Origin: a virus
IMG/VR virus record: IMGVR_UViG_3300025668_000745
Location: 20,644 to 84,643 of that record
Direction: 5' to 3' (one strand)
Length of the DNA stretch: 64,000 nucleotides
Shown here: one piece after another, positions 1-64,000 of the stretch
Position numbering within the stretch: position 1 is the first letter of the stretch
How the letters are laid out: every line of letters starts with the position of its first letter
Notes under the pieces: model-generated
The model's database searches: none
What the model was told of the DNA's origin: nothing
The model's input: the letters and a program-made list of their open reading frames with translations, nothing else
Position numbers and translations under genes: made by a program

Positions 1-1
1 A

Positions 2-3000
2 TTGGTTTATAATAATAAAAATGCTGTTATAGATAATATATTTGATCCGTTTTACGGAAATGAAATATTTAAAGCAGACGGTACAAAATTAGACAGAAGC
101 ACACTTTCTACATACAGACAAAATAGTGAATTTGTCATTGAAACAAAAACTAATGACGGATTGTATTTCTGTAAATTGTATCCAATACAAAAAGAACATG
201 TATTAGTATTAGACAATCGAACAAAATTTAAAGATTATATTTACGATCCAGCAATGGGCTATAGACAAGATAGAGTTAAAATATTAGGTTATAGAACAAG
301 TGACTGGAATGGCGGTTTTGATATACCTGGTTTTGTTTACGATAATATTAAAGTTACATCTTGGGAAAGTTACAAAGATTATAAAATTGGCGACACAATT
401 AAATTTAAAGAGTACTATTATGTTGCAGATAAAAATATAACAGGTACAGAAACGTTTGACGCAAGTGTTTGGGTACAATTATCCGAAGCACCAACACCTA
501 AACTAAAACCTAATTGGGATTATCGATCAGCACAATTTGCAGACTTTTATGATCTGGATACTGATAATTTTGATACTGAACAACAAAAGTTAGCACAGCA
601 TTTGATAGGCTATCAGCCAAGAAAGTATCTTGAAAATATTATTAATGATGAAGTTTCTCAGTATAAATTTTATCAAGGTATGATAAGAGAAAAGGGTACT
701 AAGAATAGTTTAACAAAATTATTTGATAGTTTAGGAAAATCTGATAAAGATAGTCTAAAGTTTTACGAAGAATGGGCAGTACGTACAGGTCAATACGGAG
801 CAGTTGATAATTTTAGAGAAGTAGAATACTTAATTGACGAGCAAAAATATATTTTACAACCACAACCTGTAAAATTAACTAATTTAATTAGTGCGTCAGA
901 CACATCTTTAGTATACAAAATACCAGAAGCTGATGTTTATACTAAACCGTTAGACTATAATCATAGCAATTCTTTTGTTAGTAAAACTGATTACTCACAA
1001 TTTTTAAAAGATGCAGGTTATGTTGCTGAGGAAGATGTCGCTTTTGTAATAAAAGAAATAGACGAAATTTTAAATTTAGATTTTTCACAAGTAACAAGAT
1101 CATCATATATTTGGGTATCTAATAATAATGGTGACTGGGACATACTAAAGCCAACGAAAACAGAACTTGTAATAGAAAGTATTACAAGTGAAGCTCGAGA
1201 AATAACTTTTGATACTAATATACAAGTTACTGATATAAAAGTAAATGATTATATTGGCGTTTATGGTATTGTAGAAGATGCAGGTCTTATTAATGACGAT
1301 AAAATAGGAAGATGTTTTAAAGTTAAGAAAATACAAGGAAGTGCAATTACAGTAGATAGTATTGCGCAGGCTCCTGAATCAATTACTACAGGAAGTGCAT
1401 TTATATACAAATTTGTGTCATATAGAACAAAAGATATAGAAACATTTAACAATAATCTTAATTCAAATTATCTAACAACTAATGATAAAGTTTGGATCGA
1501 CAGTGTTGACAACAGTAAGTGGAATGTAGTTTCTAATACTAATCCGTACTATCAACATCAAGAAATAACTACTGAGCTTACATTTAAAGATGCTTGGGTA
1601 GCAGATACTCGATATAAGAGAAATGACATTGTGTTGTTTAGCGGAGATCGTTATGTTGCTATTAACGAAGTTACCAGTGCAGTTGATCCAAGTGCGGATA
1701 CAACAAACTGGCAATTAACAGAGTTTGTTGCAGACGGATTTGGTAGTAAAGTAGTAAGTGGTAAAAAGAATCAAAATGTATTTGTACTTGCGCAAGATTC
1801 GTACAACGGATTAGGCACTATTTTCTATTATCAAAGAAACAGCGAAACTTTAAATTTAGCATATATGAATAAGTTTGAGTCATTAGAAGAATATGCTACT
1901 AACTTTAAATATGATAACATTGCAGTCAGCGACGACGAAGAAATCGTTGTTGTGTCGTCAAGCCAAGCATCAAATGTAAAAACAAATTATAAAGGTCTGT
2001 TTAATGATGCTGCACCTGGCGGAACTTATGTAGAAGGCGATATTGTAGAATATCAAGATACATTGTGGAAGTTTAATGCAGATTATATAGACGATGCAAG
2101 TACATTGTTTACTGAAGTTCAAGATGTAGTACCAGTCAACAACATACCTGTAGAAAGTTTAGGATCTACAAGTTACGGAACTTATAACGAACAGGGTGTA
2201 ATTTTTGTTTATAAAAAATCCGGACCAAGATCATACGCTTTAGTTAATAGTACAATTAGTAGACGTCCGCAACTTTCTGAATTTTTTGGTAAAGAAGTAG
2301 TTATAACACAAAAAGACGGAACATACGAATTATTTGTAAGTGCTCCAGGTACAAATACAAATAGAATATACTTTTTAAAATATGACGGCGAAAACAATAT
2401 TTTAAGTTATAATGAAGACAGAAGATACAAAGGTCAATTTGACGAAAATAAAAGTTATAGAAAAGGTGACATTGTTCAATTACTTGTAGAAGGCCAGTCA
2501 GCACAACAAGGGCAGCAACTATTTGTAGCAAACAATACATTACCTGCACAGACATTTTCATCTGATAATTGGAAATTACAAGACCCAGATATAAACTACT
2601 TAGAGTATGTTCCTAATACGTTATTTCCTGTTTTAAATGACGATAGTACTGTTCTATCTGATGAAGAAAAAGAAAACTTCGGAGATTCATTTGCTGTATC
2701 AAGTAACGGAGAAGTATTAGCAGTAGGTATATCAAATTATGCAAAATACGATAACGAAGCAACTTATTTAACTGGTGACATTGTAAGTAATAATGGAAAA
2801 ACTTACGAAGCAGTTTCGTCTGTGCCTCCTGTAGTTGAACGAATAATATATTTAGATAGTGATGGAATTAGCACAAAAGTTGATATTGCTCCAGGAAGTA
2901 TTCTTACTCAAGCAAATACTAACGCAACTGGCGTTGTAAAAAACTTAGTTGTTGATAGTAATAGAATTTTGCTTACTGAAGTTTCTGGAGTATTTGATAC

Positions 3001-6000
3001 TCAATCCGGTAATGAAGTTACAGTTACAACAACAGACAGTTCTCAATTAGAAGATACCCCATCTGGTAGATTTATCGGAGAGGTTGTAAATGTTCCTAAT
3101 GCAGACACTACAAATACAAGTGCTTGGAGAGAAATTGCCGCAGAAAAAGTTGCAATTTACAGAAAAAATAATACAAGATTTGCATTAGCACAAGTAATTA
3201 ATGGCACAGTTGAAAATCAAGGCTTTGGCTCAAAGATTGAAATATCAGATGACGGAAATACTTTATTGATAGGTGCACCGTTAGCTGATGTAAACAATTA
3301 CGACGATAGCGGAAAGATTTATGTTTACAAATGGCAGTTACAAAACTGGACATTAACACAGACAATTGAAGCACCGCAAGATTTAAGAAATCAAAAGTTT
3401 GGTGATAAGTTTTCGTTTAATGAAGACACTCTTTTTGTAATAACAGAAGGTACTTATAAGTTTGATAACGAAGTTACAGACATAACACTTGATGGTAACT
3501 TTACAAGATTTGGAGAAAAAAGCAATAACTCAACTAATCTACATGTTTATGATAATTTACAAGGCGGCTTACTTTATGCTGGTAAAATTATTTTAGATAA
3601 AGTTACTAACTTTGTTGATTATAGTGTATATGCAAAAAATAATCATGTTTATATTGGACTTCCGTATGCAGGACCTGTTAATGATTATGGTAAAGTATTT
3701 GATATCCGACGCCAGGTAAACACAACAAGCTGGAAAGTAGATAAACAACAAACAGATATTATAGATACTACAAAATTAAAAACAGTATTTGCATACAATA
3801 AAGATACTAAAAAACTAATAAGTGATATAGATTATATTGATGTATTGCAAGGCAAAATTGCTGCTCCGTTAGAACAGGAAATTAACTTTAAAACACATTA
3901 TGATCCTGCAATTTATGATATAGGAAATGATAGCGTTGTTGTAGATAGCAATCAAAGTTGGGCTGAAAGATACATAGGAACAGTTTGGTGGAACTTATCA
4001 ACAAGTAAATTTTATAATCCTTATCAAGGCGATGTATTATATAAAACAAATTATTGGAACAAAATATTTCCAGGTTATAACGTAGAAGTATGTGAATGGG
4101 TCGAAAGTAATTATATACCGAGTCAGTGGGATAGTTTATCCGGAACATCTGAAGGATTTGCGCAAGGTATAACAGGTGATACAAAATACGGTGATGATGT
4201 TTATGCTACTGGAAGAAAATATGATCCAGAGGCACAAGCATTTACAACAAAATATTATTATTGGGTTGCTCAGAAGAAAACATTACCTAACAATAATTCA
4301 TATAGAAAACTAACAGCGCAAGAAATTGCGTTAATGATCGAAGATCCTGCAGGACAAGGATATCGCTTTGTAGCATTATTAGACAATGACGAATTTGCAA
4401 TGTTTAATCTTAAAGGACTAATTAGTGGTAAAACTACAGCACTTAATTTTAGTTACTATGTAAAAGACAATATTAATACAAATATTCATACACAGTATAA
4501 AATATTTACAGACGGGCTTGCAACAAGTGTGCCATCAAACGACTTACAAGAAAAATGGTTTGATAGTTTAATTGGGTATGACAAGTTTTTTAGAGATGTG
4601 CCTAACAAAGATCTATCAGAAAAGCAAAAATACGGAACATTAAACACACCTCGACAGTCGATGTTTAAGAATAAATTTGAAGCTCGTAAACAATTTTTTG
4701 AAAGAGTAAATTATGAATTAAACAAACGGATAATATTAGATGATTACGATTTATCTAATTTACTGTTAAGCGATATCGAGCCTGACTTTAAAGAAAATAA
4801 GTATGATGTAGCTATTGATAATAATTTGCAATTAGAAACTATTAGTTTAGATAATAAAACTACAGCTGAGATATCAATAGAATTAGTTGATGGTAAAATT
4901 AATAAAGTAAAAATTACAAATCCTGGTATTGGGTATGTAACAGCACCAAGTGTAACTATCGGAGGTGACGGACAACAGGCTGTTTTAGAAACTGAAATTA
5001 CAGATGGTAAAGTAACTAATGTTATAATCAAAAACAAAGGCAAAAACTATAATACTATTAGTGCAGTAGTTAGACCGTATACAGTTTTAATTCGAGCAGA
5101 TAATACAGTAGAAAACAAATGGTCGTTGTATAGTTATGATTATGTTGAATTTACGTGGAAAAGAATAACAGGACAGCAATATGATAATACATTATACTGG
5201 TCTTATAAAGATTGGTATGCAGCAACCGTAAGTGAATTAACATCTATTGATTACGTTGTAGAAAATAATTATGAATTAGAATTACTAAGTGATAAAATTG
5301 GTGATATTATCAAGATTCAAACTATCGGAACTGGCGGCTGGCTGTTATTAAGAAAGGTTGATAATACTAATACTGACACAAGTATTGATTATGAAACTAT
5401 AGGTAGACAAAACGGCACAATAGAATTTAATAAAAGTTTATGGGACTATAATCAGCAACAAATTGGTTTTGACTTAGAAAGTTTTGACACTCAGTTATAT
5501 GATAACGAACCTGTTAGAGAATTAAGAAATATTTTAAATGCTTTGGCAAATAATATATTTGTAGATAATTTACGTCTTGAATGGAATCAATTATTCTTAG
5601 CAGGTATTCGTTATGTATTTACAGAACAGCGATATGTAGACTGGGCGTTTAAAACAAGTTTTGTAAAAGCAGAACATAGACTTGGAGAATTTGAGCAAAA
5701 AATTACATTCCAAAATGATAATTTATCCAGCTACGAAGATTATGTACGTGAAGTAAAACCTTATAAAACTAAAATTAGAGAATATTTAAGTACATATGAA
5801 AAGGTAACTAATACAAATACATTAGTAACAGACTTTGATCTTATGCCGTTGTTTAATCCTATTAGTGGTAAAATTGAACCTTTAAATATTAAATTACAAC
5901 AAGGACAGATATTTGTACAAGAAGGAAAAGCCGACAGCGTTAATAGGAACTGGGCAAATAATGTAGGGTTTCAAGTTGAAGAAATCAACGTTTATGATGG

Positions 6001-9000
6001 CGGAAGAGGATATACTTACACACCTAAAGTTACAATAGAAAGCGTTTCGGGTACAGGCGCCGAGGCAAGAGCAATAATGCGTAACGGCGAAATTCTTAAA
6101 ATTGAAGTACTAAAATCTGGCACAGGATATTTGACACAGCCACAAGTAGTTATTGAACAACCGACTGGTGAAGATGCAATTAATCCTGTAATTGTTGCAC
6201 GTATTGGAACAGGACTTCCTCGAGCATTTACAAATAAAATTAAATTTGATAGAATATCAGCATTGTCAGATTACGATAGTATATCTGTTGTTGATGAAAC
6301 ATTTACAGGAGTTTCAAATTCACAAATTTATAATCTTGAAAATTCTATGGATTTAAATAAAGCAAATGTTTTAGTAAAAATTGACGGTATTGAATTGTTA
6401 TCAAGTGAATATACTTTTGGCAATACTACAGAAGTTGGTACTACAACATTAAGAGATACTTATGATCTTACAACTGGCAACAATTATTATAATAACTTTA
6501 ATAGCTTAATAACAAGCGGTACAGATGTTGAACATGGATTTATTAACTTAACAAATACTCCTGCACAAGATAGTGTAATAACAGTTTCATATAAGAGATC
6601 AGTTGATTCGTTAAATGTAGCAGATAGAATTAGTAATTACTATAAGCCGGCTGTTGGAATGTATGGCAATGAGTTAACTCAATTAATGGAAGGTGTTGAC
6701 TACGGAGGCGTAGAAGTTACGTCATTTAACTTTGAAACAGAAAATATTGTAGGATGGGACCAAGGTGCATGGGATACAGTTGCATGGTCAACTTATACTG
6801 AAACTGGCGATGAATTTACATTTTTAAGTGACGGTATTACAACATCGTTTACACTACCGGAAGGATCAACACTTGAACAGGATGTAGAATATAATGTTTA
6901 TATTAATAGTGTGAGAATTGACGCACCTGATTTTGTAGCAGGCACAGATGAAATTCCTGGCACAGATGAAATTCCTGGTAGTCCGGCAGATGCAGAATAC
7001 AACAACGGAGCAATTAGTAATGTTACTGGTGCCGGTAGTGATTTCTTCAAACGTGAAGTTACAACCAACGGCGTAAGAATTATGGGTGCTGGCACAGTAG
7101 GTGGGCAAACAGCAGTTCCAGATGCGTGGTTAGAAAAGGTAGCACGTATGTTTGAATTGTTTTTAGATCCAACCGGCGCAGGTATTAACGAAGCATTCCA
7201 AAGAAACTTAATTAAAACATTAAGTGGTGATGCAGGAACTTGGCACGAAGGATTACCGACACTACAACGAGTGGCAAGAGGCGCAGGAGCAGATTATACT
7301 CCAAACTTCCTAACTGACGCAGGTGTTATTAGTTGGAACTTAACTCCATTGTTTGATACTCACGTTGCTAACGATATGGTTTGGTACTTGAACTCAACCG
7401 GTGACGGATACGGCGTTGGTGAGATCGACGCACAAGAAGTTATTGAACACGTATTCCACACACTACATATGCACGGTCTAACAGACGATATAAAACTGTA
7501 TTCATACATTAGTGCAGATTGGGCAACTGGTCCATTATATGCAGCAATGGAAGAAGCATTTGACGCAGGCAAGTGGGATCCATCAGGTTACCAAGCAAAT
7601 CCAGATGATTGGAAAACAGATGCAGATGCATTTGAAGTGGCAGCAAAAGAATATATGTTCTTGTTAAACTTTGCTATGTTTGATTACACTGGGCTATGGG
7701 ACGGCGACAGTCTTGCTCCTGAGTGGGCAGATGATGTACGTACCCCTGCACAAATCCAAACAACACTTCCAGTAAGTTATGCGTTCTTTAATACATACAT
7801 TGCTCCGGTTATTAGTAAGCCTTCATTAGCAACTATTAATAGCATATTTGGAGACGGCAATACACCAGCACAAGACGATCCAAGTTTATCAGGAGCATCA
7901 GGTTATGTTGTTGATGCGCTTGTAGGAGGAACTGACGCAGTTGCAGCTATTCCTGGTGTACCCGGAACATCGGCTACTAATGAAGATGCATTTATGCTTA
8001 CGATTACAGGTAACGGTACTAATGTATTTGAATTCCCAGATGCAGCAGAATTCCAAGCATATGTGAGTGATAAGCCTGATGCAGAAATTACTTTACGAAA
8101 AGAAACATTTGACGGAGGAACACTACCGGATGAAACATCGTATGACACTTTATTAACAGGTGGTGATTTAGCATATGCTTCAGCAACTGGTGTTGCATCA
8201 GAAGATATTGTAATTGACGGTGACGGATTTGTTACAATAGCTACAAGTGCAGGACCTGAAGAAGTTGTTCCTGGACATGTTGCAGATACTCTTGATATAA
8301 GAGTTTACAATAGGCCTGATGATGGCGGCAATGTAATTACTACAAGGACATATACATATACTGATACTTCTACTTTTGATATTGGGTTAAATCCGTCATC
8401 AACTGAAGGATTCATTGTAAAAATTAATAAACTTATTGTTGATAGTACAAATTATACTCTTGACTTTGCACAACGTCAAGTTACTATTACAATGCCACTT
8501 TCGGCTAACGACGAAGTAACAATATATTCAATAAGCGGCGGCGCAAGTAATATATTAGATGTTGATAATTTTATTGCAGATGGTAGTACAAGTGAATATA
8601 TTACGAATGTATTATATAGAGAAGATGCAAATGCATTAGTAACAGTAAATGGTACTGAAGTTATATTTGAAATATTTAAAACTGACAGCAGTTATGGCAG
8701 TGAAGCTAATTTAATTGGTATTAGATTTGGTGAAGCACCAGTTGCAAATGATTATATTTATTTTGCAATAGTAGCAGGAACAACTATTCCACACTCACAA
8801 GTTAAGATACAAAACTTTACTGGCGACGGATCATCTACACAATTTTTGTTAGAACAATTACCGTATACACTAACTACACCAGTTTACACAAATACTATTA
8901 TTAATGTAGGCGATGTATTCTTAAATCAAGGATATAATAAAAAGTTTACAGTCAACAATGCATTAAACCAATATCAACTTGATGTATGGCAAATACCTAC

Positions 9001-10321
9001 AGGAAGTTTTGATATACAATCTGCAAAAGTGTTTGTAAATAATACATTGTTAGCTTATGAAACTGAGTTTTTATGGGACGAGACGACTAATATATTCTCA
9101 CTTGTGGCAGGTACTGCCCAAGATGGCGATGATTTAAAAATCTTTATTTTAGGTGAAGAAGAATTTAGTATAGACACTACAAATAATCTAACAACATTAG
9201 TATTAGGAAGTGCAGCAGCACTTGATACAAATATTGTAGTGTATTCATTAGGCGACGATAGAACTCAATTATTTGAAAGATTCCATTACGATATTGCAAT
9301 TGATCAAAGTGTATCAACTGAATCGGCTCAATTTAAATTATATCAAAGACTAAAGTCAGGAAAGATCAAATTAAGAAATAAAGCAGCAAGTCCTGATTTT
9401 GTTTGGGTATTTGTTAATGGCATATTACAAACACCAAATCTTGATTATGTATTATCTGAAGAAATGAACGAAGTAATATATAAAGAATCATTACAATTAA
9501 ATGACAAAATAGAAGTATTAGAATTTACTACTGGAGGAATTGGCCGTAGATTTGGTTATAGAGTATTCAAAGATGTCACAAATAAAACTATTTACAAACG
9601 TCTTACAGATGACAGAATATATAAAGTAGCAAAAGATTTTAATTTTTATGATAAAACACTTGAGCTTAATACAACTGCTGGTTTACCTACACCGAGTAAA
9701 GATGAGAACATTCCTGGAGTTGTGTTTATTGAAGGCGAAAGAATAGAATACTTTATTAAGTTAGGCAACACTTTACGTCAATTACGTAGAGGAACACGAG
9801 GTACTGGTGTAGGAGAATTATACACAGCTGATACACCAGTTACGGACCAGAGTTTCATCCATACTATTCCATATAATGATAATATAGAAGTAGTGAATGA
9901 AACAGGAGATGCTACATCGTATGAATATAACTTGCCATATGTACCTAATGTAGTATCTAATACATTGAACACATCAGCGTGGAATAGAAGTACTATACCA
10001 TTAACATTTGGACAGTGTAACGAAATAGAAGTATTTGTAGGAGGCAAAAGGTTGCATAAAGAGCCATATACAGTTTATGATGTAGTTACAAATACAAATA
10101 TTACTTATGAAGCAGAATTTTCTGTTAATGGGTATAACTATGGAACACAAGGTAACCCAATGGGAAGAGTTAGATTAACTAACCCTGCAGGCGACAATAC
10201 AAATGTAAAAATAGTTAGAAAAATAGGCAAAACTTGGATCAAAGATGGCGAAAAACTTTCAGATGCAAATAATTTAATAGCAAGATTTATAAGATCTACA
10301 ACACAGGGACTACCCGAATAA
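2..10321 (+). CDS. Giant virion structural / adhesion protein, 5'-truncated by the window edge
   Basis: The frame is open to the left edge, so the true start lies outside; 3439 residues are visible, ending in TAA. It is a mosaic of small beta modules. FG-GAP-like propeller stretches lie near residues 579-600, 895-915 and 1073-1150. CBM5/12-like carbohydrate-binding motifs (W...Y..GD.V...Y...) lie near 120, 532, 809 and 915. Two glycine-rich 'GxGYxxxPxVxI' units lie near 1640 and 1997. A globular insert with a histidine cluster (EHVFHTLHMHG, about 2480-2490) occupies about 2335-2640. The C-terminal 260 residues contain a beta-rich segment of the type seen in large marine-myovirus structural proteins. 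It precedes the tail-fibre genes, so a baseplate or long-fibre adhesin that binds host surface glycans is the best inference. I cannot name an orthologue. Confidence 0.75.
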   Translation: MVYNNKNAVIDNIFDPFYGNEIFKADGTKLDRSTLSTYRQNSEFVIETKTNDGLYFCKLYPIQKEHVLVLDNRTKFKDYIYDPAMGYRQDRVKILGYRTSDWNGGFDIPGFVYDNIKVTSWESYKDYKIGDTIKFKEYYYVADKNITGTETFDASVWVQLSEAPTPKLKPNWDYRSAQFADFYDLDTDNFDTEQQKLAQHLIGYQPRKYLENIINDEVSQYKFYQGMIREKGTKNSLTKLFDSLGKSDKDSLKFYEEWAVRTGQYGAVDNFREVEYLIDEQKYILQPQPVKLTNLISASDTSLVYKIPEADVYTKPLDYNHSNSFVSKTDYSQFLKDAGYVAEEDVAFVIKEIDEILNLDFSQVTRSSYIWVSNNNGDWDILKPTKTELVIESITSEAREITFDTNIQVTDIKVNDYIGVYGIVEDAGLINDDKIGRCFKVKKIQGSAITVDSIAQAPESITTGSAFIYKFVSYRTKDIETFNNNLNSNYLTTNDKVWIDSVDNSKWNVVSNTNPYYQHQEITTELTFKDAWVADTRYKRNDIVLFSGDRYVAINEVTSAVDPSADTTNWQLTEFVADGFGSKVVSGKKNQNVFVLAQDSYNGLGTIFYYQRNSETLNLAYMNKFESLEEYATNFKYDNIAVSDDEEIVVVSSSQASNVKTNYKGLFNDAAPGGTYVEGDIVEYQDTLWKFNADYIDDASTLFTEVQDVVPVNNIPVESLGSTSYGTYNEQGVIFVYKKSGPRSYALVNSTISRRPQLSEFFGKEVVITQKDGTYELFVSAPGTNTNRIYFLKYDGENNILSYNEDRRYKGQFDENKSYRKGDIVQLLVEGQSAQQGQQLFVANNTLPAQTFSSDNWKLQDPDINYLEYVPNTLFPVLNDDSTVLSDEEKENFGDSFAVSSNGEVLAVGISNYAKYDNEATYLTGDIVSNNGKTYEAVSSVPPVVERIIYLDSDGISTKVDIAPGSILTQANTNATGVVKNLVVDSNRILLTEVSGVFDTQSGNEVTVTTTDSSQLEDTPSGRFIGEVVNVPNADTTNTSAWREIAAEKVAIYRKNNTRFALAQVINGTVENQGFGSKIEISDDGNTLLIGAPLADVNNYDDSGKIYVYKWQLQNWTLTQTIEAPQDLRNQKFGDKFSFNEDTLFVITEGTYKFDNEVTDITLDGNFTRFGEKSNNSTNLHVYDNLQGGLLYAGKIILDKVTNFVDYSVYAKNNHVYIGLPYAGPVNDYGKVFDIRRQVNTTSWKVDKQQTDIIDTTKLKTVFAYNKDTKKLISDIDYIDVLQGKIAAPLEQEINFKTHYDPAIYDIGNDSVVVDSNQSWAERYIGTVWWNLSTSKFYNPYQGDVLYKTNYWNKIFPGYNVEVCEWVESNYIPSQWDSLSGTSEGFAQGITGDTKYGDDVYATGRKYDPEAQAFTTKYYYWVAQKKTLPNNNSYRKLTAQEIALMIEDPAGQGYRFVALLDNDEFAMFNLKGLISGKTTALNFSYYVKDNINTNIHTQYKIFTDGLATSVPSNDLQEKWFDSLIGYDKFFRDVPNKDLSEKQKYGTLNTPRQSMFKNKFEARKQFFERVNYELNKRIILDDYDLSNLLLSDIEPDFKENKYDVAIDNNLQLETISLDNKTTAEISIELVDGKINKVKITNPGIGYVTAPSVTIGGDGQQAVLETEITDGKVTNVIIKNKGKNYNTISAVVRPYTVLIRADNTVENKWSLYSYDYVEFTWKRITGQQYDNTLYWSYKDWYAATVSELTSIDYVVENNYELELLSDKIGDIIKIQTIGTGGWLLLRKVDNTNTDTSIDYETIGRQNGTIEFNKSLWDYNQQQIGFDLESFDTQLYDNEPVRELRNILNALANNIFVDNLRLEWNQLFLAGIRYVFTEQRYVDWAFKTSFVKAEHRLGEFEQKITFQNDNLSSYEDYVREVKPYKTKIREYLSTYEKVTNTNTLVTDFDLMPLFNPISGKIEPLNIKLQQGQIFVQEGKADSVNRNWANNVGFQVEEINVYDGGRGYTYTPKVTIESVSGTGAEARAIMRNGEILKIEVLKSGTGYLTQPQVVIEQPTGEDAINPVIVARIGTGLPRAFTNKIKFDRISALSDYDSISVVDETFTGVSNSQIYNLENSMDLNKANVLVKIDGIELLSSEYTFGNTTEVGTTTLRDTYDLTTGNNYYNNFNSLITSGTDVEHGFINLTNTPAQDSVITVSYKRSVDSLNVADRISNYYKPAVGMYGNELTQLMEGVDYGGVEVTSFNFETENIVGWDQGAWDTVAWSTYTETGDEFTFLSDGITTSFTLPEGSTLEQDVEYNVYINSVRIDAPDFVAGTDEIPGTDEIPGSPADAEYNNGAISNVTGAGSDFFKREVTTNGVRIMGAGTVGGQTAVPDAWLEKVARMFELFLDPTGAGINEAFQRNLIKTLSGDAGTWHEGLPTLQRVARGAGADYTPNFLTDAGVISWNLTPLFDTHVANDMVWYLNSTGDGYGVGEIDAQEVIEHVFHTLHMHGLTDDIKLYSYISADWATGPLYAAMEEAFDAGKWDPSGYQANPDDWKTDADAFEVAAKEYMFLLNFAMFDYTGLWDGDSLAPEWADDVRTPAQIQTTLPVSYAFFNTYIAPVISKPSLATINSIFGDGNTPAQDDPSLSGASGYVVDALVGGTDAVAAIPGVPGTSATNEDAFMLTITGNGTNVFEFPDAAEFQAYVSDKPDAEITLRKETFDGGTLPDETSYDTLLTGGDLAYASATGVASEDIVIDGDGFVTIATSAGPEEVVPGHVADTLDIRVYNRPDDGGNVITTRTYTYTDTSTFDIGLNPSSTEGFIVKINKLIVDSTNYTLDFAQRQVTITMPLSANDEVTIYSISGGASNILDVDNFIADGSTSEYITNVLYREDANALVTVNGTEVIFEIFKTDSSYGSEANLIGIRFGEAPVANDYIYFAIVAGTTIPHSQVKIQNFTGDGSSTQFLLEQLPYTLTTPVYTNTIINVGDVFLNQGYNKKFTVNNALNQYQLDVWQIPTGSFDIQSAKVFVNNTLLAYETEFLWDETTNIFSLVAGTAQDGDDLKIFILGEEEFSIDTTNNLTTLVLGSAAALDTNIVVYSLGDDRTQLFERFHYDIAIDQSVSTESAQFKLYQRLKSGKIKLRNKAASPDFVWVFVNGILQTPNLDYVLSEEMNEVIYKESLQLNDKIEVLEFTTGGIGRRFGYRVFKDVTNKTIYKRLTDDRIYKVAKDFNFYDKTLELNTTAGLPTPSKDENIPGVVFIEGERIEYFIKLGNTLRQLRRGTRGTGVGELYTADTPVTDQSFIHTIPYNDNIEVVNETGDATSYEYNLPYVPNVVSNTLNTSAWNRSTIPLTFGQCNEIEVFVGGKRLHKEPYTVYDVVTNTNITYEAEFSVNGYNYGTQGNPMGRVRLTNPAGDNTNVKIVRKIGKTWIKDGEKLSDANNLIARFIRSTTQGLPE
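6941..6976 (+). repeat. Two perfect 18-bp tandem copies inside the giant gene
   Basis: The unit ggcacagatgaaattcct occurs twice head to tail and encodes GTDEIP GTDEIP in frame. It forms the linker just before the histidine-containing inserted domain. A related Ala/Pro/Gly-rich linker (IPGVPG) follows the domain near 7950. A slipped-strand duplication in a flexible hinge explains it. Confidence 0.9.
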
Positions 10322-10325
10322 ATAC
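10317..10325 (+). promoter_or_regulatory. Late-promoter-like box AATAAATAC
   Basis: The box resembles the T4-type late promoter TATAAATA. It overlaps the stop of the giant gene and lies 17 bases before the ATG of the 204-aa gene, with a ribosome site (ggtgaagg) between. The same ATAAATAC core recurs before several other genes in the window. Confidence 0.5.
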
Positions 10326-10341
10326 ATATAGGTGAAGGACT

Positions 10342-10956
10342 ATGATGAAACAAACAGATGAACACAGCGGCATTTACGTAAAAGGACACATCAAAATTAG
10401 TGATCCAGATTCGGGTGAAGTTTATATTGATAAACCAAATGCTATACACTATGAGAACATGAGTATTGCACTTGCTGAAAGTATCGGCAATGCAGGTCAA
10501 GGATTTATATTTGAAATGGCATTCGGCAACGGTGGCACAAATGTAGATCCAACAGGTATTATTACATACCTTACTCCAAACAGTACAGGAACAAATGCAA
10601 GTTTATATAAACAAACATTTTCGAAAGTTGTAGACGATAGGAGTGTTAATAATACAGATCCTATAAGAAATAAGATCGAAACAAGACACCTTAGCGGAAC
10701 TAATTACACCGATATTGTAATAAGTTGTTTATTAGATTACGGCGAGCCAGATGGTCAAGATGCATTTGACACAGCAACTAATACAGAAAGTTTATATGTA
10801 TTTGATGAATTAGGACTTAAAAGTTATTCACCTACTGGCGAAGGAAGATTACTTACACATGTTATTTTCCATCCTGTACAAAAGTCACTTAACAGACTTA
10901 TACAAATTGACTATACTGTAAGAGTACAAAGTTTAACAGGGTTTAACGAGGAGTAA
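10342..10956 (+). CDS. Tail or baseplate-associated structural protein, 204 aa
   Basis: The start is the first of two adjacent ATG codons, behind ggtgaagg. The protein is polar and beta-rich with no signal peptide or membrane segment. It contains 'IYVKGHIKISDPDSGEVYID' near residues 11-30 and a glycine-rich 'FGNGGTNVDPTG' near 55-67. I recognise no catalytic motif. It lies between the giant protein and three tail-fibre genes, 2 bp before the next start, and is presumably co-transcribed with them. A small baseplate or fibre-connector protein is the likeliest role, inferred from context. Confidence 0.6.
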   Translation: MMKQTDEHSGIYVKGHIKISDPDSGEVYIDKPNAIHYENMSIALAESIGNAGQGFIFEMAFGNGGTNVDPTGIITYLTPNSTGTNASLYKQTFSKVVDDRSVNNTDPIRNKIETRHLSGTNYTDIVISCLLDYGEPDGQDAFDTATNTESLYVFDELGLKSYSPTGEGRLLTHVIFHPVQKSLNRLIQIDYTVRVQSLTGFNEE

Positions 10957-10958
10957 TA

Positions 10959-12977
10959 ATGGCAATAATAATTTATCATACTGACGGTACAAGATCGTTA
11001 ACCATTACTGACAATACTGTTAATAATGAAACAAGTTTAGATTTACCCGGCAGAGGGTATACTGGTTATGGCACCAAGGTTAATGAAAACTTATTACACT
11101 TATTAGAAAACTTTGCTAATACTTCTGAGCCCAGCGGTCCGGTTATAGGACAACTTTGGTACGACACAGGCGCAGCAGGCGGCTTAAAAGTGTTTAACGG
11201 TTCGTCATTTTTAGATGCTGGCGGATTAAAGTCTGGAGCAATTAGACCTGCTGATGCTAAAAGTGCTCCTGGAGATTTATGGGTTGATACAACTAATGCA
11301 CAATTATATTTGTGGAACGGAACTAAATGGATATTAATTGGTCCTGAATATTCCGATGGATTAATTACTGGAGCAAAGCCAGATACAATTACTGATATTA
11401 GTAATTTAGAAAAAACAGTTTTATTTTTATATGTAGCTGGACAACCGCTTGCTGTATTATCAACTGAAGATTTTACTCCAAAAACAGCGTTATCTGGTTA
11501 TACTCAAATAAAATCAGGATTAAATATTTCATCTAACGTAGTAATGAACGGAATTGCTGAAAAGGCAAATAGTTTATTAGTTGACGGAACAAGTGTTGCT
11601 GGTAATCAGTTTTTAAGAAAAGATACTGCTAATATAACAAACGAATCACTAACAGTTCGAAATAACCAAGGTATTTCTGTAGGACTTGATAGTTCTATGA
11701 GATTAGAAGTTGGCGGAGTTACAGGTACAATCAAACACCCTTCGGCTAATAGTAATATTAACCTTTCAGTTACTACATCACAAGGTTTGGCAAAAAATGT
11801 TTTAAGAGTTAGCGGAAGCGAAAAAGTTGGTATTAATAGAAACCCTGATGTTGCATTACATGTAGCGGGTAACATACAGACTAATTTAGGTAATGCTGGT
11901 GAAAACGGCGATTTAATTATTGCTGGAGATGCTAACATAGGAGAAAACTTAGATGTTTCTGGAACATCGTTATTTGACGGTCTTGCTACATTTGGTACAG
12001 CAACAGCTACTAACTCTTTTTCAACTAACACATTATTACCAATATCAGAAGATTCAAATATTGGTGCAGCAAATAATAGATGGAATACAGTATATGCACA
12101 AACAGTAAGAGCTGATACTATTGAAGGACAGTTTTCTGGTTCGGCAAGTACAGCAGGTAGATGGTCAAGTCCTATATCATTACAGTTTGGTGGCGGCAAT
12201 AGTGACATTACAAGCTCCCCTATTGAAATTGATGGATCTGATAATGTTGTAATTAGTGCAAGTGTTTCAAGTAGTTTTATTGTAAACAAAAGTACAGTTA
12301 GTGATGCGGCTGTAGACGATTTATTATTAATACAGCGAGGCGGTCAATTATTTAAATTAGCATATAGATCGATACAAGATGCATTACCTACTATTCCGGT
12401 CGGCACTATTATGCCGTATGGTGGCCCGACAGCACCTGTTGGATACCATTTATGTGACGGAAGTCAAAAAATTATATCAGAATTTGAAGATTTATACGAA
12501 GTTATAGGTTATAATTATGGATCTATTAATAGTGTTTCAGCAGGTAGTTTTAAACTACCCGACCTTAGAGGTAGAGTACCGTTAGGAGTTGATAACATGG
12601 GCGGATCAAGCGCAAATAGAACACTTGACACTTCAGCAGACACACTTGGATTATCAAACGACGGTAAATCAAGTGAATTACTAATTCAACAAAGAAATTT
12701 ACCTGAACACCAGCATACTTTTGAATCTTTTCCTGAAGGTAGCAATGTTGCAGTAGATACATTTTATGCACTAAACGATAGTGTATCTGATACTACTGCT
12801 GTAGGTGTTAGTAATGACTTAGGCGTACAAAAAGACCCAGGAGGTACTACGTCTGCTATAGATAGAACAGGTAAAATTTATAGACAAAATATTAACGAAC
12901 CAGTAAATGAAGCAGTCAATATTATGCCTCCGTATCAAACATTTAATTATATTATCTATCACGGAGTGCTATCATGA
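10959..12977 (+). CDS. Tail-fibre protein with C-terminal phage tail collar domain, 672 aa
   Basis: A strong site (gaggag) precedes the ATG. Residues 1-80 form a head module with the pattern YTGYGTKVNEN..LLENFANT...GQLWYDT that recurs in the next two genes. It is followed by a second shared unit (LEKTVLFLYVAG). The middle is a fibrous repeat region with fibre-shaft phrases such as NRWNTVYAQTVRADTIEG. The C-terminal 190 residues match the phage tail collar family (PF07484 type): PVGTIMPYGG..APVGYHLCDG, KLPDLRGRVPLG and the final PPYQTFNYII. The role is probably host recognition. It overlaps the next gene by 4 bp (ATGA). Confidence 0.85.
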   Translation: MAIIIYHTDGTRSLTITDNTVNNETSLDLPGRGYTGYGTKVNENLLHLLENFANTSEPSGPVIGQLWYDTGAAGGLKVFNGSSFLDAGGLKSGAIRPADAKSAPGDLWVDTTNAQLYLWNGTKWILIGPEYSDGLITGAKPDTITDISNLEKTVLFLYVAGQPLAVLSTEDFTPKTALSGYTQIKSGLNISSNVVMNGIAEKANSLLVDGTSVAGNQFLRKDTANITNESLTVRNNQGISVGLDSSMRLEVGGVTGTIKHPSANSNINLSVTTSQGLAKNVLRVSGSEKVGINRNPDVALHVAGNIQTNLGNAGENGDLIIAGDANIGENLDVSGTSLFDGLATFGTATATNSFSTNTLLPISEDSNIGAANNRWNTVYAQTVRADTIEGQFSGSASTAGRWSSPISLQFGGGNSDITSSPIEIDGSDNVVISASVSSSFIVNKSTVSDAAVDDLLLIQRGGQLFKLAYRSIQDALPTIPVGTIMPYGGPTAPVGYHLCDGSQKIISEFEDLYEVIGYNYGSINSVSAGSFKLPDLRGRVPLGVDNMGGSSANRTLDTSADTLGLSNDGKSSELLIQQRNLPEHQHTFESFPEGSNVAVDTFYALNDSVSDTTAVGVSNDLGVQKDPGGTTSAIDRTGKIYRQNINEPVNEAVNIMPPYQTFNYIIYHGVLS

Positions 12978-14695
12978 GCTATATTATTAACACTACAAAC
13001 GGTTCTATTTTAACTACATTGGTAGACGGTACACGGGACATATCTACTACAAGTATAAGTTTAATAGGAAAAAATTATACAGGTTTTGGAGAAAGCATAA
13101 ATGAAAATTTTGTTAATATACTCGAAAACTTTGCTAACACATCGGCACCGAGTGCTCCATTAGCTGGACAACTTTGGTGGGACACAAGTGAATCTCGATT
13201 AAAAGTTTACGACGGAACAACAAAAAGTTGGAGAACAAGTGGTGGACCTATATTATCTTCAGAAGAACCAATTATGGTTGCTGGCGATTTATGGATAGAT
13301 ACTTTCAATAGACAAATTTATTTTAAAGACTCTGCTGGATTAGATCCAGTATTAGTTGGACCAAGTTATAAAAACAGCCAAGGCAAAACTGGATTATTTT
13401 CAGAAGATATAATCAACGATGCTGGCTTAGAAAAAACAGTAAGTTCGTTATATGTAGCTGGATTAAAAATTGCAATTGTTTCAAAAGAAACAATTACTCC
13501 AAATGGTGTAATTGTAGGACTTACTGGAGATATTAAACCTGGTATAAATTATTTAAATGTAACTGGAGAAACTAATCCTAAACTAATCGGTACAGCAACA
13601 AATGCAGAAAGTATAGGCGGCGTTAATATAAGTAATTTATTAAGAGGCGACTCTAATGACCAAACAGTTGGTACTTTGCGTATAAAAAATGATGGAGGGT
13701 TATCGATAGGTAATGCTCAACCATATCATCAAATACTTATAAATGGTACACGAGATACAATTTTTAAAAATAGTAGTAGTGGTTCAAAGATATCATTTGA
13801 ACTACGTAATGCACAAGCACAAAGTGAAACAGCTATTGATATTAACCCTTCAGCAAGACAGATTAAATTTTATCCTGTTACAGGAGATGCAGATGTAAAT
13901 GTAAATGGTGATCTTACAGTAGAAGGCGATCTTACAGTTAACGGTTCAACTACAACAGTAAACTCAACAGAGCTATCAGTAGACGACAAAAATATCGAGT
14001 TAGCAGCTACCGATAGTCCGTCAGATGCTATAGCAGCAGGCGGCGGTATTATACTTAAAGGTAGTTCAGACCATAGCATTATTTGGAACTTAGATATTCC
14101 AAACGGTGATTACTGGACAGTTAACGATCATTTAAATCTTACAACAGGAAAGGCATTTAAAATTAACAATACAAGTATTTTAGATGCAGTTAGATTACAT
14201 AACTCTGTTACAGAGAGTAATTTACAAACACTGGGAGATTTAAATAATCTTCAAATTAATAACGGTCCGTTTATGAGCGGAAACAATATTAGTACAACAG
14301 CGTCACTTACATTTGACGTAGACGGTATTGTTACGTTTACAAATAATACAGCTGATATTAATATTAGAGGTATAGCAAACCCTGCGGCTAATAATGACGT
14401 TGCAAACAAAGCATATGTTGATCTTAAAACACGAGATACAAAGGTATCATTATCCTTTGATGCAACAAACTATAACGTAGGGCCTTACGCAAAATACGAT
14501 CAATCAATTACACAAACTTGGTTACAACAGATTGCACCAGCATCTGACAGAAACGCAACAACTACAGCGGCACTTCATTGCATCTTTTACTTACCTGGCG
14601 GTATAGAAAGAGAAGTAAGAAGATATGTAGTATCAATCATTAACAATGCAAAAACGTGGGATTTTCAAGGTGTTGAAAATATATCACAGCCATAA
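12974..14695 (+). CDS. Tail-fibre protein, 573 aa, paralogous head to its neighbours
   Basis: The start overlaps the previous stop (ATGA), so translation is probably coupled. The head module is shared: NYTGFGESINENFVNILENF, then SAPLAGQLWWDT. The second unit (LEKTVSSLYVAG) follows near residue 155. The central shaft has GDLTVEGDLTVNG followed by TTTVNSTELSVDDKNIEL near 315-345, a motif common in T4-like marine phage fibres. There is no collar domain; the C-terminus is a different about 90-residue globular region that could bind receptor or another fibre subunit. Confidence 0.8.
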   Translation: MSYIINTTNGSILTTLVDGTRDISTTSISLIGKNYTGFGESINENFVNILENFANTSAPSAPLAGQLWWDTSESRLKVYDGTTKSWRTSGGPILSSEEPIMVAGDLWIDTFNRQIYFKDSAGLDPVLVGPSYKNSQGKTGLFSEDIINDAGLEKTVSSLYVAGLKIAIVSKETITPNGVIVGLTGDIKPGINYLNVTGETNPKLIGTATNAESIGGVNISNLLRGDSNDQTVGTLRIKNDGGLSIGNAQPYHQILINGTRDTIFKNSSSGSKISFELRNAQAQSETAIDINPSARQIKFYPVTGDADVNVNGDLTVEGDLTVNGSTTTVNSTELSVDDKNIELAATDSPSDAIAAGGGIILKGSSDHSIIWNLDIPNGDYWTVNDHLNLTTGKAFKINNTSILDAVRLHNSVTESNLQTLGDLNNLQINNGPFMSGNNISTTASLTFDVDGIVTFTNNTADINIRGIANPAANNDVANKAYVDLKTRDTKVSLSFDATNYNVGPYAKYDQSITQTWLQQIAPASDRNATTTAALHCIFYLPGGIEREVRRYVVSIINNAKTWDFQGVENISQP

Positions 14696-14717
14696 ATATT
14701 ATATTGGCATAAATACG
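14691..14717 (+). promoter_or_regulatory. Paired late-promoter-like boxes CATAAATA and CATAAATAC
   Basis: Two ATAAATA-type boxes lie at 14691-14698 and 14708-14716, in the short gap before the third fibre gene. The second is about 20 bases from the ATG, which has an agggg ribosome site. T4-type late promoters have this core. I see no sigma-70 -35 element here. Confidence 0.5.
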
Positions 14718-14736
14718 TTATACATAGGGGTCAACA

Positions 14737-16290
14737 ATGGCATATAGCATACAAAAAACAAGTGGTCAAACGTTATCTACAATTGCTGACGGCACAGTAG
14801 ATAATACAACTGACTTAAAACTAATAGGTAAAAACTTTGCAGGGTACGGCGAAATACAAAACGAAAACTTTGTATTTTTATTAGAAAACTTTGCAAGTGC
14901 GCAACAACCACCACGTCCGATAGCAGGGCAAGTTTGGTTTGATAGCGGAGAGAATAAACTTAAATTTTACGACGGAAGTGCGTGGAAAACTACTGGTGGA
15001 ACCACAAGTACTACTTCACAACCTGTAAATTTATCAGAAGGTGATCTTTGGTTTGATAACGTAAATCAAAAATTATACATTTATAACGGCGCTGACTTTT
15101 CATTCATTGGACCCCAGGATGCAGGTGACGGCTTAACACAAATGCAAAGTAGAGAAATAATTGCTACAGATAATACATCTAAGGCAGTTGTTGTTGCTAC
15201 TATAGAAGATGAAGAAATTGCAATTTTTAGTAATTCTAATTTTACTATTAAAGATACAGGAACACAATTTGCTGATTTTGCAGGATTTGTTGACAATAAC
15301 AGAACAATCAAAAAAGGTATTACATTAAAAGGTAATGACGAAAATGGTGTTAACACTGAAACATTCTTTTACGGCACAGCTACTAATGCAACTAAGTTAG
15401 GTGGATTTAGTGCAGCTAATTATGTAAGATCAGATCAAGCAAACTTTTCCGGCACAGTAGTTAACTTTGATGATAACGGTATTAATATTGGTAATGATCA
15501 AGATATGTCTATTGTTATAGATGGTAGCGGCGGCAATGAAGGTCATCTAAAAATGAACCAACAGTTGTTAAAGTTTAGTACTTATAACGGTGCATCATAT
15601 GATGAAGTATTTAAAATTAACGGCTCGCAAATATTGCCAGGCGGCACACCAGTAAACCAAGTTAGTGCAAGATCAATCGGCGATGCAACAAATCAGTTTA
15701 ACGAAGTTCATGCACAATCATTTAAAGGTACATCGGATAGAACAAACGAAATGCGTGTAGGTCTACCTGCAAATAATGAATATATTACAGCAAGCTATAC
15801 ATATGCTGGAGCAGCGGATGCTAATACAGTTGTAGCAAGAGACGACAACGGTAATATTGCTGCTAATGAACTTTACGGCGTATCGAGTCGTGCAAAGTAT
15901 GCTGACTTAGCAGAAATATATAAATCAGAAAACAACGATATTCCTAATGGAACAATTGTTGGTATTACAGGCGGCGCCGGCGATACAGAAATAGGTCCGG
16001 CATTTATAAACGGTGCAAACGCAACTGCTATCGGTGTAATTAGTACAGCGCCAGCATATTTAATGAATGCCGATGCTTCCGGACAAGCAGTTGGATTAAT
16101 AGGTAGAGTTCCAACACTTGTAAAAGGTCCAGCAAAAATGGGAGCTCCGGTGTATGTAAGTAATGATCCAGGTATAGGTACAACAGAACCAGACCCGGAT
16201 GGGCCATTATGTCTTGTAGGATACATATTAGAAGAAGACGCCGGCGTTAGTGAAGCCGCACGATTAGTTGAATGTTTTATTAAGTGCTAA
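14737..16290 (+). CDS. Tail-fibre protein with conserved C-terminal 'AKYADLAEIY' domain, 517 aa
   Basis: The ATG follows agggg. The N-terminal 80 residues carry the same head module as the two preceding proteins (NFAGYGEIQNENFVFLLENF, GQVWFDS). A shaft region follows, with the repeat phrase DATNQFNEVHAQSFKG. The last 150 residues begin with SRAKYADLAEIYKS and continue with G...IGVISTAPAYLMN and LIGRVPTLVKGPAKMGAPVY. This is a conserved C-terminal domain of marine phage fibres, reminiscent of Peptidase_G2-type autocleaving or chaperone domains; I cannot confirm self-cleavage. Host attachment is inferred. Confidence 0.8.
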   Translation: MAYSIQKTSGQTLSTIADGTVDNTTDLKLIGKNFAGYGEIQNENFVFLLENFASAQQPPRPIAGQVWFDSGENKLKFYDGSAWKTTGGTTSTTSQPVNLSEGDLWFDNVNQKLYIYNGADFSFIGPQDAGDGLTQMQSREIIATDNTSKAVVVATIEDEEIAIFSNSNFTIKDTGTQFADFAGFVDNNRTIKKGITLKGNDENGVNTETFFYGTATNATKLGGFSAANYVRSDQANFSGTVVNFDDNGINIGNDQDMSIVIDGSGGNEGHLKMNQQLLKFSTYNGASYDEVFKINGSQILPGGTPVNQVSARSIGDATNQFNEVHAQSFKGTSDRTNEMRVGLPANNEYITASYTYAGAADANTVVARDDNGNIAANELYGVSSRAKYADLAEIYKSENNDIPNGTIVGITGGAGDTEIGPAFINGANATAIGVISTAPAYLMNADASGQAVGLIGRVPTLVKGPAKMGAPVYVSNDPGIGTTEPDPDGPLCLVGYILEEDAGVSEAARLVECFIKC

Positions 16291-16294
16291 ATAG
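16287..16294 (+). promoter_or_regulatory. Weak late-promoter-like box CTAAATAG
   Basis: It spans the stop codon of the third fibre gene, 21 bases before the next ATG. CTAAATA is close to late-promoter cores described for T4-like cyanophages. Support is position and sequence only. Confidence 0.35.
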
Positions 16295-16315
16295 TACGTA
16301 TAACGAGGAAAAGCA

Positions 16316-17368
16316 ATGGCAGTAAATGTTGGAGATTTAATCACTGATACGGATTATAATAATATGCGTACAACAGTAGAATCAGTTTTAGGAGCACCGG
16401 TAGGGACACATGGAAGTCCAACTACTAACTTAGGTTATGGTCAACCTTTAGAAAGTTCAACAGTAGCCAACGGTGCAACTGTTACTGCTGATGATTTAAA
16501 TAAACTTTATCTTGATATATATGCATGTAAATTACACCAAGTAGGTGGCACAGGGTTTACAGTACAAGAAGTTTCTGTTGGTAACATTATTGGTGCAGAC
16601 GCAAGTGGCACTTCGGTATCAAATCTTAATCTAACACAACAGGGCGTTAATGATTTTATAAGCGAGTCTGATCAAGTTTTTACTGATCGTGAAGATAAAG
16701 ATACAGGATATATGCAAGCATTAGCAGCTAATACACGATCACGTACTACAGCTTGGGGATATGGCGGGTTAACAACAATAACACATATTTTTAGTGTAAG
16801 TTTTGGCGGACAAACAAAGTCAGCTGACTCGGGCAATACTCAAGTACTTACAGCAGCCGATCATTATCGAGCATTTTTTAATACTGGCGGAGAAATTCGC
16901 TGGTACGGTAGTCGTTCAGGCGGCGCCGCTCATACTAAAAACACTGACTGGACAAATATGTTTGCTGACTTAGGAACAGTGAAAATAGATCGTGATAGTG
17001 TTACAGTTACTGGTAATACTACAAATACAACAGTATTATCAAAAGGCGGATTTGAATTATCTACAACATATCAAGATATAATAGTTCGAACTGGTGCTAA
17101 TTATTCTGTTAACAATTTAACATTATCAGCCAAAGTTGATAGTAATACTAATCCGACAGTAGTTACACTGCGCTTACAATTAACTGATACAGATGATGAC
17201 TACGGTGGCGCAACTTTTGACGACGGCTATGTAGAACCAGCAGTTGATCCAAGTGTTGACGGTACATTATCAAGTAATACTCAAATATATCTTGCTCAAG
17301 ATAGTAATAATATTATTGAAATAACAGCGCCAACAGTTAATATGAATGTATCTGGAACTGATCTTTAA
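16316..17368 (+). CDS. Probable virion structural protein, 350 aa
   Basis: The ATG follows cgagg. The N-terminus (VGDLITDTDYNNMRTTVESV, then GAPVG and LGYGQPLESS) is of a type seen in structural proteins next to fibre genes in marine T4-like phages. The middle has a compact domain with WGYGGLTTITHIFSVSFGGQ, FFNTGGEIRWYGSRSGG and K..DW..MFADLGTV. The C-terminus is a beta-sandwich-like region of Asp-rich strands. There is no signal peptide or catalytic motif. It is the last gene of the structural block; the accessory promoter begins 7 bp after its stop. Confidence 0.65.
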   Translation: MAVNVGDLITDTDYNNMRTTVESVLGAPVGTHGSPTTNLGYGQPLESSTVANGATVTADDLNKLYLDIYACKLHQVGGTGFTVQEVSVGNIIGADASGTSVSNLNLTQQGVNDFISESDQVFTDREDKDTGYMQALAANTRSRTTAWGYGGLTTITHIFSVSFGGQTKSADSGNTQVLTAADHYRAFFNTGGEIRWYGSRSGGAAHTKNTDWTNMFADLGTVKIDRDSVTVTGNTTNTTVLSKGGFELSTTYQDIIVRTGANYSVNNLTLSAKVDSNTNPTVVTLRLQLTDTDDDYGGATFDDGYVEPAVDPSVDGTLSSNTQIYLAQDSNNIIEITAPTVNMNVSGTDL

Positions 17369-17375
17369 ATTTTAA

Positions 17376-17404
17376 TTGACAAACTGTATTTAAGACTGTA
17401 TACT
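17376..17404 (+). promoter_or_regulatory. Consensus sigma-70-type promoter of the 22-kb accessory operon
   Basis: The -35 is TTGACA (17376-17381), the spacer is exactly 17 bp, and the -10 is TATACT (17399-17404). Transcription would start near 17411, and ggag at 17413-17416 serves the ATG at 17424. It is the only clear promoter before the 24 overlapping genes that run to 39830. Host-type recognition suggests expression earlier than the fibre genes, whose upstream boxes look late. Confidence 0.85.
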
Positions 17405-17423
17405 AACAGTATGGAGTATACGT

Positions 17424-17777
17424 ATGGATAAAAAACTTGAAGCAGCATTAGACTTTACTAATTATTCGCTTACATTAGAAAAACAAAAACTTATAGCAAA
17501 AAACCACTTCAAAAAATCTATTATTTTGAATTACGAAGGCGGTATGTTTACAGTATCGATGGAGTTATTGTCTTATTGTAAATTAATGGAAAAAGATAGC
17601 AACTACGAACAATACATTATTATTGACGATAATGATATCCCAATTGAAATAACAAACTTAGAAGAATTTTATACACAGGCTCGTAGGTTGTATTACAAAC
17701 ACTGTAAACAATATCTAAATGAGTATAAACGTTTAATTGGCAAAAGAGACGTAAAGGGTATTGTATTTGATGAGTAG
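17424..17777 (+). CDS. Conserved small phage protein of unknown function, 117 aa
   Basis: This is the first gene after the promoter, with a ggag site 7 bases before the ATG. An ATG at 17411 stops after six codons and is excluded. The protein is soluble, mixed alpha/beta and Lys/Tyr-rich. It has a pattern (GGMFTVSMELLSYCKLM, IIDDNDIPIEI.NLEEFY, then a long basic helix) that resembles small conserved proteins of marine T4-like phages. I recognise no active site. Its stop lies 8 bp inside the next gene. Confidence 0.6.
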   Translation: MDKKLEAALDFTNYSLTLEKQKLIAKNHFKKSIILNYEGGMFTVSMELLSYCKLMEKDSNYEQYIIIDDNDIPIEITNLEEFYTQARRLYYKHCKQYLNEYKRLIGKRDVKGIVFDE

Positions 17778-18588
17778 CGGAGTATTGTTATTTGCAAGTA
17801 ATAATAAATCAGTTGATTATGTAAAGCAAGCTATTTTCCTTGCTAAACGCATACGCAAGTATATGGACTTGCCCACTTCGATTGTTACGACTGACAAAGA
17901 CTATAACATCGAACCCAGTGTGTTTGATAAGATCGTTTATGTTGATGATACAAAAAAGATTAATAATCGAATATATAATGATGCAGCTAAATCTATTACA
18001 TTAAATTTTAAAAATAATTTACGTCCGTTGGCGTACGATCTTTCACCGTATGATAATACTTTTTTAATGGATACTGATTATATAGTTTCCAGTAATTATT
18101 TAAAAGGTTTTTTGCAACAGTATGAGGATTTTTTAATTTTTAAAGATAGCATTAATATAGGATATGAAGATAATGCTGATACGTTTAAGTACATAGGTAA
18201 AAATAGTATTGACTTTTATTGGGCTACAGTAGTTTATTTTACTAAATCAAATAAGAATAAAGTATTTTTTGACTTATTAAAACATATACAAGAAAATTAT
18301 TATAATTATGCAGTAAATTATAACTTACAAAATACAATGTATAGGAACGATCATGCATTTAGTATTGCAATTCATATAATGAATAATTTTGGACAGTCTA
18401 ATCTTTTCAAAACTTTTCCAACTCCTATAATTTATACTTTAGACAAAGAAGAATTATTAGAAATTAACGATACAGAATTAACATTATTATCTCGAAACTC
18501 AGATAAAATTAATACTGTATTACATAAAACAAAAGACATAGATGTTCATGTAATGAATAAGTTTAGTTTAGAAAAGTTAATATCATGA
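17770..18588 (+). CDS. Glycosyltransferase-like protein (GT-A fold, DXD), 272 aa
   Basis: I chose ATG 17770, which overlaps the previous stop by 8 bp, rather than the TTG three codons upstream. The N-terminus (GVLLFASNNKSVDYVKQA.FLAK) fits a nucleotide-sugar transferase Rossmann-like start. 'YDLSPYDNTFLMDTDYIV' carries a DXD metal site at D101/D103. The next gene is a clear paralogue with the same layout. It probably transfers a sugar from an NDP-sugar; donor and acceptor are unknown. The C-terminal 80 residues are divergent. Confidence 0.7.
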   Translation: MSSGVLLFASNNKSVDYVKQAIFLAKRIRKYMDLPTSIVTTDKDYNIEPSVFDKIVYVDDTKKINNRIYNDAAKSITLNFKNNLRPLAYDLSPYDNTFLMDTDYIVSSNYLKGFLQQYEDFLIFKDSINIGYEDNADTFKYIGKNSIDFYWATVVYFTKSNKNKVFFDLLKHIQENYYNYAVNYNLQNTMYRNDHAFSIAIHIMNNFGQSNLFKTFPTPIIYTLDKEELLEINDTELTLLSRNSDKINTVLHKTKDIDVHVMNKFSLEKLIS

Positions 18589-19439
18589 GTAAGGGTTTTC
18601 TGTTATTTGCTCAAAATAACTCAACAACAGATTATGTGCGACAAGCATATGCATTAGCATGTAGTATAAAAGCTACACAAAAAACTCACTCTAATGTTTG
18701 TTTAATTACTGATAAAAATGTTAGTGACAATTATTCAAAAGTTTTTGATCAAGTTATAGTAATACAGTCTGACGATGCATTAAACAGTGAATGGAAGATT
18801 GAAAATAGATATAAAATTTATGATCTTAGTCCGTATGAAGAAACTATTGTGTTAGATACTGATATGTTAGTATTATCAGATTTGTTAGACTACTGGCAAG
18901 ACTTTTCAACACACGATATTTGCTTTACTACTGATGTAAGAACATTTAGAAATAAACCTATAACAACTGGACTATGGTATTATAGAAAAGCATTTGTAAG
19001 ATTTGAGCTACCTAATACATATGTTGCACTACATTATTTTAAAAAGACAACTCTAACAAAGATGTTTGCAAAATATTTAGAAATTATTAATAAAAATTGG
19101 GAAGTAATATATGGTACATTTACAGGTGGCAATGCTTTTCAAAAATGGGCAAGTATTGATGTTAGTGCTGCATTAGCAATTCGAGTTTTAGATATTGAAA
19201 AGGAAGTTACTCCAAAGAATTCTGTAATTAATTTTACTCATATGAAAGTATACCATCAAGAGTTTGATAATTTGCAAAATAATTGGCAAGATTATATTAC
19301 TGCTTATATGACAGACGAATTAGAACTTTTTATTGGCAACTATAAACAAGGTGGAGTTTTTCATTATATTGAAGATTCGTTCTTAAGCGATAAAATTATA
19401 AAAAAATATGAAAAGTATTTGAATTATGCAGAATTATAA
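18585..19439 (+). CDS. Glycosyltransferase-like protein (GT-A fold, DXD), 284 aa
   Basis: It is a paralogue of the preceding gene: KGFLLFAQNN..TDYVRQAYALA at the N-terminus and YDLSPYEETIVLDTDMLV with DXD at D91/D93. It is better conserved than its neighbour in the region after the DXD (TGLWYYRK, and GTFTGGNAFQKWASIDVSAA near residues 178-202). It overlaps the previous stop by 4 bp. A role in glycosylating a virion or cell-surface component fits the location after the fibre genes but is inference. Confidence 0.72.
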   Translation: MSKGFLLFAQNNSTTDYVRQAYALACSIKATQKTHSNVCLITDKNVSDNYSKVFDQVIVIQSDDALNSEWKIENRYKIYDLSPYEETIVLDTDMLVLSDLLDYWQDFSTHDICFTTDVRTFRNKPITTGLWYYRKAFVRFELPNTYVALHYFKKTTLTKMFAKYLEIINKNWEVIYGTFTGGNAFQKWASIDVSAALAIRVLDIEKEVTPKNSVINFTHMKVYHQEFDNLQNNWQDYITAYMTDELELFIGNYKQGGVFHYIEDSFLSDKIIKKYEKYLNYAEL

Positions 19440-20001
19440 AAAGAGAATTTCCTATCTAAATAAAATTAATAATAAAGTACCTATCTGGTATTGCGAATAT
19501 GATAGCAAGTCTAACGATATTATATGTTTTACAACAATTGATAATAAAACATCTACACGAATTGAAGTTTCACATGACACTGCAATGAAGTTTAATAGTG
19601 GAGAAAAACATTTATATCAATATTTTGTCAATGTTGACAGTAATGCTGTTGAAATTAAACAACAGTTTTTAAAGCCTAAAACAACAAACTTTTTTGAAGT
19701 AATACAACAAACAGATATATGTGATATTATAATACAAAAGGACTACAAAAACAACAAGTGGAAATTTAGTTGTAATAATGTTGAGAACAACATTGACGGA
19801 TCATTACATTTCAGCATTACTCAGAAAGACAACCCAAATTTGCTATATAGAAGTATAACCATTTCTGTAAATGAGATAACTGATAATACTGTAGAAGTTG
19901 ACTTTACAGAACACGATAAAAACACTAAAGACTATAGTGTGTTCACAGTTAAAAAGTTTCAATCGTATACATTAGAGGAAAAACATGCATCAAACACTTA
20001 A
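19426..20001 (+). CDS. Unknown beta-rich protein, 191 aa
   Basis: The start overlaps the previous gene by 14 bp, without a clear ribosome site. The protein is polar, Lys/Asn/Thr-rich and predicted mostly beta strand, with no signal peptide or membrane helix and no catalytic motif I recognise. It sits between two glycosyltransferase-like genes and overlaps the next start by 17 bp, so it is translated within the same operon. An accessory subunit or acceptor for the transferases is possible but unsupported. Confidence 0.45.
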   Translation: MQNYKKRISYLNKINNKVPIWYCEYDSKSNDIICFTTIDNKTSTRIEVSHDTAMKFNSGEKHLYQYFVNVDSNAVEIKQQFLKPKTTNFFEVIQQTDICDIIIQKDYKNNKWKFSCNNVENNIDGSLHFSITQKDNPNLLYRSITISVNEITDNTVEVDFTEHDKNTKDYSVFTVKKFQSYTLEEKHASNT

Positions 20002-21601
20002 AGTAAAAGATTTAGATATAATATATCTATCTTACGATGAACCAAACGCAGAAAAAAATTATGAAGACTTACTTACAAAAGTGCCTTGGGCAAAGCGTGT
20101 ACACGGAGTAGAAGGCAGCGATGCCGCACACAAAGCATGTGCTAAACTTAGTAATACAGATCGATTTATTACTATAGACGGTGACAACATAATTAATCCT
20201 AAGTTTCTGCAAGAAGAAATATATTTCTATGATGGTGCAGATATCGACAAGGCTGTTATTAGTTGGACTGCTAAAAATTCAATTAACAATTTAATGTATG
20301 GTAATGGCGGCATTAAGTGTTGGCCAAAATCTCATGTTTTAAATATGCAAACACATGAAAATGCTGAACCAGATAATGTCAAAGCACAAGTCGATTTCTG
20401 CTGGGACATGGAGTACATACAACAAGATACTTGTTATTCGATGATAATGAATAATTATACTCCTCATCAAGCGTGGCGTGCTGGGTTTCGTGAAGGGGTT
20501 AAGATGGCACTCAACGAAGGAACACAACTATCTAAAGACGGATTGTTATCTCAACATTGGAAAAATCTAAATAGACTCTATATTTGGACAATGGTCGGCT
20601 GCGATACTATAAACGGCGACTGGGGAATACTTGGGGCAAGAGCAGGTTTGTATATGGCTATGTGTACAGATTGGGATTTTATACAAGTAAGAGATTTTGA
20701 ACATTTAAACGACTTATGGAAACAGTCCTTTGAATCGATTGAAAACGTTGAAGATGAAATTGTTGAATACGGTATCAAACTCATTAATGCACTTGATCTT
20801 CCAATTGCTGAAAATCCGTTATCAGCTCAACAGAGTAAATTCTTCAAAACAGTGTATCGAAACCCTCCAAGATTAATATCGCCTAAAGTTGTCAAAGCAT
20901 CTCCAGTAGCAAAAACAGAATACGATATTGTAATGATAACATATAACGAAGAATATATGAATCAAAACTACAAGAGATTATTAGAAAGATTTCCTTATGC
21001 AAAGCGTATACACGGAGTAGATGGAATTCATAATGCACATATAAAAGCAGCAGAGCTATGCACAACTGATATGATTTGGATAGTTGACGGTGATGCTGTT
21101 ATTGACGACGATTTTAATTTTAACTATGCAGTTCCTAAATGGGATTTAGACACAGTGCATGTATGCAATAGTAAAAATCCTATTAATGATTTAATTTACG
21201 GTTATGGTGCTATTAAACTATTTCCGAGAGAACTTACTCTTAATATGGATAAGTCTAAGCCGGATATGACTACAAGTATAAGTAATAAATTTAAAAAAGT
21301 ATACGAAATAAGTAATATTACTGAATTTAATACAAGTCCGCTAAACACTTGGAAAAGTGCATTTAGAGAATGTTGTAAACTTTCAAGCAAAGTAATAGAC
21401 AGACAAAAAGACGACGAAACAAACGAACGATTAAATATTTGGTGTACAGTTGGCAACGACAGACAATACGGAGAATATGCAATCGATGGTGCCAACGAAG
21501 GCAGAAAATACGGAGAATACTATCGTGATTCACTGCAAGATCTGCGTAGAATAAATGATTTTATGTGGTTAGAGGAGAGATTTAATGAGCATTACAAATA
21601 A
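19985..21601 (+). CDS. Tandem-duplicated glycosyltransferase-like protein, 538 aa
   Basis: A gagg site precedes the ATG. The protein is an internal duplication. Domain 1 (about 9-250) has DIIYLSYDEPNAEKNYEDLL, WAKRVHGVEG, TIDGDN (D65/D67), KNSINNLMYGNGGIK and WTMVGCD. Domain 2 (about 313-538) repeats these as DIVMITYNEEYMNQNYKRLL, YAKRIHGVDG, IVDGDA (D368/D370), KNPINDLIYGYGAIK and WCTVGND. The fold looks like GT2-type GT-A. Both halves keep the acidic pair, so both may be active. It could add two sugars or act processively. Confidence 0.72.
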   Translation: MHQTLKVKDLDIIYLSYDEPNAEKNYEDLLTKVPWAKRVHGVEGSDAAHKACAKLSNTDRFITIDGDNIINPKFLQEEIYFYDGADIDKAVISWTAKNSINNLMYGNGGIKCWPKSHVLNMQTHENAEPDNVKAQVDFCWDMEYIQQDTCYSMIMNNYTPHQAWRAGFREGVKMALNEGTQLSKDGLLSQHWKNLNRLYIWTMVGCDTINGDWGILGARAGLYMAMCTDWDFIQVRDFEHLNDLWKQSFESIENVEDEIVEYGIKLINALDLPIAENPLSAQQSKFFKTVYRNPPRLISPKVVKASPVAKTEYDIVMITYNEEYMNQNYKRLLERFPYAKRIHGVDGIHNAHIKAAELCTTDMIWIVDGDAVIDDDFNFNYAVPKWDLDTVHVCNSKNPINDLIYGYGAIKLFPRELTLNMDKSKPDMTTSISNKFKKVYEISNITEFNTSPLNTWKSAFRECCKLSSKVIDRQKDDETNERLNIWCTVGNDRQYGEYAIDGANEGRKYGEYYRDSLQDLRRINDFMWLEERFNEHYK

Positions 21602-22484
21602 AGAATTTTTACATGGATTACAAGAATATAGTGAATTTAAGACAGAAGGTTCGGTTGCACGAAATGTAAAATCTTTCTTAGATATCCTATATGCAGAGGA
21701 TCAAAAGTCTGCTTTTGTTAATCATTTCTTACCAAAAGATCTTGCAAATATTTACGGATCTGATAATTTTGAGCAAGACCTTATTGTATATCTTTTAAAT
21801 AATTATGAAGGCAACGATACTCGTTATTTTAGATTTATTAAGGACTTTATCAAAAAAGATAAAGACATGAATATACTCTCAGATGCATTAAGTAGAAGCC
21901 AAATCAAGAGTAAGATATGGTTAGTAAATGAGCTTGAAAAAATATCTAATCATTATGGCAATGTTGTACTATTAGCTGGTTGGTACGGACAGTTAGTTGA
22001 GTTGTTTGGAGATAGTGTAGACAAGATTACATTTAAAAAATTTAGAAACGTTGAAATTGATATAGATGCATGTAATGAAAGTGACTATAATTTTAACTTA
22101 CGTCGAATAGATGATTACAAAGTAAAATCTATACACGGCGATATTAATAATCTTAATCTGCACGGAAGCGGATATCAGTGGGACGTAGAAAATTTTAAAA
22201 CTGAAGAAAAATATAATGAGCAATTTTACCCAGACCTAATTATAAACACAAGTGCTGAACATATGACAACTGAATGGTTTAATCAAATTAGATTTAACCC
22301 TTGGAAAGATCATAAACCTATTGTTGCTATACAAAGTAATAATTATTTTGACTTAGAAGAACACGTAAATTGCGTACATAGTATTAATCATATGAAAAAA
22401 CTATTTCCTATGAGTAAAATATTATATGAAGGTGAATTACAACTTAAAGGTTATAAGAGAGTTATGTTGATCGGTGAAGCATAA
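21585..22484 (+). CDS. SAM-dependent methyltransferase-like protein, 299 aa
   Basis: The start has a strong site (gaggagag). The N-terminal 110 residues are helical. A Rossmann-like core then starts at about residue 124 (NVVLLAGWYGQLVELF) with a following acidic strand (VEIDIDACNESDYN). A nucleotide-fold continuation follows: VKSIHGDINNL, then PDLIINTSAEHM and a terminal KRVMLIG strand. This matches class I methyltransferase topology, although the glycine loop is unusual (AGWYG). It overlaps the next start by one base. The substrate is unknown. Confidence 0.6.
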   Translation: MSITNKEFLHGLQEYSEFKTEGSVARNVKSFLDILYAEDQKSAFVNHFLPKDLANIYGSDNFEQDLIVYLLNNYEGNDTRYFRFIKDFIKKDKDMNILSDALSRSQIKSKIWLVNELEKISNHYGNVVLLAGWYGQLVELFGDSVDKITFKKFRNVEIDIDACNESDYNFNLRRIDDYKVKSIHGDINNLNLHGSGYQWDVENFKTEEKYNEQFYPDLIINTSAEHMTTEWFNQIRFNPWKDHKPIVAIQSNNYFDLEEHVNCVHSINHMKKLFPMSKILYEGELQLKGYKRVMLIGEA

Positions 22485-23158
22485 TGAAACGAATACTATG
22501 TATCGGCGACAGTCATACTGCTGGACATAATAGACGCACTAACGTATCTGGCCCTGACGATATTGTAACTCCTAAGAATTGGTCAGCCTATTTACAAAAA
22601 ACATTTCGTAATTCAGAAGTTTGGAATTTATCATTATCAGGTTCAAACAACTTTTTCTCTGGTATAATACTTGATAGTTTTTTAGAAACTTATACTCCTG
22701 ATGTAGTAATTTATCAGATATCTGATCATAGAAGATTTATAAAAATAAAACGTACAACTAAATTAAATTTATTAGAAAGTACAAATTGTGTTGCTCCTAA
22801 TTATTATGCATTACAAAGACGACCTTTCCCCTTTGGAATGATGGTTAGTCCACAGAGCTTTTCATCTGCATCACGTAAAGAGATAATTCGGCTGTATACA
22901 GCGTTATCTGATGACGACATTGTATATTTAAATAGTATTGCAGTAGAAAGGAATCTTCTAAAATTACAGAATATTCCACATTACGCATTTTATTGGCGCA
23001 AAGAAGATGCTGTTATTACAGGCTACGACAGTGTAGATGATATATTAGGATCACAATTTCATAGTTTTGTTGAAGACAACGGATGTCACTTAAATACTAC
23101 AGGACACGGACTTGTTTACAATAACATTATTCATACAAAGGTAGTAAACTTACTATGA
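22484..23158 (+). CDS. SGNH/GDSL-hydrolase-like protein, 224 aa
   Basis: Block I is intact: ILCIGDSHTAGHN, nucleophile Ser10. A block II/III-like GSNN (LSLSGSNNFFSG) follows near residues 52-63. The C-terminal block has DNGCHLNTTGHG (about 203-214), which fits the Asp-x-x-His dyad. Such enzymes cleave or transfer acyl esters, for example on glycans. There is no signal peptide, so it probably acts in the cytoplasm. It is the first of four SGNH-like genes interleaved with radical SAM genes. Confidence 0.72.
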   Translation: MKRILCIGDSHTAGHNRRTNVSGPDDIVTPKNWSAYLQKTFRNSEVWNLSLSGSNNFFSGIILDSFLETYTPDVVIYQISDHRRFIKIKRTTKLNLLESTNCVAPNYYALQRRPFPFGMMVSPQSFSSASRKEIIRLYTALSDDDIVYLNSIAVERNLLKLQNIPHYAFYWRKEDAVITGYDSVDDILGSQFHSFVEDNGCHLNTTGHGLVYNNIIHTKVVNLL

Positions 23159-23382
23159 TAGATTTAAAAGATCTCCCTGTTAGGGAATTACAAAAAGAAA
23201 GTGCAAGAGCTCTAAGTACAATACAAGCAACTAACAATAATATTTGGCAGTTTAATAAAAAAGCTCATCACAATAGTCATAATTGGTATTGTGCTGTAAT
23301 AGACTGGTATATTGATCAATATGGAGATTTGCCCAGTAAAGCAGGCCCTGGTAAAGATGTAAAATTGGTGTTAGATGTATGA
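23155..23382 (+). CDS. Small unknown protein, 75 aa
   Basis: It overlaps both neighbours by 4 bp (ATGA junctions), so it is translationally coupled between two SGNH-like genes. The N-terminal 30 residues are helical and charged; the centre is Trp/Asn/His-rich (NNNIWQFNKKAHHNSHNWYC) and the end is Gly/Pro/Lys-rich. I see no known domain. It could be a small partner of the SGNH proteins or a peptide substrate for the radical SAM enzymes; the sequence does not decide. Confidence 0.55.
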   Translation: MIDLKDLPVRELQKESARALSTIQATNNNIWQFNKKAHHNSHNWYCAVIDWYIDQYGDLPSKAGPGKDVKLVLDV

Positions 23383-24011
23383 GAAAAAATGTATTCTGTT
23401 TTGGATGCAGCTTTACTAACGGTATCCATTTTGCCCAAAAAGACTGGAGAGCTTCATATCCGTATCAGCTATCTCTACTCATGCCGGACGTAGATGTTTA
23501 TAATCTTGGGGTATCTGGTGGAAATAATATACTGAATGATATGATAATAAAAAAAGCACTTGAGGAGTATTCCGTAGATTTTTCTATTGTACAGTTTACA
23601 TTTCCAAATAGATTTTATATTTCGTTATCTGATAGTTCTGAAAAAATAGGTATTAGGTACGGGGTTAAGCAGCTAAGTGATAATTATTACTTGTTATCCA
23701 AAGAGTACATAGCAGAATATTTTAATATTTTTACGCCAAGCTACTTGAAAAGCAATGTTCAAAGGATTAAGCAACTGTATAAATTACTACCAAAAAGACA
23801 AATAGCTCATATAAATGAAACAGCTTATTTGTCAACATTATATAGATTAAAAGACTTGCATCATTATACTTGGTCTTGGAACGAAGACACGTTAGGCACT
23901 AATGTAGTACCTAATAGCCTAAAATTAGAAAAATTTGATGACGGTACTGGACATTTGACTCAAAAAGGTAATCGGGTACTTGCAGGCTATTTAAAAGGTG
24001 AAATAGCATAA
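23379..24011 (+). CDS. SGNH-hydrolase-like protein with GCS block I, 210 aa
   Basis: The N-terminus VFCFGCSFTNG keeps the nucleophile position (Ser11) but has Cys in place of the usual Asp of GDS. NLGVSGGNN (block II/III) follows near residues 48-56, and DDGTGHLTQKGN at the C-terminus supplies the His. The overall length and layout match the preceding SGNH protein. The Cys substitution is seen in some phage SGNH-like proteins. The stop directly abuts the next gene's ATG. Whether it is catalytic is unclear. Confidence 0.65.
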   Translation: MRKNVFCFGCSFTNGIHFAQKDWRASYPYQLSLLMPDVDVYNLGVSGGNNILNDMIIKKALEEYSVDFSIVQFTFPNRFYISLSDSSEKIGIRYGVKQLSDNYYLLSKEYIAEYFNIFTPSYLKSNVQRIKQLYKLLPKRQIAHINETAYLSTLYRLKDLHHYTWSWNEDTLGTNVVPNSLKLEKFDDGTGHLTQKGNRVLAGYLKGEIA

Positions 24012-25094
24012 ATGTATAGATACGAAGACATCAAAGAAGTACACTTAGAAATTACGCAAAAGTGTCAAGCGGCCTGTCCTATGTGCGATCGTAACATGAA
24101 TGGCGGAGATGATAATCCTCATATTACAAATGCAGAACTTAGTTTAGAAGATGCAAAAAGAATGTTTAGTCCTGCTTTTATAAAGCAATTAAATGTTATG
24201 TATATGTGCGGCAACTTAGGAGATCCTATTGTTGCTAAAGATACGCTTGAAGTATTCAAATATTTCCGCGAACATAACGATAAGATATGGTTGAGCATGA
24301 ATACTAATGCTGGAGCCAAGAGTGCTGAATGGTGGACAGAACTTGCAGGAGTTATTGGTCGCAAGGGAGCAGTAATTTTTAGTGTAGACGGTTTAAAGGA
24401 TACAAATCATTTATATCGACAGAACGTTGTTTGGAATAATGTTGAACGTAACATGCGAGCATTTATTAATGCTGGAGGCAGAGCCCGTTGGGACTTCTTA
24501 ATTTTTGCACACAATGAACATCAAGTAGATGAAGCAGAAGCACTTGCTACTCAGTGGGGATGTGAAAAGTTTATCAAGAAAAAATCAGGTAGATTTATTA
24601 CAAGTGATATTAAACCTAAAACATCTCATCAAGCAATAAATCGTAAAGGGGCTGAAACACAAAACTTAGCACAGCCTAAAGATGAAAAGAATAAAAACAT
24701 AGCACTACTAAAACAAAAAGAAATTGAAAAGTCTTATGGTAGTATGAAAGAGTATTTAGATAAGTGCAGTATTACTTGTAAAGTTGCAAACCAAGGAAGT
24801 ATTTTTGTAACAGCAGAAGGACTTTTAATGCCGTGTTGTTGGACTGCTGGACGTATGTACAAATGGTGGCATGCAGATCCCCGTGTAGAACAGGTATGGG
24901 ATCATATAGATAATGCTGGCGGAAAACAAGGCATAAGTATTATAGACAATGACATTAAACACGTGGTTAATGGAAAATTAATAGATAGTATCACTGCAAG
25001 TTGGCAAAAAAATAGTATTGCTGACGGAAAACTTGGCGTTTGCGCTCAAAAATGCGGTAGTGAATTTGACCCGTATAAGGAGCAATTTGTATGA
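24012..25094 (+). CDS. Radical SAM protein with C-terminal SPASM/twitch-like cysteines, 360 aa
   Basis: The CX3CX2C motif is at C18, C22 and C25 (CQAACPMC), binding the SAM [4Fe-4S] cluster. The glycine motif is GNLGDP rather than GGEP, and FSVDGL lies near residue 123. The C-terminal third has KCSITCKVAN, MPCCW (C275/C276) and a final CAQKC, which fits an auxiliary Fe-S cluster. Family members modify peptides, sugars or other small molecules by radical abstraction. It lies next to SGNH genes and overlaps the next start by 4 bp. It resembles 25800-26820 and 34882-36108. Confidence 0.85.
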   Translation: MYRYEDIKEVHLEITQKCQAACPMCDRNMNGGDDNPHITNAELSLEDAKRMFSPAFIKQLNVMYMCGNLGDPIVAKDTLEVFKYFREHNDKIWLSMNTNAGAKSAEWWTELAGVIGRKGAVIFSVDGLKDTNHLYRQNVVWNNVERNMRAFINAGGRARWDFLIFAHNEHQVDEAEALATQWGCEKFIKKKSGRFITSDIKPKTSHQAINRKGAETQNLAQPKDEKNKNIALLKQKEIEKSYGSMKEYLDKCSITCKVANQGSIFVTAEGLLMPCCWTAGRMYKWWHADPRVEQVWDHIDNAGGKQGISIIDNDIKHVVNGKLIDSITASWQKNSIADGKLGVCAQKCGSEFDPYKEQFV

Positions 25095-25807
25095 TATACG
25101 TAGGCGGCGACAGCTATGCATATGGATCAGAATTATTAGATATATCAAATCGTTTTGGTGATATTGTATCAGATGCTATGGGAACAACAAATCAAAACGA
25201 TGCAATAGGCGGCGCAAGTAATCAAAGAATTTACCGTAAATTTTTTGAAGCGTTTGATCCTAATAAATTTTCACATGTAATTTTAGGATGGACTGGCCTA
25301 AACAGATTTGAACATTATTCTGTCTTTGATCAAGATTATGACGGTTATAGAAGAATAACTGCACATCGATTACTTCCTTCTAACAAACATGAAGATTACA
25401 TAGATGAAAAACTTAGAAAAAGAATCGCAAAATTGCGAGATGATGTAAAGGTATCTAAAGAAAATAAAGTATTATTGCAGTACATGGCTAATGTACGTAC
25501 TGACAGAGTTATACATGCTGAAATTTTAAATATGATACTGCAAGTACAAAGGATGTGTAAATATACTGACACAAAATTATGCATGTTTTTTGGAGTACAG
25601 AATAATATCATAAAATTCAATGAATTAATAACAGATCATTTAATGTACAATAGTGTAGACTGGAATGATACATGGCTTTATCAACCAGATTATTCTTTAC
25701 AGGAATGTATGAATGATTTAAAATTACCAATAGGCCCAGGGAAACACTTTTTAGAAGAAGGCCATCAAGTTGCTGCTGACAAAATATTGGAGCATTTTAG
25801 TGTCTGA
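25091..25807 (+). CDS. SGNH/GDSL-hydrolase-like protein, 238 aa
   Basis: A strong aaggag site precedes the ATG. MIYVGGDSYAYGSE gives block I with Ser8, and GGASNQR near residue 38 is a block II/III-like Gly-Asn element. The C-terminal GKHFLEEGHQVAADKIL holds the candidate catalytic His. Its closest relative here is the gene at 26822, which starts almost identically. It lies between two radical SAM genes, with 4- and 8-bp overlaps. Acyl-ester hydrolysis or transfer is the family role; the substrate is unknown. Confidence 0.7.
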   Translation: MIYVGGDSYAYGSELLDISNRFGDIVSDAMGTTNQNDAIGGASNQRIYRKFFEAFDPNKFSHVILGWTGLNRFEHYSVFDQDYDGYRRITAHRLLPSNKHEDYIDEKLRKRIAKLRDDVKVSKENKVLLQYMANVRTDRVIHAEILNMILQVQRMCKYTDTKLCMFFGVQNNIIKFNELITDHLMYNSVDWNDTWLYQPDYSLQECMNDLKLPIGPGKHFLEEGHQVAADKILEHFSV

Positions 25808-26435
25808 TAAATGTTTTCAACTTTCAATCTCAACGTATTGTCAAGCTAAATGTCGTAGTTGCTTACGTACCAATAGCGAAACAGGTGAGCCGGAAGATTG
25901 GCTTACGCCTACACATATGAGCGTAGAAGCAGTACAAAATTTAGTATCTGGCGATTATTTTAAAAAGAACAAACTGGGATATTTACTTCTTTGCGGAGAA
26001 TTAGGTGATCCAATGATGCATCCTAATATAGATAAAATTTTAGATATTACTCTTGCTGTTGTTCCTCGAGTAGAACTTTCGACAAACGGCGGCCTGCGTC
26101 AACCAGAATGGTATGCAAAGACAGCGCAAAAATATGGAAGTCGTATTCATATTAAATGGGCAATAGACGGCACTGACCATGAGACAAATTGGAAATATAG
26201 AGAAGGTGTTGACTATTATCGAGCAATGGATAATATGAAAGCATGGATTGAAAACGGTGGTAACGGTGATTGGCATTATTTAATTTTTGAGTGGAACTGG
26301 AAACAAGTAAAAACAGCTAAACAAATAGCTAAAGATATAGGGATTGAAATACTATTTAAAATAAACAACAGGCCGTTTGGGTTAATTGATCCACTTCATA
26401 AACGTAAAGTAATGGAGGAATTGACCAATGGCTAA
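25800..26435 (+). CDS. Radical SAM core protein (half-length, no auxiliary domain), 211 aa
   Basis: I chose GTG 25800, which overlaps the previous stop by 8 bp and follows ttggag; this is downstream of a longer open frame that would overlap more. CX3CX2C is at C14, C18 and C21 (CQAKCRSC). GELGDP replaces GGEP, and KWAIDGTDHETNWKYREGVD matches the full-length paralogues. The protein ends after the barrel, and the auxiliary cysteines are encoded by the next, overlapping ORF. The two presumably form a two-subunit enzyme. Confidence 0.8.
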   Translation: MSDKCFQLSISTYCQAKCRSCLRTNSETGEPEDWLTPTHMSVEAVQNLVSGDYFKKNKLGYLLLCGELGDPMMHPNIDKILDITLAVVPRVELSTNGGLRQPEWYAKTAQKYGSRIHIKWAIDGTDHETNWKYREGVDYYRAMDNMKAWIENGGNGDWHYLIFEWNWKQVKTAKQIAKDIGIEILFKINNRPFGLIDPLHKRKVMEELTNG

Positions 26436-26820
26436 ACAGCAAAAGATTATGTGTATGTTTCATGATGGCGCTCGAAGTGAATACGATATAACTGTTGACG
26501 GTAGAGTGTGGCCGTGTTGTAAATTTGTAAATGTAATAACAAAGATCGAAGCCGGATTGCAAAAAAAAGGTGCTCTTGACGGAGACGACTATTTTTTTAA
26601 ATTACAAAAAGATGACCCTAATTGGAATAGTTTAGAACATCATTCATTAGACGAAATATTAGATCATGATTATTTTTCTACATATGTAAACAATGAAGGA
26701 TGGGAAAGTGGAAACACCAGCGTATTGTGTAAAAAACGATGTACGGCAAATATGCACCAAGACGGAACTTATACATATGTAGCAGATACAAGTAACAAAA
26801 TACATAAGAGGATAAAATAA
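26428..26820 (+). CDS. Detached SPASM/twitch-like auxiliary Fe-S module, 130 aa
   Basis: The ATG overlaps the radical SAM core stop by 8 bp and has a strong ggagg site, arguing for a real independent start. Cysteines C9, C30/C31 (VWPCCKF), C101 and C105 match the C-terminal layout of the full-length proteins at 24012 and 34882 (C...PCC/QCC...CxxxC). The intervening phrase NWNSLEHHSLDEILDHDYF parallels NINHRTLSNILGHDFF in 34882-36108. It probably holds an auxiliary cluster and binds substrate as a partner of the preceding protein. Confidence 0.7.
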   Translation: MAKQQKIMCMFHDGARSEYDITVDGRVWPCCKFVNVITKIEAGLQKKGALDGDDYFFKLQKDDPNWNSLEHHSLDEILDHDYFSTYVNNEGWESGNTSVLCKKRCTANMHQDGTYTYVADTSNKIHKRIK

Positions 26821-26821
26821 A

Positions 26822-27571
26822 ATGATATATGTAGGCGGGGACAGTTATACATACGGAATTGAATTAAATAATCCTCTGAAAGGTCGATATTCTTTTTTGA
26901 TGCAACAAAAATTAAAAATGTCTGTAGTAAATGATTCTTGGGGCGGAGCAAGTAATGACAGGATAGCCAGAAAATTTTTAGAGTTTATGAGCGGTCATAA
27001 AGTAAAACCTGACTTGGTGTTTATTATGTGGGCTCCTATTACAAGATCAGAGCAGTATGCTCCTGAGGAGGATATGTGGGAGGAAAGAGACGGATTTAGA
27101 CAAGTAAGATCGCCTGATATTTTTTTACCTGCCAAAGGTAAGCCGACAAAAAAACAACTACACTGGCGCCGATCTCTTAGTCAGTTAAGTGCTACGCAAA
27201 AATGGTGGCTTAATATATTTGACCAAAAAGGAGCAATTGATAGTTATATTAGAAATATAATGATAGTTCAAACTGTTTGTCGTGCAGGAAATATACCGTT
27301 TATTATGACTAATTGTAATTCTTCAATGACACTCAAACAACTTGATGATTTTGTAAGTCGTAATAGAAAAGTAGAAAACTACACACAACAACGAGTAAAT
27401 CTCATTGATAGTAGTAACTGGTTATTTGATAAAACATGGTCTTTTGCTGAATGGGCAAAAGATAACGAATATCCAATAGGTCCACAACATCATCCGTTAG
27501 AGGAAGCACATATAAACTTTGCTAATATATTAACAGACAAAGTTAAGGAGAGATTAAATGCCTCCGATTAA
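26822..27571 (+). CDS. SGNH/GDSL-hydrolase-like protein, 249 aa
   Basis: MIYVGGDSYTYGIEL (Ser8) is block I, WGGASNDR near residues 39-46 is block II/III-like, and the C-terminal QHHPLEEAHINFANIL holds the candidate His. It is paralogous to 25091-25807. A Trp-rich insertion (about 85-135) distinguishes it. It follows the detached auxiliary module by one base and overlaps the next radical SAM gene by 14 bp. Confidence 0.7.
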   Translation: MIYVGGDSYTYGIELNNPLKGRYSFLMQQKLKMSVVNDSWGGASNDRIARKFLEFMSGHKVKPDLVFIMWAPITRSEQYAPEEDMWEERDGFRQVRSPDIFLPAKGKPTKKQLHWRRSLSQLSATQKWWLNIFDQKGAIDSYIRNIMIVQTVCRAGNIPFIMTNCNSSMTLKQLDDFVSRNRKVENYTQQRVNLIDSSNWLFDKTWSFAEWAKDNEYPIGPQHHPLEEAHINFANILTDKVKERLNASD

Positions 27572-28772
27572 ATGCTTCTTTGCAAAAAATGCAATTAATT
27601 ACAAGCCCAATGATAGAATAACTGCGTGTCCCAGAGGTCACGGATCTTTGGCTAAAATTAGTGACTCGGTAAAACCAAGTGATTTTTTAAATAACGAAGG
27701 ATTTAGAAATCTTAGGAAAACTTTACAAGATGGTGAATGGGATACATCGCATTGTGATACTTGTATGGAAAGAGAACAACGAAATATCACAAGTATGCGT
27801 CAAAACATTAACTCTGAATTTAATCCTAACACTAAAATTAATGCAAACGGCAAAGTGCGTTATAGAGAATTAAAATTTATAGAGCTTAGATTCAGTAATA
27901 CTTGTAACTTATGCTGTTTGCATTGTGGCCCCGATTACAGCAGTCAATGGGCATCACTTATAAAAAATAATCCCTTACAAAAAGATGACGTTGCTCATAA
28001 TATTAGAGGATGGGTTAATCCGAGTAAAAATACAAATTGGACAAGTAAGCAAGTAAGAGACTTTGTAGAAGACTTAAATAGAAACTTTCCAAATGTTGAA
28101 AGATTTGATATTGCCGGCGGCGAGCCATTGTATCAAAAACAATTTTGGCTATTTTTAGATTTAATAAAAGACCATCCTAACATAAAACGTATGACTATTA
28201 GTATTACTTCTAACTTTAATGTTGACATTAATTATAAAGATTTTGCTAAAAAACTTAATAAATTTAAATGTGCAAATGTGCGAATAAGTTTAGATGCTGG
28301 AAAAAACTTGTACGATTATTTTAGAGGCGGCAGCTGGGAAAAAGTAGAAGACAATATAAAACAGTTTAACAAAACCAGAAGGAATACACAATTAGAGGTT
28401 ACAAATACAATCGGAGTTCATCAAATTTTAGATCTTGAGGATGTAATTGTAAGTATGTTAGAACTTCCGGTTGACAAGTTACATCATAGTATTATACAAT
28501 ATCCTGACTATTTAAGTCCGCACGTATTTGAATCTAATAATCAAAGAGTCATTGATGAAATTGATAGGGCTAAAGCAGCAATTAATTGTTATAAAAGTGA
28601 TATAAAATACGTTAGCGCTCATAGAATGATTAAATCACTTGAAAAGGAGTATAGTAACTCAAAGTATAAATCTACTTTACTAAAAAGTTTTCAATACTAT
28701 ACTAATAAAATGGATAAAATTAAAAATACAAATTTTGAATCAGTGTTTGGATATAAAATAGATGAACTCTAA
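27558..28772 (+). CDS. Radical SAM protein, N-terminal twitch type, 404 aa
   Basis: An aaggagag site precedes the ATG. CX3CX2C is at C116, C120 and C123 (CNLCCLHC), with GGEPLY and a VRISLDAG strand further on. The N-terminal 75 residues correspond to the twitch-like domain of the following paralogues, but the usual FC..PW and CC are altered (KCFFAKN, ACPRG); CDTC is kept near residue 71. This is the twitch-domain radical SAM layout frequent in marine phages. The auxiliary cluster may be incomplete here. Confidence 0.82.
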   Translation: MPPIKCFFAKNAINYKPNDRITACPRGHGSLAKISDSVKPSDFLNNEGFRNLRKTLQDGEWDTSHCDTCMEREQRNITSMRQNINSEFNPNTKINANGKVRYRELKFIELRFSNTCNLCCLHCGPDYSSQWASLIKNNPLQKDDVAHNIRGWVNPSKNTNWTSKQVRDFVEDLNRNFPNVERFDIAGGEPLYQKQFWLFLDLIKDHPNIKRMTISITSNFNVDINYKDFAKKLNKFKCANVRISLDAGKNLYDYFRGGSWEKVEDNIKQFNKTRRNTQLEVTNTIGVHQILDLEDVIVSMLELPVDKLHHSIIQYPDYLSPHVFESNNQRVIDEIDRAKAAINCYKSDIKYVSAHRMIKSLEKEYSNSKYKSTLLKSFQYYTNKMDKIKNTNFESVFGYKIDEL

Positions 28773-29856
28773 CTATTGTGTCCTTCCTTTTGTTCATAGT
28801 TGTACAAATGTAGGCGGCAGAAATAAACCTTGCTGTAGATTTTCTGACCAAAGTTATAACGATCAAGTTAGTCCGTTAGATTATTTCAATGGAGATAAGA
28901 TAAATTTACTTAGAAATAAAATGCTTAACGGAGAAATAATAAAAGGATGCGACAAGTGTCACGCAGAAGAGTCGTTAGGTAAACAAAGTTATAGGCAACG
29001 GTCAAACAATCAATATAAAGAATATATTGACAAACAACCTACTTTAAAATTTATCGAAATTGGACTAAGCAATGCCTGTAATTTTGGATGTGTAACTTGT
29101 GATGCAGCATATAGCACAACTTGGTGGCAGGATATTGATGATGTAAATGCTATAGGCGCTAATAAAGCAAAACCTAATCAAAAAGTTGTATACACAGATA
29201 GTAAGTTTAATGACTTTTCTAATATAGATAGAATAAAAATATTAGGCGGCGAACCATTTATGGAGCCGAGAAACTTAGAGTTTTTAAAAAAATGTAATTT
29301 AAAAAATATCGAATTAGAACTTGTTACAAATGGTAGCATTTTGCCAAACAATGAGTGGCAAGAAATATTGCAACAACTAAAATATGTAAACTTAGATATA
29401 AGTTTAGACGGCCATGGTGAAATTGCCGAGTATGTGCGTTATGGAACAAACTGGAAAAAATTAGAATCTAATATTAATTGGTGGAAACAGTGGTGGAGCA
29501 ATAATAACAATATCACTATAAAAAGTCATTTTGTAGTTCATGCTCTAAATGCATTTGATTTACATAATTATTTAGAATGGCAAAAAAAGTTTAAATGGAA
29601 AACTACGTTTGATATACTACAAATGCCAGAATATTTAAATATTAAAATTCTGCCAACAGAAATGAAGAAAGAAATTTTAGAAAAGGTAGATATTAAGAAT
29701 GTTACAAACTATTTAACTAAGCATATGAACATTTTTGACAAGGACCAGTGTAGTCTGCTAACTAACTATGTTAGTGTTTTAAATAAAAAACGTAATCATG
29801 ACTTACAACAAATTAACAAACTAATGGATAGACTTAATGAAGCAACCAACAGATAG
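28762..29856 (+). CDS. Radical SAM protein, N-terminal twitch type, 364 aa
   Basis: The N-terminal domain has NYCVLPFVHS, KPCCRF and GCDKCHAEE (about residues 4-73), the candidate auxiliary Fe-S site. The core has C106, C110 and C113 (CNFGCVTC), LGGEPFM and DISLDGHGEIAEYVRYG. It is the shortest of the N-twitch group. It overlaps the previous gene by 11 bp and the next by 20 bp. Substrate unknown. Confidence 0.85.
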   Translation: MNSNYCVLPFVHSCTNVGGRNKPCCRFSDQSYNDQVSPLDYFNGDKINLLRNKMLNGEIIKGCDKCHAEESLGKQSYRQRSNNQYKEYIDKQPTLKFIEIGLSNACNFGCVTCDAAYSTTWWQDIDDVNAIGANKAKPNQKVVYTDSKFNDFSNIDRIKILGGEPFMEPRNLEFLKKCNLKNIELELVTNGSILPNNEWQEILQQLKYVNLDISLDGHGEIAEYVRYGTNWKKLESNINWWKQWWSNNNNITIKSHFVVHALNAFDLHNYLEWQKKFKWKTTFDILQMPEYLNIKILPTEMKKEILEKVDIKNVTNYLTKHMNIFDKDQCSLLTNYVSVLNKKRNHDLQQINKLMDRLNEATNR

Positions 29857-31081
29857 TAAAACTTTTTGTATTTTACCTTGGATACATGTGAATGGTAGTG
29901 TCGGCGGAGGTTATCGACCATGCTGTAATAGTGAAAGTTATTTTGATTTTAAAGACGACAACAACAGTATCAAACAAGCGTTTGAAAGCAACAGTATGGA
30001 CGAAATCCGCCAGTTTATGCAGCAGGAAAAAGAACATCCTGCATGTGAAGTTTGCTATTCAAGAGAGCGCAATAATGGATTAAGTTTTCGACATACATAC
30101 ACAGTTGATAAGTTTAAAGAATTTGTAGATCCGAATGCAGACGAAAAAATAAAATATTTAGACTTACGTTTTGATAACACTTGTAATCTTGCTTGTAGAA
30201 TGTGTGATCCAAGTAGTAGTAATCAGTTATATAGTAGTATCGAATGGTATAGGCAAGAGGATAAACCACTACCAGAACACTGGAAAGGGTTTACTAATTA
30301 TAAACAAAAAGATCAAACACAGATTAGTGCAAATCGTAAAGACTATGTAATAGAATTATTACCGGGTATAGAAGTTTTAAAAGTAACTGGCGGCGAACCT
30401 TTTATTAGCAAGGATTTTTTAGAAGTATTAGATCATGCAATTGAAAATGATTATGCAAAAAATATTAGATTGCTAATAACTACAAATGGCACTAAGTTTG
30501 TAAAGGCAGTTTTACAACGTCTTAAACATTTTAAGGGCGTTGACATGAATGTAAGTGTTGACGGAACCAGTCATGTGTATGACTATGTTAGATATCCTTT
30601 TACATGGAATAAATGGAATGATAGATTCTTAGAGTTTTTAAATTTTGCTGATGAAAACGAAATGTATAAAAACAAATACTTTCGAATTCGAACAAGTACA
30701 GTTGTTACAATGTACAATTGGTTGAATTGTCCAGAGCTATATACACATTTGAAATCTTATACTGAACAATTTCCGTGGTTAATTAATAAAAATTATATAC
30801 CACGTATAGATTTTAATTTAAATCTGCGCCCAAAAGATAGTGAAATGTCGGCCAAGTGGTTACCTAATAACATTTTAGATAAGGGTTTAGAGTTATGGCA
30901 GCACACTGATTGTAGACAATATAAAGAATTTGAAAAGTATGTAGTTAATGCAAAAAAACTAAGTTCAGACGATAAAAATCTTTATCGAGAAAAAATTAAA
31001 TACACTACTACGACATTAGACAAACAGCGGAAACAAACTTTTGCTGTATTAGATAGCGAGATTGTTAAATGGCTAAAATAG
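29837..31081 (+). CDS. Radical SAM protein, N-terminal twitch type, 414 aa
   Basis: TFCILPWIHVNG, RPCCN and ACEVCYSRE form the N-terminal auxiliary-cluster domain. The core has C116, C120 and C123 (CNLACRMC), TGGEPFI, and MNVSVDGTSHVYDYVRYP. It is a textbook member of the group, with all expected cysteines present. The start lies inside the previous gene (20-bp overlap) and the stop 13 bp inside the next. Confidence 0.87.
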   Translation: MKQPTDSKTFCILPWIHVNGSVGGGYRPCCNSESYFDFKDDNNSIKQAFESNSMDEIRQFMQQEKEHPACEVCYSRERNNGLSFRHTYTVDKFKEFVDPNADEKIKYLDLRFDNTCNLACRMCDPSSSNQLYSSIEWYRQEDKPLPEHWKGFTNYKQKDQTQISANRKDYVIELLPGIEVLKVTGGEPFISKDFLEVLDHAIENDYAKNIRLLITTNGTKFVKAVLQRLKHFKGVDMNVSVDGTSHVYDYVRYPFTWNKWNDRFLEFLNFADENEMYKNKYFRIRTSTVVTMYNWLNCPELYTHLKSYTEQFPWLINKNYIPRIDFNLNLRPKDSEMSAKWLPNNILDKGLELWQHTDCRQYKEFEKYVVNAKKLSSDDKNLYREKIKYTTTTLDKQRKQTFAVLDSEIVKWLK

Positions 31082-32472
31082 ATAAAAAAGAAGCAGAGCG
31101 TTTAGAAAGTTTAGTACCAAATAAAAAGTTTTGTCCTGCTCCCTTTATGCATACATATATAAATTCAAATAATAGAGGATATAAACTTTGCTGTATGAGT
31201 CATATTGTTGGTCGTTGGGATACTGAACAAAGTCTTAAAGAACAACACGAAGAATTTTGGACTGGTGAAACTATGCAAAGTATTCGCCAAGATTTTCTTG
31301 ATGGCAAAATGCCAGAATCGTGTGAGTGGTGGTGCGGTCGTTGGGAAAAAGAAGGTATATATCATAAGAGTGATAGATTAGATTTTATAAAACGCTACGA
31401 ATTAGAATTAAAAGCAGGATTTACAGAAATAAATTGGGACATAACTCATGGTACTCTTGAATTCCAGAAGCCAGTTGATATTGATTTACGACCAAGTAAA
31501 ATGTGTAATTTAAAATGTCGTAGCTGTAATAGTCTTTGGTCCGATAAGATTGAACAAGAAGTACTTGCTAATCCAGAAATACAAGGATGGAGCCATTGGG
31601 ACATGGTAACACAAAGCCCTAATGCTATGCGTAAAGCAAAACAGATTGATTACTCAGATCCTAAGTTTGATGTTGTTAGTAATTTAGACTTTTCAAATGT
31701 ATTTCGTTTAAAAATGAGCGGAGGGGAAACGTTAGTTGATCCAAGAGTTTATAATATTATGAAAAAACTTGTTGATAGTGGCGAAGCAAAGAATGTACGT
31801 CTTCATCAAATTACAAACTGTACCAGCCTTCCAAGCAGAATATACGATTTACTGGCACAGTTCAAAGAAGTTAGTTTCAATATTAGTGTAGATGGCGTAA
31901 AAGAAACAGATGAATTTTTACGTGACGGGACCAGATGGGATCGAAAACAAAAAGTATTTGATAAAATCTTTACATTACCTAATTTAAAATGGGCTGGCAT
32001 AATGCATGTCTTCCAACCTGTTAGCGCATTTCAAGTAAAGCGTAATGTAGAATGGTTTTTAGAAGGATACAGAAAATATACAAAACAACATAACGGTGTT
32101 ACTTTTAATCCTATTGTTGATCCTTGGTATCTAAGTGTAAGTTGGTTAGATGAAGATCATAAAGAGTACATAAGACAGCAAGTAAAAGAATGTATAACAG
32201 AATTTAATATGTGTAAACAAGAACAACAATGGTTTGATCTGTTACATAGTGAATTAGATAAGACACAAACTGACGAGCGTCGAAAAAGATATGCAAATGA
32301 TTATGTGCGAGCAGAGTTAGCATTGGATAAAATAAGAAATACAAGTTCTCTTACTATAGAGCCTATGCTACAAAGATATTTTGATAGATACGATCCAAAC
32401 AATGTTACACACGGTGACAAAACAGGAAGACCAGGAGCCCACTTTGATGGAAAACCAAAACCAACAGTCTAA
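31069..32472 (+). CDS. Radical SAM protein, N-terminal twitch type, 467 aa
   Basis: KFCPAPFMHTY and YKLCCMS mark the twitch-like domain, but the second cysteine pair is spaced CEWWC instead of CxxC. The core has C146, C150 and C153 (CNLKCRSC), and the glycine motif is SGGETL rather than GGEP. NISVDGVKETDEFLRDG follows. The altered spacings may reflect a different substrate or cluster ligation. The C-terminal 120 residues are helical and Trp-rich. Confidence 0.85.
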   Translation: MAKIDKKEAERLESLVPNKKFCPAPFMHTYINSNNRGYKLCCMSHIVGRWDTEQSLKEQHEEFWTGETMQSIRQDFLDGKMPESCEWWCGRWEKEGIYHKSDRLDFIKRYELELKAGFTEINWDITHGTLEFQKPVDIDLRPSKMCNLKCRSCNSLWSDKIEQEVLANPEIQGWSHWDMVTQSPNAMRKAKQIDYSDPKFDVVSNLDFSNVFRLKMSGGETLVDPRVYNIMKKLVDSGEAKNVRLHQITNCTSLPSRIYDLLAQFKEVSFNISVDGVKETDEFLRDGTRWDRKQKVFDKIFTLPNLKWAGIMHVFQPVSAFQVKRNVEWFLEGYRKYTKQHNGVTFNPIVDPWYLSVSWLDEDHKEYIRQQVKECITEFNMCKQEQQWFDLLHSELDKTQTDERRKRYANDYVRAELALDKIRNTSSLTIEPMLQRYFDRYDPNNVTHGDKTGRPGAHFDGKPKPTV

Positions 32473-33706
32473 AAAGGTATTTTGTACAGCACCTTTTTTT
32501 AATTTATATTATAAGGGTAATAAGGATTATAATAAAATAATGCCTTGTTGTGAAGGTCGTTTGGGATCTTTAGGTAACTTTAGTCATTATGAAGAATATA
32601 GTAAAAGTAAATGGTTACGAAATATAAGAAAGAAAATGCTTAACAACGAACCTGCAGAAATATGTACTCGATGCGTATCTGTTGAAGAAGCTGGCGGGTT
32701 CAATGCAAGAGAACATTATAGAAATTTACTTGAAAAAATAGAATTTAGGACAAAGGAAAAAGTAGAGTTTAATTTTAAAAACGGGAACCAACACGGCCAT
32801 CCGATGGCATTAGATTACAGAGGTAGTAATCTTTGTAATTTAAAATGCAGAATGTGTCATCAAGGAAGTAGTTCGGAAATTGCTAAAGAAATTAATAAAA
32901 ATCAAGATCTGTATCGTCCAATGGGATACGGTAACGGAGTAAGTCATTTATATATTAATAACAAACTGCCTAACGAGTTTATAGACGAGCTTAAATTAGA
33001 CAACGTGTATAGATTTAAAATCTTAGGCGGCGAACCGTTAATGCAAGAAGATGTGTACATAGGATTAGAAAAAATGGCACAGTTGCCACACAGGAAGGAA
33101 GTTGATATAAGTTTTACAACTAATGCAACTAACTTTCCAAAAAGATTCTATGACTTAATTGGAAAATTTAGACGTATATTGATGCGAGTAAGTCTTGACG
33201 GTGTTGATGATGTATTTGAATATTGTAGATCAAACGGCAACTGGGACAAAATTATGAAAAATATAACTTCGTTGTCTGAGCGGGGGTATACACAAAATGA
33301 ATTAGCTCTCGGTTTTAGTTTTGTTATACAATTTTATAATGTTTTTAGGATTTATGATATAATGGAATGGTGTGCTAAATGGGAAGATGAACATCCTATA
33401 GAAACTTCGATATGGTCAATGCATACATTTTTTAGTCCAATTGAACAAAATCATTTATCAACAGCAATGTGTACTACAGAAGATAGAGAATTTCTTAGAC
33501 AAGAGCTTGACAGATTCCTTAAAGATTATGGACGTAGGTCCTGGTTTGATCGTGTAGAAAACATTATATTCAATTTTGATGAAAATAGAAATTTTGATAA
33601 AGAAAAAGCCAAAGAAACACTAATTGTATACAGTAAAAATTTAGATAAAATTAGAAAAACCAATTTACCAGATTTACATGAAAGATATAGCAAATATTAT
33701 GAATGA
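32447..33706 (+). CDS. Radical SAM protein, N-terminal twitch type, 419 aa
   Basis: I chose ATG 32447, preceded by ccaggag, over upstream in-frame codons lying deeper inside the previous gene. VFCTAPFFNLYY, IMPCCEG and ICTRCVSVEE form the N-terminal domain. The core has C130, C134 and C137 (CNLKCRMC), LGGEPLM, and RVSLDGVDDVFEYCRSNG. All expected cysteines are present. It overlaps the following gene by about 8 bp. Confidence 0.85.
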   Translation: MENQNQQSKKVFCTAPFFNLYYKGNKDYNKIMPCCEGRLGSLGNFSHYEEYSKSKWLRNIRKKMLNNEPAEICTRCVSVEEAGGFNAREHYRNLLEKIEFRTKEKVEFNFKNGNQHGHPMALDYRGSNLCNLKCRMCHQGSSSEIAKEINKNQDLYRPMGYGNGVSHLYINNKLPNEFIDELKLDNVYRFKILGGEPLMQEDVYIGLEKMAQLPHRKEVDISFTTNATNFPKRFYDLIGKFRRILMRVSLDGVDDVFEYCRSNGNWDKIMKNITSLSERGYTQNELALGFSFVIQFYNVFRIYDIMEWCAKWEDEHPIETSIWSMHTFFSPIEQNHLSTAMCTTEDREFLRQELDRFLKDYGRRSWFDRVENIIFNFDENRNFDKEKAKETLIVYSKNLDKIRKTNLPDLHERYSKYYE

Positions 33707-34889
33707 AACATACAATAGTATTAACCCCAGTAAAACAAATGAATTTATCATAACATGGGACACTGGCAAACGATGTAATTTTGACTGCGGCTATTGCGGC
33801 GATGACAGACATGACTTAGTGAGCAAGTTTCCAGACTTCGACGAGCTTGTTAAAGGTGTTGACTTTATTAAGAAATATTTAACAGTAATGATGCCGCATA
33901 GGAATAATCAAGTTGCTACACTTAGTTTAACAGGCGGAGAACCTACAGTTAATCCTAATTTTTTACGATTAGCAACATATCTAAACGATCAATTTAAAGA
34001 CTTTGAATACGAAGTTAAAACTATCTTAACTACAAACGGCAGTTTCCCTCAAAAAAATATTCAACATTTGGTAGATAATTTTAGAGGAATCACTCTTAGT
34101 TATCATTGTGATAGTAAAGAAAAACTTAAAGAAAAAGTAAGAGAAAATATCCTTATTTTACATAAGAGTATGAAAAGTTTTAAAGTAAATCTTATGATGC
34201 ATCCGTATGATAATTATTGGCAAGAATGTTTAGATTTAATCGATGTAATGGACGAGCATAAAGTTAAGTATGTTCCAAGAGTAATTAATGGTTTAAAATA
34301 TAGTCCAGAGCAAAGTGAATTTCTTACAAATTATTGGCAAAGGAAAAATAAAACTAAAACTGAAATAAAAGTAGAAAAAGTTGAATCAAAGCCACAAGAA
34401 GTTAAAAAAGAAAATGTCATACATCGAAAAATGAAAAAAGATGTTGAAAAAACATTTAACGAATTACGAAAAGATGAAACTAAAACTAATGTTATTCACG
34501 GCAGGCATTGTTGTAGTAAACACGAATTATCCTGCGGGTCAATGTGTGGATCTACGCAAAATCTTACATATGTTACCGATACAAGATTTCCAGAATGGTA
34601 CTGCGGTGTAAATTGGTTCTTTTTACATCTCGAAAGTCAAACAGATCAAATATTTCATCATCAAACCTGTCAAGCACAATACGGCAAAGGTAGGGGAGCA
34701 GTTGGTAAAATAAGTGAGTGGACAACTTTTACTGACAAAGTTGAAACTATGATAAACACAGGTAAAATGGAAACTATTCAATGTCCAAATAAAAAGTGTG
34801 GTTGCGGATTGTGTGCTACAAAGAGTATAGATAAAAATATGTTTAACAACTTAATGTCTAATCATATTAAGGGCGTAACATATGTCTGA
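33699..34889 (+). CDS. Radical SAM protein with cysteine-rich C-terminal domain, 396 aa
   Basis: I chose ATG 33699 (8-bp overlap); ATG 33678 is also possible and adds seven residues. It is a classical, not N-twitch, layout: C26, C30 and C33 (CNFDCGYC), then LTGGEPTV and TTNGSF. A charged Lys/Glu linker of about 50 residues leads to an unusual C-terminal domain with HCCSKHELSCGSMCG, several His and Cys residues, and a final CPNKKCGCGLC. This domain could bind one or more Fe-S clusters or zinc. I do not recognise its family. Confidence 0.8.
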   Translation: MNETYNSINPSKTNEFIITWDTGKRCNFDCGYCGDDRHDLVSKFPDFDELVKGVDFIKKYLTVMMPHRNNQVATLSLTGGEPTVNPNFLRLATYLNDQFKDFEYEVKTILTTNGSFPQKNIQHLVDNFRGITLSYHCDSKEKLKEKVRENILILHKSMKSFKVNLMMHPYDNYWQECLDLIDVMDEHKVKYVPRVINGLKYSPEQSEFLTNYWQRKNKTKTEIKVEKVESKPQEVKKENVIHRKMKKDVEKTFNELRKDETKTNVIHGRHCCSKHELSCGSMCGSTQNLTYVTDTRFPEWYCGVNWFFLHLESQTDQIFHHQTCQAQYGKGRGAVGKISEWTTFTDKVETMINTGKMETIQCPNKKCGCGLCATKSIDKNMFNNLMSNHIKGVTYV

Positions 34890-36108
34890 TAACAGTCTTG
34901 GTATTCATATCGAAATATCTTCTAACTGTAACAGCAGATGTTTAGACTGTGGACGATTTGTCAAAGGTACAGACACTATTAATCCGTATGTTGATATTGG
35001 AAGTAAAGGCAATATCAGTATTTCGGCTATAGAAAATATTTTTGATAAATCTATATCAGAAACTGCACGATACGTAAATTTTACTGGAACTTATGGTGAC
35101 TTTACCTTACATCCCAATGCATTAGATATAATGAAATGTATTTCTAATAAAATACACCCGCACATAAAAAATAGAAATAAAAATGAGTTAACAGATAAAA
35201 TAAGATTACTTGCTGAAACAAATGGCGGAGCAAGAGACGACGAATGGTGGCACAAGTTTGGTGACTACATCTTAAAATATTTTGATAAAGGTAGTTTAGT
35301 TATATTTGCATTAGACGGCACCGACAACGACACGCACCAAATGTACCGTCGAGGTGTTGACTTTGATACAGTGTTACGACATGCAAAAATTTTAATTGAT
35401 AAAGGTATACGAACACGTTGGAGCTTTATAAGTTTTGCGCACAATGAACATCAACTCGACGAAGCAAAGCAAATGGCTAACGAAATAGGATTTACACAAT
35501 TTCGAATTAGAAGATCAAGGCTACGCCATAATCCAAAAACAATTACAAATGTAAAACAAAAAAAGAAAAACATAAGTGATAAACAAATATCAAAGTCTCA
35601 GATGTATACAGACTTAGTAAAAGAAAAAGAACATAGTGTTGTAAATGATGTTCCTAAGCCGTGGTATAAAAAGAAGATTGACGATTATGTAAATGAAACT
35701 TCTATTGAGTGCGAATGGAAAAAGAAACAACAAATTAGTATAGACTATACAGGAAGAGTTTGGCAATGTTGTTACTTTAGTAATTTTTATCATTATAACT
35801 TAAATCTGCCAGACTACGAACATGTGTCAAATAATGCATATGATTACAATTATAATAACCAAAACTACGAACGGTTAAGTGTCTACGAGGATAGATACAA
35901 TGACAAATGGAATAATATAAATCATAGAACACTTAGTAATATTTTAGGACACGATTTCTTCACAACAGATTTGCCTGATAGTTTTAATAACACTACAGAG
36001 CATAAACATAATCCAAGAATTGTACGATGTAGCAAATTTTGTGGAGAAAAGTCAAGAACTTTAGATAAGAAGCTAACATCTATTAATAAAGAAAAAGAGG
36101 AACAATAA
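34882..36108 (+). CDS. Radical SAM protein with SPASM/twitch-like C-terminus, 408 aa
   Basis: C16, C20 and C23 (CNSRCLDC) form the SAM cluster motif. The glycine motif is replaced by FTGTYGDFTLHP. IFALDGTDNDTHQMYRRGVD and SFISFAHNEHQLDEA closely parallel the protein at 24012. The C-terminus has ECEWKK, VWQCCYF and RCSKFCGE, matching the auxiliary module that is separate at 26428. A Lys-rich linker separates the halves. It overlaps the previous stop by 8 bp and abuts the next ATG. Confidence 0.83.
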   Translation: MSDNSLGIHIEISSNCNSRCLDCGRFVKGTDTINPYVDIGSKGNISISAIENIFDKSISETARYVNFTGTYGDFTLHPNALDIMKCISNKIHPHIKNRNKNELTDKIRLLAETNGGARDDEWWHKFGDYILKYFDKGSLVIFALDGTDNDTHQMYRRGVDFDTVLRHAKILIDKGIRTRWSFISFAHNEHQLDEAKQMANEIGFTQFRIRRSRLRHNPKTITNVKQKKKNISDKQISKSQMYTDLVKEKEHSVVNDVPKPWYKKKIDDYVNETSIECEWKKKQQISIDYTGRVWQCCYFSNFYHYNLNLPDYEHVSNNAYDYNYNNQNYERLSVYEDRYNDKWNNINHRTLSNILGHDFFTTDLPDSFNNTTEHKHNPRIVRCSKFCGEKSRTLDKKLTSINKEKEEQ

Positions 36109-37515
36109 ATGACTTACAAATCGCCGTCAGACACATTTTGCTTACTGCCTTGGGTACATTTAAGTACAAGACCGGACGGCAGTATGCGAGTATGTTGCAC
36201 AGCTAATGCAAGTAGTGTTGGCGCAACCAATGACAAAGAGCACGGCGGCCAAGTTGGCATCCTTAAAACTGAAGACGGTAAGCCTAATAATTTAAATGTT
36301 AGTGATTTTGAATCAGCATGGAACAGCACATACATGAAAAATGTGCGTAAGCAGATGCTTAATGGTGAAAAGCCACCCAGTTGTATAAAATGCTTTAAAG
36401 AAGAAGCGGCTGGTCACAATTCAAAGCGTATGTGGGAAACACATTATTGGAGCCAGAGAGTTGATGTTGATAAAATTATTGCTGACACAAAAGAAGACGG
36501 ATCAGTTCCACCTCAACTTGCGTACATTGATTTACGCTTTGGTACTAAGTGTCAGTTAGCATGTGTTATGTGTAGCCCACATGATAGTTCAGGTTGGATT
36601 AAAGATTATAAAGCAATTTTTCCTGCTGTAGAAAACGCCAGTCTTAAAGAAACAATGCAATGGCAAGACAAAGGAAGTTATAATGGTAGTAGTTATAACT
36701 GGCATAAACAAAATCCTACTTTCTGGAAACAGTTTTATGAACAAATGCCAAGTATGCAGCAGATCTATTTTGCAGGCGGCGAAAGTCTTATTATTGAAGA
36801 ACACTATGAAATACTTGAACACGCAATTAAAATGGGATATGCTAAAGATTTAGAGCTACGCTATAATTCAAACGGTGTTGAATGGCGTGAGGATTTATTT
36901 GATTTATGGAAAGAATTTAAACTTGTACGATTCCATTATTCAGTAGACAGTATACACGAAATGAATGACTATATACGTTATCCAAGTGTATGGAGTAGAA
37001 CAAGTGAAGTCTTTCATATATTAGATAACGAAACAAGTAATAACGTAGAAGTTACAGTTGCATGTGCAGTGCAAGCTCTTAATATATATTATTTGCCCGA
37101 CTTTATAAAATGGAAACTTAACGAAGGATTTAAAAAGATTAATATGTGGCCTTTTGGCGCCGGCGGTATTAACTATCACTTTGTATATCATCCACCGCAT
37201 TTAAATGTAAAAGTTTTACCCAAATGGTTTAAAGAAGAATGCCGTAAGAAGTATGAAGAATTTTATCCGTGGTGGGAAGCTAATTGGGAAAAGGGTGTAC
37301 CGAGCTGGCACAAAGGCAAAGTTGATTACGACAAATGGCGCAGTGCAAGTTATGGTATTGATAGATTAGAAGGAATGTTAACGTTTATGGAAAGCGAAGA
37401 CTGGAGTGTGCGACTTCCTGAAATGAAAGAATTTTTAGATTTATGTGACACACAACGCGGCATAACTTTTGCAGAAACTTTTCCTGAAATGAAGGATATA
37501 TTTAAGGATGTCTAA
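36109..37515 (+). CDS. Radical SAM protein, N-terminal twitch type, 468 aa
   Basis: The start abuts the previous stop and has a gagg site. TFCLLPWVHLSTRPDGSM, RVCCTA and SCIKCFKEE mark the N-terminal domain. The core has C148, C152 and C155 (CQLACVMC), AGGESL in place of GGEP, and HYSVDSIHEMNDYIRYP. It is closest to the next gene, with similar long insertions (KTEDGKP, Trp-rich loops). Substrate unknown. Confidence 0.86.
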   Translation: MTYKSPSDTFCLLPWVHLSTRPDGSMRVCCTANASSVGATNDKEHGGQVGILKTEDGKPNNLNVSDFESAWNSTYMKNVRKQMLNGEKPPSCIKCFKEEAAGHNSKRMWETHYWSQRVDVDKIIADTKEDGSVPPQLAYIDLRFGTKCQLACVMCSPHDSSGWIKDYKAIFPAVENASLKETMQWQDKGSYNGSSYNWHKQNPTFWKQFYEQMPSMQQIYFAGGESLIIEEHYEILEHAIKMGYAKDLELRYNSNGVEWREDLFDLWKEFKLVRFHYSVDSIHEMNDYIRYPSVWSRTSEVFHILDNETSNNVEVTVACAVQALNIYYLPDFIKWKLNEGFKKINMWPFGAGGINYHFVYHPPHLNVKVLPKWFKEECRKKYEEFYPWWEANWEKGVPSWHKGKVDYDKWRSASYGIDRLEGMLTFMESEDWSVRLPEMKEFLDLCDTQRGITFAETFPEMKDIFKDV

Positions 37516-38830
37516 CACCTTTTGTCCTATTCCCTGGATATTTCAAGCAGTACGTAATAACGGCGATATTAGAGTATGTTGTCAAGCAAACGTAACTAAA
37601 AATCAAGGTGTTGTTAGACACGAAGACGGCAAACCGTATAATGCCGGAAGAGATGATATGTCAAAAGCACGTAATGCAACTCTTATGAAAGAAATACGGA
37701 AAAATATGCTTGACGGAGTATGGAGTGAAGAGTGTACTCGGTGTATGAACGAAGAAGCAAGTGGGTTAAACAGTCGAAGACAGTACGAATTAGAAAATTG
37801 GAAATTTGATTTAGACGAAGCAGCATCTATAACTGAGTTAGACGGATCTATATCTCAACCTCCAATAAGTTATTATGATTTACGCTTTGGTAATATGTGC
37901 AACCTTGCATGTCGTATGTGTGGCCCAACTGACAGCCATACCTGGTATGAACAGTGGATAGATTATCACGGCGGCGACGGATATGATGATACTCATGGTA
38001 GAGTTACGTTAAAGAAAAATGAAAAAGGAAGATTATATACCAACGATTATGATTGGCACAACAGCGAAAGTTTTTGGGAACAAATAGAAAAAAATATTTC
38101 AAATATTGACCATGTATATATGGCCGGCGGCGAGCCAATGATGATTGAACGTCATTACGAGTTTTTACAAAAGTGTATAGACAGCGGTTATGCAAAAAAA
38201 ATTATTATTGAATATAATACAAATATGACAACTTTGCCTGATCGAGTATTAAAAATGTGGACATATTTTAAACAAGTAAGAGTTGGCGCAAGTATAGACG
38301 GAATGGGTGATGTTGTTGAATATCAACGTTGGCCACTAAAATGGAAAAGTGCATATCGTAATTTAAAAAAACTTGATGACTATGCGTATAACAATAAAAA
38401 TATTATTGCTTGGATAGCATTTACAGTTACAGCATACAACGTATGGCATACACCAGAATTTATGTGGTGGAAATTAAAAGAAAGCGGATTTAAAGCAATT
38501 AACAGCACTAAGAAACGTCCTATTATTACACATCATGTTGCTCACGGACCAAAAAGAGCAAACATTAAGATTTTGACACCTGAGCTTAAAATAAAATTAC
38601 AAGAATATTATAACGAATGGATTGATCGTGTTAATGGCGATAACGAAATTACACCTTTACAAAAAGAAAAATTTGCTGATATATTAGCAAGTATTTTAAA
38701 ATTCTCCAATAGTGCAGATATGAGTGATCAAATACCGCAGTTTATAAAATTTACTAAATATCTCGACGATACTCGTAAGCAAGATATATTATCAATTGCG
38801 CCAGAATACAAGGATTTATTTGATGGCTGA
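37508..38830 (+). CDS. Radical SAM protein, N-terminal twitch type, 440 aa
   Basis: The N-terminus TFCPIPWIFQAVRNNGDI, RVCCQA and ECTRCMNEE matches the auxiliary-cluster domain. The core has C131, C135 and C138 (CNLACRMC), AGGEPMM and VGASIDGMGDVVEYQRWP. It shares HEDGKPYNAG and a NDYDWHNSESFWEQ loop with its upstream neighbour, so the two look like a recent tandem duplication. It overlaps both neighbours by 8 bp. Confidence 0.86.
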   Translation: MSNTFCPIPWIFQAVRNNGDIRVCCQANVTKNQGVVRHEDGKPYNAGRDDMSKARNATLMKEIRKNMLDGVWSEECTRCMNEEASGLNSRRQYELENWKFDLDEAASITELDGSISQPPISYYDLRFGNMCNLACRMCGPTDSHTWYEQWIDYHGGDGYDDTHGRVTLKKNEKGRLYTNDYDWHNSESFWEQIEKNISNIDHVYMAGGEPMMIERHYEFLQKCIDSGYAKKIIIEYNTNMTTLPDRVLKMWTYFKQVRVGASIDGMGDVVEYQRWPLKWKSAYRNLKKLDDYAYNNKNIIAWIAFTVTAYNVWHTPEFMWWKLKESGFKAINSTKKRPIITHHVAHGPKRANIKILTPELKIKLQEYYNEWIDRVNGDNEITPLQKEKFADILASILKFSNSADMSDQIPQFIKFTKYLDDTRKQDILSIAPEYKDLFDG

Positions 38831-39830
38831 CTTTCTACCAATGATGTATCAAGATAGTCCAATAACTAAAGTACTCCAAGAATCAACAACTTTTAACTTT
38901 GCTACTACAGTATCAGATTATTGTAATTACTCGTGTCATTACTGCTGGCCTGGAGCACATGCTGGAACAATGAAACTTCCGCCACCTACAGATATATTCA
39001 AGCATAATATTAAAAAATATTGCAAATGGGTTAAAAAACATAACCCAAAAATAGAAAATTTTTATTTTCATTATAGCGGCGGCGAGCCTTCTATGTTCCC
39101 CCATATGTCTGATTACCTAAAGTTTGTTGCTGATGAAATACCTAATGGGTATAGCGGATTGCAAACAAACGGATCTCGAACAATTAGATGGTGGGAGAAA
39201 AATTTACCAAATCTTCATTCATTATCGATAAGTGTACATGTTGGTAGCGCAGATCCTAATCATTTAATAGAACTTGCAAAACTTTGTGAAGAACACAAAG
39301 TAGATTACAATCTAAATGTTGCAGCCGATCTTCGAAATAAAAAGAAAGTATTAAAATTTTTAGAATTATTTTCTAAAAATAATCTACAAACGGGATTTCA
39401 TCTAATACAAGAAATACACGAAACCTGGGACGATAATGATCTACACACTAATAAAGAGTTTTATGAGGCGTGTGATAGTTTTACAGCGCATTATCAAGAT
39501 CGTAATAGTAATTCAGAGTTACAACGTAAAGTAACATTTGAAACAGAAGATTCAAAGAAACCAATTAAGTTTGATGAAATGCAGAGAAGTTCAATGAGGG
39601 GAGATTGGACTGGATATGATTGTAATACACCGGCACAATTTATGATGATTAATTCACAAGGTCATTTATATATATCTTGTGGTAATAAAATTGGACCACT
39701 AATTAAAAAAATTGATTTATTTAAATCTAAATTATCAGTTATTCCTGCACAACCTTGGGTGCGTTGTACAACTGGATATTGTAAGTGTACAGGCTTATGG
39801 CATGCCAATAAACAATTAGTAATAAAGTAG
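38823..39830 (+). CDS. Radical SAM protein, classical type, 335 aa
   Basis: I chose ATG 38823 (8-bp overlap, aaggat upstream); an upstream TTG is less likely. C34, C38 and C41 (CNYSCHYC) are followed by YSGGEPSMFP and LQTNGS. The C-terminus carries DCNTPAQFMMINSQG, YISCGN and a final CTTGYCKC, suggesting an auxiliary cluster. It is most similar to the next gene at 39866 (CWPGAHAG versus CWPYARSD after the motif). It is the last gene of the long operon. Confidence 0.84.
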   Translation: MADFLPMMYQDSPITKVLQESTTFNFATTVSDYCNYSCHYCWPGAHAGTMKLPPPTDIFKHNIKKYCKWVKKHNPKIENFYFHYSGGEPSMFPHMSDYLKFVADEIPNGYSGLQTNGSRTIRWWEKNLPNLHSLSISVHVGSADPNHLIELAKLCEEHKVDYNLNVAADLRNKKKVLKFLELFSKNNLQTGFHLIQEIHETWDDNDLHTNKEFYEACDSFTAHYQDRNSNSELQRKVTFETEDSKKPIKFDEMQRSSMRGDWTGYDCNTPAQFMMINSQGHLYISCGNKIGPLIKKIDLFKSKLSVIPAQPWVRCTTGYCKCTGLWHANKQLVIK

Positions 39831-39859
39831 TTGACTTTTGCAAACAAAGAATGTAATAT
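39831..39859 (+). promoter_or_regulatory. Sigma-70-type promoter for the 39866 gene, apparently leaderless
   Basis: The -35 is TTGACT (39831-39836), the spacer 17 bp and the -10 TAATAT (39854-39859). Transcription should begin about 6-7 bases on, at or next to the ATG at 39866. No ribosome site is visible. An in-frame TAA at 39854 rules out a longer ATG/GTG-started protein. The first eleven bases TTGACTTTTGC recur in the promoter at 60951-60979. Confidence 0.75.
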
Positions 39860-39865
39860 ATTAAT

Positions 39866-40984
39866 ATGAGCGAAGATTTAAAATGGTCAAATTATGACTT
39901 TACTAAAATACCTTTTGACGACATTGTCTCTGTGGGGCAACGTACTCTGCTGTATCGTGATATATTTACTGTATCATGGTTACTTGGACGTTTCTGCAAC
40001 TACAAGTGTTCCTACTGTTGGCCCTATGCCCGAAGTGACCGTAAAGATCACAGACCTACCGAGCTCTGCTTGCGAACAGTGGATGAAATTAAACGTCAAG
40101 CCAGAGACAACGGCTTCAATTCTTTCCACTTCTCCTTGTCAGGAGGAGAGCCTACTTTCCATCCTGGATACTTGGACATACTAAAGCACTTAGCTGACGA
40201 TGTAGATAATACTAACTATACAAGTGTACACATGACATCAAACTGTAGTCGCAACATGCGTTGGTTTGAACAGTATGTAGAAGCAGTTAAACCATTTCAT
40301 AGAGCAAGCATTACAGCAAGCCTGCACACAGAACACTTAAACACAAAGGAGAAGATGCAGGACTTTGCAGATAAACTAATCCTGTGTCAAGAACACGATG
40401 TACAAGTTACAATTAATATGGTCATGGTGCCGGACTGGTTTGAACGTGATTGGGAAAATGCACTGTTCTTTCACGAACAAGGTATCAACGTTACTCTTAA
40501 ACCACAATCAGACCCTACTGCTTCTAAAGTTGTTGACGGATACAAACCGGAAGACCTAAAACGTTTACATAACGGTATGCCGCAACGTGCATATACAGAA
40601 AGCAAACGTAAGTGGGAAGGTAGACCAAAACCTGCCTTTCAAATTCCACAAGGAGCAGACGGGAAACTTGATGCAAGTGTGCCTTGGCATTTTCAAGTAG
40701 AGTTTAAAGACTCAACAGGTAAAAAATGGTTCATGGATCAAGCAGAAAGATTTAATGCATTTAATTTTAATAAGTTTGAAGGATGGCGATGTAATGCAGG
40801 GTATCAAGGAATTATTATACGTGAACCGGACGGTTCAGTAAAGCGTAGTTATAGCTGTCATGATACGCCTCTTGGTAACATAGAAACAGGATTTAAGTTA
40901 TTTGACAAACCTATGCCATGTATAACTAAATCCTGTGTAAGTAGTGCAGATAGTAAAATACCTAAGACTAAAATTATTTCTTAA
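39866..40984 (+). CDS. Radical SAM protein, classical type, with atypical base composition, 372 aa
   Basis: C44, C48 and C51 (CNYKCSYC) are followed by LSGGEPTFHPGYL. The C-terminus has WRCNAGYQGI, SYSCHD and PCITKSC, consistent with an auxiliary Fe-S site. It has its own promoter and no leader. The first 300 bases are visibly richer in G and C than the surrounding DNA, with different codon choice (for example CTG, GCC, TTC), suggesting separate ancestry or selection for strong expression. Its stop overlaps the convergent nitroreductase gene by 11 bp. Confidence 0.85.
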   Translation: MSEDLKWSNYDFTKIPFDDIVSVGQRTLLYRDIFTVSWLLGRFCNYKCSYCWPYARSDRKDHRPTELCLRTVDEIKRQARDNGFNSFHFSLSGGEPTFHPGYLDILKHLADDVDNTNYTSVHMTSNCSRNMRWFEQYVEAVKPFHRASITASLHTEHLNTKEKMQDFADKLILCQEHDVQVTINMVMVPDWFERDWENALFFHEQGINVTLKPQSDPTASKVVDGYKPEDLKRLHNGMPQRAYTESKRKWEGRPKPAFQIPQGADGKLDASVPWHFQVEFKDSTGKKWFMDQAERFNAFNFNKFEGWRCNAGYQGIIIREPDGSVKRSYSCHDTPLGNIETGFKLFDKPMPCITKSCVSSADSKIPKTKIIS

Positions 40985-41606
40985 ATACTACCGGAATTTC
41001 TTCTTTTATACGTCTTTCAATCTTTACATTTTCTGTATGATGCTCACGTCTTTGTCTTGTGCTATCTTTAAATCCGATACCCATTAAAAGTATACTTGGA
41101 TTATCAAACCCTAAAATTTCTTCAACTTCTGATTTATCGTAACATGCACAACACCCTGTTTGATAACCTAACATTGTAGCAATAACATTTAAATAGCCAG
41201 CAGCAATACCTACAGCCATTTCTCTATCACGTCTTAACATGTTGTTATCTGATTCGTCATTATTTTTAAACTTTTTGTTATATTGTGCAGACATATCATT
41301 TGCTTCAAATGCAACAAGTAAGTTTGCAAGTGTTTGTGGATTTGTACATTCTACTCTATCTCCTGTTTCAGGATCAGCATATCCTAATCCTAATGAATTG
41401 GCATGTACTTGTTCTATAATATTTCTGTCTGTAATAAAGTGGGCTTTGTAAAACGCAAAGTTTTGTTTGCTCGGACAGTTAGTAACAGCGTGTACTAAAA
41501 CATCAATATCCTCTTCTGGAATACTTTTACTAAGATCCCAATTTCGTTGTGTATGTTGGCTTTTGATTACTGATTTTTTAATCTCGTTGCGAAAGTCTAA
41601 TTCCAT
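40974..41606 (-). CDS. Nitroreductase-family FMN protein, 210 aa
   Basis: A good site (aaggag) precedes the ATG on the minus strand. The layout fits the nitroreductase fold: NCPSKQNFAFYKAHFI near residues 43-58 (FMN-binding Ser/Asn), GIAAGYLNVIATMLGYQTGC near 133-152, and ILLMGIGFKD near 171. Family members transfer hydride from NAD(P)H through FMN. In this setting it could reduce a pathway intermediate or a partner flavoprotein. It is one of only two minus-strand genes inside the accessory region. Confidence 0.72.
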   Translation of the reverse strand: MELDFRNEIKKSVIKSQHTQRNWDLSKSIPEEDIDVLVHAVTNCPSKQNFAFYKAHFITDRNIIEQVHANSLGLGYADPETGDRVECTNPQTLANLLVAFEANDMSAQYNKKFKNNDESDNNMLRRDREMAVGIAAGYLNVIATMLGYQTGCCACYDKSEVEEILGFDNPSILLMGIGFKDSTRQRREHHTENVKIERRIKEEIPVVFKK

Positions 41607-41626
41607 AATGAATACTCCTTGTACTA

Positions 41627-41635
41627 TTATTTATT
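41627..41635 (-). promoter_or_regulatory. Late-promoter-like box AATAAATAA upstream of the nitroreductase
   Basis: On the minus strand the box AATAAATAA lies about 20 bases before the ATG at 41606, in the 84-bp divergent spacer. It resembles the ATAAATAC boxes elsewhere. The plus-strand gene at 41691 has an aaagga ribosome site in the same spacer but no promoter I can call confidently. Confidence 0.4.
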
Positions 41636-41690
41636 CAAATATGTATTATAACTAAACCGATATGCATAATTACTTATAAAGGAAGCAAAA

Positions 41691-42443
41691 ATGGATTCAA
41701 AAACACATGATAAGGACGGTAATCCTTTAAACTTGATGCCTAAGGCAAACAGATTGCATCAAGCAAGTTATTACGATACATGGTTAACTACTCCTGAAAG
41801 ATATGAACCAACTCCTGAAGATATAAAATGCGAACTGCAACTTCAAGCCTTGGGTAATTTTGAGCAGTTGTGTTTCAACTTTAATTACGAAAAGTTTACA
41901 AAAGAACTCGAAAATTTTGAGTTTGTGCCTTACTTGCGTAGAGAAGGTATCACCAATGACCGAGACGGATTAATGTTAGTTGGATTAGAGGGCGATAAGT
42001 CAAACGATAGTTTAAGTAGACCCGAAGCTATTGCTCGTGCTGGCAGACACTTAGAAGAAACAGATTTTACATTTCCTACTGATGCATATATTGGACTAAC
42101 TTCTCTACACGAAGTCTTAGATTATTGGGGTGGATTAGGACGCACAATGATTGTTAAAAGTAACAAGGGAGGCTGGTTCCCACCACATCGAGATGCTCCA
42201 CAACTTACAAGAGATTGTTTTAGAGTTATTGTATTTCTTGGCCCTGCAACAGATTTTGATGCATATGAATGGTACTTGGGAGACGAAAGAAGAATAATTA
42301 TTCCTAATACTGCATACTATGTAGACACACGTAAAGTACACAGAACACATGCTTGGGCAGACGATAGTTATCACTTAGTATTAAATGTTCCAAAAACTTG
42401 GCCTAATGTACTTAAACTTATGAGCAAATTAAGACACTATTGA
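41691..42443 (+). CDS. 2OG-Fe(II) oxygenase-like protein, 250 aa
   Basis: An aaaggaagc site precedes the ATG. The double-stranded beta-helix motif is visible: FPPHRDAP gives H166 and D168, and RKVHRTHAW (H217 or H220) gives the distal His. YHLVLNV closes the barrel. This resembles the aspartyl/asparaginyl hydroxylase-like group. Such enzymes hydroxylate amino acids, lipids or small molecules using 2-oxoglutarate and O2. One base separates it from the next oxygenase gene. Confidence 0.72.
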   Translation: MDSKTHDKDGNPLNLMPKANRLHQASYYDTWLTTPERYEPTPEDIKCELQLQALGNFEQLCFNFNYEKFTKELENFEFVPYLRREGITNDRDGLMLVGLEGDKSNDSLSRPEAIARAGRHLEETDFTFPTDAYIGLTSLHEVLDYWGGLGRTMIVKSNKGGWFPPHRDAPQLTRDCFRVIVFLGPATDFDAYEWYLGDERRIIIPNTAYYVDTRKVHRTHAWADDSYHLVLNVPKTWPNVLKLMSKLRHY

Positions 42444-42444
42444 T

Positions 42445-43152
42445 ATGCGTTCTGAAAGCCAAATCAACTTATTAAAATCACATCATTCAGATCCGTTTTC
42501 ATTATCTAATTTCCTTACATCGCAAGAGGTTGAGGATCTATTAGATTACTATTTTAATAATCAAGACAATGTTATTAAAAAAACAACAGGACCGAGTGTA
42601 CTAAAAATAAAAGATAACTTATTAGATAATATAATAAGCAGACTAAAATTACAAATAGGTGACTTTGATATAAGGTATGCACATTTCTTTGATGTAACCG
42701 GTCCGCATGTAATTCACAATGATGACGAATTTGATTATCCAGAATCGTATAAAGCATTTACAATACCGCTTAAAATATATGGTAATAGTGATGATGTAAA
42801 ATTAGTTATATATGATCAATATTACTACGGAGGCCCTGCTAAATTTTTTAATAATCAAGACACAAGTACTTGGAATGTGCATTATAATCCACCGCTTACT
42901 GATTATACTAATGTTGAAAATACAAATAACAGTGGTATATCAAAAACTGAAAAGGAAGAATATCTTACACACTTGGAAGATAAATGGTTGGAAGGGTTAA
43001 GCATCAAAAGTATGTTAGATTGGAAAATACAAAATGTTTTATGTTTTGACAGTTTACAATTACATTCGTCTACAGATTTTAATGCTAAAGGCATTGAACG
43101 AAAAATAGGATTAAGTATATTTACAGTTTTATCTGATCAAGCAAAAGACTAA
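42445..43152 (+). CDS. 2OG-Fe(II) oxygenase-like protein, 235 aa
   Basis: HVIHNDDEF supplies H91 and D93, FDSLQLHSS supplies H207, and the following ERKIGLSIFTV has the candidate 2OG-binding Arg219. A long loop (about 120-190) sits between the strands. Its 3' end overlaps the convergent radical SAM gene by 32 bp. Substrate unknown; the preceding oxygenase is a distant relative. Confidence 0.65.
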   Translation: MRSESQINLLKSHHSDPFSLSNFLTSQEVEDLLDYYFNNQDNVIKKTTGPSVLKIKDNLLDNIISRLKLQIGDFDIRYAHFFDVTGPHVIHNDDEFDYPESYKAFTIPLKIYGNSDDVKLVIYDQYYYGGPAKFFNNQDTSTWNVHYNPPLTDYTNVENTNNSGISKTEKEEYLTHLEDKWLEGLSIKSMLDWKIQNVLCFDSLQLHSSTDFNAKGIERKIGLSIFTVLSDQAKD

Positions 43153-44338
43153 CATCTAATTTTTTATTTTTGTAGTCGTTTTCTTTTATTAAGAATTTTT
43201 CTATATCGTTTGATGTATAAGATCCTGTTCCTATAAGACTCCTTAAACTTTTAAGCCAAATACATACATTATTCTTACATGCTTCTGCATGTTCGCCTTT
43301 AGAATTTAATACTATTTGTATTGCTTCGTCGACATATTTTCTAAATTCAATAGGTAAATTTGCTGGACTAAGAACTTTGGGAGTAGTCACCCAGTTATTA
43401 ATAAATCCAAATGGCACATCGACTTCAGTTAAATGATCGTAAACATATTGTATATATAATGGCAAGTGTTTAATACTAAACACATTCGGAGTCATTGCTA
43501 ATATTATATAACTTACTTTTTGGTTAATAAAAAAATTAAAATTCTTATCAAAGACATCCCAGTCAAGATGAAATCTAATATTTTCTGCTACACTACCCAT
43601 AGCTTCATTAGATAATCCAAATGACCATAGCCAATTTGTTCTATCGTTTTTAATTAGTTTTTCAATCTTATGTAATAGTTTGTCACTTGCGCCGCAGTTA
43701 GTAACTATGTGTATTCTAAACTTTCTATCTGCAAGTTTTTCTTCTAATGTATGCAAAAATTTAAAAAATTCTACACTTGCTAATGGCTCGCCCCCTAAGA
43801 TACGCAAATCTAAATATTTAGATCTATCTTTAGTTACAACGTCTAACCAATCTAAAAGAACATCAATATCTTTATTATTATGTTTTAAAAACTTTGCTTC
43901 TCCTCGTTCTTCAGCAATAATACTACTAAACGCTGAACTGCAATATAAACAACTTTGAGTACATGTATTATCAAATGTAAGACCAACAACTCTTAAATAA
44001 TCTAATTCAGGATTGGCTTTAATTTTACTATGTATTCTTGTATTACTTTTTACTTTGCGTTTAGATGTTCCTGAGTTCTTTTCAGCCATCCAGCATTCAT
44101 TACAAGCTGAGTGTTTTTCTTCATTTAAAAAGGCTAATTTTCGATCATGGTGTTCGGAGTTATTAGTAAAAAAGTCCAAAGTTAAATCTTTAGGAAACGA
44201 AACATCTTTGGAATAACAGCACCAAGATATAGATCGATCTCTAAGATTGATATCTACCTCTTCCCAAGGAAGTGAACAAAACATATCGTACTTGTGTATT
44301 GATTTTTGAGCAATATAGTCAGAGCTGGTCATAAACAT
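43121..44338 (-). CDS. Radical SAM protein, N-terminal twitch type, on the minus strand, 405 aa
   Basis: MFCSLPWEEVDI, SWCCYS (C40/C41) and ACNECWMAEK form the N-terminal domain. The core has C126, C130 and C133 (CTQSCLYC), LGGEPLA and HIVTNCG. It is the only radical SAM gene here in this orientation. The first ATG (44338) or the ATG two codons later may be the start; no ribosome site is visible for either. Only 25 bp separate it from the divergent aminotransferase gene. Confidence 0.83.
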   Translation of the reverse strand: MFMTSSDYIAQKSIHKYDMFCSLPWEEVDINLRDRSISWCCYSKDVSFPKDLTLDFFTNNSEHHDRKLAFLNEEKHSACNECWMAEKNSGTSKRKVKSNTRIHSKIKANPELDYLRVVGLTFDNTCTQSCLYCSSAFSSIIAEERGEAKFLKHNNKDIDVLLDWLDVVTKDRSKYLDLRILGGEPLASVEFFKFLHTLEEKLADRKFRIHIVTNCGASDKLLHKIEKLIKNDRTNWLWSFGLSNEAMGSVAENIRFHLDWDVFDKNFNFFINQKVSYIILAMTPNVFSIKHLPLYIQYVYDHLTEVDVPFGFINNWVTTPKVLSPANLPIEFRKYVDEAIQIVLNSKGEHAEACKNNVCIWLKSLRSLIGTGSYTSNDIEKFLIKENDYKNKKLDVSLLLDQIKL

Positions 44339-44349
44339 ATTTAGTACAC

Positions 44350-44358
44350 CATAAATAC
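44350..44358 (+). promoter_or_regulatory. Late-promoter-like box CATAAATAC of the second operon
   Basis: The box ends 5 bases before the ATG at 44364. With T4-type late promoters, transcription starts about 6 bases after the TATAAATA core, so the message would be leaderless. An in-frame TAA (44352-44354) prevents an upstream extension. It is the only promoter-like sequence seen before the 14-gene operon. Confidence 0.5.
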
Positions 44359-44363
44359 CCTAT

Positions 44364-45197
44364 ATGCACGAAACTGAATTAAGAAACATTATAAAGAATC
44401 CTTGGGTACAATGTCCACAAGTTAATAGCGTACAACACTTATTGAAGTCTGTCGAAGTTATTAATTTTGTAAGAGGCAGTGGTGAAGCATCTGCTCGGTT
44501 GGATTATTTAGAAACTTTATACAGAAAATGGGTAAGTGATATAATAGATTTACGTGATTTTAAGTATTGTTATTTTGTTAACGGTGTTACTGATGCAATT
44601 AATCAATGGGTAGCAACCGAAACAAGGACCTGGCAATATTTAAAAGGCGATTACGAATATGCTAAAATGATCGGCGGCGACGGATATTGTGTAGATGACA
44701 TTAATCCTGAACAGTTGTTATATATAAGCAACCCGGAATGTTCTACTGGCGACTTCATTAAACTTAAAGATATACCTAATCCTATAATATTAGATTGTGC
44801 ATATATTGGCAGTACCTTAAAACAACAAATGTCAGTGCCTAATACAACAGAACAAATTTGGTTTAGTTTTTCAAAAGGTTGGGGATTAGTTGGTCAACGT
44901 GCAGGGTTAGTTTTTACAAAACATCCTCATAAAAGTTTACATGTAATGAAACAAGTTGAAGCATGGAATTATACAAGTGTAGAAACAGCAATAGCTATTG
45001 TAGAAAACTATGATATAGACACTGTAGCAAGCGCATACAAGCCCGTACAGCAGCAGTTGTGTGAGAAGTATAACTTAGAGCCCAGTGATTGTTTTTTCAT
45101 TGCTAAGAGTACTGATAAGCGTTTTAAGATACGGCGTAGAAAAGAAGACATTGCTCGATTAGATTTGAGTTCTTTAATGGAGCACAGTAATGCATAA
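44364..45197 (+). CDS. Short fold-type-I PLP aminotransferase-like protein, 277 aa
   Basis: The pyridoxal-phosphate site is readable: YFVNGVTDAINQW near residues 70-82, LDCAYIGS with D144 and Y147, and WFSFSKGWGLVGQRAGLVF with the Schiff-base Lys171 and following Arg. Aspartate-aminotransferase relatives usually have 380-420 residues, so the small domain is much reduced. It probably transfers an amino group to a pathway intermediate. It overlaps the next gene by 8 bp and has no visible ribosome site. Confidence 0.7.
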   Translation: MHETELRNIIKNPWVQCPQVNSVQHLLKSVEVINFVRGSGEASARLDYLETLYRKWVSDIIDLRDFKYCYFVNGVTDAINQWVATETRTWQYLKGDYEYAKMIGGDGYCVDDINPEQLLYISNPECSTGDFIKLKDIPNPIILDCAYIGSTLKQQMSVPNTTEQIWFSFSKGWGLVGQRAGLVFTKHPHKSLHVMKQVEAWNYTSVETAIAIVENYDIDTVASAYKPVQQQLCEKYNLEPSDCFFIAKSTDKRFKIRRRKEDIARLDLSSLMEHSNA

Positions 45198-45828
45198 AAT
45201 TGTAGGGTTGTCGTTTAGTTATGCTGATAACAGTATGCAAAATAGAGGAATGTCTTTATTAGGAAAAGTTATTCCCTTTCATAAAACTTATACTTTAGCA
45301 GATTTTGATATACCCTTAGTAAAAACAAATAAACCAGACGGCGCAAGTCCTCAAGGTGTTAAGGATATGGTAGCAGCATTAGAAGAAGCAGATGCGATAG
45401 TTTTTGGAATATCAGAAATGATAGCTTATCCGTGCGCTTCATTTAAAAATTTTTGTGAATGGTTAGTTATAAATATTAACAACAATGATGATTTGACTAA
45501 AAGTTATTGTATCAGTCATAAGCCGTTAGTAACAACTACATTTACTCCAGGACCACATGCTGGAGATAGACATTGGGAAGTTTCCAACCAACTACTTTTC
45601 CAATTGAATTGTAACATTGAAAAAAATTATGTTTTTAGAGACGCTTGGGAAAACTTGTTGCCTAATAACATAGATTATATACAACAAGAAGCAAAAGAAA
45701 TGTTAGAGTTACTTTCAAAAAAATATAATGATAGCGGCATTGTTGTGCATGATAGAGTGCGCACAATGGGGAAATGGATGAATCAATACGAAGAATGGGA
45801 TAAAGAATGGACTTCTTCAGATCTGTAA
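45190..45828 (+). CDS. NAD(P)H-dependent FMN reductase-like flavoprotein, 212 aa
   Basis: A ggag site precedes the ATG. The flavodoxin-like start KIVGLSFSYADNSMQNRGMS, then FDIPLV and EADAIVFGISEMI and FKNFCEWL, matches NADPH-dependent FMN reductase proteins. It ends in MNQYEEWDKEW, a tail shared with its paralogue at 52686. It could supply reduced flavin or electrons to the radical SAM enzymes, which need a low-potential donor; that is inference. Confidence 0.68.
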   Translation: MHKIVGLSFSYADNSMQNRGMSLLGKVIPFHKTYTLADFDIPLVKTNKPDGASPQGVKDMVAALEEADAIVFGISEMIAYPCASFKNFCEWLVININNNDDLTKSYCISHKPLVTTTFTPGPHAGDRHWEVSNQLLFQLNCNIEKNYVFRDAWENLLPNNIDYIQQEAKEMLELLSKKYNDSGIVVHDRVRTMGKWMNQYEEWDKEWTSSDL

Positions 45829-46403
45829 AATTTAAAACTAATATAGACTTTTTCTATGATTGTGCAGAATATATTTCTGAAGATTCTACCTTTAACATAG
45901 ACGATAGTGTTTATATGTGTTGGACTGACGATAATAAAAAATTTATTCCAATACACAATTTTATAGATAAACTAAAAAATAAATTAAATTGTGAAATTAG
46001 TAGAAGTTGTTATACAGTTCAAAGAAGCAAAAAATCTAATTTGCCAATTCATATAGATAAAGATGATTCTATTATAGACAGATCTATTCATGGGAAAATA
46101 TATAGTTTAATTATACCTATTAAAGGTAGTGGCGTTACTAAGTTTTATAATTTGCACTCTAAAGATAACGGCCCTAACAGTATGGATATACACGAAAGAT
46201 ACAATCTATATATAGGAAATGATAATATCGAACAACAAGTGCAGATGCATAGTGCTGTAACAATTGAGCAACCTACAATTTTAAATATTAGCCAACCTCA
46301 TAGTGTTACTGTAGTTACTGCTCCGAGAATTACCTACCATTTAAAATTATTACAAGTTTCAGAACCTATAGATAAAATAGCGGAGATATTAAGTGAAATA
46401 TAA
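45807..46403 (+). CDS. 2OG-Fe(II) oxygenase-like protein, 198 aa
   Basis: NLPIHIDKD gives H82 and D84, ISQPHSV gives H165, and APRITYHLKL contains the candidate 2OG-binding Arg174 and closes the barrel. The size suits a minimal double-stranded beta-helix enzyme. The start lies 22 bp inside the flavoprotein gene. Substrate unknown. Confidence 0.65.
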   Translation: MDFFRSVKFKTNIDFFYDCAEYISEDSTFNIDDSVYMCWTDDNKKFIPIHNFIDKLKNKLNCEISRSCYTVQRSKKSNLPIHIDKDDSIIDRSIHGKIYSLIIPIKGSGVTKFYNLHSKDNGPNSMDIHERYNLYIGNDNIEQQVQMHSAVTIEQPTILNISQPHSVTVVTAPRITYHLKLLQVSEPIDKIAEILSEI

Positions 46404-47901
46404 CGCATTATTGTTAGCAGCAGTTCCAAGACAAAAATCATATTATGCCTCTAAAAACTTTGGTATACATCGTGCTGCTACAGAATTTCGAAATAATAAT
46501 ATAGATACTCAAGTTGTTCATTATTTTAATAGATTTAGTGATAATGAATTAGACAAAATGATAGATAAGTTTTGTAATGACCAAACATCAGTTGTTGGGT
46601 TCAATACAATGTTCTGGGAAAACTATGATCCTGTCGAAAAGCAGCATGTGTTAAAAAAAGCAAAATATATTTGTAATGTTATAAAACAAAAGTATCCCAA
46701 TACAAAACTTATTGCCGGCGGCCCCAGTTGTAGAATATTTTTAAAAGAAGAATTTAACAATTTGATAGATGCAATTTTTGAAGGATTCAGTGAAAACGAC
46801 TTTATTCCGTACATACAAAATAAAATAATTGTACCTTCTAAAACTTACTATAACATTGACGTATATAACAATATACACGGATCGTTTAATTTTACTAACA
46901 GCAATACAATATACCAAAAAAATGATTTTCTCATGCCGTCAGAAACTCCAACATTAGAAGTTGGACGAGGATGTATTTTTAAGTGTAAATTTTGTGCATT
47001 TGCACTTAATGGTAAGAAAAAGTTAGACTATATAAAAGATCCAAAAGTATTAGAAGAAGAATTATTGTATAATTATGAAAATTTTGGATTTACTAATTAC
47101 ATATTAAGTGACGATACATTTAATGATAGTACATATAAAATAGAATTATTACATAAAGTGTTTACTAATCTACCTTTTGATATAAAGTTTAGTTCTTATT
47201 TAAGATTAGATTTACTAAATGCACATCGAGAACAAATACCGTTATTAAAAGAGATGGGACTAATAGGTGCGTTTTTTGGTATAGAAAGTTTTGATAAGAA
47301 AGCCAGCAGCTTAATTGGAAAGGGTATGGATCCTGACATTGCAAAACAAATGTTATTAGATTTAAAAAATACTCACTGGGGCAATCGAATAAAAATTGGT
47401 GTTGGATTGATAACTGGATTACCGTATGAAACATACGAATCGCATGATCGAACTATGGAGTGGATTTTAGATGAAAGTAATACAGTTGACCAAGTTGTGC
47501 CTTTTCCGTTAGGTGTTACTAATCCTAATAATGCAAAACCGCAACCTTGGGAAAGTGAATTTCAAATTAATGCAGAAAAATATGGGTTCAGTTGGCCAAA
47601 CAATGATAGTATACGATGGCATAATAGTATTGGACCAGTAAAAACTTTAGACGAAGCTGAAAGACTATACGAACTTTATTCAGAATGTGTATCTAAAACA
47701 GCTCGATGGAAGCAAGGAGGATTTAATTTACTCAAAGCATATCCGTTAGTAAGTTCTCAAAAAAATGCACCAACCATAGATCAACTTCTTGATATGAATC
47801 GATATGCCTATACTAAGTACATTAAATTAATTGAACAACAGCCTGAAATAGAATTCAATTATGTAAATTCTTACAAAAAGGAAATTTTAAATGCTTTATA
47901 A
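46393..47901 (+). CDS. Radical SAM protein with B12-binding-like N-terminal domain, 502 aa
   Basis: The start is GTG 46393, behind cggag, with an 11-bp overlap. Residues 1-140 look like a cobalamin-binding-type Rossmann domain (ALLLAAVP, SVVGFNTM, TKLIAGGPSC), but I see no DxHxxG, so cobalamin binding is uncertain. The radical SAM core has C194, C198 and C201 (CIFKCKFC) and Elp3-like strands (FFGIESFDKKASSLIGKGM, GLITGLPYET). Related enzymes perform radical methylations and rearrangements. It is unlike the other fourteen radical SAM proteins here. Confidence 0.83.
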   Translation: MKYNALLLAAVPRQKSYYASKNFGIHRAATEFRNNNIDTQVVHYFNRFSDNELDKMIDKFCNDQTSVVGFNTMFWENYDPVEKQHVLKKAKYICNVIKQKYPNTKLIAGGPSCRIFLKEEFNNLIDAIFEGFSENDFIPYIQNKIIVPSKTYYNIDVYNNIHGSFNFTNSNTIYQKNDFLMPSETPTLEVGRGCIFKCKFCAFALNGKKKLDYIKDPKVLEEELLYNYENFGFTNYILSDDTFNDSTYKIELLHKVFTNLPFDIKFSSYLRLDLLNAHREQIPLLKEMGLIGAFFGIESFDKKASSLIGKGMDPDIAKQMLLDLKNTHWGNRIKIGVGLITGLPYETYESHDRTMEWILDESNTVDQVVPFPLGVTNPNNAKPQPWESEFQINAEKYGFSWPNNDSIRWHNSIGPVKTLDEAERLYELYSECVSKTARWKQGGFNLLKAYPLVSSQKNAPTIDQLLDMNRYAYTKYIKLIEQQPEIEFNYVNSYKKEILNAL

Positions 47902-48298
47902 ACTGATAGAAAACCTGCCAGTAGAATATACTTTTGATAAAGAAGAAAGAATTATTTTATGCGGTGTTCCAGGACCATTTACACCAGGATGCTCTTCGAA
48001 ACACTTGCCTGGTTTTGCAAATAATTTACAAGAATTAAAAGATAAAGGTATTACTAAGGTTGTGTTTATTGCAGTTAGTAATGCATATGTTATGAACGCT
48101 TGGAATGAAAAGTTTGGACATGACGAGATTGATTGTATTGGAGATCCGTACGGAGAATACATTGAAGAAATATCACAAACAATGTGGAACCCTATGTTAG
48201 CAAGAGCATCTAATAGATTTGCTGTATTAATCGAGAATGGTAAAATTATAAAACAGTTTAACGACCCATTTGTTGAAGGTGTACTAAATGACCTTTAA
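47891..48298 (+). CDS. Prx5-type peroxiredoxin, 135 aa
   Basis: CGVPGPFTPGCSSKHLPGF has the Prx5 signature PxxxTxxC, with peroxidatic Cys34 and Thr31. KVVFIAVSNAYVMNAWNEKF and a shortened C-terminal part follow. The usual length is about 160, so this is trimmed. It reduces peroxides with thiols. It lies between a radical SAM gene and oxygenase genes, so protecting Fe-S enzymes from peroxide is a plausible role. Confidence 0.8.
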   Translation: MLYKLIENLPVEYTFDKEERIILCGVPGPFTPGCSSKHLPGFANNLQELKDKGITKVVFIAVSNAYVMNAWNEKFGHDEIDCIGDPYGEYIEEISQTMWNPMLARASNRFAVLIENGKIIKQFNDPFVEGVLNDL

Positions 48299-49139
48299 AA
48301 CTACACACAATAATTACAGATTAGTTGATAATAATGATGTGCCTTTATATCATTATGACATTGATGATTACACAGCAAGAGAAAATGAATCTCACCAAGA
48401 ACACAAAAATTTAAACTATAAGTCGGCGTATGACGGATATAAAGGCGTAGTATGGACACCGTTAGATCTTCCGTTTTTAGATATAGATTTAGATCACCTT
48501 TGGAACGTTTGGCAAGATGTACATCAATATAAAAAAGAAGGATTGGCACAGCCTTGGTTTGACGAACGACCTGACGATATGAATAGTTCAAGGCATAGTG
48601 TATATACAGATCATGATTATAGAGCGCTAATTTGTTTTAAGAATACAGATTACTATTCTACTAATGTAAAAGGAGAATGGTATCAAGTTATTAGAGATGA
48701 ATTTCCACAAGTAGTTGACTTTTGTGAAAATCATTTACCTTTTGACAATTTAAGATTTGTAGCTTTTGCTGGTAGAGACGAACATGGAGTAGGACCTCAT
48801 TATGATGAAGATTACAAAAATAGACATAGACTTTTTGGACAAGAACCGAGTCAAATACGAATTCGTTGGAGTAATGTAACTACTCCAGAAACTGAACATT
48901 TATACTTTACTAACGATCATGCAAAAACAAGATTGTACCCTATGTTACCTAATGATACAAATGCAATGGCATGGGACGGGCAAGTACACGAACATGGTGC
49001 TGACAAAGGATATCATCCTACTGAAAGAATGATACTCATGCCTATGGGTACATTAAACATTAAAAAATGGCATGACTTGTTAGACAGAAGTATAGAAAAA
49101 TATAAAGATTATGTTATTACTGTGGATCATTTCAAATGA
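48288..49139 (+). CDS. 2OG-Fe(II) oxygenase-like protein, 283 aa
   Basis: GVGPHYDEDY gives H171 and D173. AWDGQVHEHGAD gives H234 or H236, and TERMILMPMG gives candidate Arg247. The layout resembles aspartyl/asparaginyl hydroxylase-like enzymes. The start is 11 bp inside the peroxiredoxin gene. The N-terminal 140 residues are acidic and aromatic, with no recognised domain. Confidence 0.65.
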   Translation: MTFKTTHNNYRLVDNNDVPLYHYDIDDYTARENESHQEHKNLNYKSAYDGYKGVVWTPLDLPFLDIDLDHLWNVWQDVHQYKKEGLAQPWFDERPDDMNSSRHSVYTDHDYRALICFKNTDYYSTNVKGEWYQVIRDEFPQVVDFCENHLPFDNLRFVAFAGRDEHGVGPHYDEDYKNRHRLFGQEPSQIRIRWSNVTTPETEHLYFTNDHAKTRLYPMLPNDTNAMAWDGQVHEHGADKGYHPTERMILMPMGTLNIKKWHDLLDRSIEKYKDYVITVDHFK

Positions 49140-50059
49140 TTATGAAAGGAGCAAACCTATCTACATTATTTCCTTCTGAAGCAAGTGCAGCAATAGCACA
49201 AGACGGTTATTTAGTTTTACAAAATACTGGCGCTTCACCTGAGGAGTTTGCAGAATGGTTTACAGATTTTGCGTATACACTAAGTCCTGATATATGGTGC
49301 AGTGATAAATCTCATAGTAGTCTATTTTGGAGAGTAACTAACCAAAATATTGATGAAAGAACACAAGGATTGTTTTCAAGCGATGATGTAGATTGGCATA
49401 CTGACTTAGCACCGATTATCGATTCACAAGAAGTTATTGGATTATACGGAAAGACAATAACATTTGATACAGAAACTTGGGTATGTTCAGCAGTTGAATA
49501 TTGGAACAGATTAGATGAAGAAACAAAATCTATGTATAAAGAACTTGTTGTAGAATTGTATCATGCCAGTATAAACAAAGATAAAGAATTATTTGAAACT
49601 AAGTGGCAAGTAGACTGGGACAAAGAATACCCACAAGAAATTATAGACGGTCTGAGAAAAAATAGACAACTAAGTCAAATACAAAATTGTACAAACATAA
49701 GTTTAGACAATGCAAAAAAATTTAATAAACATCGAGGACTTGTTGCAAAATATAATTTTGTTAGTAATCATCCGTTAGGTGCAGATAGTATATTTTTCCA
49801 CCCGCATTTGATTGTAGACTTATATAAAGAAAATCAGTCTATAATACAAGGAAAAGAAATATTTCAAACGATATATAGAGACTTAATAGAAAGCAATAAG
49901 TACACATATAAGCATAGATGGAAAGAAGGTGATATACTGTTAATAGATCAAATTAACACATTACACCGAAGAACAAAAGTTTACGAAGATAAGCCTCGTG
50001 AATTGTTAAGATGTGCAGGATGGTATAAGAACAGGAAACATTATAATTATGTCCTATGA
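49136..50059 (+). CDS. TauD/TfdA-family dioxygenase, 307 aa
   Basis: VDWHTDLAPI gives the iron ligands H88 and D90, and DQINTLHRRT gives H277. RELLRCAGWY supplies the 2OG-binding Arg. The N-terminal AIAQDGYLVLQNTG and the long lid match the TauD/clavaminate-synthase-like family. It probably hydroxylates a small molecule or carrier-bound amino acid. The 4-bp overlap on the 5' side indicates coupling. Confidence 0.78.
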   Translation: MIMKGANLSTLFPSEASAAIAQDGYLVLQNTGASPEEFAEWFTDFAYTLSPDIWCSDKSHSSLFWRVTNQNIDERTQGLFSSDDVDWHTDLAPIIDSQEVIGLYGKTITFDTETWVCSAVEYWNRLDEETKSMYKELVVELYHASINKDKELFETKWQVDWDKEYPQEIIDGLRKNRQLSQIQNCTNISLDNAKKFNKHRGLVAKYNFVSNHPLGADSIFFHPHLIVDLYKENQSIIQGKEIFQTIYRDLIESNKYTYKHRWKEGDILLIDQINTLHRRTKVYEDKPRELLRCAGWYKNRKHYNYVL

Positions 50060-50810
50060 TTTAATTTATGTAAACGGTGCATCTTATGAAGCAGGAGCTG
50101 GTTTGTGTCAGCATGAATATTTAACAGATGTAGAATTACAAAAATATCCTGAATGGTTAACTAATTTTCCAAAAATTATGACAGAAGAAAAAATGAAAGA
50201 ATTGTGGAATCTGTATGATAACGGATTAGAAGAAAGAGAAAAGCAGTGTGCCTGGCCTGCACATTTAAGTAGGATGACTGGTATTCCTGTACAAAATGAA
50301 GCTGTAGCAGGAGCCTCAGCTTCAACAACTGCAATTAAAACACTTGAAACAAATATGAAACAACACAAAGGCAAAAAAGTTTTGTATATAATTGGAGTGT
50401 GTCCTAATCAAGGAATTTGGTGGCCAGGTTCTGAAAGAGGAAATGATAGTATTCTTTTAAATCCGTACAGAAAATTTCCTAATACATTTGAAAGATTTAT
50501 TGCAGAACACATACGTGATAATGCTTCTCGAGAACAAGTAGATCATTTATATAACATTTCTTTCAAAGGACTGTATCTTTATCTAAAGGAAAGAAAAAGA
50601 GATTGTTATTTTGTTCACGCTGATTTTGGATTAGCAGACGGATCTTCAGGAAGAGCAAGAAGACCAATAACTGGATACTTAGACGAAATAGCACCAAACA
50701 TTGATCCTACAAAAGATAAAGTACTTACGGTATGCGGACATTATACAGAAGATGTCCATATCGAACTTGCTGAAAGAATAGCAAAGAAAATTGAAAGTGG
50801 CGAAATATGA
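50049..50810 (+). CDS. SGNH-hydrolase-like protein with NGAS block I, 253 aa
   Basis: I chose ATG 50049 (11-bp overlap) because DLIYVNGASYEAGAG aligns with the N-termini of the other SGNH proteins here. Ser12 is kept, but GD is replaced by GA. AVAGASAST is block II/III-like and VCGHYTEDVHIELAERI carries the candidate His. The missing Asp may weaken activity. It is the only SGNH gene of the second operon. Confidence 0.6.
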   Translation: MSYDLIYVNGASYEAGAGLCQHEYLTDVELQKYPEWLTNFPKIMTEEKMKELWNLYDNGLEEREKQCAWPAHLSRMTGIPVQNEAVAGASASTTAIKTLETNMKQHKGKKVLYIIGVCPNQGIWWPGSERGNDSILLNPYRKFPNTFERFIAEHIRDNASREQVDHLYNISFKGLYLYLKERKRDCYFVHADFGLADGSSGRARRPITGYLDEIAPNIDPTKDKVLTVCGHYTEDVHIELAERIAKKIESGEI

Positions 50811-51418
50811 AAAAACAAAACTTACCTACAATAGCAAATTTAAATCTAAATATTGATTTAGAAAGGTTGCGAAGTGCAACTGATAAATTAGCAGAAGAAT
50901 TTGTAAATGTACGTGCAGCTAATCCTGGATTGTGCATGAATCATGAAGAATTAGTTAAAGATGTTTACGATAACTTTGAACAAATTAATTTAACTACACC
51001 CAGTGAAGTCTTGCCACATACAGCAAGTATTAAAGAACGACTACGGCGTAGGGAAGAACATTTATATAATGTACCAACTGAAGATTATATTGGAAGTTAC
51101 TTTGAAGAAATAGTAACACAATGTAAAGCACCAGCAAGTCGTATACGTATTACTAAACTTGCTCCTGGCAAAACTATACCTTTCCACGTAGACTACGATG
51201 TAAGCTACGCTGTACGCTGTATAGTACCTGTATACGGTGGTAGTAATGTTGTAAACTTATTTAAACGTGATGGAAAACTTGAAGCGTATAATCTCGAAGA
51301 CGGTACTGCTAATTTCCTCAACATAGGATATCCACATGCTGTTGTGAACATGAGCGATAAGCCTCGTATAGCACTAATGTTTAGTTTGGACGGTACTGAT
51401 GACATCACAAGTTTATAA
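50807..51418 (+). CDS. 2OG-Fe(II) oxygenase-like (aspartyl hydroxylase-type) protein, 203 aa
   Basis: TIPFHVDYD gives H127 and D129, NIGYPHAVVN gives H177, and DKPRIALMFSL gives Arg187. This set matches the aspartyl/asparaginyl beta-hydroxylase-like fold well. The N-terminal 90 residues are helical. It overlaps the previous stop by 4 bp and the next gene by 20 bp. Confidence 0.72.
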   Translation: MKKQNLPTIANLNLNIDLERLRSATDKLAEEFVNVRAANPGLCMNHEELVKDVYDNFEQINLTTPSEVLPHTASIKERLRRREEHLYNVPTEDYIGSYFEEIVTQCKAPASRIRITKLAPGKTIPFHVDYDVSYAVRCIVPVYGGSNVVNLFKRDGKLEAYNLEDGTANFLNIGYPHAVVNMSDKPRIALMFSLDGTDDITSL

Positions 51419-52187
51419 TTATACAGATACAGAATTAAAAGACCTTGCAACTAAAATACAAACGCAAGGCCTGTCAATACTTCATGAACAACAGTTTACT
51501 GAATCACAGATTGTAGAATTCTTTAAACGCATAGGCGAGTGCGAAGCACCTGGCTTGTTTATGAATCCTAAAGATCACCCAGAGTTATTCTTAGTGTCAG
51601 ACAGAAAAGATGAACACGGTAACAAGACAGGAATGTTTGGCGGTGGCGAACTTGGGTGGCATTCAAACGGTAATAGCAGACATCTTATTGATAAGATTCT
51701 TATTGGACTATACTGCGTCAAAGGTGATCCAAATACAACTCTTAGCGTATGTAATACAAGCGATCCGTTTTATGACTTGTCAGAAGAGGATCAAGCATAC
51801 TGGAAAAGCATTACAATTAGATTAAAGTTTCAAAACGATACAATGTATCACTTAGACGATGACGATCCGGAACTTGAGTTTATGAGTAAGAACAAGGGTA
51901 GTATTAGACCGTTAGTTGGAACACACCCGCATACAGGCAAAGACTATTTCTACTTTCCTTATCACTTTATTATTAAAGCATGGCAAGGTAAAACTCCAGT
52001 AGACCATAACGAAATAATTGAACGCTTAAAACCTATTATATTTAAAAGCCGCTATCAAACACATCACGTATTTGCCGAGGGCGATCTATTAATGATGGAT
52101 CAGTTTACTACATTGCACAGACGTACACCTGTTATGGGCGATAGGTTATTGTGGAGATTAGCAAGTGACTACTCAAACATGGCATAG
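51399..52187 (+). CDS. TauD/TfdA-family protein with an HxN metal site, 262 aa
   Basis: The fold is readable: GELGWHSNGNSRH, LLMMDQFTTLHRRTP with H240, and DRLLWRLASDY with Arg. The usual HxD is H88-S-N90 here, so the carboxylate iron ligand is replaced by Asn. In halogenases of this superfamily the Asp is Gly or Ala; Asn could weaken iron binding or open a site. Whether it is active is unknown. It is clearly related to the gene at 49136. Confidence 0.7.
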   Translation: MTSQVYNYTDTELKDLATKIQTQGLSILHEQQFTESQIVEFFKRIGECEAPGLFMNPKDHPELFLVSDRKDEHGNKTGMFGGGELGWHSNGNSRHLIDKILIGLYCVKGDPNTTLSVCNTSDPFYDLSEEDQAYWKSITIRLKFQNDTMYHLDDDDPELEFMSKNKGSIRPLVGTHPHTGKDYFYFPYHFIIKAWQGKTPVDHNEIIERLKPIIFKSRYQTHHVFAEGDLLMMDQFTTLHRRTPVMGDRLLWRLASDYSNMA

Positions 52188-52689
52188 AATTTTTGACGTT
52201 GATTACAATATTGATAAAGTATTAGTTTGGGCAAGAAAACTACAATTAAGTAAGCCAGGTATTCCTATGCAAAACAAAACTTCTCTTAATACTGTAGATC
52301 TTGGTGAAGACCAGTATTACTGGGAAGGAGAGTTTCCTAAACAAGAGTTTGATATATTCAATGACATTATTTGTTTAGACGGAAAATTTAGAGGAATCGA
52401 AACAAGTTGCTCTTTATGGGAGTATCAGTCTCATACTACGCTGCTGCCACACATACACGATACTGAAGAATTAATCGGAGGAGTACTAATTGTTCCGTTA
52501 ATTGGAAATTTTAAAACAAGTATATATCAAGGAGATAAAGAAATCGATAGTGTTGAATATTCTCCAGGTAAGTTATTTTTTGTAAAAGGAAAAGAATTTT
52601 TGCACGGCGGCGAAGCTATAGATGGTTATAGATTAGCTGCATTATTGTACATAAAAAAGGATGTAAACTTGGATGATTATATAATATGA
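52165..52689 (+). CDS. Cupin-type beta-barrel protein, 174 aa
   Basis: The start is GTG 52165 with ggag 8 bases upstream. LLPHIHDTEELIGG resembles cupin motif 1, with H96, H98 and E101 or E102. YSPGKLFFVKGKEFLHGG resembles motif 2 with the last His. It may be a metal-dependent oxygenase or isomerase; a degenerate 2OG oxygenase is an alternative. It overlaps its neighbours by 23 and 4 bp. Confidence 0.6.
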   Translation: MTTQTWHRIFDVDYNIDKVLVWARKLQLSKPGIPMQNKTSLNTVDLGEDQYYWEGEFPKQEFDIFNDIICLDGKFRGIETSCSLWEYQSHTTLLPHIHDTEELIGGVLIVPLIGNFKTSIYQGDKEIDSVEYSPGKLFFVKGKEFLHGGEAIDGYRLAALLYIKKDVNLDDYII

Positions 52690-53324
52690 ATGTTGTAGGT
52701 ATAAGTTTTAGTCACGCTGAAAATAGTTTACAGACACGGGGATTGTATCTTATGCAAGATATATTGCCTATTAATACAGTATGTGACATGACTAACTATA
52801 ATATTCCAATGTGCAGTTCGAATAAAAGTGACGGCGTTGTTCCGCAATCGGTTGACAATTTGATAAGCGTAATGGAAAGTGCTGATGTTTTAATTTTTGC
52901 TATAAGCGAAGCAACTGGACATTACTGTGCTGGATTTAAAAATGTAATGGACTGGTTAGTAGTAAAGGCAAAATTTAATGCACGCCTTGGAACTGATTAT
53001 GCTATTACAGATACACCCATTTTTGTAGTAACATTTACTCCTGCTAAGAATGAAAATGTTGGAAATAGACATTTTGCAATGACTGTAGATCTACTGGAAA
53101 AGCTGGGAGCAAAGGTACAAAAGACGTCTGTAATACCAGATTCTTGGAAAACTGTAATTCCGGGACATTCCGCCGCAGTAAAACCAGTCTGTCGTGTGAT
53201 TAGTGATTTTCTAAAGTTATATACGCCGAATAGTATAACGACACGTAAAAAAGATGACACCGATAGTTTACATTGGTTAACCAACTACAACGAATGGGAT
53301 ATGAAATGGAAGTCAATAGATTAA
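52686..53324 (+). CDS. NAD(P)H-dependent FMN reductase-like flavoprotein, 212 aa
   Basis: It is a paralogue of 45190-45828 of identical length: NVVGISFSHAENSLQTRGL, YNIPMC, SADVLIFAISEAT and FKNVMDWLVV. The final TNYNEWDMKW matches the paralogue's tail. Two copies in one operon suggest two electron-transfer partners or a heterodimer. Confidence 0.68.
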   Translation: MNVVGISFSHAENSLQTRGLYLMQDILPINTVCDMTNYNIPMCSSNKSDGVVPQSVDNLISVMESADVLIFAISEATGHYCAGFKNVMDWLVVKAKFNARLGTDYAITDTPIFVVTFTPAKNENVGNRHFAMTVDLLEKLGAKVQKTSVIPDSWKTVIPGHSAAVKPVCRVISDFLKLYTPNSITTRKKDDTDSLHWLTNYNEWDMKWKSID

Positions 53325-53968
53325 ACGGAATACCGTGGCCTCGATGGCATACTACGCCGCCAAAAGAACTTATCAAGGTTCCGTTGAAAGAAGAATATGC
53401 ATTACACACTATGGACTATTTAGATACTCCTGAAGCAAGATGTATTTTTGAAAAACAAGCTCAAATTATAATTGATAATAATATACAGGGTATAGTTGAT
53501 ATAGGTTGTCGCATTGGCATAGTAAACGATATACTACAAGAATTAAATTATAAAAATTATACATATATGGGGTTTGATACTTCAAGTGAGCCTATTACGT
53601 TTGCAAATAATAAGTATAAGGATTATAAAAATATAGAATACAGACAGGCAAGTATGTATTCAAAAAAAGATATTACTGTATCTTTTGATGTAGATTGTGT
53701 AATATGGAGCGGAGTATTATTATATGCACCCGACACACATTTAGAGTTATTTGACGATTTGACGTATAATTTTTATAATAGTAAACATGCTATTATTCAA
53801 GAACCATGTAGTAATCAAGATTCAAACAAGTTTCTTGACAATATTGAATTAAACACTATTGAAAAAGATTTACATTTATATGAAAACAAATATAATAATT
53901 ATAAAGAATGTATAGTTAATGCTAATATCTTTTCAGGACGTAGGAAAATAGTACACATATGGAAATAA
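53306..53968 (+). CDS. Class I SAM-dependent methyltransferase, 220 aa
   Basis: ATG 53306 is preferred; ATG 53294 is possible. GIVDIGCRIGIVNDIL is motif I near residue 57, with the acidic end of strand 2 in YMGFDTSSEPITFAN. VDCVIWSGVLLY is the motif IV strand. The N-terminus (NGIPWPRWHTTPP) is unusual and may bind the acceptor. It probably methylates a pathway product. It overlaps the flavoprotein gene by 19 bp. Confidence 0.72.
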   Translation: MEVNRLNGIPWPRWHTTPPKELIKVPLKEEYALHTMDYLDTPEARCIFEKQAQIIIDNNIQGIVDIGCRIGIVNDILQELNYKNYTYMGFDTSSEPITFANNKYKDYKNIEYRQASMYSKKDITVSFDVDCVIWSGVLLYAPDTHLELFDDLTYNFYNSKHAIIQEPCSNQDSNKFLDNIELNTIEKDLHLYENKYNNYKECIVNANIFSGRRKIVHIWK

Positions 53969-54513
53969 GAATAATACCTTACATAGTTGACGGCGAAGAA
54001 AATAAAAAATTATCTAACAACGATTTAAATATTTGCCGTATTGCTATAGATAATATGAAAACACAATCAAAAAAAGATAGACTTTTTAATAATTACAATC
54101 AATATTTAAAATTAGATACTATGGCTATGTATTGCGTTGCTGTTGATAAAAATAAACCTGTAATGTGTACAGGTGCTCAGCATATAAGCAAACATTGTTG
54201 TAGACTGTTTAGTCGTTATTATTTGTTTGATGATTATCGAACATCTCATGTCAGTAATTTATACGATAAGGTTGATAATTTTCAAACAGACTTATACATG
54301 CAACATGCATTAAAAAACAAGTATAAATTATTCTTTTGGAGTCGAGACAAAGGAACAGGATTTTTTAAAAAAATTAAAAACGCAAGACCTGATATATTTA
54401 AAAATTGGACAGTGTATGATACAATGATAGAATTATTATGGAAGGATAATTTTCAGGGTATTATCTATACAGGTGATATAACGTATATTGACGAGTTAAC
54501 GATTAACAAATAA
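53959..54513 (+). CDS. Unknown protein, possibly acetyltransferase-like, 184 aa
   Basis: It is the last gene of the second operon. It is mixed alpha/beta with MAMYCVAVDKNKPVMCTG and RYYLFDDYRTSH (about residues 51-96), which vaguely recall the central strands of GNAT acyltransferases; the acetyl-CoA loop is not evident, so the assignment is weak. Its 3' end overlaps the convergent desaturase gene by 18 bp. Confidence 0.45.
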   Translation: MEIRIIPYIVDGEENKKLSNNDLNICRIAIDNMKTQSKKDRLFNNYNQYLKLDTMAMYCVAVDKNKPVMCTGAQHISKHCCRLFSRYYLFDDYRTSHVSNLYDKVDNFQTDLYMQHALKNKYKLFFWSRDKGTGFFKKIKNARPDIFKNWTVYDTMIELLWKDNFQGIIYTGDITYIDELTINK

Positions 54514-55131
54514 CTTTTCAGCAATCCATCCACCAGTGTCCCACTTGTGTAATCTTACTTTGCGAAAGTTGTTGTGATGCTGTCTATGAAATCCTTCTCC
54601 AGCAATAAAGAAGTTAAGCCACGGAACATCTGCTCCGCCTTCTACTTTATGTCCTACTGTATTAAGTAAACCAAATCCTATTTTAGCAAATACAAATGGC
54701 GTTGCGCAAAAAGCAATCCAAAACAATGGACTAATTATAAAGCTCGCTACATTTACTATGATTAGTATTTTTAACCAATGCTTATGACAAAATACTAATC
54801 TTGGATTAGCATATAAGTCACGTGCATATTTCATTGGTATTTTAGGTATACTCCAAGTAGTAAGCAAAACTTTCCAATAGCCTACGTGATTAGCAGCATG
54901 TGGATCATGTTCTGTATCACTGTGAGCATGATGCATTCTGTGACTGGCAATCCAACCAATAGGAGTACGAATACATGCTATCATTAGCATTGCTAAGCCG
55001 ATAGTCTCAAACCATACTGGTACATTAAATTGTTTGTGGCAATAGTATCGATGTAATAGTATACTGGCACCCCAATGACTGATCACTTGGCTCCATAAGA
55101 TGCCTATAACTAATGCGATTAAAATTTCCAT
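54496..55131 (-). CDS. Minimal membrane fatty-acid (acyl) desaturase, 211 aa
   Basis: The three histidine boxes are present: HRYYCH (H27-H32), HRMHH (H64-H68) and HRQHH (H182-H186), plus NTVGH at 157-161. Hydrophobic stretches near 1-20, 41-55 and 123-155 fit a membrane di-iron desaturase of the stearoyl-CoA type. It is shorter than typical bacterial members (about 270-300 residues). It may alter host membrane lipids or a pathway acyl chain. A taggag site and an AATAAATAC box precede it. Confidence 0.85.
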   Translation of the reverse strand: MEILIALVIGILWSQVISHWGASILLHRYYCHKQFNVPVWFETIGLAMLMIACIRTPIGWIASHRMHHAHSDTEHDPHAANHVGYWKVLLTTWSIPKIPMKYARDLYANPRLVFCHKHWLKILIIVNVASFIISPLFWIAFCATPFVFAKIGFGLLNTVGHKVEGGADVPWLNFFIAGEGFHRQHHNNFRKVRLHKWDTGGWIAEKLFVNR

Positions 55132-55140
55132 TTGTACTCC

Positions 55141-55160
55141 TACAAATGTATTTATTTGTA
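55141..55160 (-). promoter_or_regulatory. Late-promoter-like AATAAATAC inside a 7-bp hairpin, upstream of the desaturase
   Basis: On the minus strand AATAAATAC (55148-55156) lies about 17 bases before the ATG. It sits within an inverted repeat, TACAAAT, 6-base loop, ATTTGTA (55141-55160). The hairpin is AT-rich and may be chance. Confidence 0.45.
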
Positions 55161-55172
55161 TTTAAATTACAA

Positions 55173-56933
55173 TTAAACTAAGTTGACCCAAGCACTATTT
55201 TCGTAGCCTTGGAACTTATTAAGTGTGCTATTATAAATCATCATACCGTTTACTGGAGTTAAACCATCTCTTTGTGCAGTTGTCATGTTACCAAGTAGCA
55301 TCTCATTAGGACCACTTATCTTAACATTACCTACAATTTCAAGATCGGCATCTGGTGCTCTTCCAAGTCCGTCGAAACCAGAAGCACCAGTTTCTCCTTT
55401 AATCATAACAGATCCGTCACTATAAATTTTAACAAATTCTGAATAGTTTGGAGTATCTGGATGTGGGAAGAAGACCATTTGATCTGCACTTGCACTTTGT
55501 GTCCAAGCGTTAGATTGGATAGCATTTACTTGACTACCAAAGTTTATTTTAGATACTTCTGTAGAATTTGCTACTGCACCTGATTCTTTTCGTAACAAAT
55601 TAAGAATATTATAATTACCATCTGTAATACCGTATAGCTCTGAAGCAGTTACACTATCAGTTTCAACTCTTCCTCTTATAATTCCGTCTACACCATCTAC
55701 AAGTATAGTTGAATCATCTGCAAATACACTACCAGACACATCACCTATTGATGGACCTGTATGTATACCTACAGTATTACCTGATACGGAACCAGTTAAG
55801 CTACCCGATATTGTATTTGCAACAACAGAATTAGCATTAACATCTCTTGTAGTTGCATCAGTAAATACTACACTATCTTCACCATATGTACTACCGTATA
55901 TGTCCATAGTAATTGTATTAGATAGAACATCAATATCGTCTACCCATATTTTATTCCAACGTTTTCCTGATGTACCAAGATCAAGTGTTGCACCACCAGT
56001 TGGAATTAAACTTGTGTTAACAATATTAGTATTAAGTTGATTTAGATATATTGATCTAAATTTCTTTGAATTTGTACCTATATCAATTGCATCGTCGGAA
56101 ATTGGAGTAATAACAAAATCGGTTGTAGATAACCCAAGTAATGGATCGGCATCTTCCCAAGTTGATAATGAGTTATTCCATACAATAGTATTACCGTTAG
56201 CTGGCGATACTGCACTTACGTCTGTTAGATCATTTAGTGTTGTTGCGCCGCCACCGCCACCACCTGATGGTGCTGCTGCAATCCATTTACTTGTAGCGTT
56301 GTTCCAAGTAAGAACATTGCCGTCTGCTTGCCCAACAATATTAGTATCTATCAATTCGTCTAAAGTAAGATCGCCTGGAGCCCAATTGTTACCTACTGTA
56401 TTCCATTTTAAAACTTGATTAGTAGTAGCACCGGCTTGTGTAAGAGACGAAGTTGATATTCTACCAGTGGATGCATCAATTAATAGTGTACTATCGTCGG
56501 CTACTACATCAGCATTTATTGACGGAGCACTAAATGTTCCATCAATATTAATGTTGTTTGTATAGATATTTTTAAAGCGTTTTTGAGCATTACCAAGTGT
56601 AAACACATTAGTAGTTTTAGGAATAATTGCACTTATTAAGCCATTTGGTTGTACAAATAGCTCATTTGTTGTTACTCTACCGTTTATATTGATATTACCA
56701 GTACCGGTAATATCTTTAGCATTAAGAACTAAGTTTCCACCTAATTGCGGAGTCAAGTCTTCAATAACATTTGCCAGTCCTAAGAACGGATCACCTGTAA
56801 CTGGAAATCCACCAGCATTAATACCATCACCGATATATAATTTCTTTGTATCAGTAGTATATATAAGTTCTCCCTGCTCGGGAACAATTGTCTGCCTTAG
56901 TGCATTGGTACCACGACGAATTTTTAGCGGCAT
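55173..56933 (-). CDS. Tail-fibre-like structural protein with Mtd-type N-terminal domain, 586 aa
   Basis: A taggag site precedes the ATG. The N-terminus (LKIRRGTNALRQTIVPEQGE, then LIYTTDTKKLYIGDG) matches the short attachment domain seen in major-tropism-determinant-type and many phage fibre proteins. The shaft repeats the phrase L.LG...KRF.NIY.N.I several times and has a poly-Gly hinge near residue 227. The C-terminus ends PVNGMMIYNSTLNKFQGYEN. It is a structural gene set apart from the main fibre block, on the other strand. No diversity-generating element is visible. Confidence 0.78.
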   Translation of the reverse strand: MPLKIRRGTNALRQTIVPEQGELIYTTDTKKLYIGDGINAGGFPVTGDPFLGLANVIEDLTPQLGGNLVLNAKDITGTGNININGRVTTNELFVQPNGLISAIIPKTTNVFTLGNAQKRFKNIYTNNINIDGTFSAPSINADVVADDSTLLIDASTGRISTSSLTQAGATTNQVLKWNTVGNNWAPGDLTLDELIDTNIVGQADGNVLTWNNATSKWIAAAPSGGGGGGATTLNDLTDVSAVSPANGNTIVWNNSLSTWEDADPLLGLSTTDFVITPISDDAIDIGTNSKKFRSIYLNQLNTNIVNTSLIPTGGATLDLGTSGKRWNKIWVDDIDVLSNTITMDIYGSTYGEDSVVFTDATTRDVNANSVVANTISGSLTGSVSGNTVGIHTGPSIGDVSGSVFADDSTILVDGVDGIIRGRVETDSVTASELYGITDGNYNILNLLRKESGAVANSTEVSKINFGSQVNAIQSNAWTQSASADQMVFFPHPDTPNYSEFVKIYSDGSVMIKGETGASGFDGLGRAPDADLEIVGNVKISGPNEMLLGNMTTAQRDGLTPVNGMMIYNSTLNKFQGYENSAWVNLV

Positions 56934-56962
56934 ATTTGACTCCTAAAATAATTTCTTACATT

Positions 56963-56970
56963 GTATTTAT
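56963..56970 (-). promoter_or_regulatory. Late-promoter-like box ATAAATAC upstream of the 586-aa fibre gene
   Basis: On the minus strand it lies 30 bases before the ATG at 56933, in the 54-bp gap after the 105-aa gene. It is the same core as at 10317, 14708 and 44350, and fits a structural gene expressed late. Confidence 0.5.
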
Positions 56971-56987
56971 CATATTGTCTAAGAAAG

Positions 56988-57305
56988 TTATTTTCCTTTT
57001 TTTAGAAAGAATTTAGTTCTTTTAGTTATATCTTGCTTAACTTTATGCACATTGAGTCTAAAATCGATATTTTCTATTTGATCATTGTATTCTTCAATTA
57101 ATGTTTCGATTTCAGTCTCAAGGCTGTCTGCGTTGGGAGATTGCATAGATTTTTCTATATCAACCTCCCAAACTTTACCATCTCTAAAGATGATACGCAT
57201 ACTATGGAGATACGCTAAAGGTACTACTGAAACGTCGACATCTTTGAGTATCTCCGGCCAATGATCAATAACATCTTGAGGTAATTTGTTATTAGGCTTT
57301 GGCAC
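56988..57305 (-). CDS. Conserved small T4-like phage protein, about 105 aa
   Basis: I prefer GTG 57305 (PKPNNKLPQDVIDHWPEILK); an upstream TTG at 57344 would overlap its neighbour more. The protein has DVSVVPLAYLHSMRIIFRDG, EVDIEKS, then an acidic helix and a basic KRTKFFLKKGK tail. This layout is conserved in marine T4-like phages. The function is unknown. It overlaps the upstream gene by 14 bp. Confidence 0.6.
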   Translation of the reverse strand: MPKPNNKLPQDVIDHWPEILKDVDVSVVPLAYLHSMRIIFRDGKVWEVDIEKSMQSPNADSLETEIETLIEEYNDQIENIDFRLNVHKVKQDITKRTKFFLKKGK

Positions 57306-57900
57306 TCTCTTCTGTCTTTTTTGTTTTGCGCTTAGTAGGTACAAGTTCTTCTGCTTGTTCTCTTAGAGCTTTCGCTTCTTTGAACAATGCATCTGCTTGC
57401 GATCTATATTGCGCCGCTAAATGATCATCTGATAATACTCCAGTGTCAGCATAATCTTGTGCTGTTGACTCTGATGTATAAACATCTGATGCTGGTTGGG
57501 TTGGTTCGGGCTGTTTACCACCGGCTAATTCGTGTATAGTAATACCTTTTTGATTTGCAATAAGTTGGTTTAGCTCTGCTAAATTAACAGTACTTTTCAT
57601 ATCAGGTGTCATTTCAATTAGCTTAGATGCCATCTTTTGGATTTTTCCAAACTTATGAAAACACTGAAACATATTTCTACCATCGGGCAATGTTGCTCTA
57701 TTCATAGCATCGGCTAATTCAATTGCTGTTTGTCCGGCATTGGATTCAATTACTTTCATAAATGAATCATGCTCTTCGGCATTCAATGTTTCTGTTAACA
57801 CTACCAGGCAAGACTCTGCCTCGCCTGGTACTGTTCTATATACTACACCGACCTTCTTTTGATTGGCGGCAACTCTGCCGACGTGTTTTAGTGCGGCCAT
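57292..57900 (-). CDS. Conserved phage protein of unknown function, 202 aa
   Basis: The start at 57900 has an aggag site and lies one base past the previous stop; the longer open frame upstream lacks support. Residues 1-95 form a compact domain (AALKHVGRVAANQKKVGVVY, NAEEHDSFMKVIES, MFQCFHKFGKI). It is followed by a helical segment, a Ser/Thr/Gln linker and a charged coiled-coil tail ending in Lys/Glu repeats. Similar proteins occur in T4-like marine phages next to the following gene. No enzyme motif. Confidence 0.65.
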   Translation of the reverse strand: MAALKHVGRVAANQKKVGVVYRTVPGEAESCLVVLTETLNAEEHDSFMKVIESNAGQTAIELADAMNRATLPDGRNMFQCFHKFGKIQKMASKLIEMTPDMKSTVNLAELNQLIANQKGITIHELAGGKQPEPTQPASDVYTSESTAQDYADTGVLSDDHLAAQYRSQADALFKEAKALREQAEELVPTKRKTKKTEESAKA

Positions 57901-57901
57901 G

Positions 57902-58192
57902 TTATTCTCCTGCTGGAGCACCCTCTTCTGGTGCTGCTTCGCCTTGTGCTGAGGCTGCTTGTACTGCAATTAAGAAATTACTTAATCTTGTGTACGTTTT
58001 ACCGACGGCTTCCATTTCTGTTGGACGGAATGCGCCACGGGCACTTGCAACATCAATAATTTGTTTTAAACCGTTCAAATCACCAATGCTTAAATCTGTA
58101 TTTTGCTCACCTTGAGCTTCTTGTGCATTTTGTACAAGTTCTTCGGCAACCTCTGGATTTGCTGTTGCTTGTGTTTCAGTAGTTTCTGACAT
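57902..58192 (-). CDS. Conserved small acidic phage protein, 96 aa
   Basis: An aaaggag site precedes the ATG. The N-terminal 35 residues are Glu/Gln/Ala-rich and probably disordered. The core GDLNGLKQIIDVASARGAF, then RPTEMEAVGKTYTRLSNFL, is helical, and the tail is acidic (EEGAPAGE). It is a conserved pair with the 202-aa gene. Function unknown. Confidence 0.65.
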   Translation of the reverse strand: MSETTETQATANPEVAEELVQNAQEAQGEQNTDLSIGDLNGLKQIIDVASARGAFRPTEMEAVGKTYTRLSNFLIAVQAASAQGEAAPEEGAPAGE

Positions 58193-58232
58193 ATAGTTTC
58201 TCCTTTTATAATAATATATATCTGTCTTTAGG

Positions 58233-58517
58233 TTAAGTGTATTTCAAAATTGGACAAGCTAATAAAAAGTAACTTGCTTCTTTTTGATTTTCAAAACCTA
58301 TTTTTACAATCGTTTCAATTTTTGATGTGCTATCTGATATATTTACACTTTTACAAATAGCATACCTTCCTTTTAGATTAGAAGTGATCCATCGTTCAAC
58401 TGCATCGATTGTATTATACTTATATTCGATACATAGCGTTTCGAAATATTCTGGTATTATAGGAAGTTTTCTTGTTCCTAATAATGTATTAGGATTAGGC
58501 TGCAATAGATTCTTCAT
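58233..58517 (-). CDS. Small unknown protein, 94 aa
   Basis: ATG 58517 is chosen over a TTG 18 bases upstream. It overlaps the 3' end of the metallopeptidase gene by 23 bp. Basic N-terminus (KNLLQPNPNTLLGTRKLP), then a beta-alpha pattern with ERWITSNLKGRYAICKSVNI and a hydrophobic SYFLLACPIL near the end. It could be a small nucleic-acid-binding protein, but no motif proves it. Confidence 0.5.
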   Translation of the reverse strand: MKNLLQPNPNTLLGTRKLPIIPEYFETLCIEYKYNTIDAVERWITSNLKGRYAICKSVNISDSTSKIETIVKIGFENQKEASYFLLACPILKYT

Positions 58518-59817
58518 AATGTGCCGTAACTCCAAATGGACCTTTTATATTACGTTGAAGGTCACCGTGTACTAAGAATACTGTATCACAATAGTCTGGG
58601 TCGCCCCAGCTATCCCAAGCGTATCCGTCTGTAAACATAATAAACTTTTTTGGTTGGATATCATTTTGTTTCATGTATGTCCAGTTAACCATAAAGTCTG
58701 TGCCACCACCGCCTTTAATGTCATATTCGGTTATCATTCTTCCGTCGTCTGCACTAAAGTCATCTTCATTATACACTTCAGTGTCAAAGCACCAAATTTT
58801 AATGTTGTAGTCTTTGTATTCATCCATAATACCTTTTATTTCAGAAAGAAAAATTCTTGCTTGAGTATTACCGATTGACCCGCTCATATCTAATGCAATA
58901 CAAATATCAATAGTTTCTTCAAAATTCATACCTGGAAGAATAGCGCCTGTATGCCAACCTTTACGTGAAGGACGTATAAACGTATAATCGTTTTTAATTG
59001 TACTTTGTATTTGTTGTCTAAGAATCTCACGCCAGTTCATTTTAGGCTCTGTAAGATCTTTAATCATACGTGCAACACCTGCAGGAATATTACCGGCACC
59101 TGCTGTCTGTGCTGCCGAAATCATGCCTTCTTTAATTTCGTCACGTATTTTTTTAAGTTCTTCTTTAGAATATGAAGGACGACCGCCTTGACTTTTACCT
59201 GAACCTGGGGTGTTACTGTCTCCATCGCCAGCACCATCGTTAGCTTCCCAATCAACATGTTCGTCTAATAGTTCACCAAGTTGTTTTAGTTCTTCATCGT
59301 CATACTTGCCAAAGATGTCATCGTATACTTCTTCTGATGTCCAACCTTCATATTTAAAGTCTTGAAAGCAATCAATAAATGTTGGCTTAGTACCAATGCG
59401 ATCACGTACTAAGGTATTATTTACAATATAGTCTGCGGCAATGTTGTAAATTTGTGGATCTCTATCATCTCGACGTGCTAAGTGATCAAATACACAATGC
59501 AGAATTTCGTGTGCAATAACAAACTCAACTTCTTTGTTTGACATTGCATTAAAGAACTGTGTATTGTAATATAAATTACGTCCGTCAACAGCGGCAGTAG
59601 GACACCAGTCGTCTGCCGCTTTAATGATTAAACGTGTTGCCATGTTACCAAAGAAAGGATGGCGAAGTAGTAATCCTACACGAGCAATAATAATACGATC
59701 TAATACTTCAACTCGCATTTCTTCTAATGCTTCTGGAGTAATATCAGGGTCTGGAGACCAATTCTTTTTACCTTCTAAGTTGTATAGTACATCTGAATTA
59801 AAAAAATCTAAAGGCAT
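58495..59817 (-). CDS. DUF2201-type metallopeptidase-like / VWA-like protein, 440 aa
   Basis: The start at 59817 follows aaggagaagg, 10 bp after the MoxR stop; the longer upstream frame is rejected. Residues 90-112 carry FVIAHEILHCVFDH, a zinc HExxH-type motif (H103, E104, H107). A linker rich in Gly and Asp follows (about 190-215). The C-terminal VWA-like domain has a MIDAS-type DMSGS (D310, S312, S314). With the adjacent MoxR ATPase it forms a common AAA+/VWA pair thought to assemble or remodel proteins. Confidence 0.8.
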   Translation of the reverse strand: MPLDFFNSDVLYNLEGKKNWSPDPDITPEALEEMRVEVLDRIIIARVGLLLRHPFFGNMATRLIIKAADDWCPTAAVDGRNLYYNTQFFNAMSNKEVEFVIAHEILHCVFDHLARRDDRDPQIYNIAADYIVNNTLVRDRIGTKPTFIDCFQDFKYEGWTSEEVYDDIFGKYDDEELKQLGELLDEHVDWEANDGAGDGDSNTPGSGKSQGGRPSYSKEELKKIRDEIKEGMISAAQTAGAGNIPAGVARMIKDLTEPKMNWREILRQQIQSTIKNDYTFIRPSRKGWHTGAILPGMNFEETIDICIALDMSGSIGNTQARIFLSEIKGIMDEYKDYNIKIWCFDTEVYNEDDFSADDGRMITEYDIKGGGGTDFMVNWTYMKQNDIQPKKFIMFTDGYAWDSWGDPDYCDTVFLVHGDLQRNIKGPFGVTAHYEESIAA

Positions 59818-59827
59818 AACCTTCTCC

Positions 59828-60916
59828 TTATGCTGATTGTGCCGCAGTAATATACTTACCATAACGTTCGTGGAACTCGTCAAAACACTCAACCTCGTCT
59901 GGGTCAATTGGAAGGCTGTATTGTGTAAGTGCAAGTTTGATACCCATAACAACTAACTCGGTGTCAAAGTTATCCATTGCAAAGCGCAAGAAGTTGTTAA
60001 CTTTTTCGTCAAACTTCTTATCGTTTTTATTTACTGCTTCTTTTAGTTCGTAACATAGTGATACAGTTAACGAATACATAGCACTAATTTCTTTGTTTTT
60101 TAGTTCACTTACTTTACCTGCAAGAATGTCAGTTGGGTTAGGCATTTTAGATGCAACTTTGCGGTGCGCCATAAACTTTACAGCAAGACCCTCGCCTACT
60201 GATCCGCTTACAAGATCTGTTGTAGTTTCTTCATCTTCACCGTCTTCTAACAGTTCTGATACAAATGACCATGAACGAGGCGTAGCAAACGAACGACTTG
60301 GACTTTTAGGATCAAAGTCATATAAGTCTTTTTTACTAAATGTTAAGTAACCTACAACATCAGTATTTTGATTATTGTCTACAGCCCATTCAAACCAATC
60401 GTCAAAGTTAACTGCAAGCTCTAAGTGTACAAAGCGATTTGCCAACGGTGCTGGCATACGGTATGTAACACCTTTGTCCGACTCGCGGTTACCTGCCGCA
60501 ATAATAGTAACATTGTCTGGAAGTTTGTAAGTGCCAACTCTACGATTAAGAATAAGTTGGTATGCTGCCGCTTGTACTGCCGGAGCCGCAGAGTTCATTT
60601 CGTCTAAGAACAATACAATGTTGTCATACTTAGCAGCCATTTCTTCATCTGGTAATTCGCTCGGTGCGCCCCACACCATTTTACCAATATTTGAATCAAA
60701 GTATGGAATACCTTTAATATCTGTAGGTTCCCATAATGACAAACGAATATCAATTAGATGACTTTTAGGTAGTGTATTTGTAACCTGTGCTACAATATCT
60801 GACTTACCAATGCCTGGAGGTCCCCAAAGAAAGATTGGACGTTGTTTCTTCATAGCACGTAAAATGCTACGCTTTGCTTTGTTAGGTGATACTGTACGAG
60901 TTGCAATATTTTCCAT
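59828..60916 (-). CDS. MoxR-type AAA+ ATPase, 362 aa
   Basis: FLWGPPGIGKSD (32-39) is Walker A, NIVLFLDEMN (D105/E106) Walker B, and TIIAAGNRESDK with ANRFVHLEL the sensor and arginine-finger region. It partners the downstream metallopeptidase/VWA gene. The C-terminal 150 residues form a helical domain. It has its own sigma-70-type promoter. The family acts as chaperone-like ATPases; the target here is unknown. Confidence 0.85.
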   Translation of the reverse strand: MENIATRTVSPNKAKRSILRAMKKQRPIFLWGPPGIGKSDIVAQVTNTLPKSHLIDIRLSLWEPTDIKGIPYFDSNIGKMVWGAPSELPDEEMAAKYDNIVLFLDEMNSAAPAVQAAAYQLILNRRVGTYKLPDNVTIIAAGNRESDKGVTYRMPAPLANRFVHLELAVNFDDWFEWAVDNNQNTDVVGYLTFSKKDLYDFDPKSPSRSFATPRSWSFVSELLEDGEDEETTTDLVSGSVGEGLAVKFMAHRKVASKMPNPTDILAGKVSELKNKEISAMYSLTVSLCYELKEAVNKNDKKFDEKVNNFLRFAMDNFDTELVVMGIKLALTQYSLPIDPDEVECFDEFHERYGKYITAAQSA

Positions 60917-60950
60917 TGTGTTTGCCCTTTGTTGCTTTTGCTATACTACT

Positions 60951-60979
60951 AATATAATACATCTTGAAGCAAAAGTCAA
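60951..60979 (-). promoter_or_regulatory. Sigma-70-type promoter of the MoxR/metallopeptidase genes
   Basis: Reading the minus strand: -35 TTGACT (60979-60974), a 17-bp spacer, -10 TATATT (60956-60951). The leader is about 28 bases, with a weak aaaggg site. It shares the first eleven bases, TTGACTTTTGC, with the promoter at 39831. Confidence 0.75.
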
Positions 60980-61356
60980 TCAGTTTTGGTAAACTTTTTC
61001 AAAGTTTTTGTCATACCATATCGGTTAATGTCTCCTGAGAAAAGACTTAGTTCGACTGCTTTCTTTTCGCTCGTAACATATATTCCAGACTGTGTTAAAA
61101 AATAAGGACAGTCGATAAACTTATCTAAGAAAATTATTACTTGTGATGTAAGTTTCATTTCTTTAGGAAACGGAACATCGTACATAGTAATATTGAGTTG
61201 ATGAAGCATATCAAAACCTTCATCAGTAAGACGTAATCCGCCAACTTGTTTATCTCGAGTATTCTTCCACCATAGCTTTAAATGTTGTTCTACAGCAATG
61301 TCATCTGTACTTTTATCTAAATGTTTGAGGAATACTTTAGTGTATTGTTGTTTCAT
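60976..61356 (-). CDS. Conserved small T4-like phage protein, 126 aa
   Basis: LWWKNTRDKQVGGLRLTDEGF near residues 28-48 is a pattern common in marine T4-like phages; YDVPFP and a terminal basic TKTLKKFTK follow. It may have a winged-helix-like fold; no direct evidence of DNA binding. It overlaps the upstream gene by 4 bp (ATGA). Its last codons reach the MoxR promoter -35. Confidence 0.6.
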   Translation of the reverse strand: MKQQYTKVFLKHLDKSTDDIAVEQHLKLWWKNTRDKQVGGLRLTDEGFDMLHQLNITMYDVPFPKEMKLTSQVIIFLDKFIDCPYFLTQSGIYVTSEKKAVELSLFSGDINRYGMTKTLKKFTKTD

Positions 61357-61643
61357 ATTACAGAAACTTCATCGCCTTGTGTGAGTTTATGTACTGCAAA
61401 GTCTTTACAATTAAACATTTTATTTAATTTTTTAGCAAGATTTATTGCATGACCGGGATTAGAGAATGACACTTTCTTGTATTTTGGCCCAGGATAGTTT
61501 GTAACTATGTTCATAGACTTTAAATTAAACGGTTTTCCGAGATAAAACACTGCCCATATAGCTTCTGATTCGAGTACTTGCTCGCTTTTATAAGTTACTT
61601 TGTCTATTTTTTCTAATAGAATCGTCGGTTTTGGTCTACTCAT
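61353..61643 (-). CDS. Conserved small T4-like phage protein, 96 aa
   Basis: The protein has ESEAIWAVFYLGKPFNLKSM and YPGPKYKKVSFSNPGHAINL, a strongly patterned sequence typical of small conserved marine T4-like phage proteins. No known catalytic motif. Co-transcribed with the 126-aa gene through a 4-bp overlap. Confidence 0.62.
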   Translation of the reverse strand: MSRPKPTILLEKIDKVTYKSEQVLESEAIWAVFYLGKPFNLKSMNIVTNYPGPKYKKVSFSNPGHAINLAKKLNKMFNCKDFAVHKLTQGDEVSVI

Positions 61644-61670
61644 ATGCGTAATCCTTTTGTAATATACGCA

Positions 61671-61680
61671 TATATTTATC
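61671..61680 (-). promoter_or_regulatory. Late-promoter-like box GATAAATATA
   Basis: On the minus strand it is about 28 bases before the ATG at 61643, in the 64-bp gap after the 76-aa gene. No -35 hexamer is seen. The core ATAAATA is the same as at other late-type sites here. Confidence 0.4.
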
Positions 61681-61707
61681 CAAAAAAGTAGTAATATACA
61701 GTTATAT

Positions 61708-61938
61708 CTAAAACTTTTCGCCTTCTAAAATAACACTTATTACTTCTTCGGTGTTATTATTCTTAGATATTAGTTCTTCGAGATCACCATTTAGTCGTGC
61801 TAATAATTCGGCTAACGTAAAAGTAATAGACTTAGCAGTTTGAATATCAATTCTAATTTCTCGTTGATTACTACTATCAGCAGTTTTTACTTGTTGAATA
61901 AATTTTTCAATAGGGAACGTGTTTACTGGATCTTTCAT
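61708..61938 (-). CDS. Small unknown protein, 76 aa
   Basis: Helix-rich and acidic: FPIEKFIQQVKTADSSN, then FTLAELLARLNGDLEELI. It overlaps the upstream gene by 4 bp (ATGA) and is the last gene of the RNase H operon. No recognised domain. Confidence 0.55.
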   Translation of the reverse strand: MKDPVNTFPIEKFIQQVKTADSSNQREIRIDIQTAKSITFTLAELLARLNGDLEELISKNNNTEEVISVILEGEKF

Positions 61939-62408
61939 TTCTTAGCTTTCTTATTTGCTAAACCTAACTTGTGCTTCATTTCTAATTCAGATAAAAACGG
62001 TCCTTGATAGTTGTAACGTTCAAGTGTAATTAACTTTGGACAGAAACTTTTAACCCAGCCTTTATCAAATCTAATAATATAATATCCTGCACTATATAAA
62101 CTTGTAGATTTTTTACTTTTTGTAAAAAGAGGCAGTTTTTGTTTTACATTATAAACAGCATTCTTAGGTGCTACATTAGTAGGATAACCGTGTACTTCAA
62201 AATCTGATTGTACTTCTATTACATTTTCATAAAATATAGTATTACCTAACTCTTTCTTAAGAGTCTTTTTATCTTTAAAAAACTTTTGTGTTAACGGAGT
62301 GCTTAACATGTATCGGTCTTCGTCATAGCTTAACGTGCCAATTTTATTATTGCCGCTTTCAACTATCCAAAACTTATTTTTTAGAATTTCTTTTGCTTTG
62401 ATTGTCAT
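61935..62408 (-). CDS. Conserved T4-like phage protein of unknown function, 157 aa
   Basis: A beta-rich N-terminal part (FWIVESGNNKIGTLSYDEDR) leads to a central VHGYPTNVAPKNAVYNVKQK and a C-terminal GYYIIRFDKGWVKSFCPKL, then TLERYNYQGPFLSELEM. This layout recurs in marine T4-like phages. Unknown role. It lies directly downstream of RNase H with a 4-bp overlap. Confidence 0.62.
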   Translation of the reverse strand: MTIKAKEILKNKFWIVESGNNKIGTLSYDEDRYMLSTPLTQKFFKDKKTLKKELGNTIFYENVIEVQSDFEVHGYPTNVAPKNAVYNVKQKLPLFTKSKKSTSLYSAGYYIIRFDKGWVKSFCPKLITLERYNYQGPFLSELEMKHKLGLANKKAKK

Positions 62409-63388
62409 TTAATATACCTTGCTTGTAATGGGGTTGCATAAAGTGCCGCTTGATCTGCAATACGTTGCATATCCCACTTGGCACAAAACTTCATAAGACG
62501 CATACCTACTTGTGTTATATCTTTGCTTTCTACTGTCTGAATAATATTATCGATAGTTTCTCTAATATGTGCAGGTTGTGCTGTAAGATCGCACAATGTA
62601 ACATTACGGTTGTAGTCATCAAGTACACGATGTTCTACGCCTTCATGATCTACCCAACGCTGTAGCATCATGTTGTTCCAGTTATAACCTTTAGTGTGTT
62701 TATCTTCATATGCTTCAATTAGTCCAACTTTGTTCTTAGTGCCTTTCTTACGTACACCAGGATACGCACTAAACACGTTATCACTTGTGTCGCCACGCAT
62801 ACACTTTTCAAACAGCATAAAGTCAGGCTGCGGCGCTGGCTTCTCTTCTTTAGTTTTCTTATCAATTACAGGCTTGCCGTTGTCGTCAAAGTAACCCTCA
62901 TGTGTAATAGTAACATTCTGTATACCGTTGTACTGCTTACAATTAGGTGCAATAAGTTGCGCAAAGTCACCGTCGGTACTAAGAATAACATGATTATCAT
63001 TGGGATGATTCTGTACCCAACCTGCAATAAGATCGTCAGCTTCTAACACAGGATTTTGTAAAACAGTGCAGTTAGTCTTCTCTGATACAAAGTTCTTAAA
63101 TTCGTCAAAGATCTCAAAAAAGACTTTGTCTTCATCTGCTTGTGCAGGAGTCATTGCATCTCGAGTCTCTTTGCGGTTACGTTTGTAAGGCTCATAAAAG
63201 TCTTTGCGCCAGCTACGTCCTTCTAAACAAAATACAATATGATCAGCATCAAAGTCACGCCATGCTTTCTTAACGCCATTAAGCGTAATATGTAGGGCCA
63301 TACCTACCTTAGTGTCAATGTCGCCACGTACTACATGCCTTGCACGAAAGAACGTGTTGAGTGTATCTACGAGAATATAAGTTGCCAT
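62405..63388 (-). CDS. rnh: RNase H / 5'-3' exonuclease of the T4 rnh (FEN) type, 327 aa
   Basis: The start LVDTLNTFFRARHV places the first acidic metal ligand at D8. Other FEN-family acids follow: FCLEGRSWRKDFYEPYKRNR, LEADDLI, STDGDFAQL and MRGDTSDNV. T4 RNase H removes RNA primers and flap DNA from the lagging strand; length and motifs agree. An agagg site and a consensus promoter lie upstream. It heads a three-gene operon with 4-bp overlaps. Confidence 0.88.
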   Translation of the reverse strand: MATYILVDTLNTFFRARHVVRGDIDTKVGMALHITLNGVKKAWRDFDADHIVFCLEGRSWRKDFYEPYKRNRKETRDAMTPAQADEDKVFFEIFDEFKNFVSEKTNCTVLQNPVLEADDLIAGWVQNHPNDNHVILSTDGDFAQLIAPNCKQYNGIQNVTITHEGYFDDNGKPVIDKKTKEEKPAPQPDFMLFEKCMRGDTSDNVFSAYPGVRKKGTKNKVGLIEAYEDKHTKGYNWNNMMLQRWVDHEGVEHRVLDDYNRNVTLCDLTAQPAHIRETIDNIIQTVESKDITQVGMRLMKFCAKWDMQRIADQAALYATPLQARYIK

Positions 63389-63417
63389 TAGTTTGCCTCT
63401 GTGTAATTTATAGTATT

Positions 63418-63446
63418 ATTATAGCACCAGATCTGGCTGTTGTCAA
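63418..63446 (-). promoter_or_regulatory. Perfect consensus sigma-70 promoter with palindromic spacer
   Basis: On the minus strand the -35 is TTGACA (63446-63441), the spacer 17 bp, and the -10 TATAAT (63423-63418). The spacer contains the perfect palindrome CCAGATCTGG (63427-63436), a possible operator. Transcription would start near 63411 and drive RNase H. Confidence 0.88.
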
Positions 63447-63449
63447 CCA

Positions 63450-63842
63450 TTAAGATATTTCACTCTTGCCCTTGTCAATTGGAACTACATTAATATACCC
63501 TGCTCCAGTTTTAGGATCTTGACCTTCTTCTCCCAGCATTTGTGATACAATAGTTCTAAACCATGCATCAACAATCTGCTCATTTGATTCACCGCTATAT
63601 CCTGCGTCAAGTAATTGTTCAATAAACTCATTATTCCAATCGAGCTCAAAGAACCCGTTTCGAATGTTATCAGGATTAACTTGCGTATCTAATACAGCAA
63701 CCCATGCTTCGCCCTTCTTAGTAGCAAGTTCTTTTTCTGATTCTAATGCTTCTCTACGAAGATCTTCAGCAGTTTTTACTTTTTCGTCAACTTGCTCTTT
63801 TTCTTTCTTTTTGTCTCTTACGAGTTTATTCCACCAGCTCAT
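63450..63842 (-). CDS. Conserved small T4-like phage protein, 130 aa
   Basis: The N-terminus is a highly charged helix (WWNKLVRDKKKEKEQVDEKV). A globular part follows: EAWVAVLDTQVNPDNIRNGF, then FELDWNNEFIEQLLDAGY and DAWFRTIVSQM. It resembles small conserved marine T4-like phage proteins. Function unknown. Its ATG overlaps the stop of the next upstream small gene by one base. Confidence 0.6.
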   Translation of the reverse strand: MSWWNKLVRDKKKEKEQVDEKVKTAEDLRREALESEKELATKKGEAWVAVLDTQVNPDNIRNGFFELDWNNEFIEQLLDAGYSGESNEQIVDAWFRTIVSQMLGEEGQDPKTGAGYINVVPIDKGKSEIS

Positions 63843-64000
63843 TAGTATTCCACCGTTTGTTTTAAATATTGTATTTCAATTTGTTTAGCACTAACTTCTT
63901 CACTATAGCCATCATCGATTCTATAGGTTACTCCTTGCTTATACAATTTGATATTTAGTTTGTTAAGATCTTTAATAAGTGTATTAAGTTCCTTAACCAT
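63842..64000 (-). CDS. Short protein at the window edge, 52 aa (possibly the C-terminal part of a longer one)
   Basis: Reading the minus strand, an ATG at the very last base triplet (64000-63998) opens 52 codons ending in TAA (63844-63842). The peptide begins VKELNTLIKDLNKLNIKLYK and then has GVTYRIDDGYSEEVSAKQIE. It is a single helix plus short strands. It overlaps the following 130-aa gene by one base. The real start may lie outside the window. Confidence 0.6.
   Translation of the reverse strand: MVKELNTLIKDLNKLNIKLYKQGVTYRIDDGYSEEVSAKQIEIQYLKQTVEY

Follow-up and report, generated by a model that had tools for sequence, protein, structure and literature searches.

A fixed three-enzyme radical SAM frame within a hypervariable island of large T4-like phages, with a surface glycan as possible target

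Introduction

Why would a phage devote 24 kb to fifteen open reading frames with the CX3CX2C motif of radical SAM (rSAM) enzymes? A preliminary description of this locus took them for one intact set with a selected function, i.e., a real biosynthetic or tailoring system and not incidental cargo. We analyzed the window, 64,000 nucleotides corresponding to bases 20644-84643 of an IMG/VR virus contig (84,643 bases).

rSAM-rich T4-like marine phages are known from before (Nishimura et al., 2017, PMC5332604; Zaragoza-Solas et al., 2020, PMC7029224). TARA_ERS488813_N000010 is a T4-like marine genome of 183 kb in which 12 rSAM genes and a gene for an Fe-S carrier were described. By description it resembles the phage of the window in being T4-like and rSAM-rich, while a core frame, gene order, cellular relatives and the product are not discussed in the passages on this genome (Nishimura et al., 2017, PMC5332604). 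In pelagimyophages, the host recognition cluster is described as hypervariable; it comprises tail fibres and glycosyltransferases as well as rSAM cassettes, and two similar genomes have different cassettes (Zaragoza-Solas et al., 2020, PMC7029224). The island in the window is likewise hypervariable and adjoins tail fibre genes.

Results

All fifteen reading frames were found where they had been described, with one motif each; since the first possible start was taken, four of them begin 21-66 bases away from the stated position. As all fifteen match NCBIfam rSAM profiles (E≤1e-6), the CX3CX2C motif is not a chance occurrence, and PF04055 was above cut-off in the three that were scanned with Pfam. 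By motif plus profile, the fifteen are members of the radical SAM superfamily (Table 1). The N-twitch profile NF033640 has a curated cut-off of 170 bits, which seven of them pass (27558, 28762, 29837, 31069, 32447, 36109 and 37508); these belong to the family by score, although its name conveys no function. The other eight fall below it, with 43121 coming closest and R0 and R2 scoring 43.9 and 43.8 bits.

The cysteine patterns agree with the four architectures described earlier. Eight reading frames are N-twitch-like, with C..CC..CxxC-type cysteines ahead of the core (27558 without the CC pair), while 24012 and 34882 have SPASM-like C-termini, 33699, 38823 and 39866 have Cys-rich tails, and 46393 has a B12-type layout. 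That all fifteen are intact holds for the motifs, but 25770-26435 is not a whole enzyme, its SPASM-like part being the next reading frame. Similarly, 46393 resembles B12-type rSAM enzymes, but its best cobalamin-type profile, TIGR04479, scores 60.5 bits where 600 are required, and DxHxxG, the B12 motif, was sought in it and is absent; cobalamin-dependent membership was rejected. The same applies to the prokaryotic viperins (NF038283, cut-off 180 bits), for which the best of the fifteen, 28762, scored only 51.3 bits.

Table 1. Features of the island and its left border in window coordinates. Percentages are identities to genes of phage Mosig.
Feature	Position	Strand	Evidence
Tail fibre / virion structural genes, left border of island	10959..17368	+	PHROGs tail or virion structural: 10959, 12974, 14737; no PHROGs match for 16316
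Two glycosyltransferase-like ORFs (17761, 18585)	17761..19439	+	by eye; matches in 13/13 contigs; no Pfam match
Glycosyltransferase-2-like protein (GT17 type)	19985..21601	+	PF00535 23.2 bits, cut-off 23.3; matches in 13/13 contigs
Methyltransferase-like protein (MT13 type)	21585..22484	+	matches in 13/13 contigs; no Pfam match; 28% to Mosig_00090, annotated "putative methyltransferase"
Conserved 75-aa small protein, upstream of R0	23155..23382	+	conservation
R0, core SPASM-type rSAM	24012..25094	+	conservation in contigs, Cys pattern
SGNH-like protein between rSAM genes	25091..25807	+	by eye; no Pfam match
Split rSAM, catalytic half	25770..26435	+	CX3CX2C
Split rSAM, SPASM-like half	26428..26820	+	start overlaps catalytic-half stop by 8 nt (ATGGCTAA)
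SGNH/GDSL-like protein between rSAM genes	26822..27571	+	PF19547 E 1.4e-4, PF13472 E 3e-4, both below cut-off
Five variable N-twitch rSAMs (27558, 28762, 29837, 31069, 32447)	27558..33706	+	NF033640 225.8-257.8 bits
Variable rSAM, Cys-rich tail	33678..34889	+	NCBIfam rSAM profile, Cys pattern
Variable rSAM, SPASM-like	34882..36108	+	PF04055 40.1 bits, Cys pattern
R1, core N-twitch rSAM	36109..37515	+	NF033640 418 bits
Variable N-twitch rSAM, R26 family	37508..38830	+	NF033640 373.2 bits; 5/14 contigs
Variable rSAM, Cys-rich tail	38796..39830	+	PF04055 44.8 bits
R2, core rSAM, Cys-rich C-terminus	39866..40984	+	conservation in contigs
Nitroreductase	40974..41606	-	PF00881 34.7 bits
Variable N-twitch-like rSAM, opposite strand	43121..44338	-	NF033640 162.8 bits, cut-off 170
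Aminotransferase-like	44364..45197	+	33% to Mosig_00079; no Pfam match
FMN reductase family	45190..45828	+	PF03358; 34% to Mosig_00078
B12-type-like rSAM without DxHxxG	46393..47901	+	PF04055 52.1 bits
Peroxiredoxin	47891..48298	+	PF08534; 44% to Mosig_00077
TauD-type dioxygenase	49136..50059	+	PF02668
Asp/Arg hydroxylase family	50807..51418	+	PF05118; 75% to Mosig_00072
TauD-type dioxygenase	51399..52187	+	PF02668; 64% to Mosig_00075
FMN reductase family	52686..53324	+	PF03358; 40% to Mosig_00078
Methyltransferase	53273..53968	+	PF08241 above cut-off; 46% to Mosig_00074
Fatty acid desaturase family	54496..55131	-	PF00487; 75% to Mosig_00080

Three of the fifteen, R0, R1 and R2, are invariant in order and strand across all 14 viral contigs. 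All compared contigs were retrieved with R1 as query, and R1 is present in them by construction; R0 was found in all 14. In the 12 contigs beyond a near copy of the window (G021), identity is 60-91% for R0, 83-91% for R1 and 79-90% for R2. A scan of IMG/VR gave 297 stretches encoding R1 relatives, of which the closest 80 were kept (R1 84-99% identical). Of the 66 loci in which the 10-kb flank is complete, 65 have R0 on the strand of R1 and upstream of it; in the remaining one, R0 is 11 kb from R1. R2 was found in 18 of 20 whole records. Among 50,697 phage records, a set that may lack those closest to the window's own, R0, R1 and R2 matched at only 21-25%.

The rSAM and accessory gene content of both gaps differs between phages, with 0-8 further profile-confirmed rSAMs per contig between R0 and R1, and 2-9 between R1 and R2. 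The frame is usually accompanied by a GT2-like gene, a methyltransferase-like gene and the 75-aa gene nearby. The latter, missed in the preliminary description, lies upstream of R0 in 13 of 14 contigs and 73 of 80 IMG/VR loci; it matches no PHROG, and its best PDB match (E 0.012) is a designed protein. Both this conserved gene beside R0 and rSAMs in which an overlapping gene of its own encodes the SPASM part are new here.

Around the frame, the genes turn over. The 161 profile-confirmed rSAM reading frames in 13 contigs form 88 families, of which 67 occur in a single contig and three in all 13. In the 12 contigs other than G021, no close relative (at least 48% identity) was found for 11 of the fifteen rSAMs, and the five N-twitch genes at 27558-32447 have none outside G021 among the compared contigs. 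Absence from closely related phages, which had been put forward as the sign of neutral accumulation, thus holds for these 11 but not for the three present in 12 of 12, nor for 37508, present in 3 of 12 and hence in 5 of 14 contigs overall. The fifteen are therefore not one set. The selected function proposed for them is borne out, as dN/dS against the nearest contig is at most 0.22 for 14 of the fifteen; R1 gives 0.03-0.09 against five more distant contigs, and 38796 gives 1.14 against G021, from few changes. In the other contigs, too, most rSAM genes are intact, and turnover therefore proceeds by exchange and not by decay. Among 148 hand-picked phage neighbours, 11 were Asp/Arg hydroxylases, seven nitroreductases and three QueC-like PP-loop proteins, with at most one GT2 match in this set, from which GT17 copies were mostly excluded.

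The trio is also found outside phages. Bdellovibrionota is the phylum of the best-known bacterial predators, of which the genomes here are relatives by phylum. Of 290 Bdellovibrionota genomes, 15 have an R1 orthologue, and these 15 loci include R2 in every case and R0 (at least 43%) in 11. As in the phages, the trio lies together (e.g., L147, L203 and L150) with further rSAM genes, and GT17- or MT13-like genes are near some loci; R1 is 51-63% identical to that of the window. Several of the loci are in contigs of 328-937 kb and are therefore chromosomal. rSAM reading frames (motif and profile) make up 70 of 263 in these loci versus 1 of 232 in control stretches, and the loci are also richer in GT2, with 10 of 140 non-rSAM neighbours versus at most 1 of 140 control genes. 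In contrast to the phage island, the scan found no split rSAM and no match to the 75-aa protein in these loci, nor did any family among their 159 gap short ORFs occur in two or more of the 15.

Discussion

The island looks like a real biosynthesis system and not random cargo, because a swappable set surrounds three fixed enzymes that also occur together in Bdellovibrionota. Our preferred explanation, to which we assign a probability of roughly 0.4, is a core-plus-variable pathway in a large T4-like phage, encoded next to the tail fibre genes and most likely decorating a surface glycan. R0, R1 and R2 would build or prime one common scaffold via SAM-derived radical chemistry, and the variable enzymes (rSAMs, 2OG oxygenases, nitroreductases, PP-loop, SGNH and PLP proteins, desaturase) would decorate it differently in each phage. 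Less certainly, the scaffold may be a surface-exposed glycan or glycoconjugate on the host envelope or the virion fibres, and host recognition and the exclusion of rivals may drive its turnover. In some Bdellovibrionota chromosomes, the three-enzyme core might serve a comparable surface structure. As GT2 is so rare among the phage neighbours, the evidence for a glycan comes mainly from the bacterial loci. Against a glycan, the GT17-type protein is borderline as a glycosyltransferase, the MT13-type protein is without a Pfam match, and the conserved small protein could be a peptide substrate of the SPASM/twitch enzymes.

More tentatively, large phages and Bdellovibrionota might have a combinatorial radical-chemistry assembly line in common, where three fixed rSAMs make the scaffold and exchangeable rSAMs, some with the SPASM domain as a separate subunit, turn it into a lineage-specific surface molecule for contact with other bacteria. 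Such a molecule would be diversified by enzyme swapping and not by adhesin mutation. The conserved core and the other rSAM families, at least 85 in 13 contigs, provide a large testable reservoir of chemistry, for which the fixed frame singles out R0, R1 and R2 as the first enzymes to study.

SPASM/twitch enzymes of known function mostly have peptide substrates. The rSAMs could accordingly tailor the 75-aa protein (RiPP-like) or modify the adjoining tail fibres post-translationally, which we consider possible but doubtful. The widespread small gene and the fibre neighbourhood are consistent with this, as is R1: among solved structures, the peptide maturase SkfB is closest to it in sequence (E 0.0057), and SkfB and anSME are among the first, though weak, fold neighbours of its model (mean pLDDT 54.7; best Foldseek E 0.0048). 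However, the 75-aa protein is conserved over its whole length while the enzymes vary, unlike leader-plus-variable-core precursors, the Bdellovibrionota loci yielded neither a match to it nor another common short ORF, and gene-to-gene gaps constitute only 0.3-2.5% of the phage islands.

For rSAM-rich T4-like genomes, Nishimura et al. (2017, PMC5332604) suggested auxiliary metabolic genes that act in Fe-S or redox metabolism of the host. Such a role agrees with their genome of 12 rSAM genes plus Fe-S carrier and with the redox enzymes of the island, but seems unlikely here, since it leaves unexplained the fixed frame, the paralogue turnover between phages, the fibre-gene neighbourhood and the trio in Bdellovibrionota. 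Slightly less probable still is that mobile cargo has accumulated neutrally in a hypervariable region. The 11 genes without a close relative beyond the near-identical contig, among contigs compared, and the dN/dS of 38796 would fit, but the other 14 dN/dS values and the frame fixed in 14 of 14 contigs do not. Additionally, 161 profile matches carry the motif versus one without it (13 contigs), and of 14 motif-less reading frames resembling motif-bearing ones by BLAST, 11 resemble PP-loop proteins by eye and another is a SPASM half. Phage DNA hypermodification of the 7-deazaguanine or thymidine type, to which the QueC-like neighbours and a weak QueE-like PHROG match of R2 (E 5e-7) could point, is the least probable, as the trio is also in bacterial chromosomes and, in eight records that may be fragments, PTPS/QueD (PF01242) and TGT (PF01702) were each found in none and the thymidylate synthase family in one.

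Returning to the core-plus-variable pathway, pelagimyophages infect SAR11, and the frame does not figure in the passages on their host recognition cluster (Zaragoza-Solas et al., 2020, PMC7029224). The right half of the island is common to Pelagibacter phage Mosig EXVC030M (MT647606.1, 141 kb), a cultured SAR11 phage with an accessory module between VrlC and the fibre genes; identities are highest for the hydroxylase and desaturase and lower for FMN reductase and aminotransferase (Table 1). Mosig also carries a split rSAM and would allow the accessory module to be studied in culture, but it has no orthologue of the trio, as R0 matches Mosig_00084 at 24% over half its length and R1 and R2 have no match. 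The host recognition cluster of pelagimyophages is bounded by VrlC and gp14. To the left of the island is a 3439-aa virion protein (phrog_10938), but VrlC of Mosig has no match in the contigs. Judged from relatives and literature, the phages are probably marine. The phage records closest to the terminase of one relative of the window (G001) are from the PA5oct group of Pseudomonas phages, 284-288 kb in size (52%).

A conserved frame of radical SAM genes

The island of radical SAM (rSAM) genes in this phage consists of a conserved rSAM core frame and exchangeable rSAM and redox cassettes. In an IMG/VR scan with the N-twitch rSAM R1, 297 relatives came up; the best 80 of them were retained, and the 21 records of this set that were searched whole hold 8-19 PF04055 matches each. 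Thirteen of the 21 records were compared with the window, seven of them completely and six partially. One of them, G021, is a near copy (85-100% identity per gene), and all 12 others carry close relatives of the SPASM-type R0 (60-91%), of R1 (83-91%) and of R2, which has a Cys-rich C-terminus (79-90%). The presence of R1 is given by construction, as it was the search query, while R0 and R2 were not queries. R1 and R2 are conserved at least as well as flanking phage genes, for example those of the 10342 protein (70-81%) and of the ATPase (74-83%), in the contigs in which these two could be identified. The gene at 37508 has close relatives (at least 48% identity) in 3 of the 12 contigs, and the remaining eleven window rSAMs have none at this level in any of the 12.

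R0, R1 and R2 keep one order on one strand in 14 of 14 contigs, window included, while the gaps range from 754 to 11,014 bp (R0-R1) and from 2,350 to 17,984 bp (R1-R2). Additional profile-confirmed rSAMs number 0-8 in the first gap and 2-9 in the second. Among the best 80 of the 297 relatives, a same-strand R0 lies upstream of R1 in 65 of the 66 loci with full upstream flank; the single miss, L001, is part of G021, where R0 sits 11 kb upstream, just past the flank. R2 was found within 10 kb of R1 in 27 of 42 loci with full downstream flank. Of the 20 records searched whole, 18 have it, and both misses are short records (28 kb and 35 kb). Some cassettes are found again in other contigs: eight families (R145, g146-g150, R151 and R152) that form a group in G013 are also grouped in G004, in a slightly altered arrangement.

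Coordinates of the window features discussed (start positions where a single number is given)
Feature	Position	Remark
Flanking phage protein	10342	
GT17 type	19985	glycosyltransferase-2-like
MT13 type	21585	methyltransferase-like
Gene adjoining R0	22484-23158	weakly SGNH-like (Pfam)
75-aa small ORF	23155-23382	upstream of R0
Gene adjoining R0	23379-24011	SGNH-like by eye
R0	24012	SPASM-type rSAM
Split rSAM, catalytic half	25770	
Split rSAM, SPASM-like half	26428	next, overlapping ORF
Head-to-tail rSAM run	27558-40984	11 ORFs
R1	36109	N-twitch rSAM
R26 family rSAM	37508	
rSAM with highest dN/dS	38796	
R2	39866	rSAM, Cys-rich C-terminus
Segment with counterparts in Mosig	44364-55131	
Fibre-like gene	55173-56933	
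ATPase	59828	

Across 13 contigs (G021 left out), 161 ORFs have both motif and profile match and form 88 families at 48% identity; 67 are confined to one contig and three, the core R0, R1 and R2, are in all 13. The confirming profile was built from the 15 window rSAM cores. The count by motif alone (179 ORFs, 103 families in the same contigs) was set aside, as it includes some non-rSAM ORFs. At least four of the 18 ORFs dropped by the profile look like other proteins and most others are 470-650 aa long; since some of these are found by PF04055, 161 is a low count. Additionally, an 830-aa rSAM on the minus strand of G017 (L120:17355-19847) has BLAST partners that include stand-alone PP-loop (QueC-like) proteins and is probably an rSAM/PP-loop fusion.

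The rSAM genes of the window and their selection

The preliminary description had proposed fifteen intact rSAM cores at 24012-47901 in this phage, whose IMG/VR contig is 84.6 kb long. The number is borne out, as 15 ORFs carry one CX3CX2C motif each and all match radical SAM profiles. One of these ORFs covers just the catalytic half, and a SPASM-like half is encoded by the next, overlapping ORF. Seven of the 15 reach the curated cut-off for NF033640, the N-twitch family. In the head-to-tail run, ends overlap, touch or, in one case, leave 35 bases between them.

It had also been argued that these genes are kept by selection, and dN/dS across related contigs agrees, with the core frame under purifying selection. 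Compared with G021, 14 of 15 rSAM genes have values of 0.00-0.22, although several dS are near 0.01 and single ratios are therefore rough. The exception, 38796, has a dN/dS of 1.14 at a dS of 0.043, with changes spread along the protein and the cysteines kept. For R1 against five more distant contigs, dN/dS is 0.03-0.09 at dS 1.4-2.8; for R0 and R2, some such pairs have an infinite dS. Outside the rSAM genes, the two genes that adjoin R0 (0.60 for the first, 0.88 for the second) and the fibre-like gene (0.50) exceed every rSAM gene except 38796 in the G021 comparison.

Split radical SAM genes

We scanned for catalytic rSAM ORFs that lack a C-terminal domain and overlap a following ORF in which there is a CC pair and a total of four or more cysteines. 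This gave 11 rows, including at least two pairs of near copies: nine from viral contigs or loci, one from the Pelagibacter (SAR11) phage Mosig (EXVC030M) and one from a contig of 5.8 kb in a Planctomycetota bin. The Bdellovibrionota loci scanned yielded none. The second ORFs are 92-160 aa long, and SPASM homology was checked for part of them. The family that is split in G018, R20, occurs in fused form elsewhere among the contigs. A frameshift as general cause was rejected, because the overlap varies in length (1-32 nt as scanned) and the second ORF is not tied to one frame, as it uses one of the two alternatives in 8 rows and the remaining one in 3. We read the split genes as translational coupling of two subunits, which would act jointly.

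Relatives in Bdellovibrionota

Genome contigs of 84,980 species were scanned, the query being an alignment that combined relatives of R1 and of 37508, and the best 80 of the 153 relatives found make up 75 loci. Loci with R1 above 50% identity are labelled as Bdellovibrionota groups, except L148, which is labelled 'bacterium' yet belongs to the same phylum, and L145, L146, L151, L153, L154, L156 and L176, which come from other bins and mostly have phage-like arrays. The contigs that carry L203, L150 and L148 measure 328-937 kb, and these loci are therefore chromosomal. In the phylum of G032, the Bdellovibrionia genome that holds L150, R1 (E<=1e-120) is found in 15 of 290 genomes, at 18 places and with 51-63% identity. 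The R1 loci of these 15 genomes all have R2, and R0 (at least 43%), GT17-type and MT13-type genes are present in 11, 9 and 7 of them. By motif, 75 of 263 ORFs at these loci are rSAMs (70 by motif and profile), compared to 1 of 232 by either measure in 14 control stretches of the same genomes. Eight genomes of this kind carry 10-28 NF033640 matches each, 4-13 of them above cut-off by our own count, and none of 14 control genomes has a match above it. GT2 domains (PF00535) were found in 10 of 140 sampled non-rSAM neighbours, against at most 1 of 140 control genes. Pairs of a ~160-aa protein and an HTTM-like membrane protein (named by eye) lie near several of the rSAM arrays (L147, L148, L150, L174).

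The trees of R1 and R2 would give opposite directions of transfer between phages and Bdellovibrionota. Phages are nested within Bdellovibrionota for R1 (rooted on the R26 paralogue, a long branch), whereas Bdellovibrionota fall inside the phages for R2 (support 82/94, very long outgroup branch). For R0, phages and three phage-like contigs from genome bins form one clade.

The small ORF is present in 13 of 14 contigs (absent from G010) and in 73 of the best 80 loci of the 297 R1 relatives. Apart from the two copies used as queries, the 11 contig copies match a query at 61-77% identity. Three of the seven loci that lack it (L025, L035 and L036, the G010 record) have the full upstream flank, and it is thus not universal. 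Among bacterial-assembly loci it occurs only in L145, L151 and L153, contigs with gene content resembling these phages, and it has no match in Bdellovibrionota loci. It also has no PHROG match, and its best PDB match (E 0.012) is to a designed protein.

Possible function and host

The island lies next to fibre genes, and its trio is common to phages and Bdellovibrionota, where it is found near glycosyltransferases. We suggest that R0-R2 would make a scaffold which the variable enzymes would decorate. Tentatively, at a probability of about 0.4, the scaffold may be a surface glycan or glycoconjugate; a peptide or fibre in its place is less likely. The commonest groups among 148 phage neighbours picked by hand are Asp/Arg hydroxylases, with 11 members, and nitroreductases, with 7; there are three each of desaturases, 2OG oxygenases, methyltransferases, QueC-like PP-loop proteins and DUF6071. 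The AlphaFold2 models are poor (mean pLDDT 54.7 for R1 and 53.8 for R2), and the Foldseek neighbours (SkfB, TsrM and anSME for R1; BlsE, viperin and TigE for R2) are therefore weak hints. Weak matches were the best that PDB sequence searches yielded for R0, R1, R2, GT17, two MT13 proteins and the small ORF.

Parts of this picture are already published, as passages report a marine T4-like genome that carries twelve rSAM genes (PMC5332604), rSAM cassettes in a host recognition cluster (PMC7029224), prevalent rSAM genes in Tasman Sea viromes (PMC7150976) and 261 counts of an ahbD-like rSAM auxiliary gene in Baltic viruses (PMC9301287). A search of open-licence PMC papers, with few subscription papers or preprints, found at title or passage level nothing on the R0-R1-R2 frame, on a trio common to phages and Bdellovibrionota or on split rSAM/SPASM pairs.

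Mosig has counterparts of genes in the 44364-55131 segment, with up to 75% identity; these adjoin fibre genes in Mosig, and VrlC marks the opposite end of the region. Mosig was isolated, and its culture is described in a passage as impure, with a second phage present (PMC7892664). Judging from the link to Mosig, the window phage may infect SAR11 or a companion and may be marine. The G001 terminase (52%) and the window exonuclease (49%) are closest to those of Pseudomonas jumbo phages of PA5oct type, and two related contigs exceed 200 kb. In G003 (C1:173896-175209), three in-frame TAG codons interrupt the terminase match, which hints that this phage recodes amber.

Other phages also carry rSAM genes. 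In Vibrio phage K566 (L251, 155566-168756 of a 255-kb record), three out of four successive genes are annotated as radical SAM, and the first of the three is 21% identical to R1. The only matches of R2 in phage records are two records of Campylobacter phage CP21, with an annotated radical SAM gene (HE815464.1, 18117-18677; E 5e-6, 25% over 55% of R2). GT17-type proteins range from ~300 to >1,100 aa (L104:9430-12813, L121:9112-12444), and the window copy resembles, by eye, two tandem copies.

Follow-up and report, generated by a model that had tools for sequence, protein, structure and literature searches.

Do the 14 redox and tailoring genes that follow one another in this viral DNA belong to one pathway, and what would it act on? 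The window, by which we mean the whole 64,000-nucleotide stretch analysed, carries all 14 open reading frames on the + strand at 44364-54513, with overlaps of 4-23 nt at 13 of 13 junctions, just as the initial annotation had described them. The interval had been taken as the complete operon, and its genes do form a unit, but this unit extends further: a convergent desaturase-type gene (DES), which overlaps the last of the 14 by 18 nt, and the upstream genes at 39866-44338 are part of it.

Composition of the operon

The genes of the unit are as follows (G002, a bacterial island, and Mosig_00081, a phage protein, are taken up below).

39866-40984, +: rSAMc, radical SAM protein that joins the first and second operon (66% identity to a protein of island G002)
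40974-41606, -: nitroreductase-family protein (PF00881, 2.5e-8)
41691-42443, +: u0, AspH-related protein (28% identity to Mosig_00081, annotated Asp_Arg_Hydrox)
42445-43152, +: u1, putative Fe(II)/2OG oxygenase (motif reading)
43121-44338, -: twitch-type radical SAM protein (NF033640, 1.3e-47, just under cut-off)
44364-45197, +: AT, fold-type-I PLP enzyme of aminotransferase/lyase type, 277 aa; core (AlphaFold2, Foldseek, alignment)
45190-45828, +: FMN reductase, copy 1 (PF03358, 3.8e-8)
45807-46403, +: 2OGa, putative Fe(II)/2OG oxygenase; accessory (motif reading alone, HID...PH...R)
46393-47901, +: radical SAM protein related to B12-binding families; accessory (PF04055, 1.1e-13)
47891-48298, +: Prx5-type peroxiredoxin (PF08534, Redoxin, 1.4e-18; phrog_2281)
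48288-49139, +: 2OGb (g06), putative Fe(II)/2OG oxygenase (alignment)
49136-50059, +: TauD1, TauD-family oxygenase with normal H-x-D (PF02668, 1.3e-22; WHTD in alignment)
50052-50810, +: SGNH-like hydrolase; accessory (motif reading alone)
50807-51418, +: AspH, aspartyl/asparaginyl-hydroxylase-family protein; core (PF05118, Asp_Arg_Hydrox, 4.7e-6)
51399-52187, +: TauD2, TauD-family protein with Asn for the metal-binding Asp; core (PF02668, 6.3e-21)
52165-52689, +: 'cupin', double-stranded-beta-helix-like protein; accessory (alignment; motif reading alone)
52686-53324, +: FMN reductase, copy 2 (PF03358, 2e-9)
53306-53968, +: MT, class-I methyltransferase; core (PF08242, 4.1e-6, below gathering score; PF08241 above)
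53959-54513, +: g14, putative acetyltransferase of GNAT fold (AlphaFold2, Foldseek)
54496-55131, -: DES, minimal acyl-CoA-desaturase-type membrane di-iron protein; core (PF00487, 3e-8)

Families were assigned from aligned domains only, since fused ORFs mix FMN, MT and GNAT labels. The identities initially read from the letters gained Pfam matches for both FMN reductases, the radical SAM protein, the peroxiredoxin, both TauD proteins, AspH and the methyltransferase. AT was recognized by its fold and 2OGb by an invariant motif, while 2OGa, the SGNH-like protein and the 'cupin' stayed motif readings; Pfam returned no match for these five or for g14. As determined by structure prediction, g14, the one gene that had been left without a function, is GNAT-like (pLDDT 92.5; every top Foldseek match is a GNAT protein, with E to 5.9e-6 and a TM of about 0.5).

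The AlphaFold2 model of AT (pLDDT 94.1) matches HisC, CobD, OvoB and C-S lyases (Foldseek E to 1.8e-12), and K171, D144, R179 and R265 are invariant among 27 homologues. With the PLP lysine, the Asp and the class I/II fold in place, the model confirms a fold-type-I PLP enzyme; sequence and predicted fold fit aminotransferase and lyase activity alike. Three oxygenases retain the H-x-D...H triad together with the 2OG-binding Arg and are thus predicted to be functional: AspH (H127, D129, H177 and R187 invariant in 26 homologues), 2OGb (H171-x-D173, H236 and R247 in 19 homologues) and TauD1. The best enzyme matches of the AspH profile are beta-hydroxylase and L-proline cis-4-hydroxylase. By sequence, DES belongs to the acyl-CoA desaturase (SCD) family, with three His boxes and the extra His ligand: H27, H32, H64, H67, H68, H161, H182, H185 and H186 are invariant in 25 homologues, and its profile matches 4zyo/4ymk (1.9e-14).

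In the B12-type radical SAM protein CxxxCxxC is present, no DxHxxG motif was seen in the N-terminal domain, and the NCBIfam matches (PhpK-type, 9.8e-17; rSAM_ladder_B12, 6.6e-15) both fall below cut-off. The 'cupin' reads H-x-H in the window and H-x-D...H in most homologues, and the two FMN reductases share 33% identity. The twitch-type gene diverges from AT, with start codons 25 nt apart. Promoter and terminator scans of the window gave no more hits than shuffled sequence, and the T4-type late promoter TATAAATA is not enriched there.

A conserved module in two phage lineages and in bacteria

The operon genes make up a single conserved oxidative module rather than unrelated acquisitions. Relative to the close relative L001, dN/dS lies between 0 and 0.26 in every operon gene, and all are under purifying selection by this comparison. 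The diverged contig L002 keeps the operon order at 35-85% protein identity and lacks the 'cupin' only. A core of DES, which lies outside the originally annotated interval, AT, AspH, TauD2 and MT recurs, in reshuffled order, in 88 viral contig groups; the window holds all five families within about 10 kb. Of 32 independent contigs retrieved by AspH alone, 32 have AT within 8 kb of AspH, 31 DES, 25 TauD2 and 23 MT. DES is the most constant partner of the unit, and in most lineages it is the first gene.

That the set is one functional module is close to certain, and that it runs one pathway is very likely; the initial annotation was right to treat it as a unit. Of its 14 genes roughly half belong to the core. 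Accessories vary among lineages. AspH occurs in 84 of the 88 groups, partly an effect of selection, u0 in 62, 2OGb in 38, u1 in 22, 2OGa in 3 and the SGNH-like gene in 2. Only one of 50,697 deposited phages has the module, while the core is nearly complete across lineages, which indicates that its parts do not spread singly. On plasmids we found generic TauD matches only. The gene at L251:8170-9243 reads as amidinotransferase-like but has no Pfam match and was left out of the argument.

The carriers include two phage lineages that share no lineage markers (26 and 24 groups, none with both): jumbo-type phages, the kind found in the window, and pelagimyophages, among them the isolate Mosig EXVC030M. 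Marker proteins place the window phage, a large and uncultured marine virus of bacteria, with the jumbo-type phages (ATPase 50% identical to that of PA5oct; ORF 10342 56% to Sinorhizobium phage Phosso) and rule out the T4-like pelagimyophage that the Mosig match had suggested. A capsid search of the source record with PF07068 gave no match and is uninformative, since control genomes gave none either. The 84.6-kb record is probably part of a larger genome.

Genomes related to Bdellovibrionota (G001, G002 and others) have homologous islands on chromosomal contigs, at about 20-66% identity. In a Bacteriovoracaceae MAG, whose island adjoins aro genes and AcrB, identity to the window is 56% for DES, 60% for TauD2, 63% for MT, 51% for AspH and 40% for AT. 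One island combines homologues of the window's first, radical-SAM/glycosyltransferase operon (rSAM 66% and 62%, GT-like 37%) with a B12-type radical SAM gene, DES, AT, AspH and TauD2. Because bacterial islands hold homologues of both operons, the second is, judged by homology, not independent of the first, from which it had been separated. AT homologues in Bdellovibrionota-related genomes adjoin arrays of twitch radical SAM genes, several with family-2 glycosyltransferases. In the bacterial islands a PP-loop protein is added, and DES, TauD2 and the 'cupin' are present in duplicate; the PP-loop protein was considered as an N-acetyl-sugar amidotransferase, which its weak Asn-synthase/TilS matches do not support. 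The search for a host cluster whose product is established, run in part, yielded matching bacterial clusters, and none of those found has such a product.

An Asn at the metal-binding position of TauD2

In the TauD2 clade 141 of 147 sequences have H-x-N...H...R in place of H-x-D. By sequence, TauD2 departs from the 2-His-1-carboxylate triad of canonical Fe(II)/2OG oxygenases, with Asn at the carboxylate position; it may yet bind Fe and 2OG, because both His and the Arg are retained. Its profile matches RdpA (4e-11), ScoE, which forms isonitriles (5.5e-9), and TauD (5.6e-7), all of the same TauD/TfdA family. These three presumably carry H-x-D, and for RdpA the PDB alignment displays it, in contrast to TauD2. 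The fixed H-x-N would be a natural, selected exception to the carboxylate rule within its family, and thus of use to enzymologists.

Proposed pathway and alternatives

Starting from the observed membership, gene order, conservation and selection, we propose that the 14 genes and the convergent DES act as one phage-borne biosynthetic or tailoring module which, with the upstream radical-SAM/glycosyltransferase operon, would form a larger island carried by bacteria too. AT may add, remove or lyse at an amino-acid-type centre; AspH, TauD1, TauD2 and 2OGb may hydroxylate or desaturate; DES may oxidize an acyl-type chain; methyl groups may come from MT and the B12-type radical SAM protein, and an acetyl group from g14. 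The FMN reductases and the peroxiredoxin could supply reductant and remove peroxide. The modified amino-acid or acyl group would then pass to a glycoconjugate, most plausibly on virion tail fibres or the host envelope. No module enzyme matches a characterized pathway step at sequence level, and the substrates named are guesses.

Oxidative tailoring of an amino-acid type is somewhat the better bet for the chemistry. The whole proposal, a building block of this type made, tailored and destined for a glycoconjugate near tail-fibre genes, is evenly balanced in our view. A glycoconjugate on fibre or envelope as the target is put forward tentatively, on the grounds of the module's position in the fibre region and its action next to glycosyltransferases; the pelagimyophage version adjoins genes annotated as tail fibre. 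Many unrelated marine-phage genes share this region, so location is a weak guide to the target, and DES points to an acyl chain over a sugar or an amino acid. Neither a carrier protein nor an adenylation enzyme was identified, nor was a dedicated transferase that would join the product to a fibre.

Some of these features fit a free or lipid-linked small molecule, such as a lipoamino acid or a compound resembling a natural product, which would act inside the infected cell or against competitors and decorate neither virion nor envelope. Natural-product clusters typically contain aminotransferase, methyltransferase, GNAT and Fe/2OG enzymes together with a B12-type radical SAM protein, DES with AspH-family hydroxylases recalls ornithine-lipid modification, and the island occurs in free-living bacteria. 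We nevertheless judge this rather unlikely: no carrier, condensation, export or self-resistance genes were seen, the EF-Tu gene by island G002 is the only one of that genome and hence no resistance duplicate, and the phage AspH (203 aa) has no evident membrane anchor. Direct modification of a phage protein, for example hydroxylation, methylation or radical-SAM crosslinking of tail-fibre side chains without a free building block, is improbable. Protein hydroxylases do occur among the AspH and Fe/2OG families, twitch/SPASM radical SAM enzymes often modify peptides, and the pelagimyophage module adjoins tail-fibre genes; however, the core PLP enzyme and the acyl-CoA-type desaturase have no obvious protein substrate, and no precursor-peptide ORF of the RiPP kind fits inside the operon, because all junctions overlap.

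Hypermodification of phage nucleic acid is very unlikely. Thymine and cytosine hypermodification pathways use 2OG oxygenases, acetyltransferases, methyltransferases and PLP enzymes, but the operon shows no base hydroxymethylase, HMdU kinase or base glycosyltransferase, DES has no known role in such pathways, and the module is found in the fibre region, not among DNA metabolism genes. We give equally little credence to a pile of unrelated auxiliary metabolic genes (AMGs), acquired singly in a hypervariable island. The fibre-adjoining island of pelagimyophages is indeed known to be hypervariable (PMC7029224), and the shuffled order and lineage-dependent accessories would suit such a history; against it stand near-complete co-occurrence of the core in independent contigs, its span over two phage lineages and bacteria, and its rarity among deposited phages. 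Chance assembly of unrelated AMGs is ruled out by co-occurrence and conserved order.

Marine phages have mostly been described with scattered single metabolic genes. The glycoconjugate proposal has a bolder form, which we regard as speculative and unlikely in full: that marine jumbo phages, SAR11 myophages and predatory Bdellovibrionota-type bacteria exchange one pathway, which yields a new class of oxidized amino-acid/acyl glycoconjugates for cell recognition or attack and whose core TauD2 permanently has Asn for the metal-binding Asp. If true, this Asn implies that the iron site is altered and that the chemistry may be other than hydroxylation.

Comparison with known systems

In ornithine-lipid modification, OlsC is an AspH-family enzyme, OlsE belongs to the desaturase superfamily and OlsG is a methyltransferase. 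The module resembles this system in its AspH-type hydroxylase, membrane di-iron enzyme and methyltransferase, but no OlsB/OlsA-type acyltransferase pair was identified among its genes as annotated, g14 being of GNAT fold, and the ornithine-lipid system has nothing that corresponds to AT or the TauD enzymes. Both window operons have homologues in the Bdellovibrionota-related islands, which are cellular. HTVC023P-type pelagiphages pair 2OG-Fe(II) oxygenase with ferrochelatase genes (PMC9599517) and, like the window, are marine phages with co-located 2OG oxygenases; however, they are podoviruses, and the partners are ferrochelatases rather than AT, DES, MT and FMN reductase.

The host recognition cluster of pelagimyophages is a hypervariable island of the fibre region that contains glycosyltransferases and AMGs. 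In the parts of its description consulted (PMC7029224), AspH is core to all pelagimyophages, stearoyl-CoA desaturase is mentioned for a freshwater group only and no comparable enzyme module is described. The window module holds a similar fibre-region position in a different phage lineage.

The literature searched yielded no published description of the module, in line with the initial statement that no phage pathway of such composition was known; a compact form had, however, already been deposited in Mosig EXVC030M (MT647606; PMC7892664), annotated gene by gene with no pathway proposed. There Mosig_00081-00072 form one run adjoining tail-fibre genes (AspH-like, DES, AT, FMN reductase, Prx, 2OG-like, TauD2, MT, GNAT and AspH), with a sugar aminotransferase and a carbamoyltransferase nearby. 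Identity to the window is 75% for AspH and DES and 64% for TauD2. Profile comparison does not support a single family for g14 and the GNAT protein of Mosig, although each is GNAT-type by fold or motif. The Mosig block is shorter, differs in order and lacks TauD1, the B12-type radical SAM protein, SGNH, 2OGa and the 'cupin', and its phage is a T4-like pelagimyophage, whereas that of the window is jumbo-type. As a cultured phage with the compact module, Mosig EXVC030M offers a testable target.

Organization and conservation of the operon

The window corresponds to positions 20644-84643 in an IMG/VR virus record 84.6 kb long. It carries a set of 14 ORFs and a neighbouring desaturase gene:

44364-54513, plus strand, operon of 14 ORFs
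54496-55131, convergent to the operon, desaturase (DES)

The overlapping one-strand gene set described in the initial annotation is real, as all 14 ORFs lie on the plus strand and 13/13 junctions overlap by 4-23 nt. The divergent start codons of the first gene, an aminotransferase-type gene (AT), and of the upstream radical SAM gene are 25 nt apart (44339-44363), and the control region between them must therefore lie partly within coding sequence. In the close relative L001 all 14 genes are present in identical order (93-100% protein identity), and dN/dS against L001 is 0-0.26 for every operon gene; the diverged contig L002 keeps the window order without the 'cupin' at 35-85% protein identity.

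IMG/VR scans with AspH (aspartyl-hydroxylase-like), TauD2 (TauD-like) and FMN reductase yielded 88 contig groups with no identical protein in common. Family HMMs detected AspH in 84 of these, AT and TauD2 in 77 each, DES and the methyltransferase (MT) in 73 each, FMN reductase in 47, the Fe/2OG-type protein 2OGb in 38, a second 2OG-like family in 37, the last operon gene (g14) and GNAT in 35 each, and peroxiredoxin in 34. Because such scans favour their own query, the fair co-occurrence figure comes from the 32 contigs for which AspH was the sole query and which extend 6 kb or more upstream: within 8 kb of AspH we found AT in 32/32, DES in 31/32, TauD2 in 25/32 and MT in 23/32. Gene order varies across lineages, and the genes have thus been repeatedly rearranged yet held together; they are one unit. 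DES, the first operon gene in most relatives, belongs to the module although it lies beyond 44364-54513. Its conserved His set is complete and its profile resembles acyl-CoA desaturases (1.9e-14).

Enzyme assignments

A Pfam search of the 14 ORFs matched two FMN reductases, two TauD proteins, a radical SAM protein, a Redoxin-family peroxiredoxin, Asp_Arg_Hydrox and a methyltransferase, and gave no match for AT. The AlphaFold2 model of AT (pLDDT 94) resembles fold-type-I PLP enzymes, namely HisC, threonine-phosphate decarboxylase, OvoB and C-S lyases, and the PLP lysine K171, D144, R179 and R265 are invariant among homologues. For g14, in which the initial annotation saw no family, the model (pLDDT 92.5) resembles GNAT acetyltransferases; with a TM of ~0.5, it is predicted to be a remote, GNAT-like putative acetyltransferase. 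H-x-D...H...R is invariant in 2OGb homologues. 2OGa, SGNH and the 'cupin' are putative assignments from motifs; most 'cupin' homologues carry H-x-D, and the family looks like a double-stranded beta-helix. FMN reductase and methyltransferase share a single uninterrupted ORF in several relatives of the jumbo type (L153, L158, L021, L155), and MT is fused to g14 in L171, L170 and L176.

In TauD2, Asn replaces the metal-binding Asp: H-x-N...H...R is present in 141/147 homologues, bacterial ones included, with Asp at the site in four and Ala in one. The two His and the 2OG Arg remain in place, and purifying selection acts on the gene (dN/dS against L001). No description of this TauD-family H-x-N clade was found in the openly searchable literature. 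Halogenases of the Fe/2OG superfamily have Gly or Ala at the metal-binding Asp position. Human AspH is described as functioning with two His only (PMC10947486). By analogy with these enzymes, an active but altered TauD2 site is plausible.

Carriers and origin of the module

Searches of viral and bacterial genomes, as the initial annotation had suggested, recovered the core (DES, AT, AspH, TauD2, MT) from both, in varying order. Among 50,697 deposited phages the module occurs in one, Pelagibacter phage Mosig EXVC030M, as AspH-like, DES, AT, FMN reductase, peroxiredoxin, 2OG-like, TauD2, MT, GNAT and AspH, adjoining genes annotated as tail fibre. That the window phage is of the Mosig kind is ruled out by its ATPase, 50% identical to that of jumbo phage PA5oct, and by ORF 10342, which is 56% identical to a protein of Sinorhizobium phage Phosso and also matches Agrobacterium phage Atu_ph07. 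Judged by these matches, it is a jumbo-type phage related to PA5oct, Phosso and Atu_ph07; the 84.6-kb record therefore probably covers only part of its genome. Lineage markers class 26 of the 88 groups as window-type, 24 as Mosig-type and none as both, with 38 unclassed.

A single genome scan recovered bacterial copies. In a Bacteriovoracaceae MAG, a contig of 118 kb that codes for AroC, AroB, EPSP synthase and AcrB also carries DES-DES-AT...TauD1, four 'cupins'...AspH-TauD2-FMN-2OG-MT-g14; identities to the window are 56% (DES), 60% (TauD2), 63% (MT), 51% (AspH) and 40% (AT). In the second genome, a contig of 349 kb that includes RecQ, ProRS and EF-Tu holds AT, AspH and a B12-type radical SAM gene together with three copies of TauD2, two of DES and numerous twitch radical SAM genes. 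Its island (145000-205000) lies as if inserted between the contig's sole EF-Tu gene (~145 kb) and an EF-G-like gene (~208 kb). That both islands are truly bacterial is not wholly certain, as some misbinning is possible in MAGs, but their neighbours are chromosomal genes. Of 291 Bdellovibrionota-related genomes sampled, 13 carry AT homologues, mostly adjoining the same radical SAM families and in several cases family-2 glycosyltransferases. Among these radical SAM/AT islands (L251, L253-L255 and others), none of which has an established product, some encode family-2 glycosyltransferases and some an FA_hydroxylase protein. When a DES tree is rooted on the other desaturases of these genomes, all module proteins fall into one clade in which bacterial lineages branch deep, in two paralogue groups. 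This topology fits a bacterial origin, with the direction of transfer unsure because of several long branches.

The second bacterial island also contains homologues of the window's first operon, namely of its radical SAM proteins at 39866 and 36109 (66% and 62% identity) and its GT2-like protein at 19985 (37%). The 'second operon' is therefore half of a larger system comprising both operons. The biosynthetic pathway read into it by the initial annotation was right in kind, but its borders omitted DES and it is not independent of the first operon. Positions 24012-39830 hold ~10 tandem radical SAM genes, paralogues in two or three families by mutual blastp matches; a relative at 43121-44338 matches the NCBIfam twitch model NF033640 just below its cut-off. 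Two paralogous ORFs at 17761-19439 carry DxD motifs and read as family-8 glycosyltransferase-like, without Pfam or PDB support.

Proposed chemistry and target

We propose that AT acts on an amino-acid-type centre, that several Fe/2OG enzymes and DES carry out oxidations, that MT and the B12-type radical SAM protein add methyl groups, and that the GNAT protein acetylates; FMN reductase and peroxiredoxin may support the oxygen-using enzymes. By profile, the enzymes nearest to AspH are a beta-hydroxylase and proline cis-4-hydroxylase. We favour a glycoconjugate of virion fibres or the host envelope as the target, because glycosyltransferases are present in the partner operon and the bacterial islands, Mosig encodes a sugar aminotransferase and a carbamoyltransferase near the module, and the module lies on the fibre side. 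DES points to an acyl part, which makes a lipid-linked or free product the main rival to the glycoconjugate.

One paper notes AspH as core to pelagimyophages and separately describes a host recognition cluster of these phages that contains glycosyltransferases (PMC7029224), and 2OG oxygenase/ferrochelatase pairs are reported in podoviruses (PMC9599517); the main text of neither paper describes the module. Phage-borne biosynthetic islands are a known kind, from which the window module differs in its unusual breadth of carriers and in one unusual enzyme.
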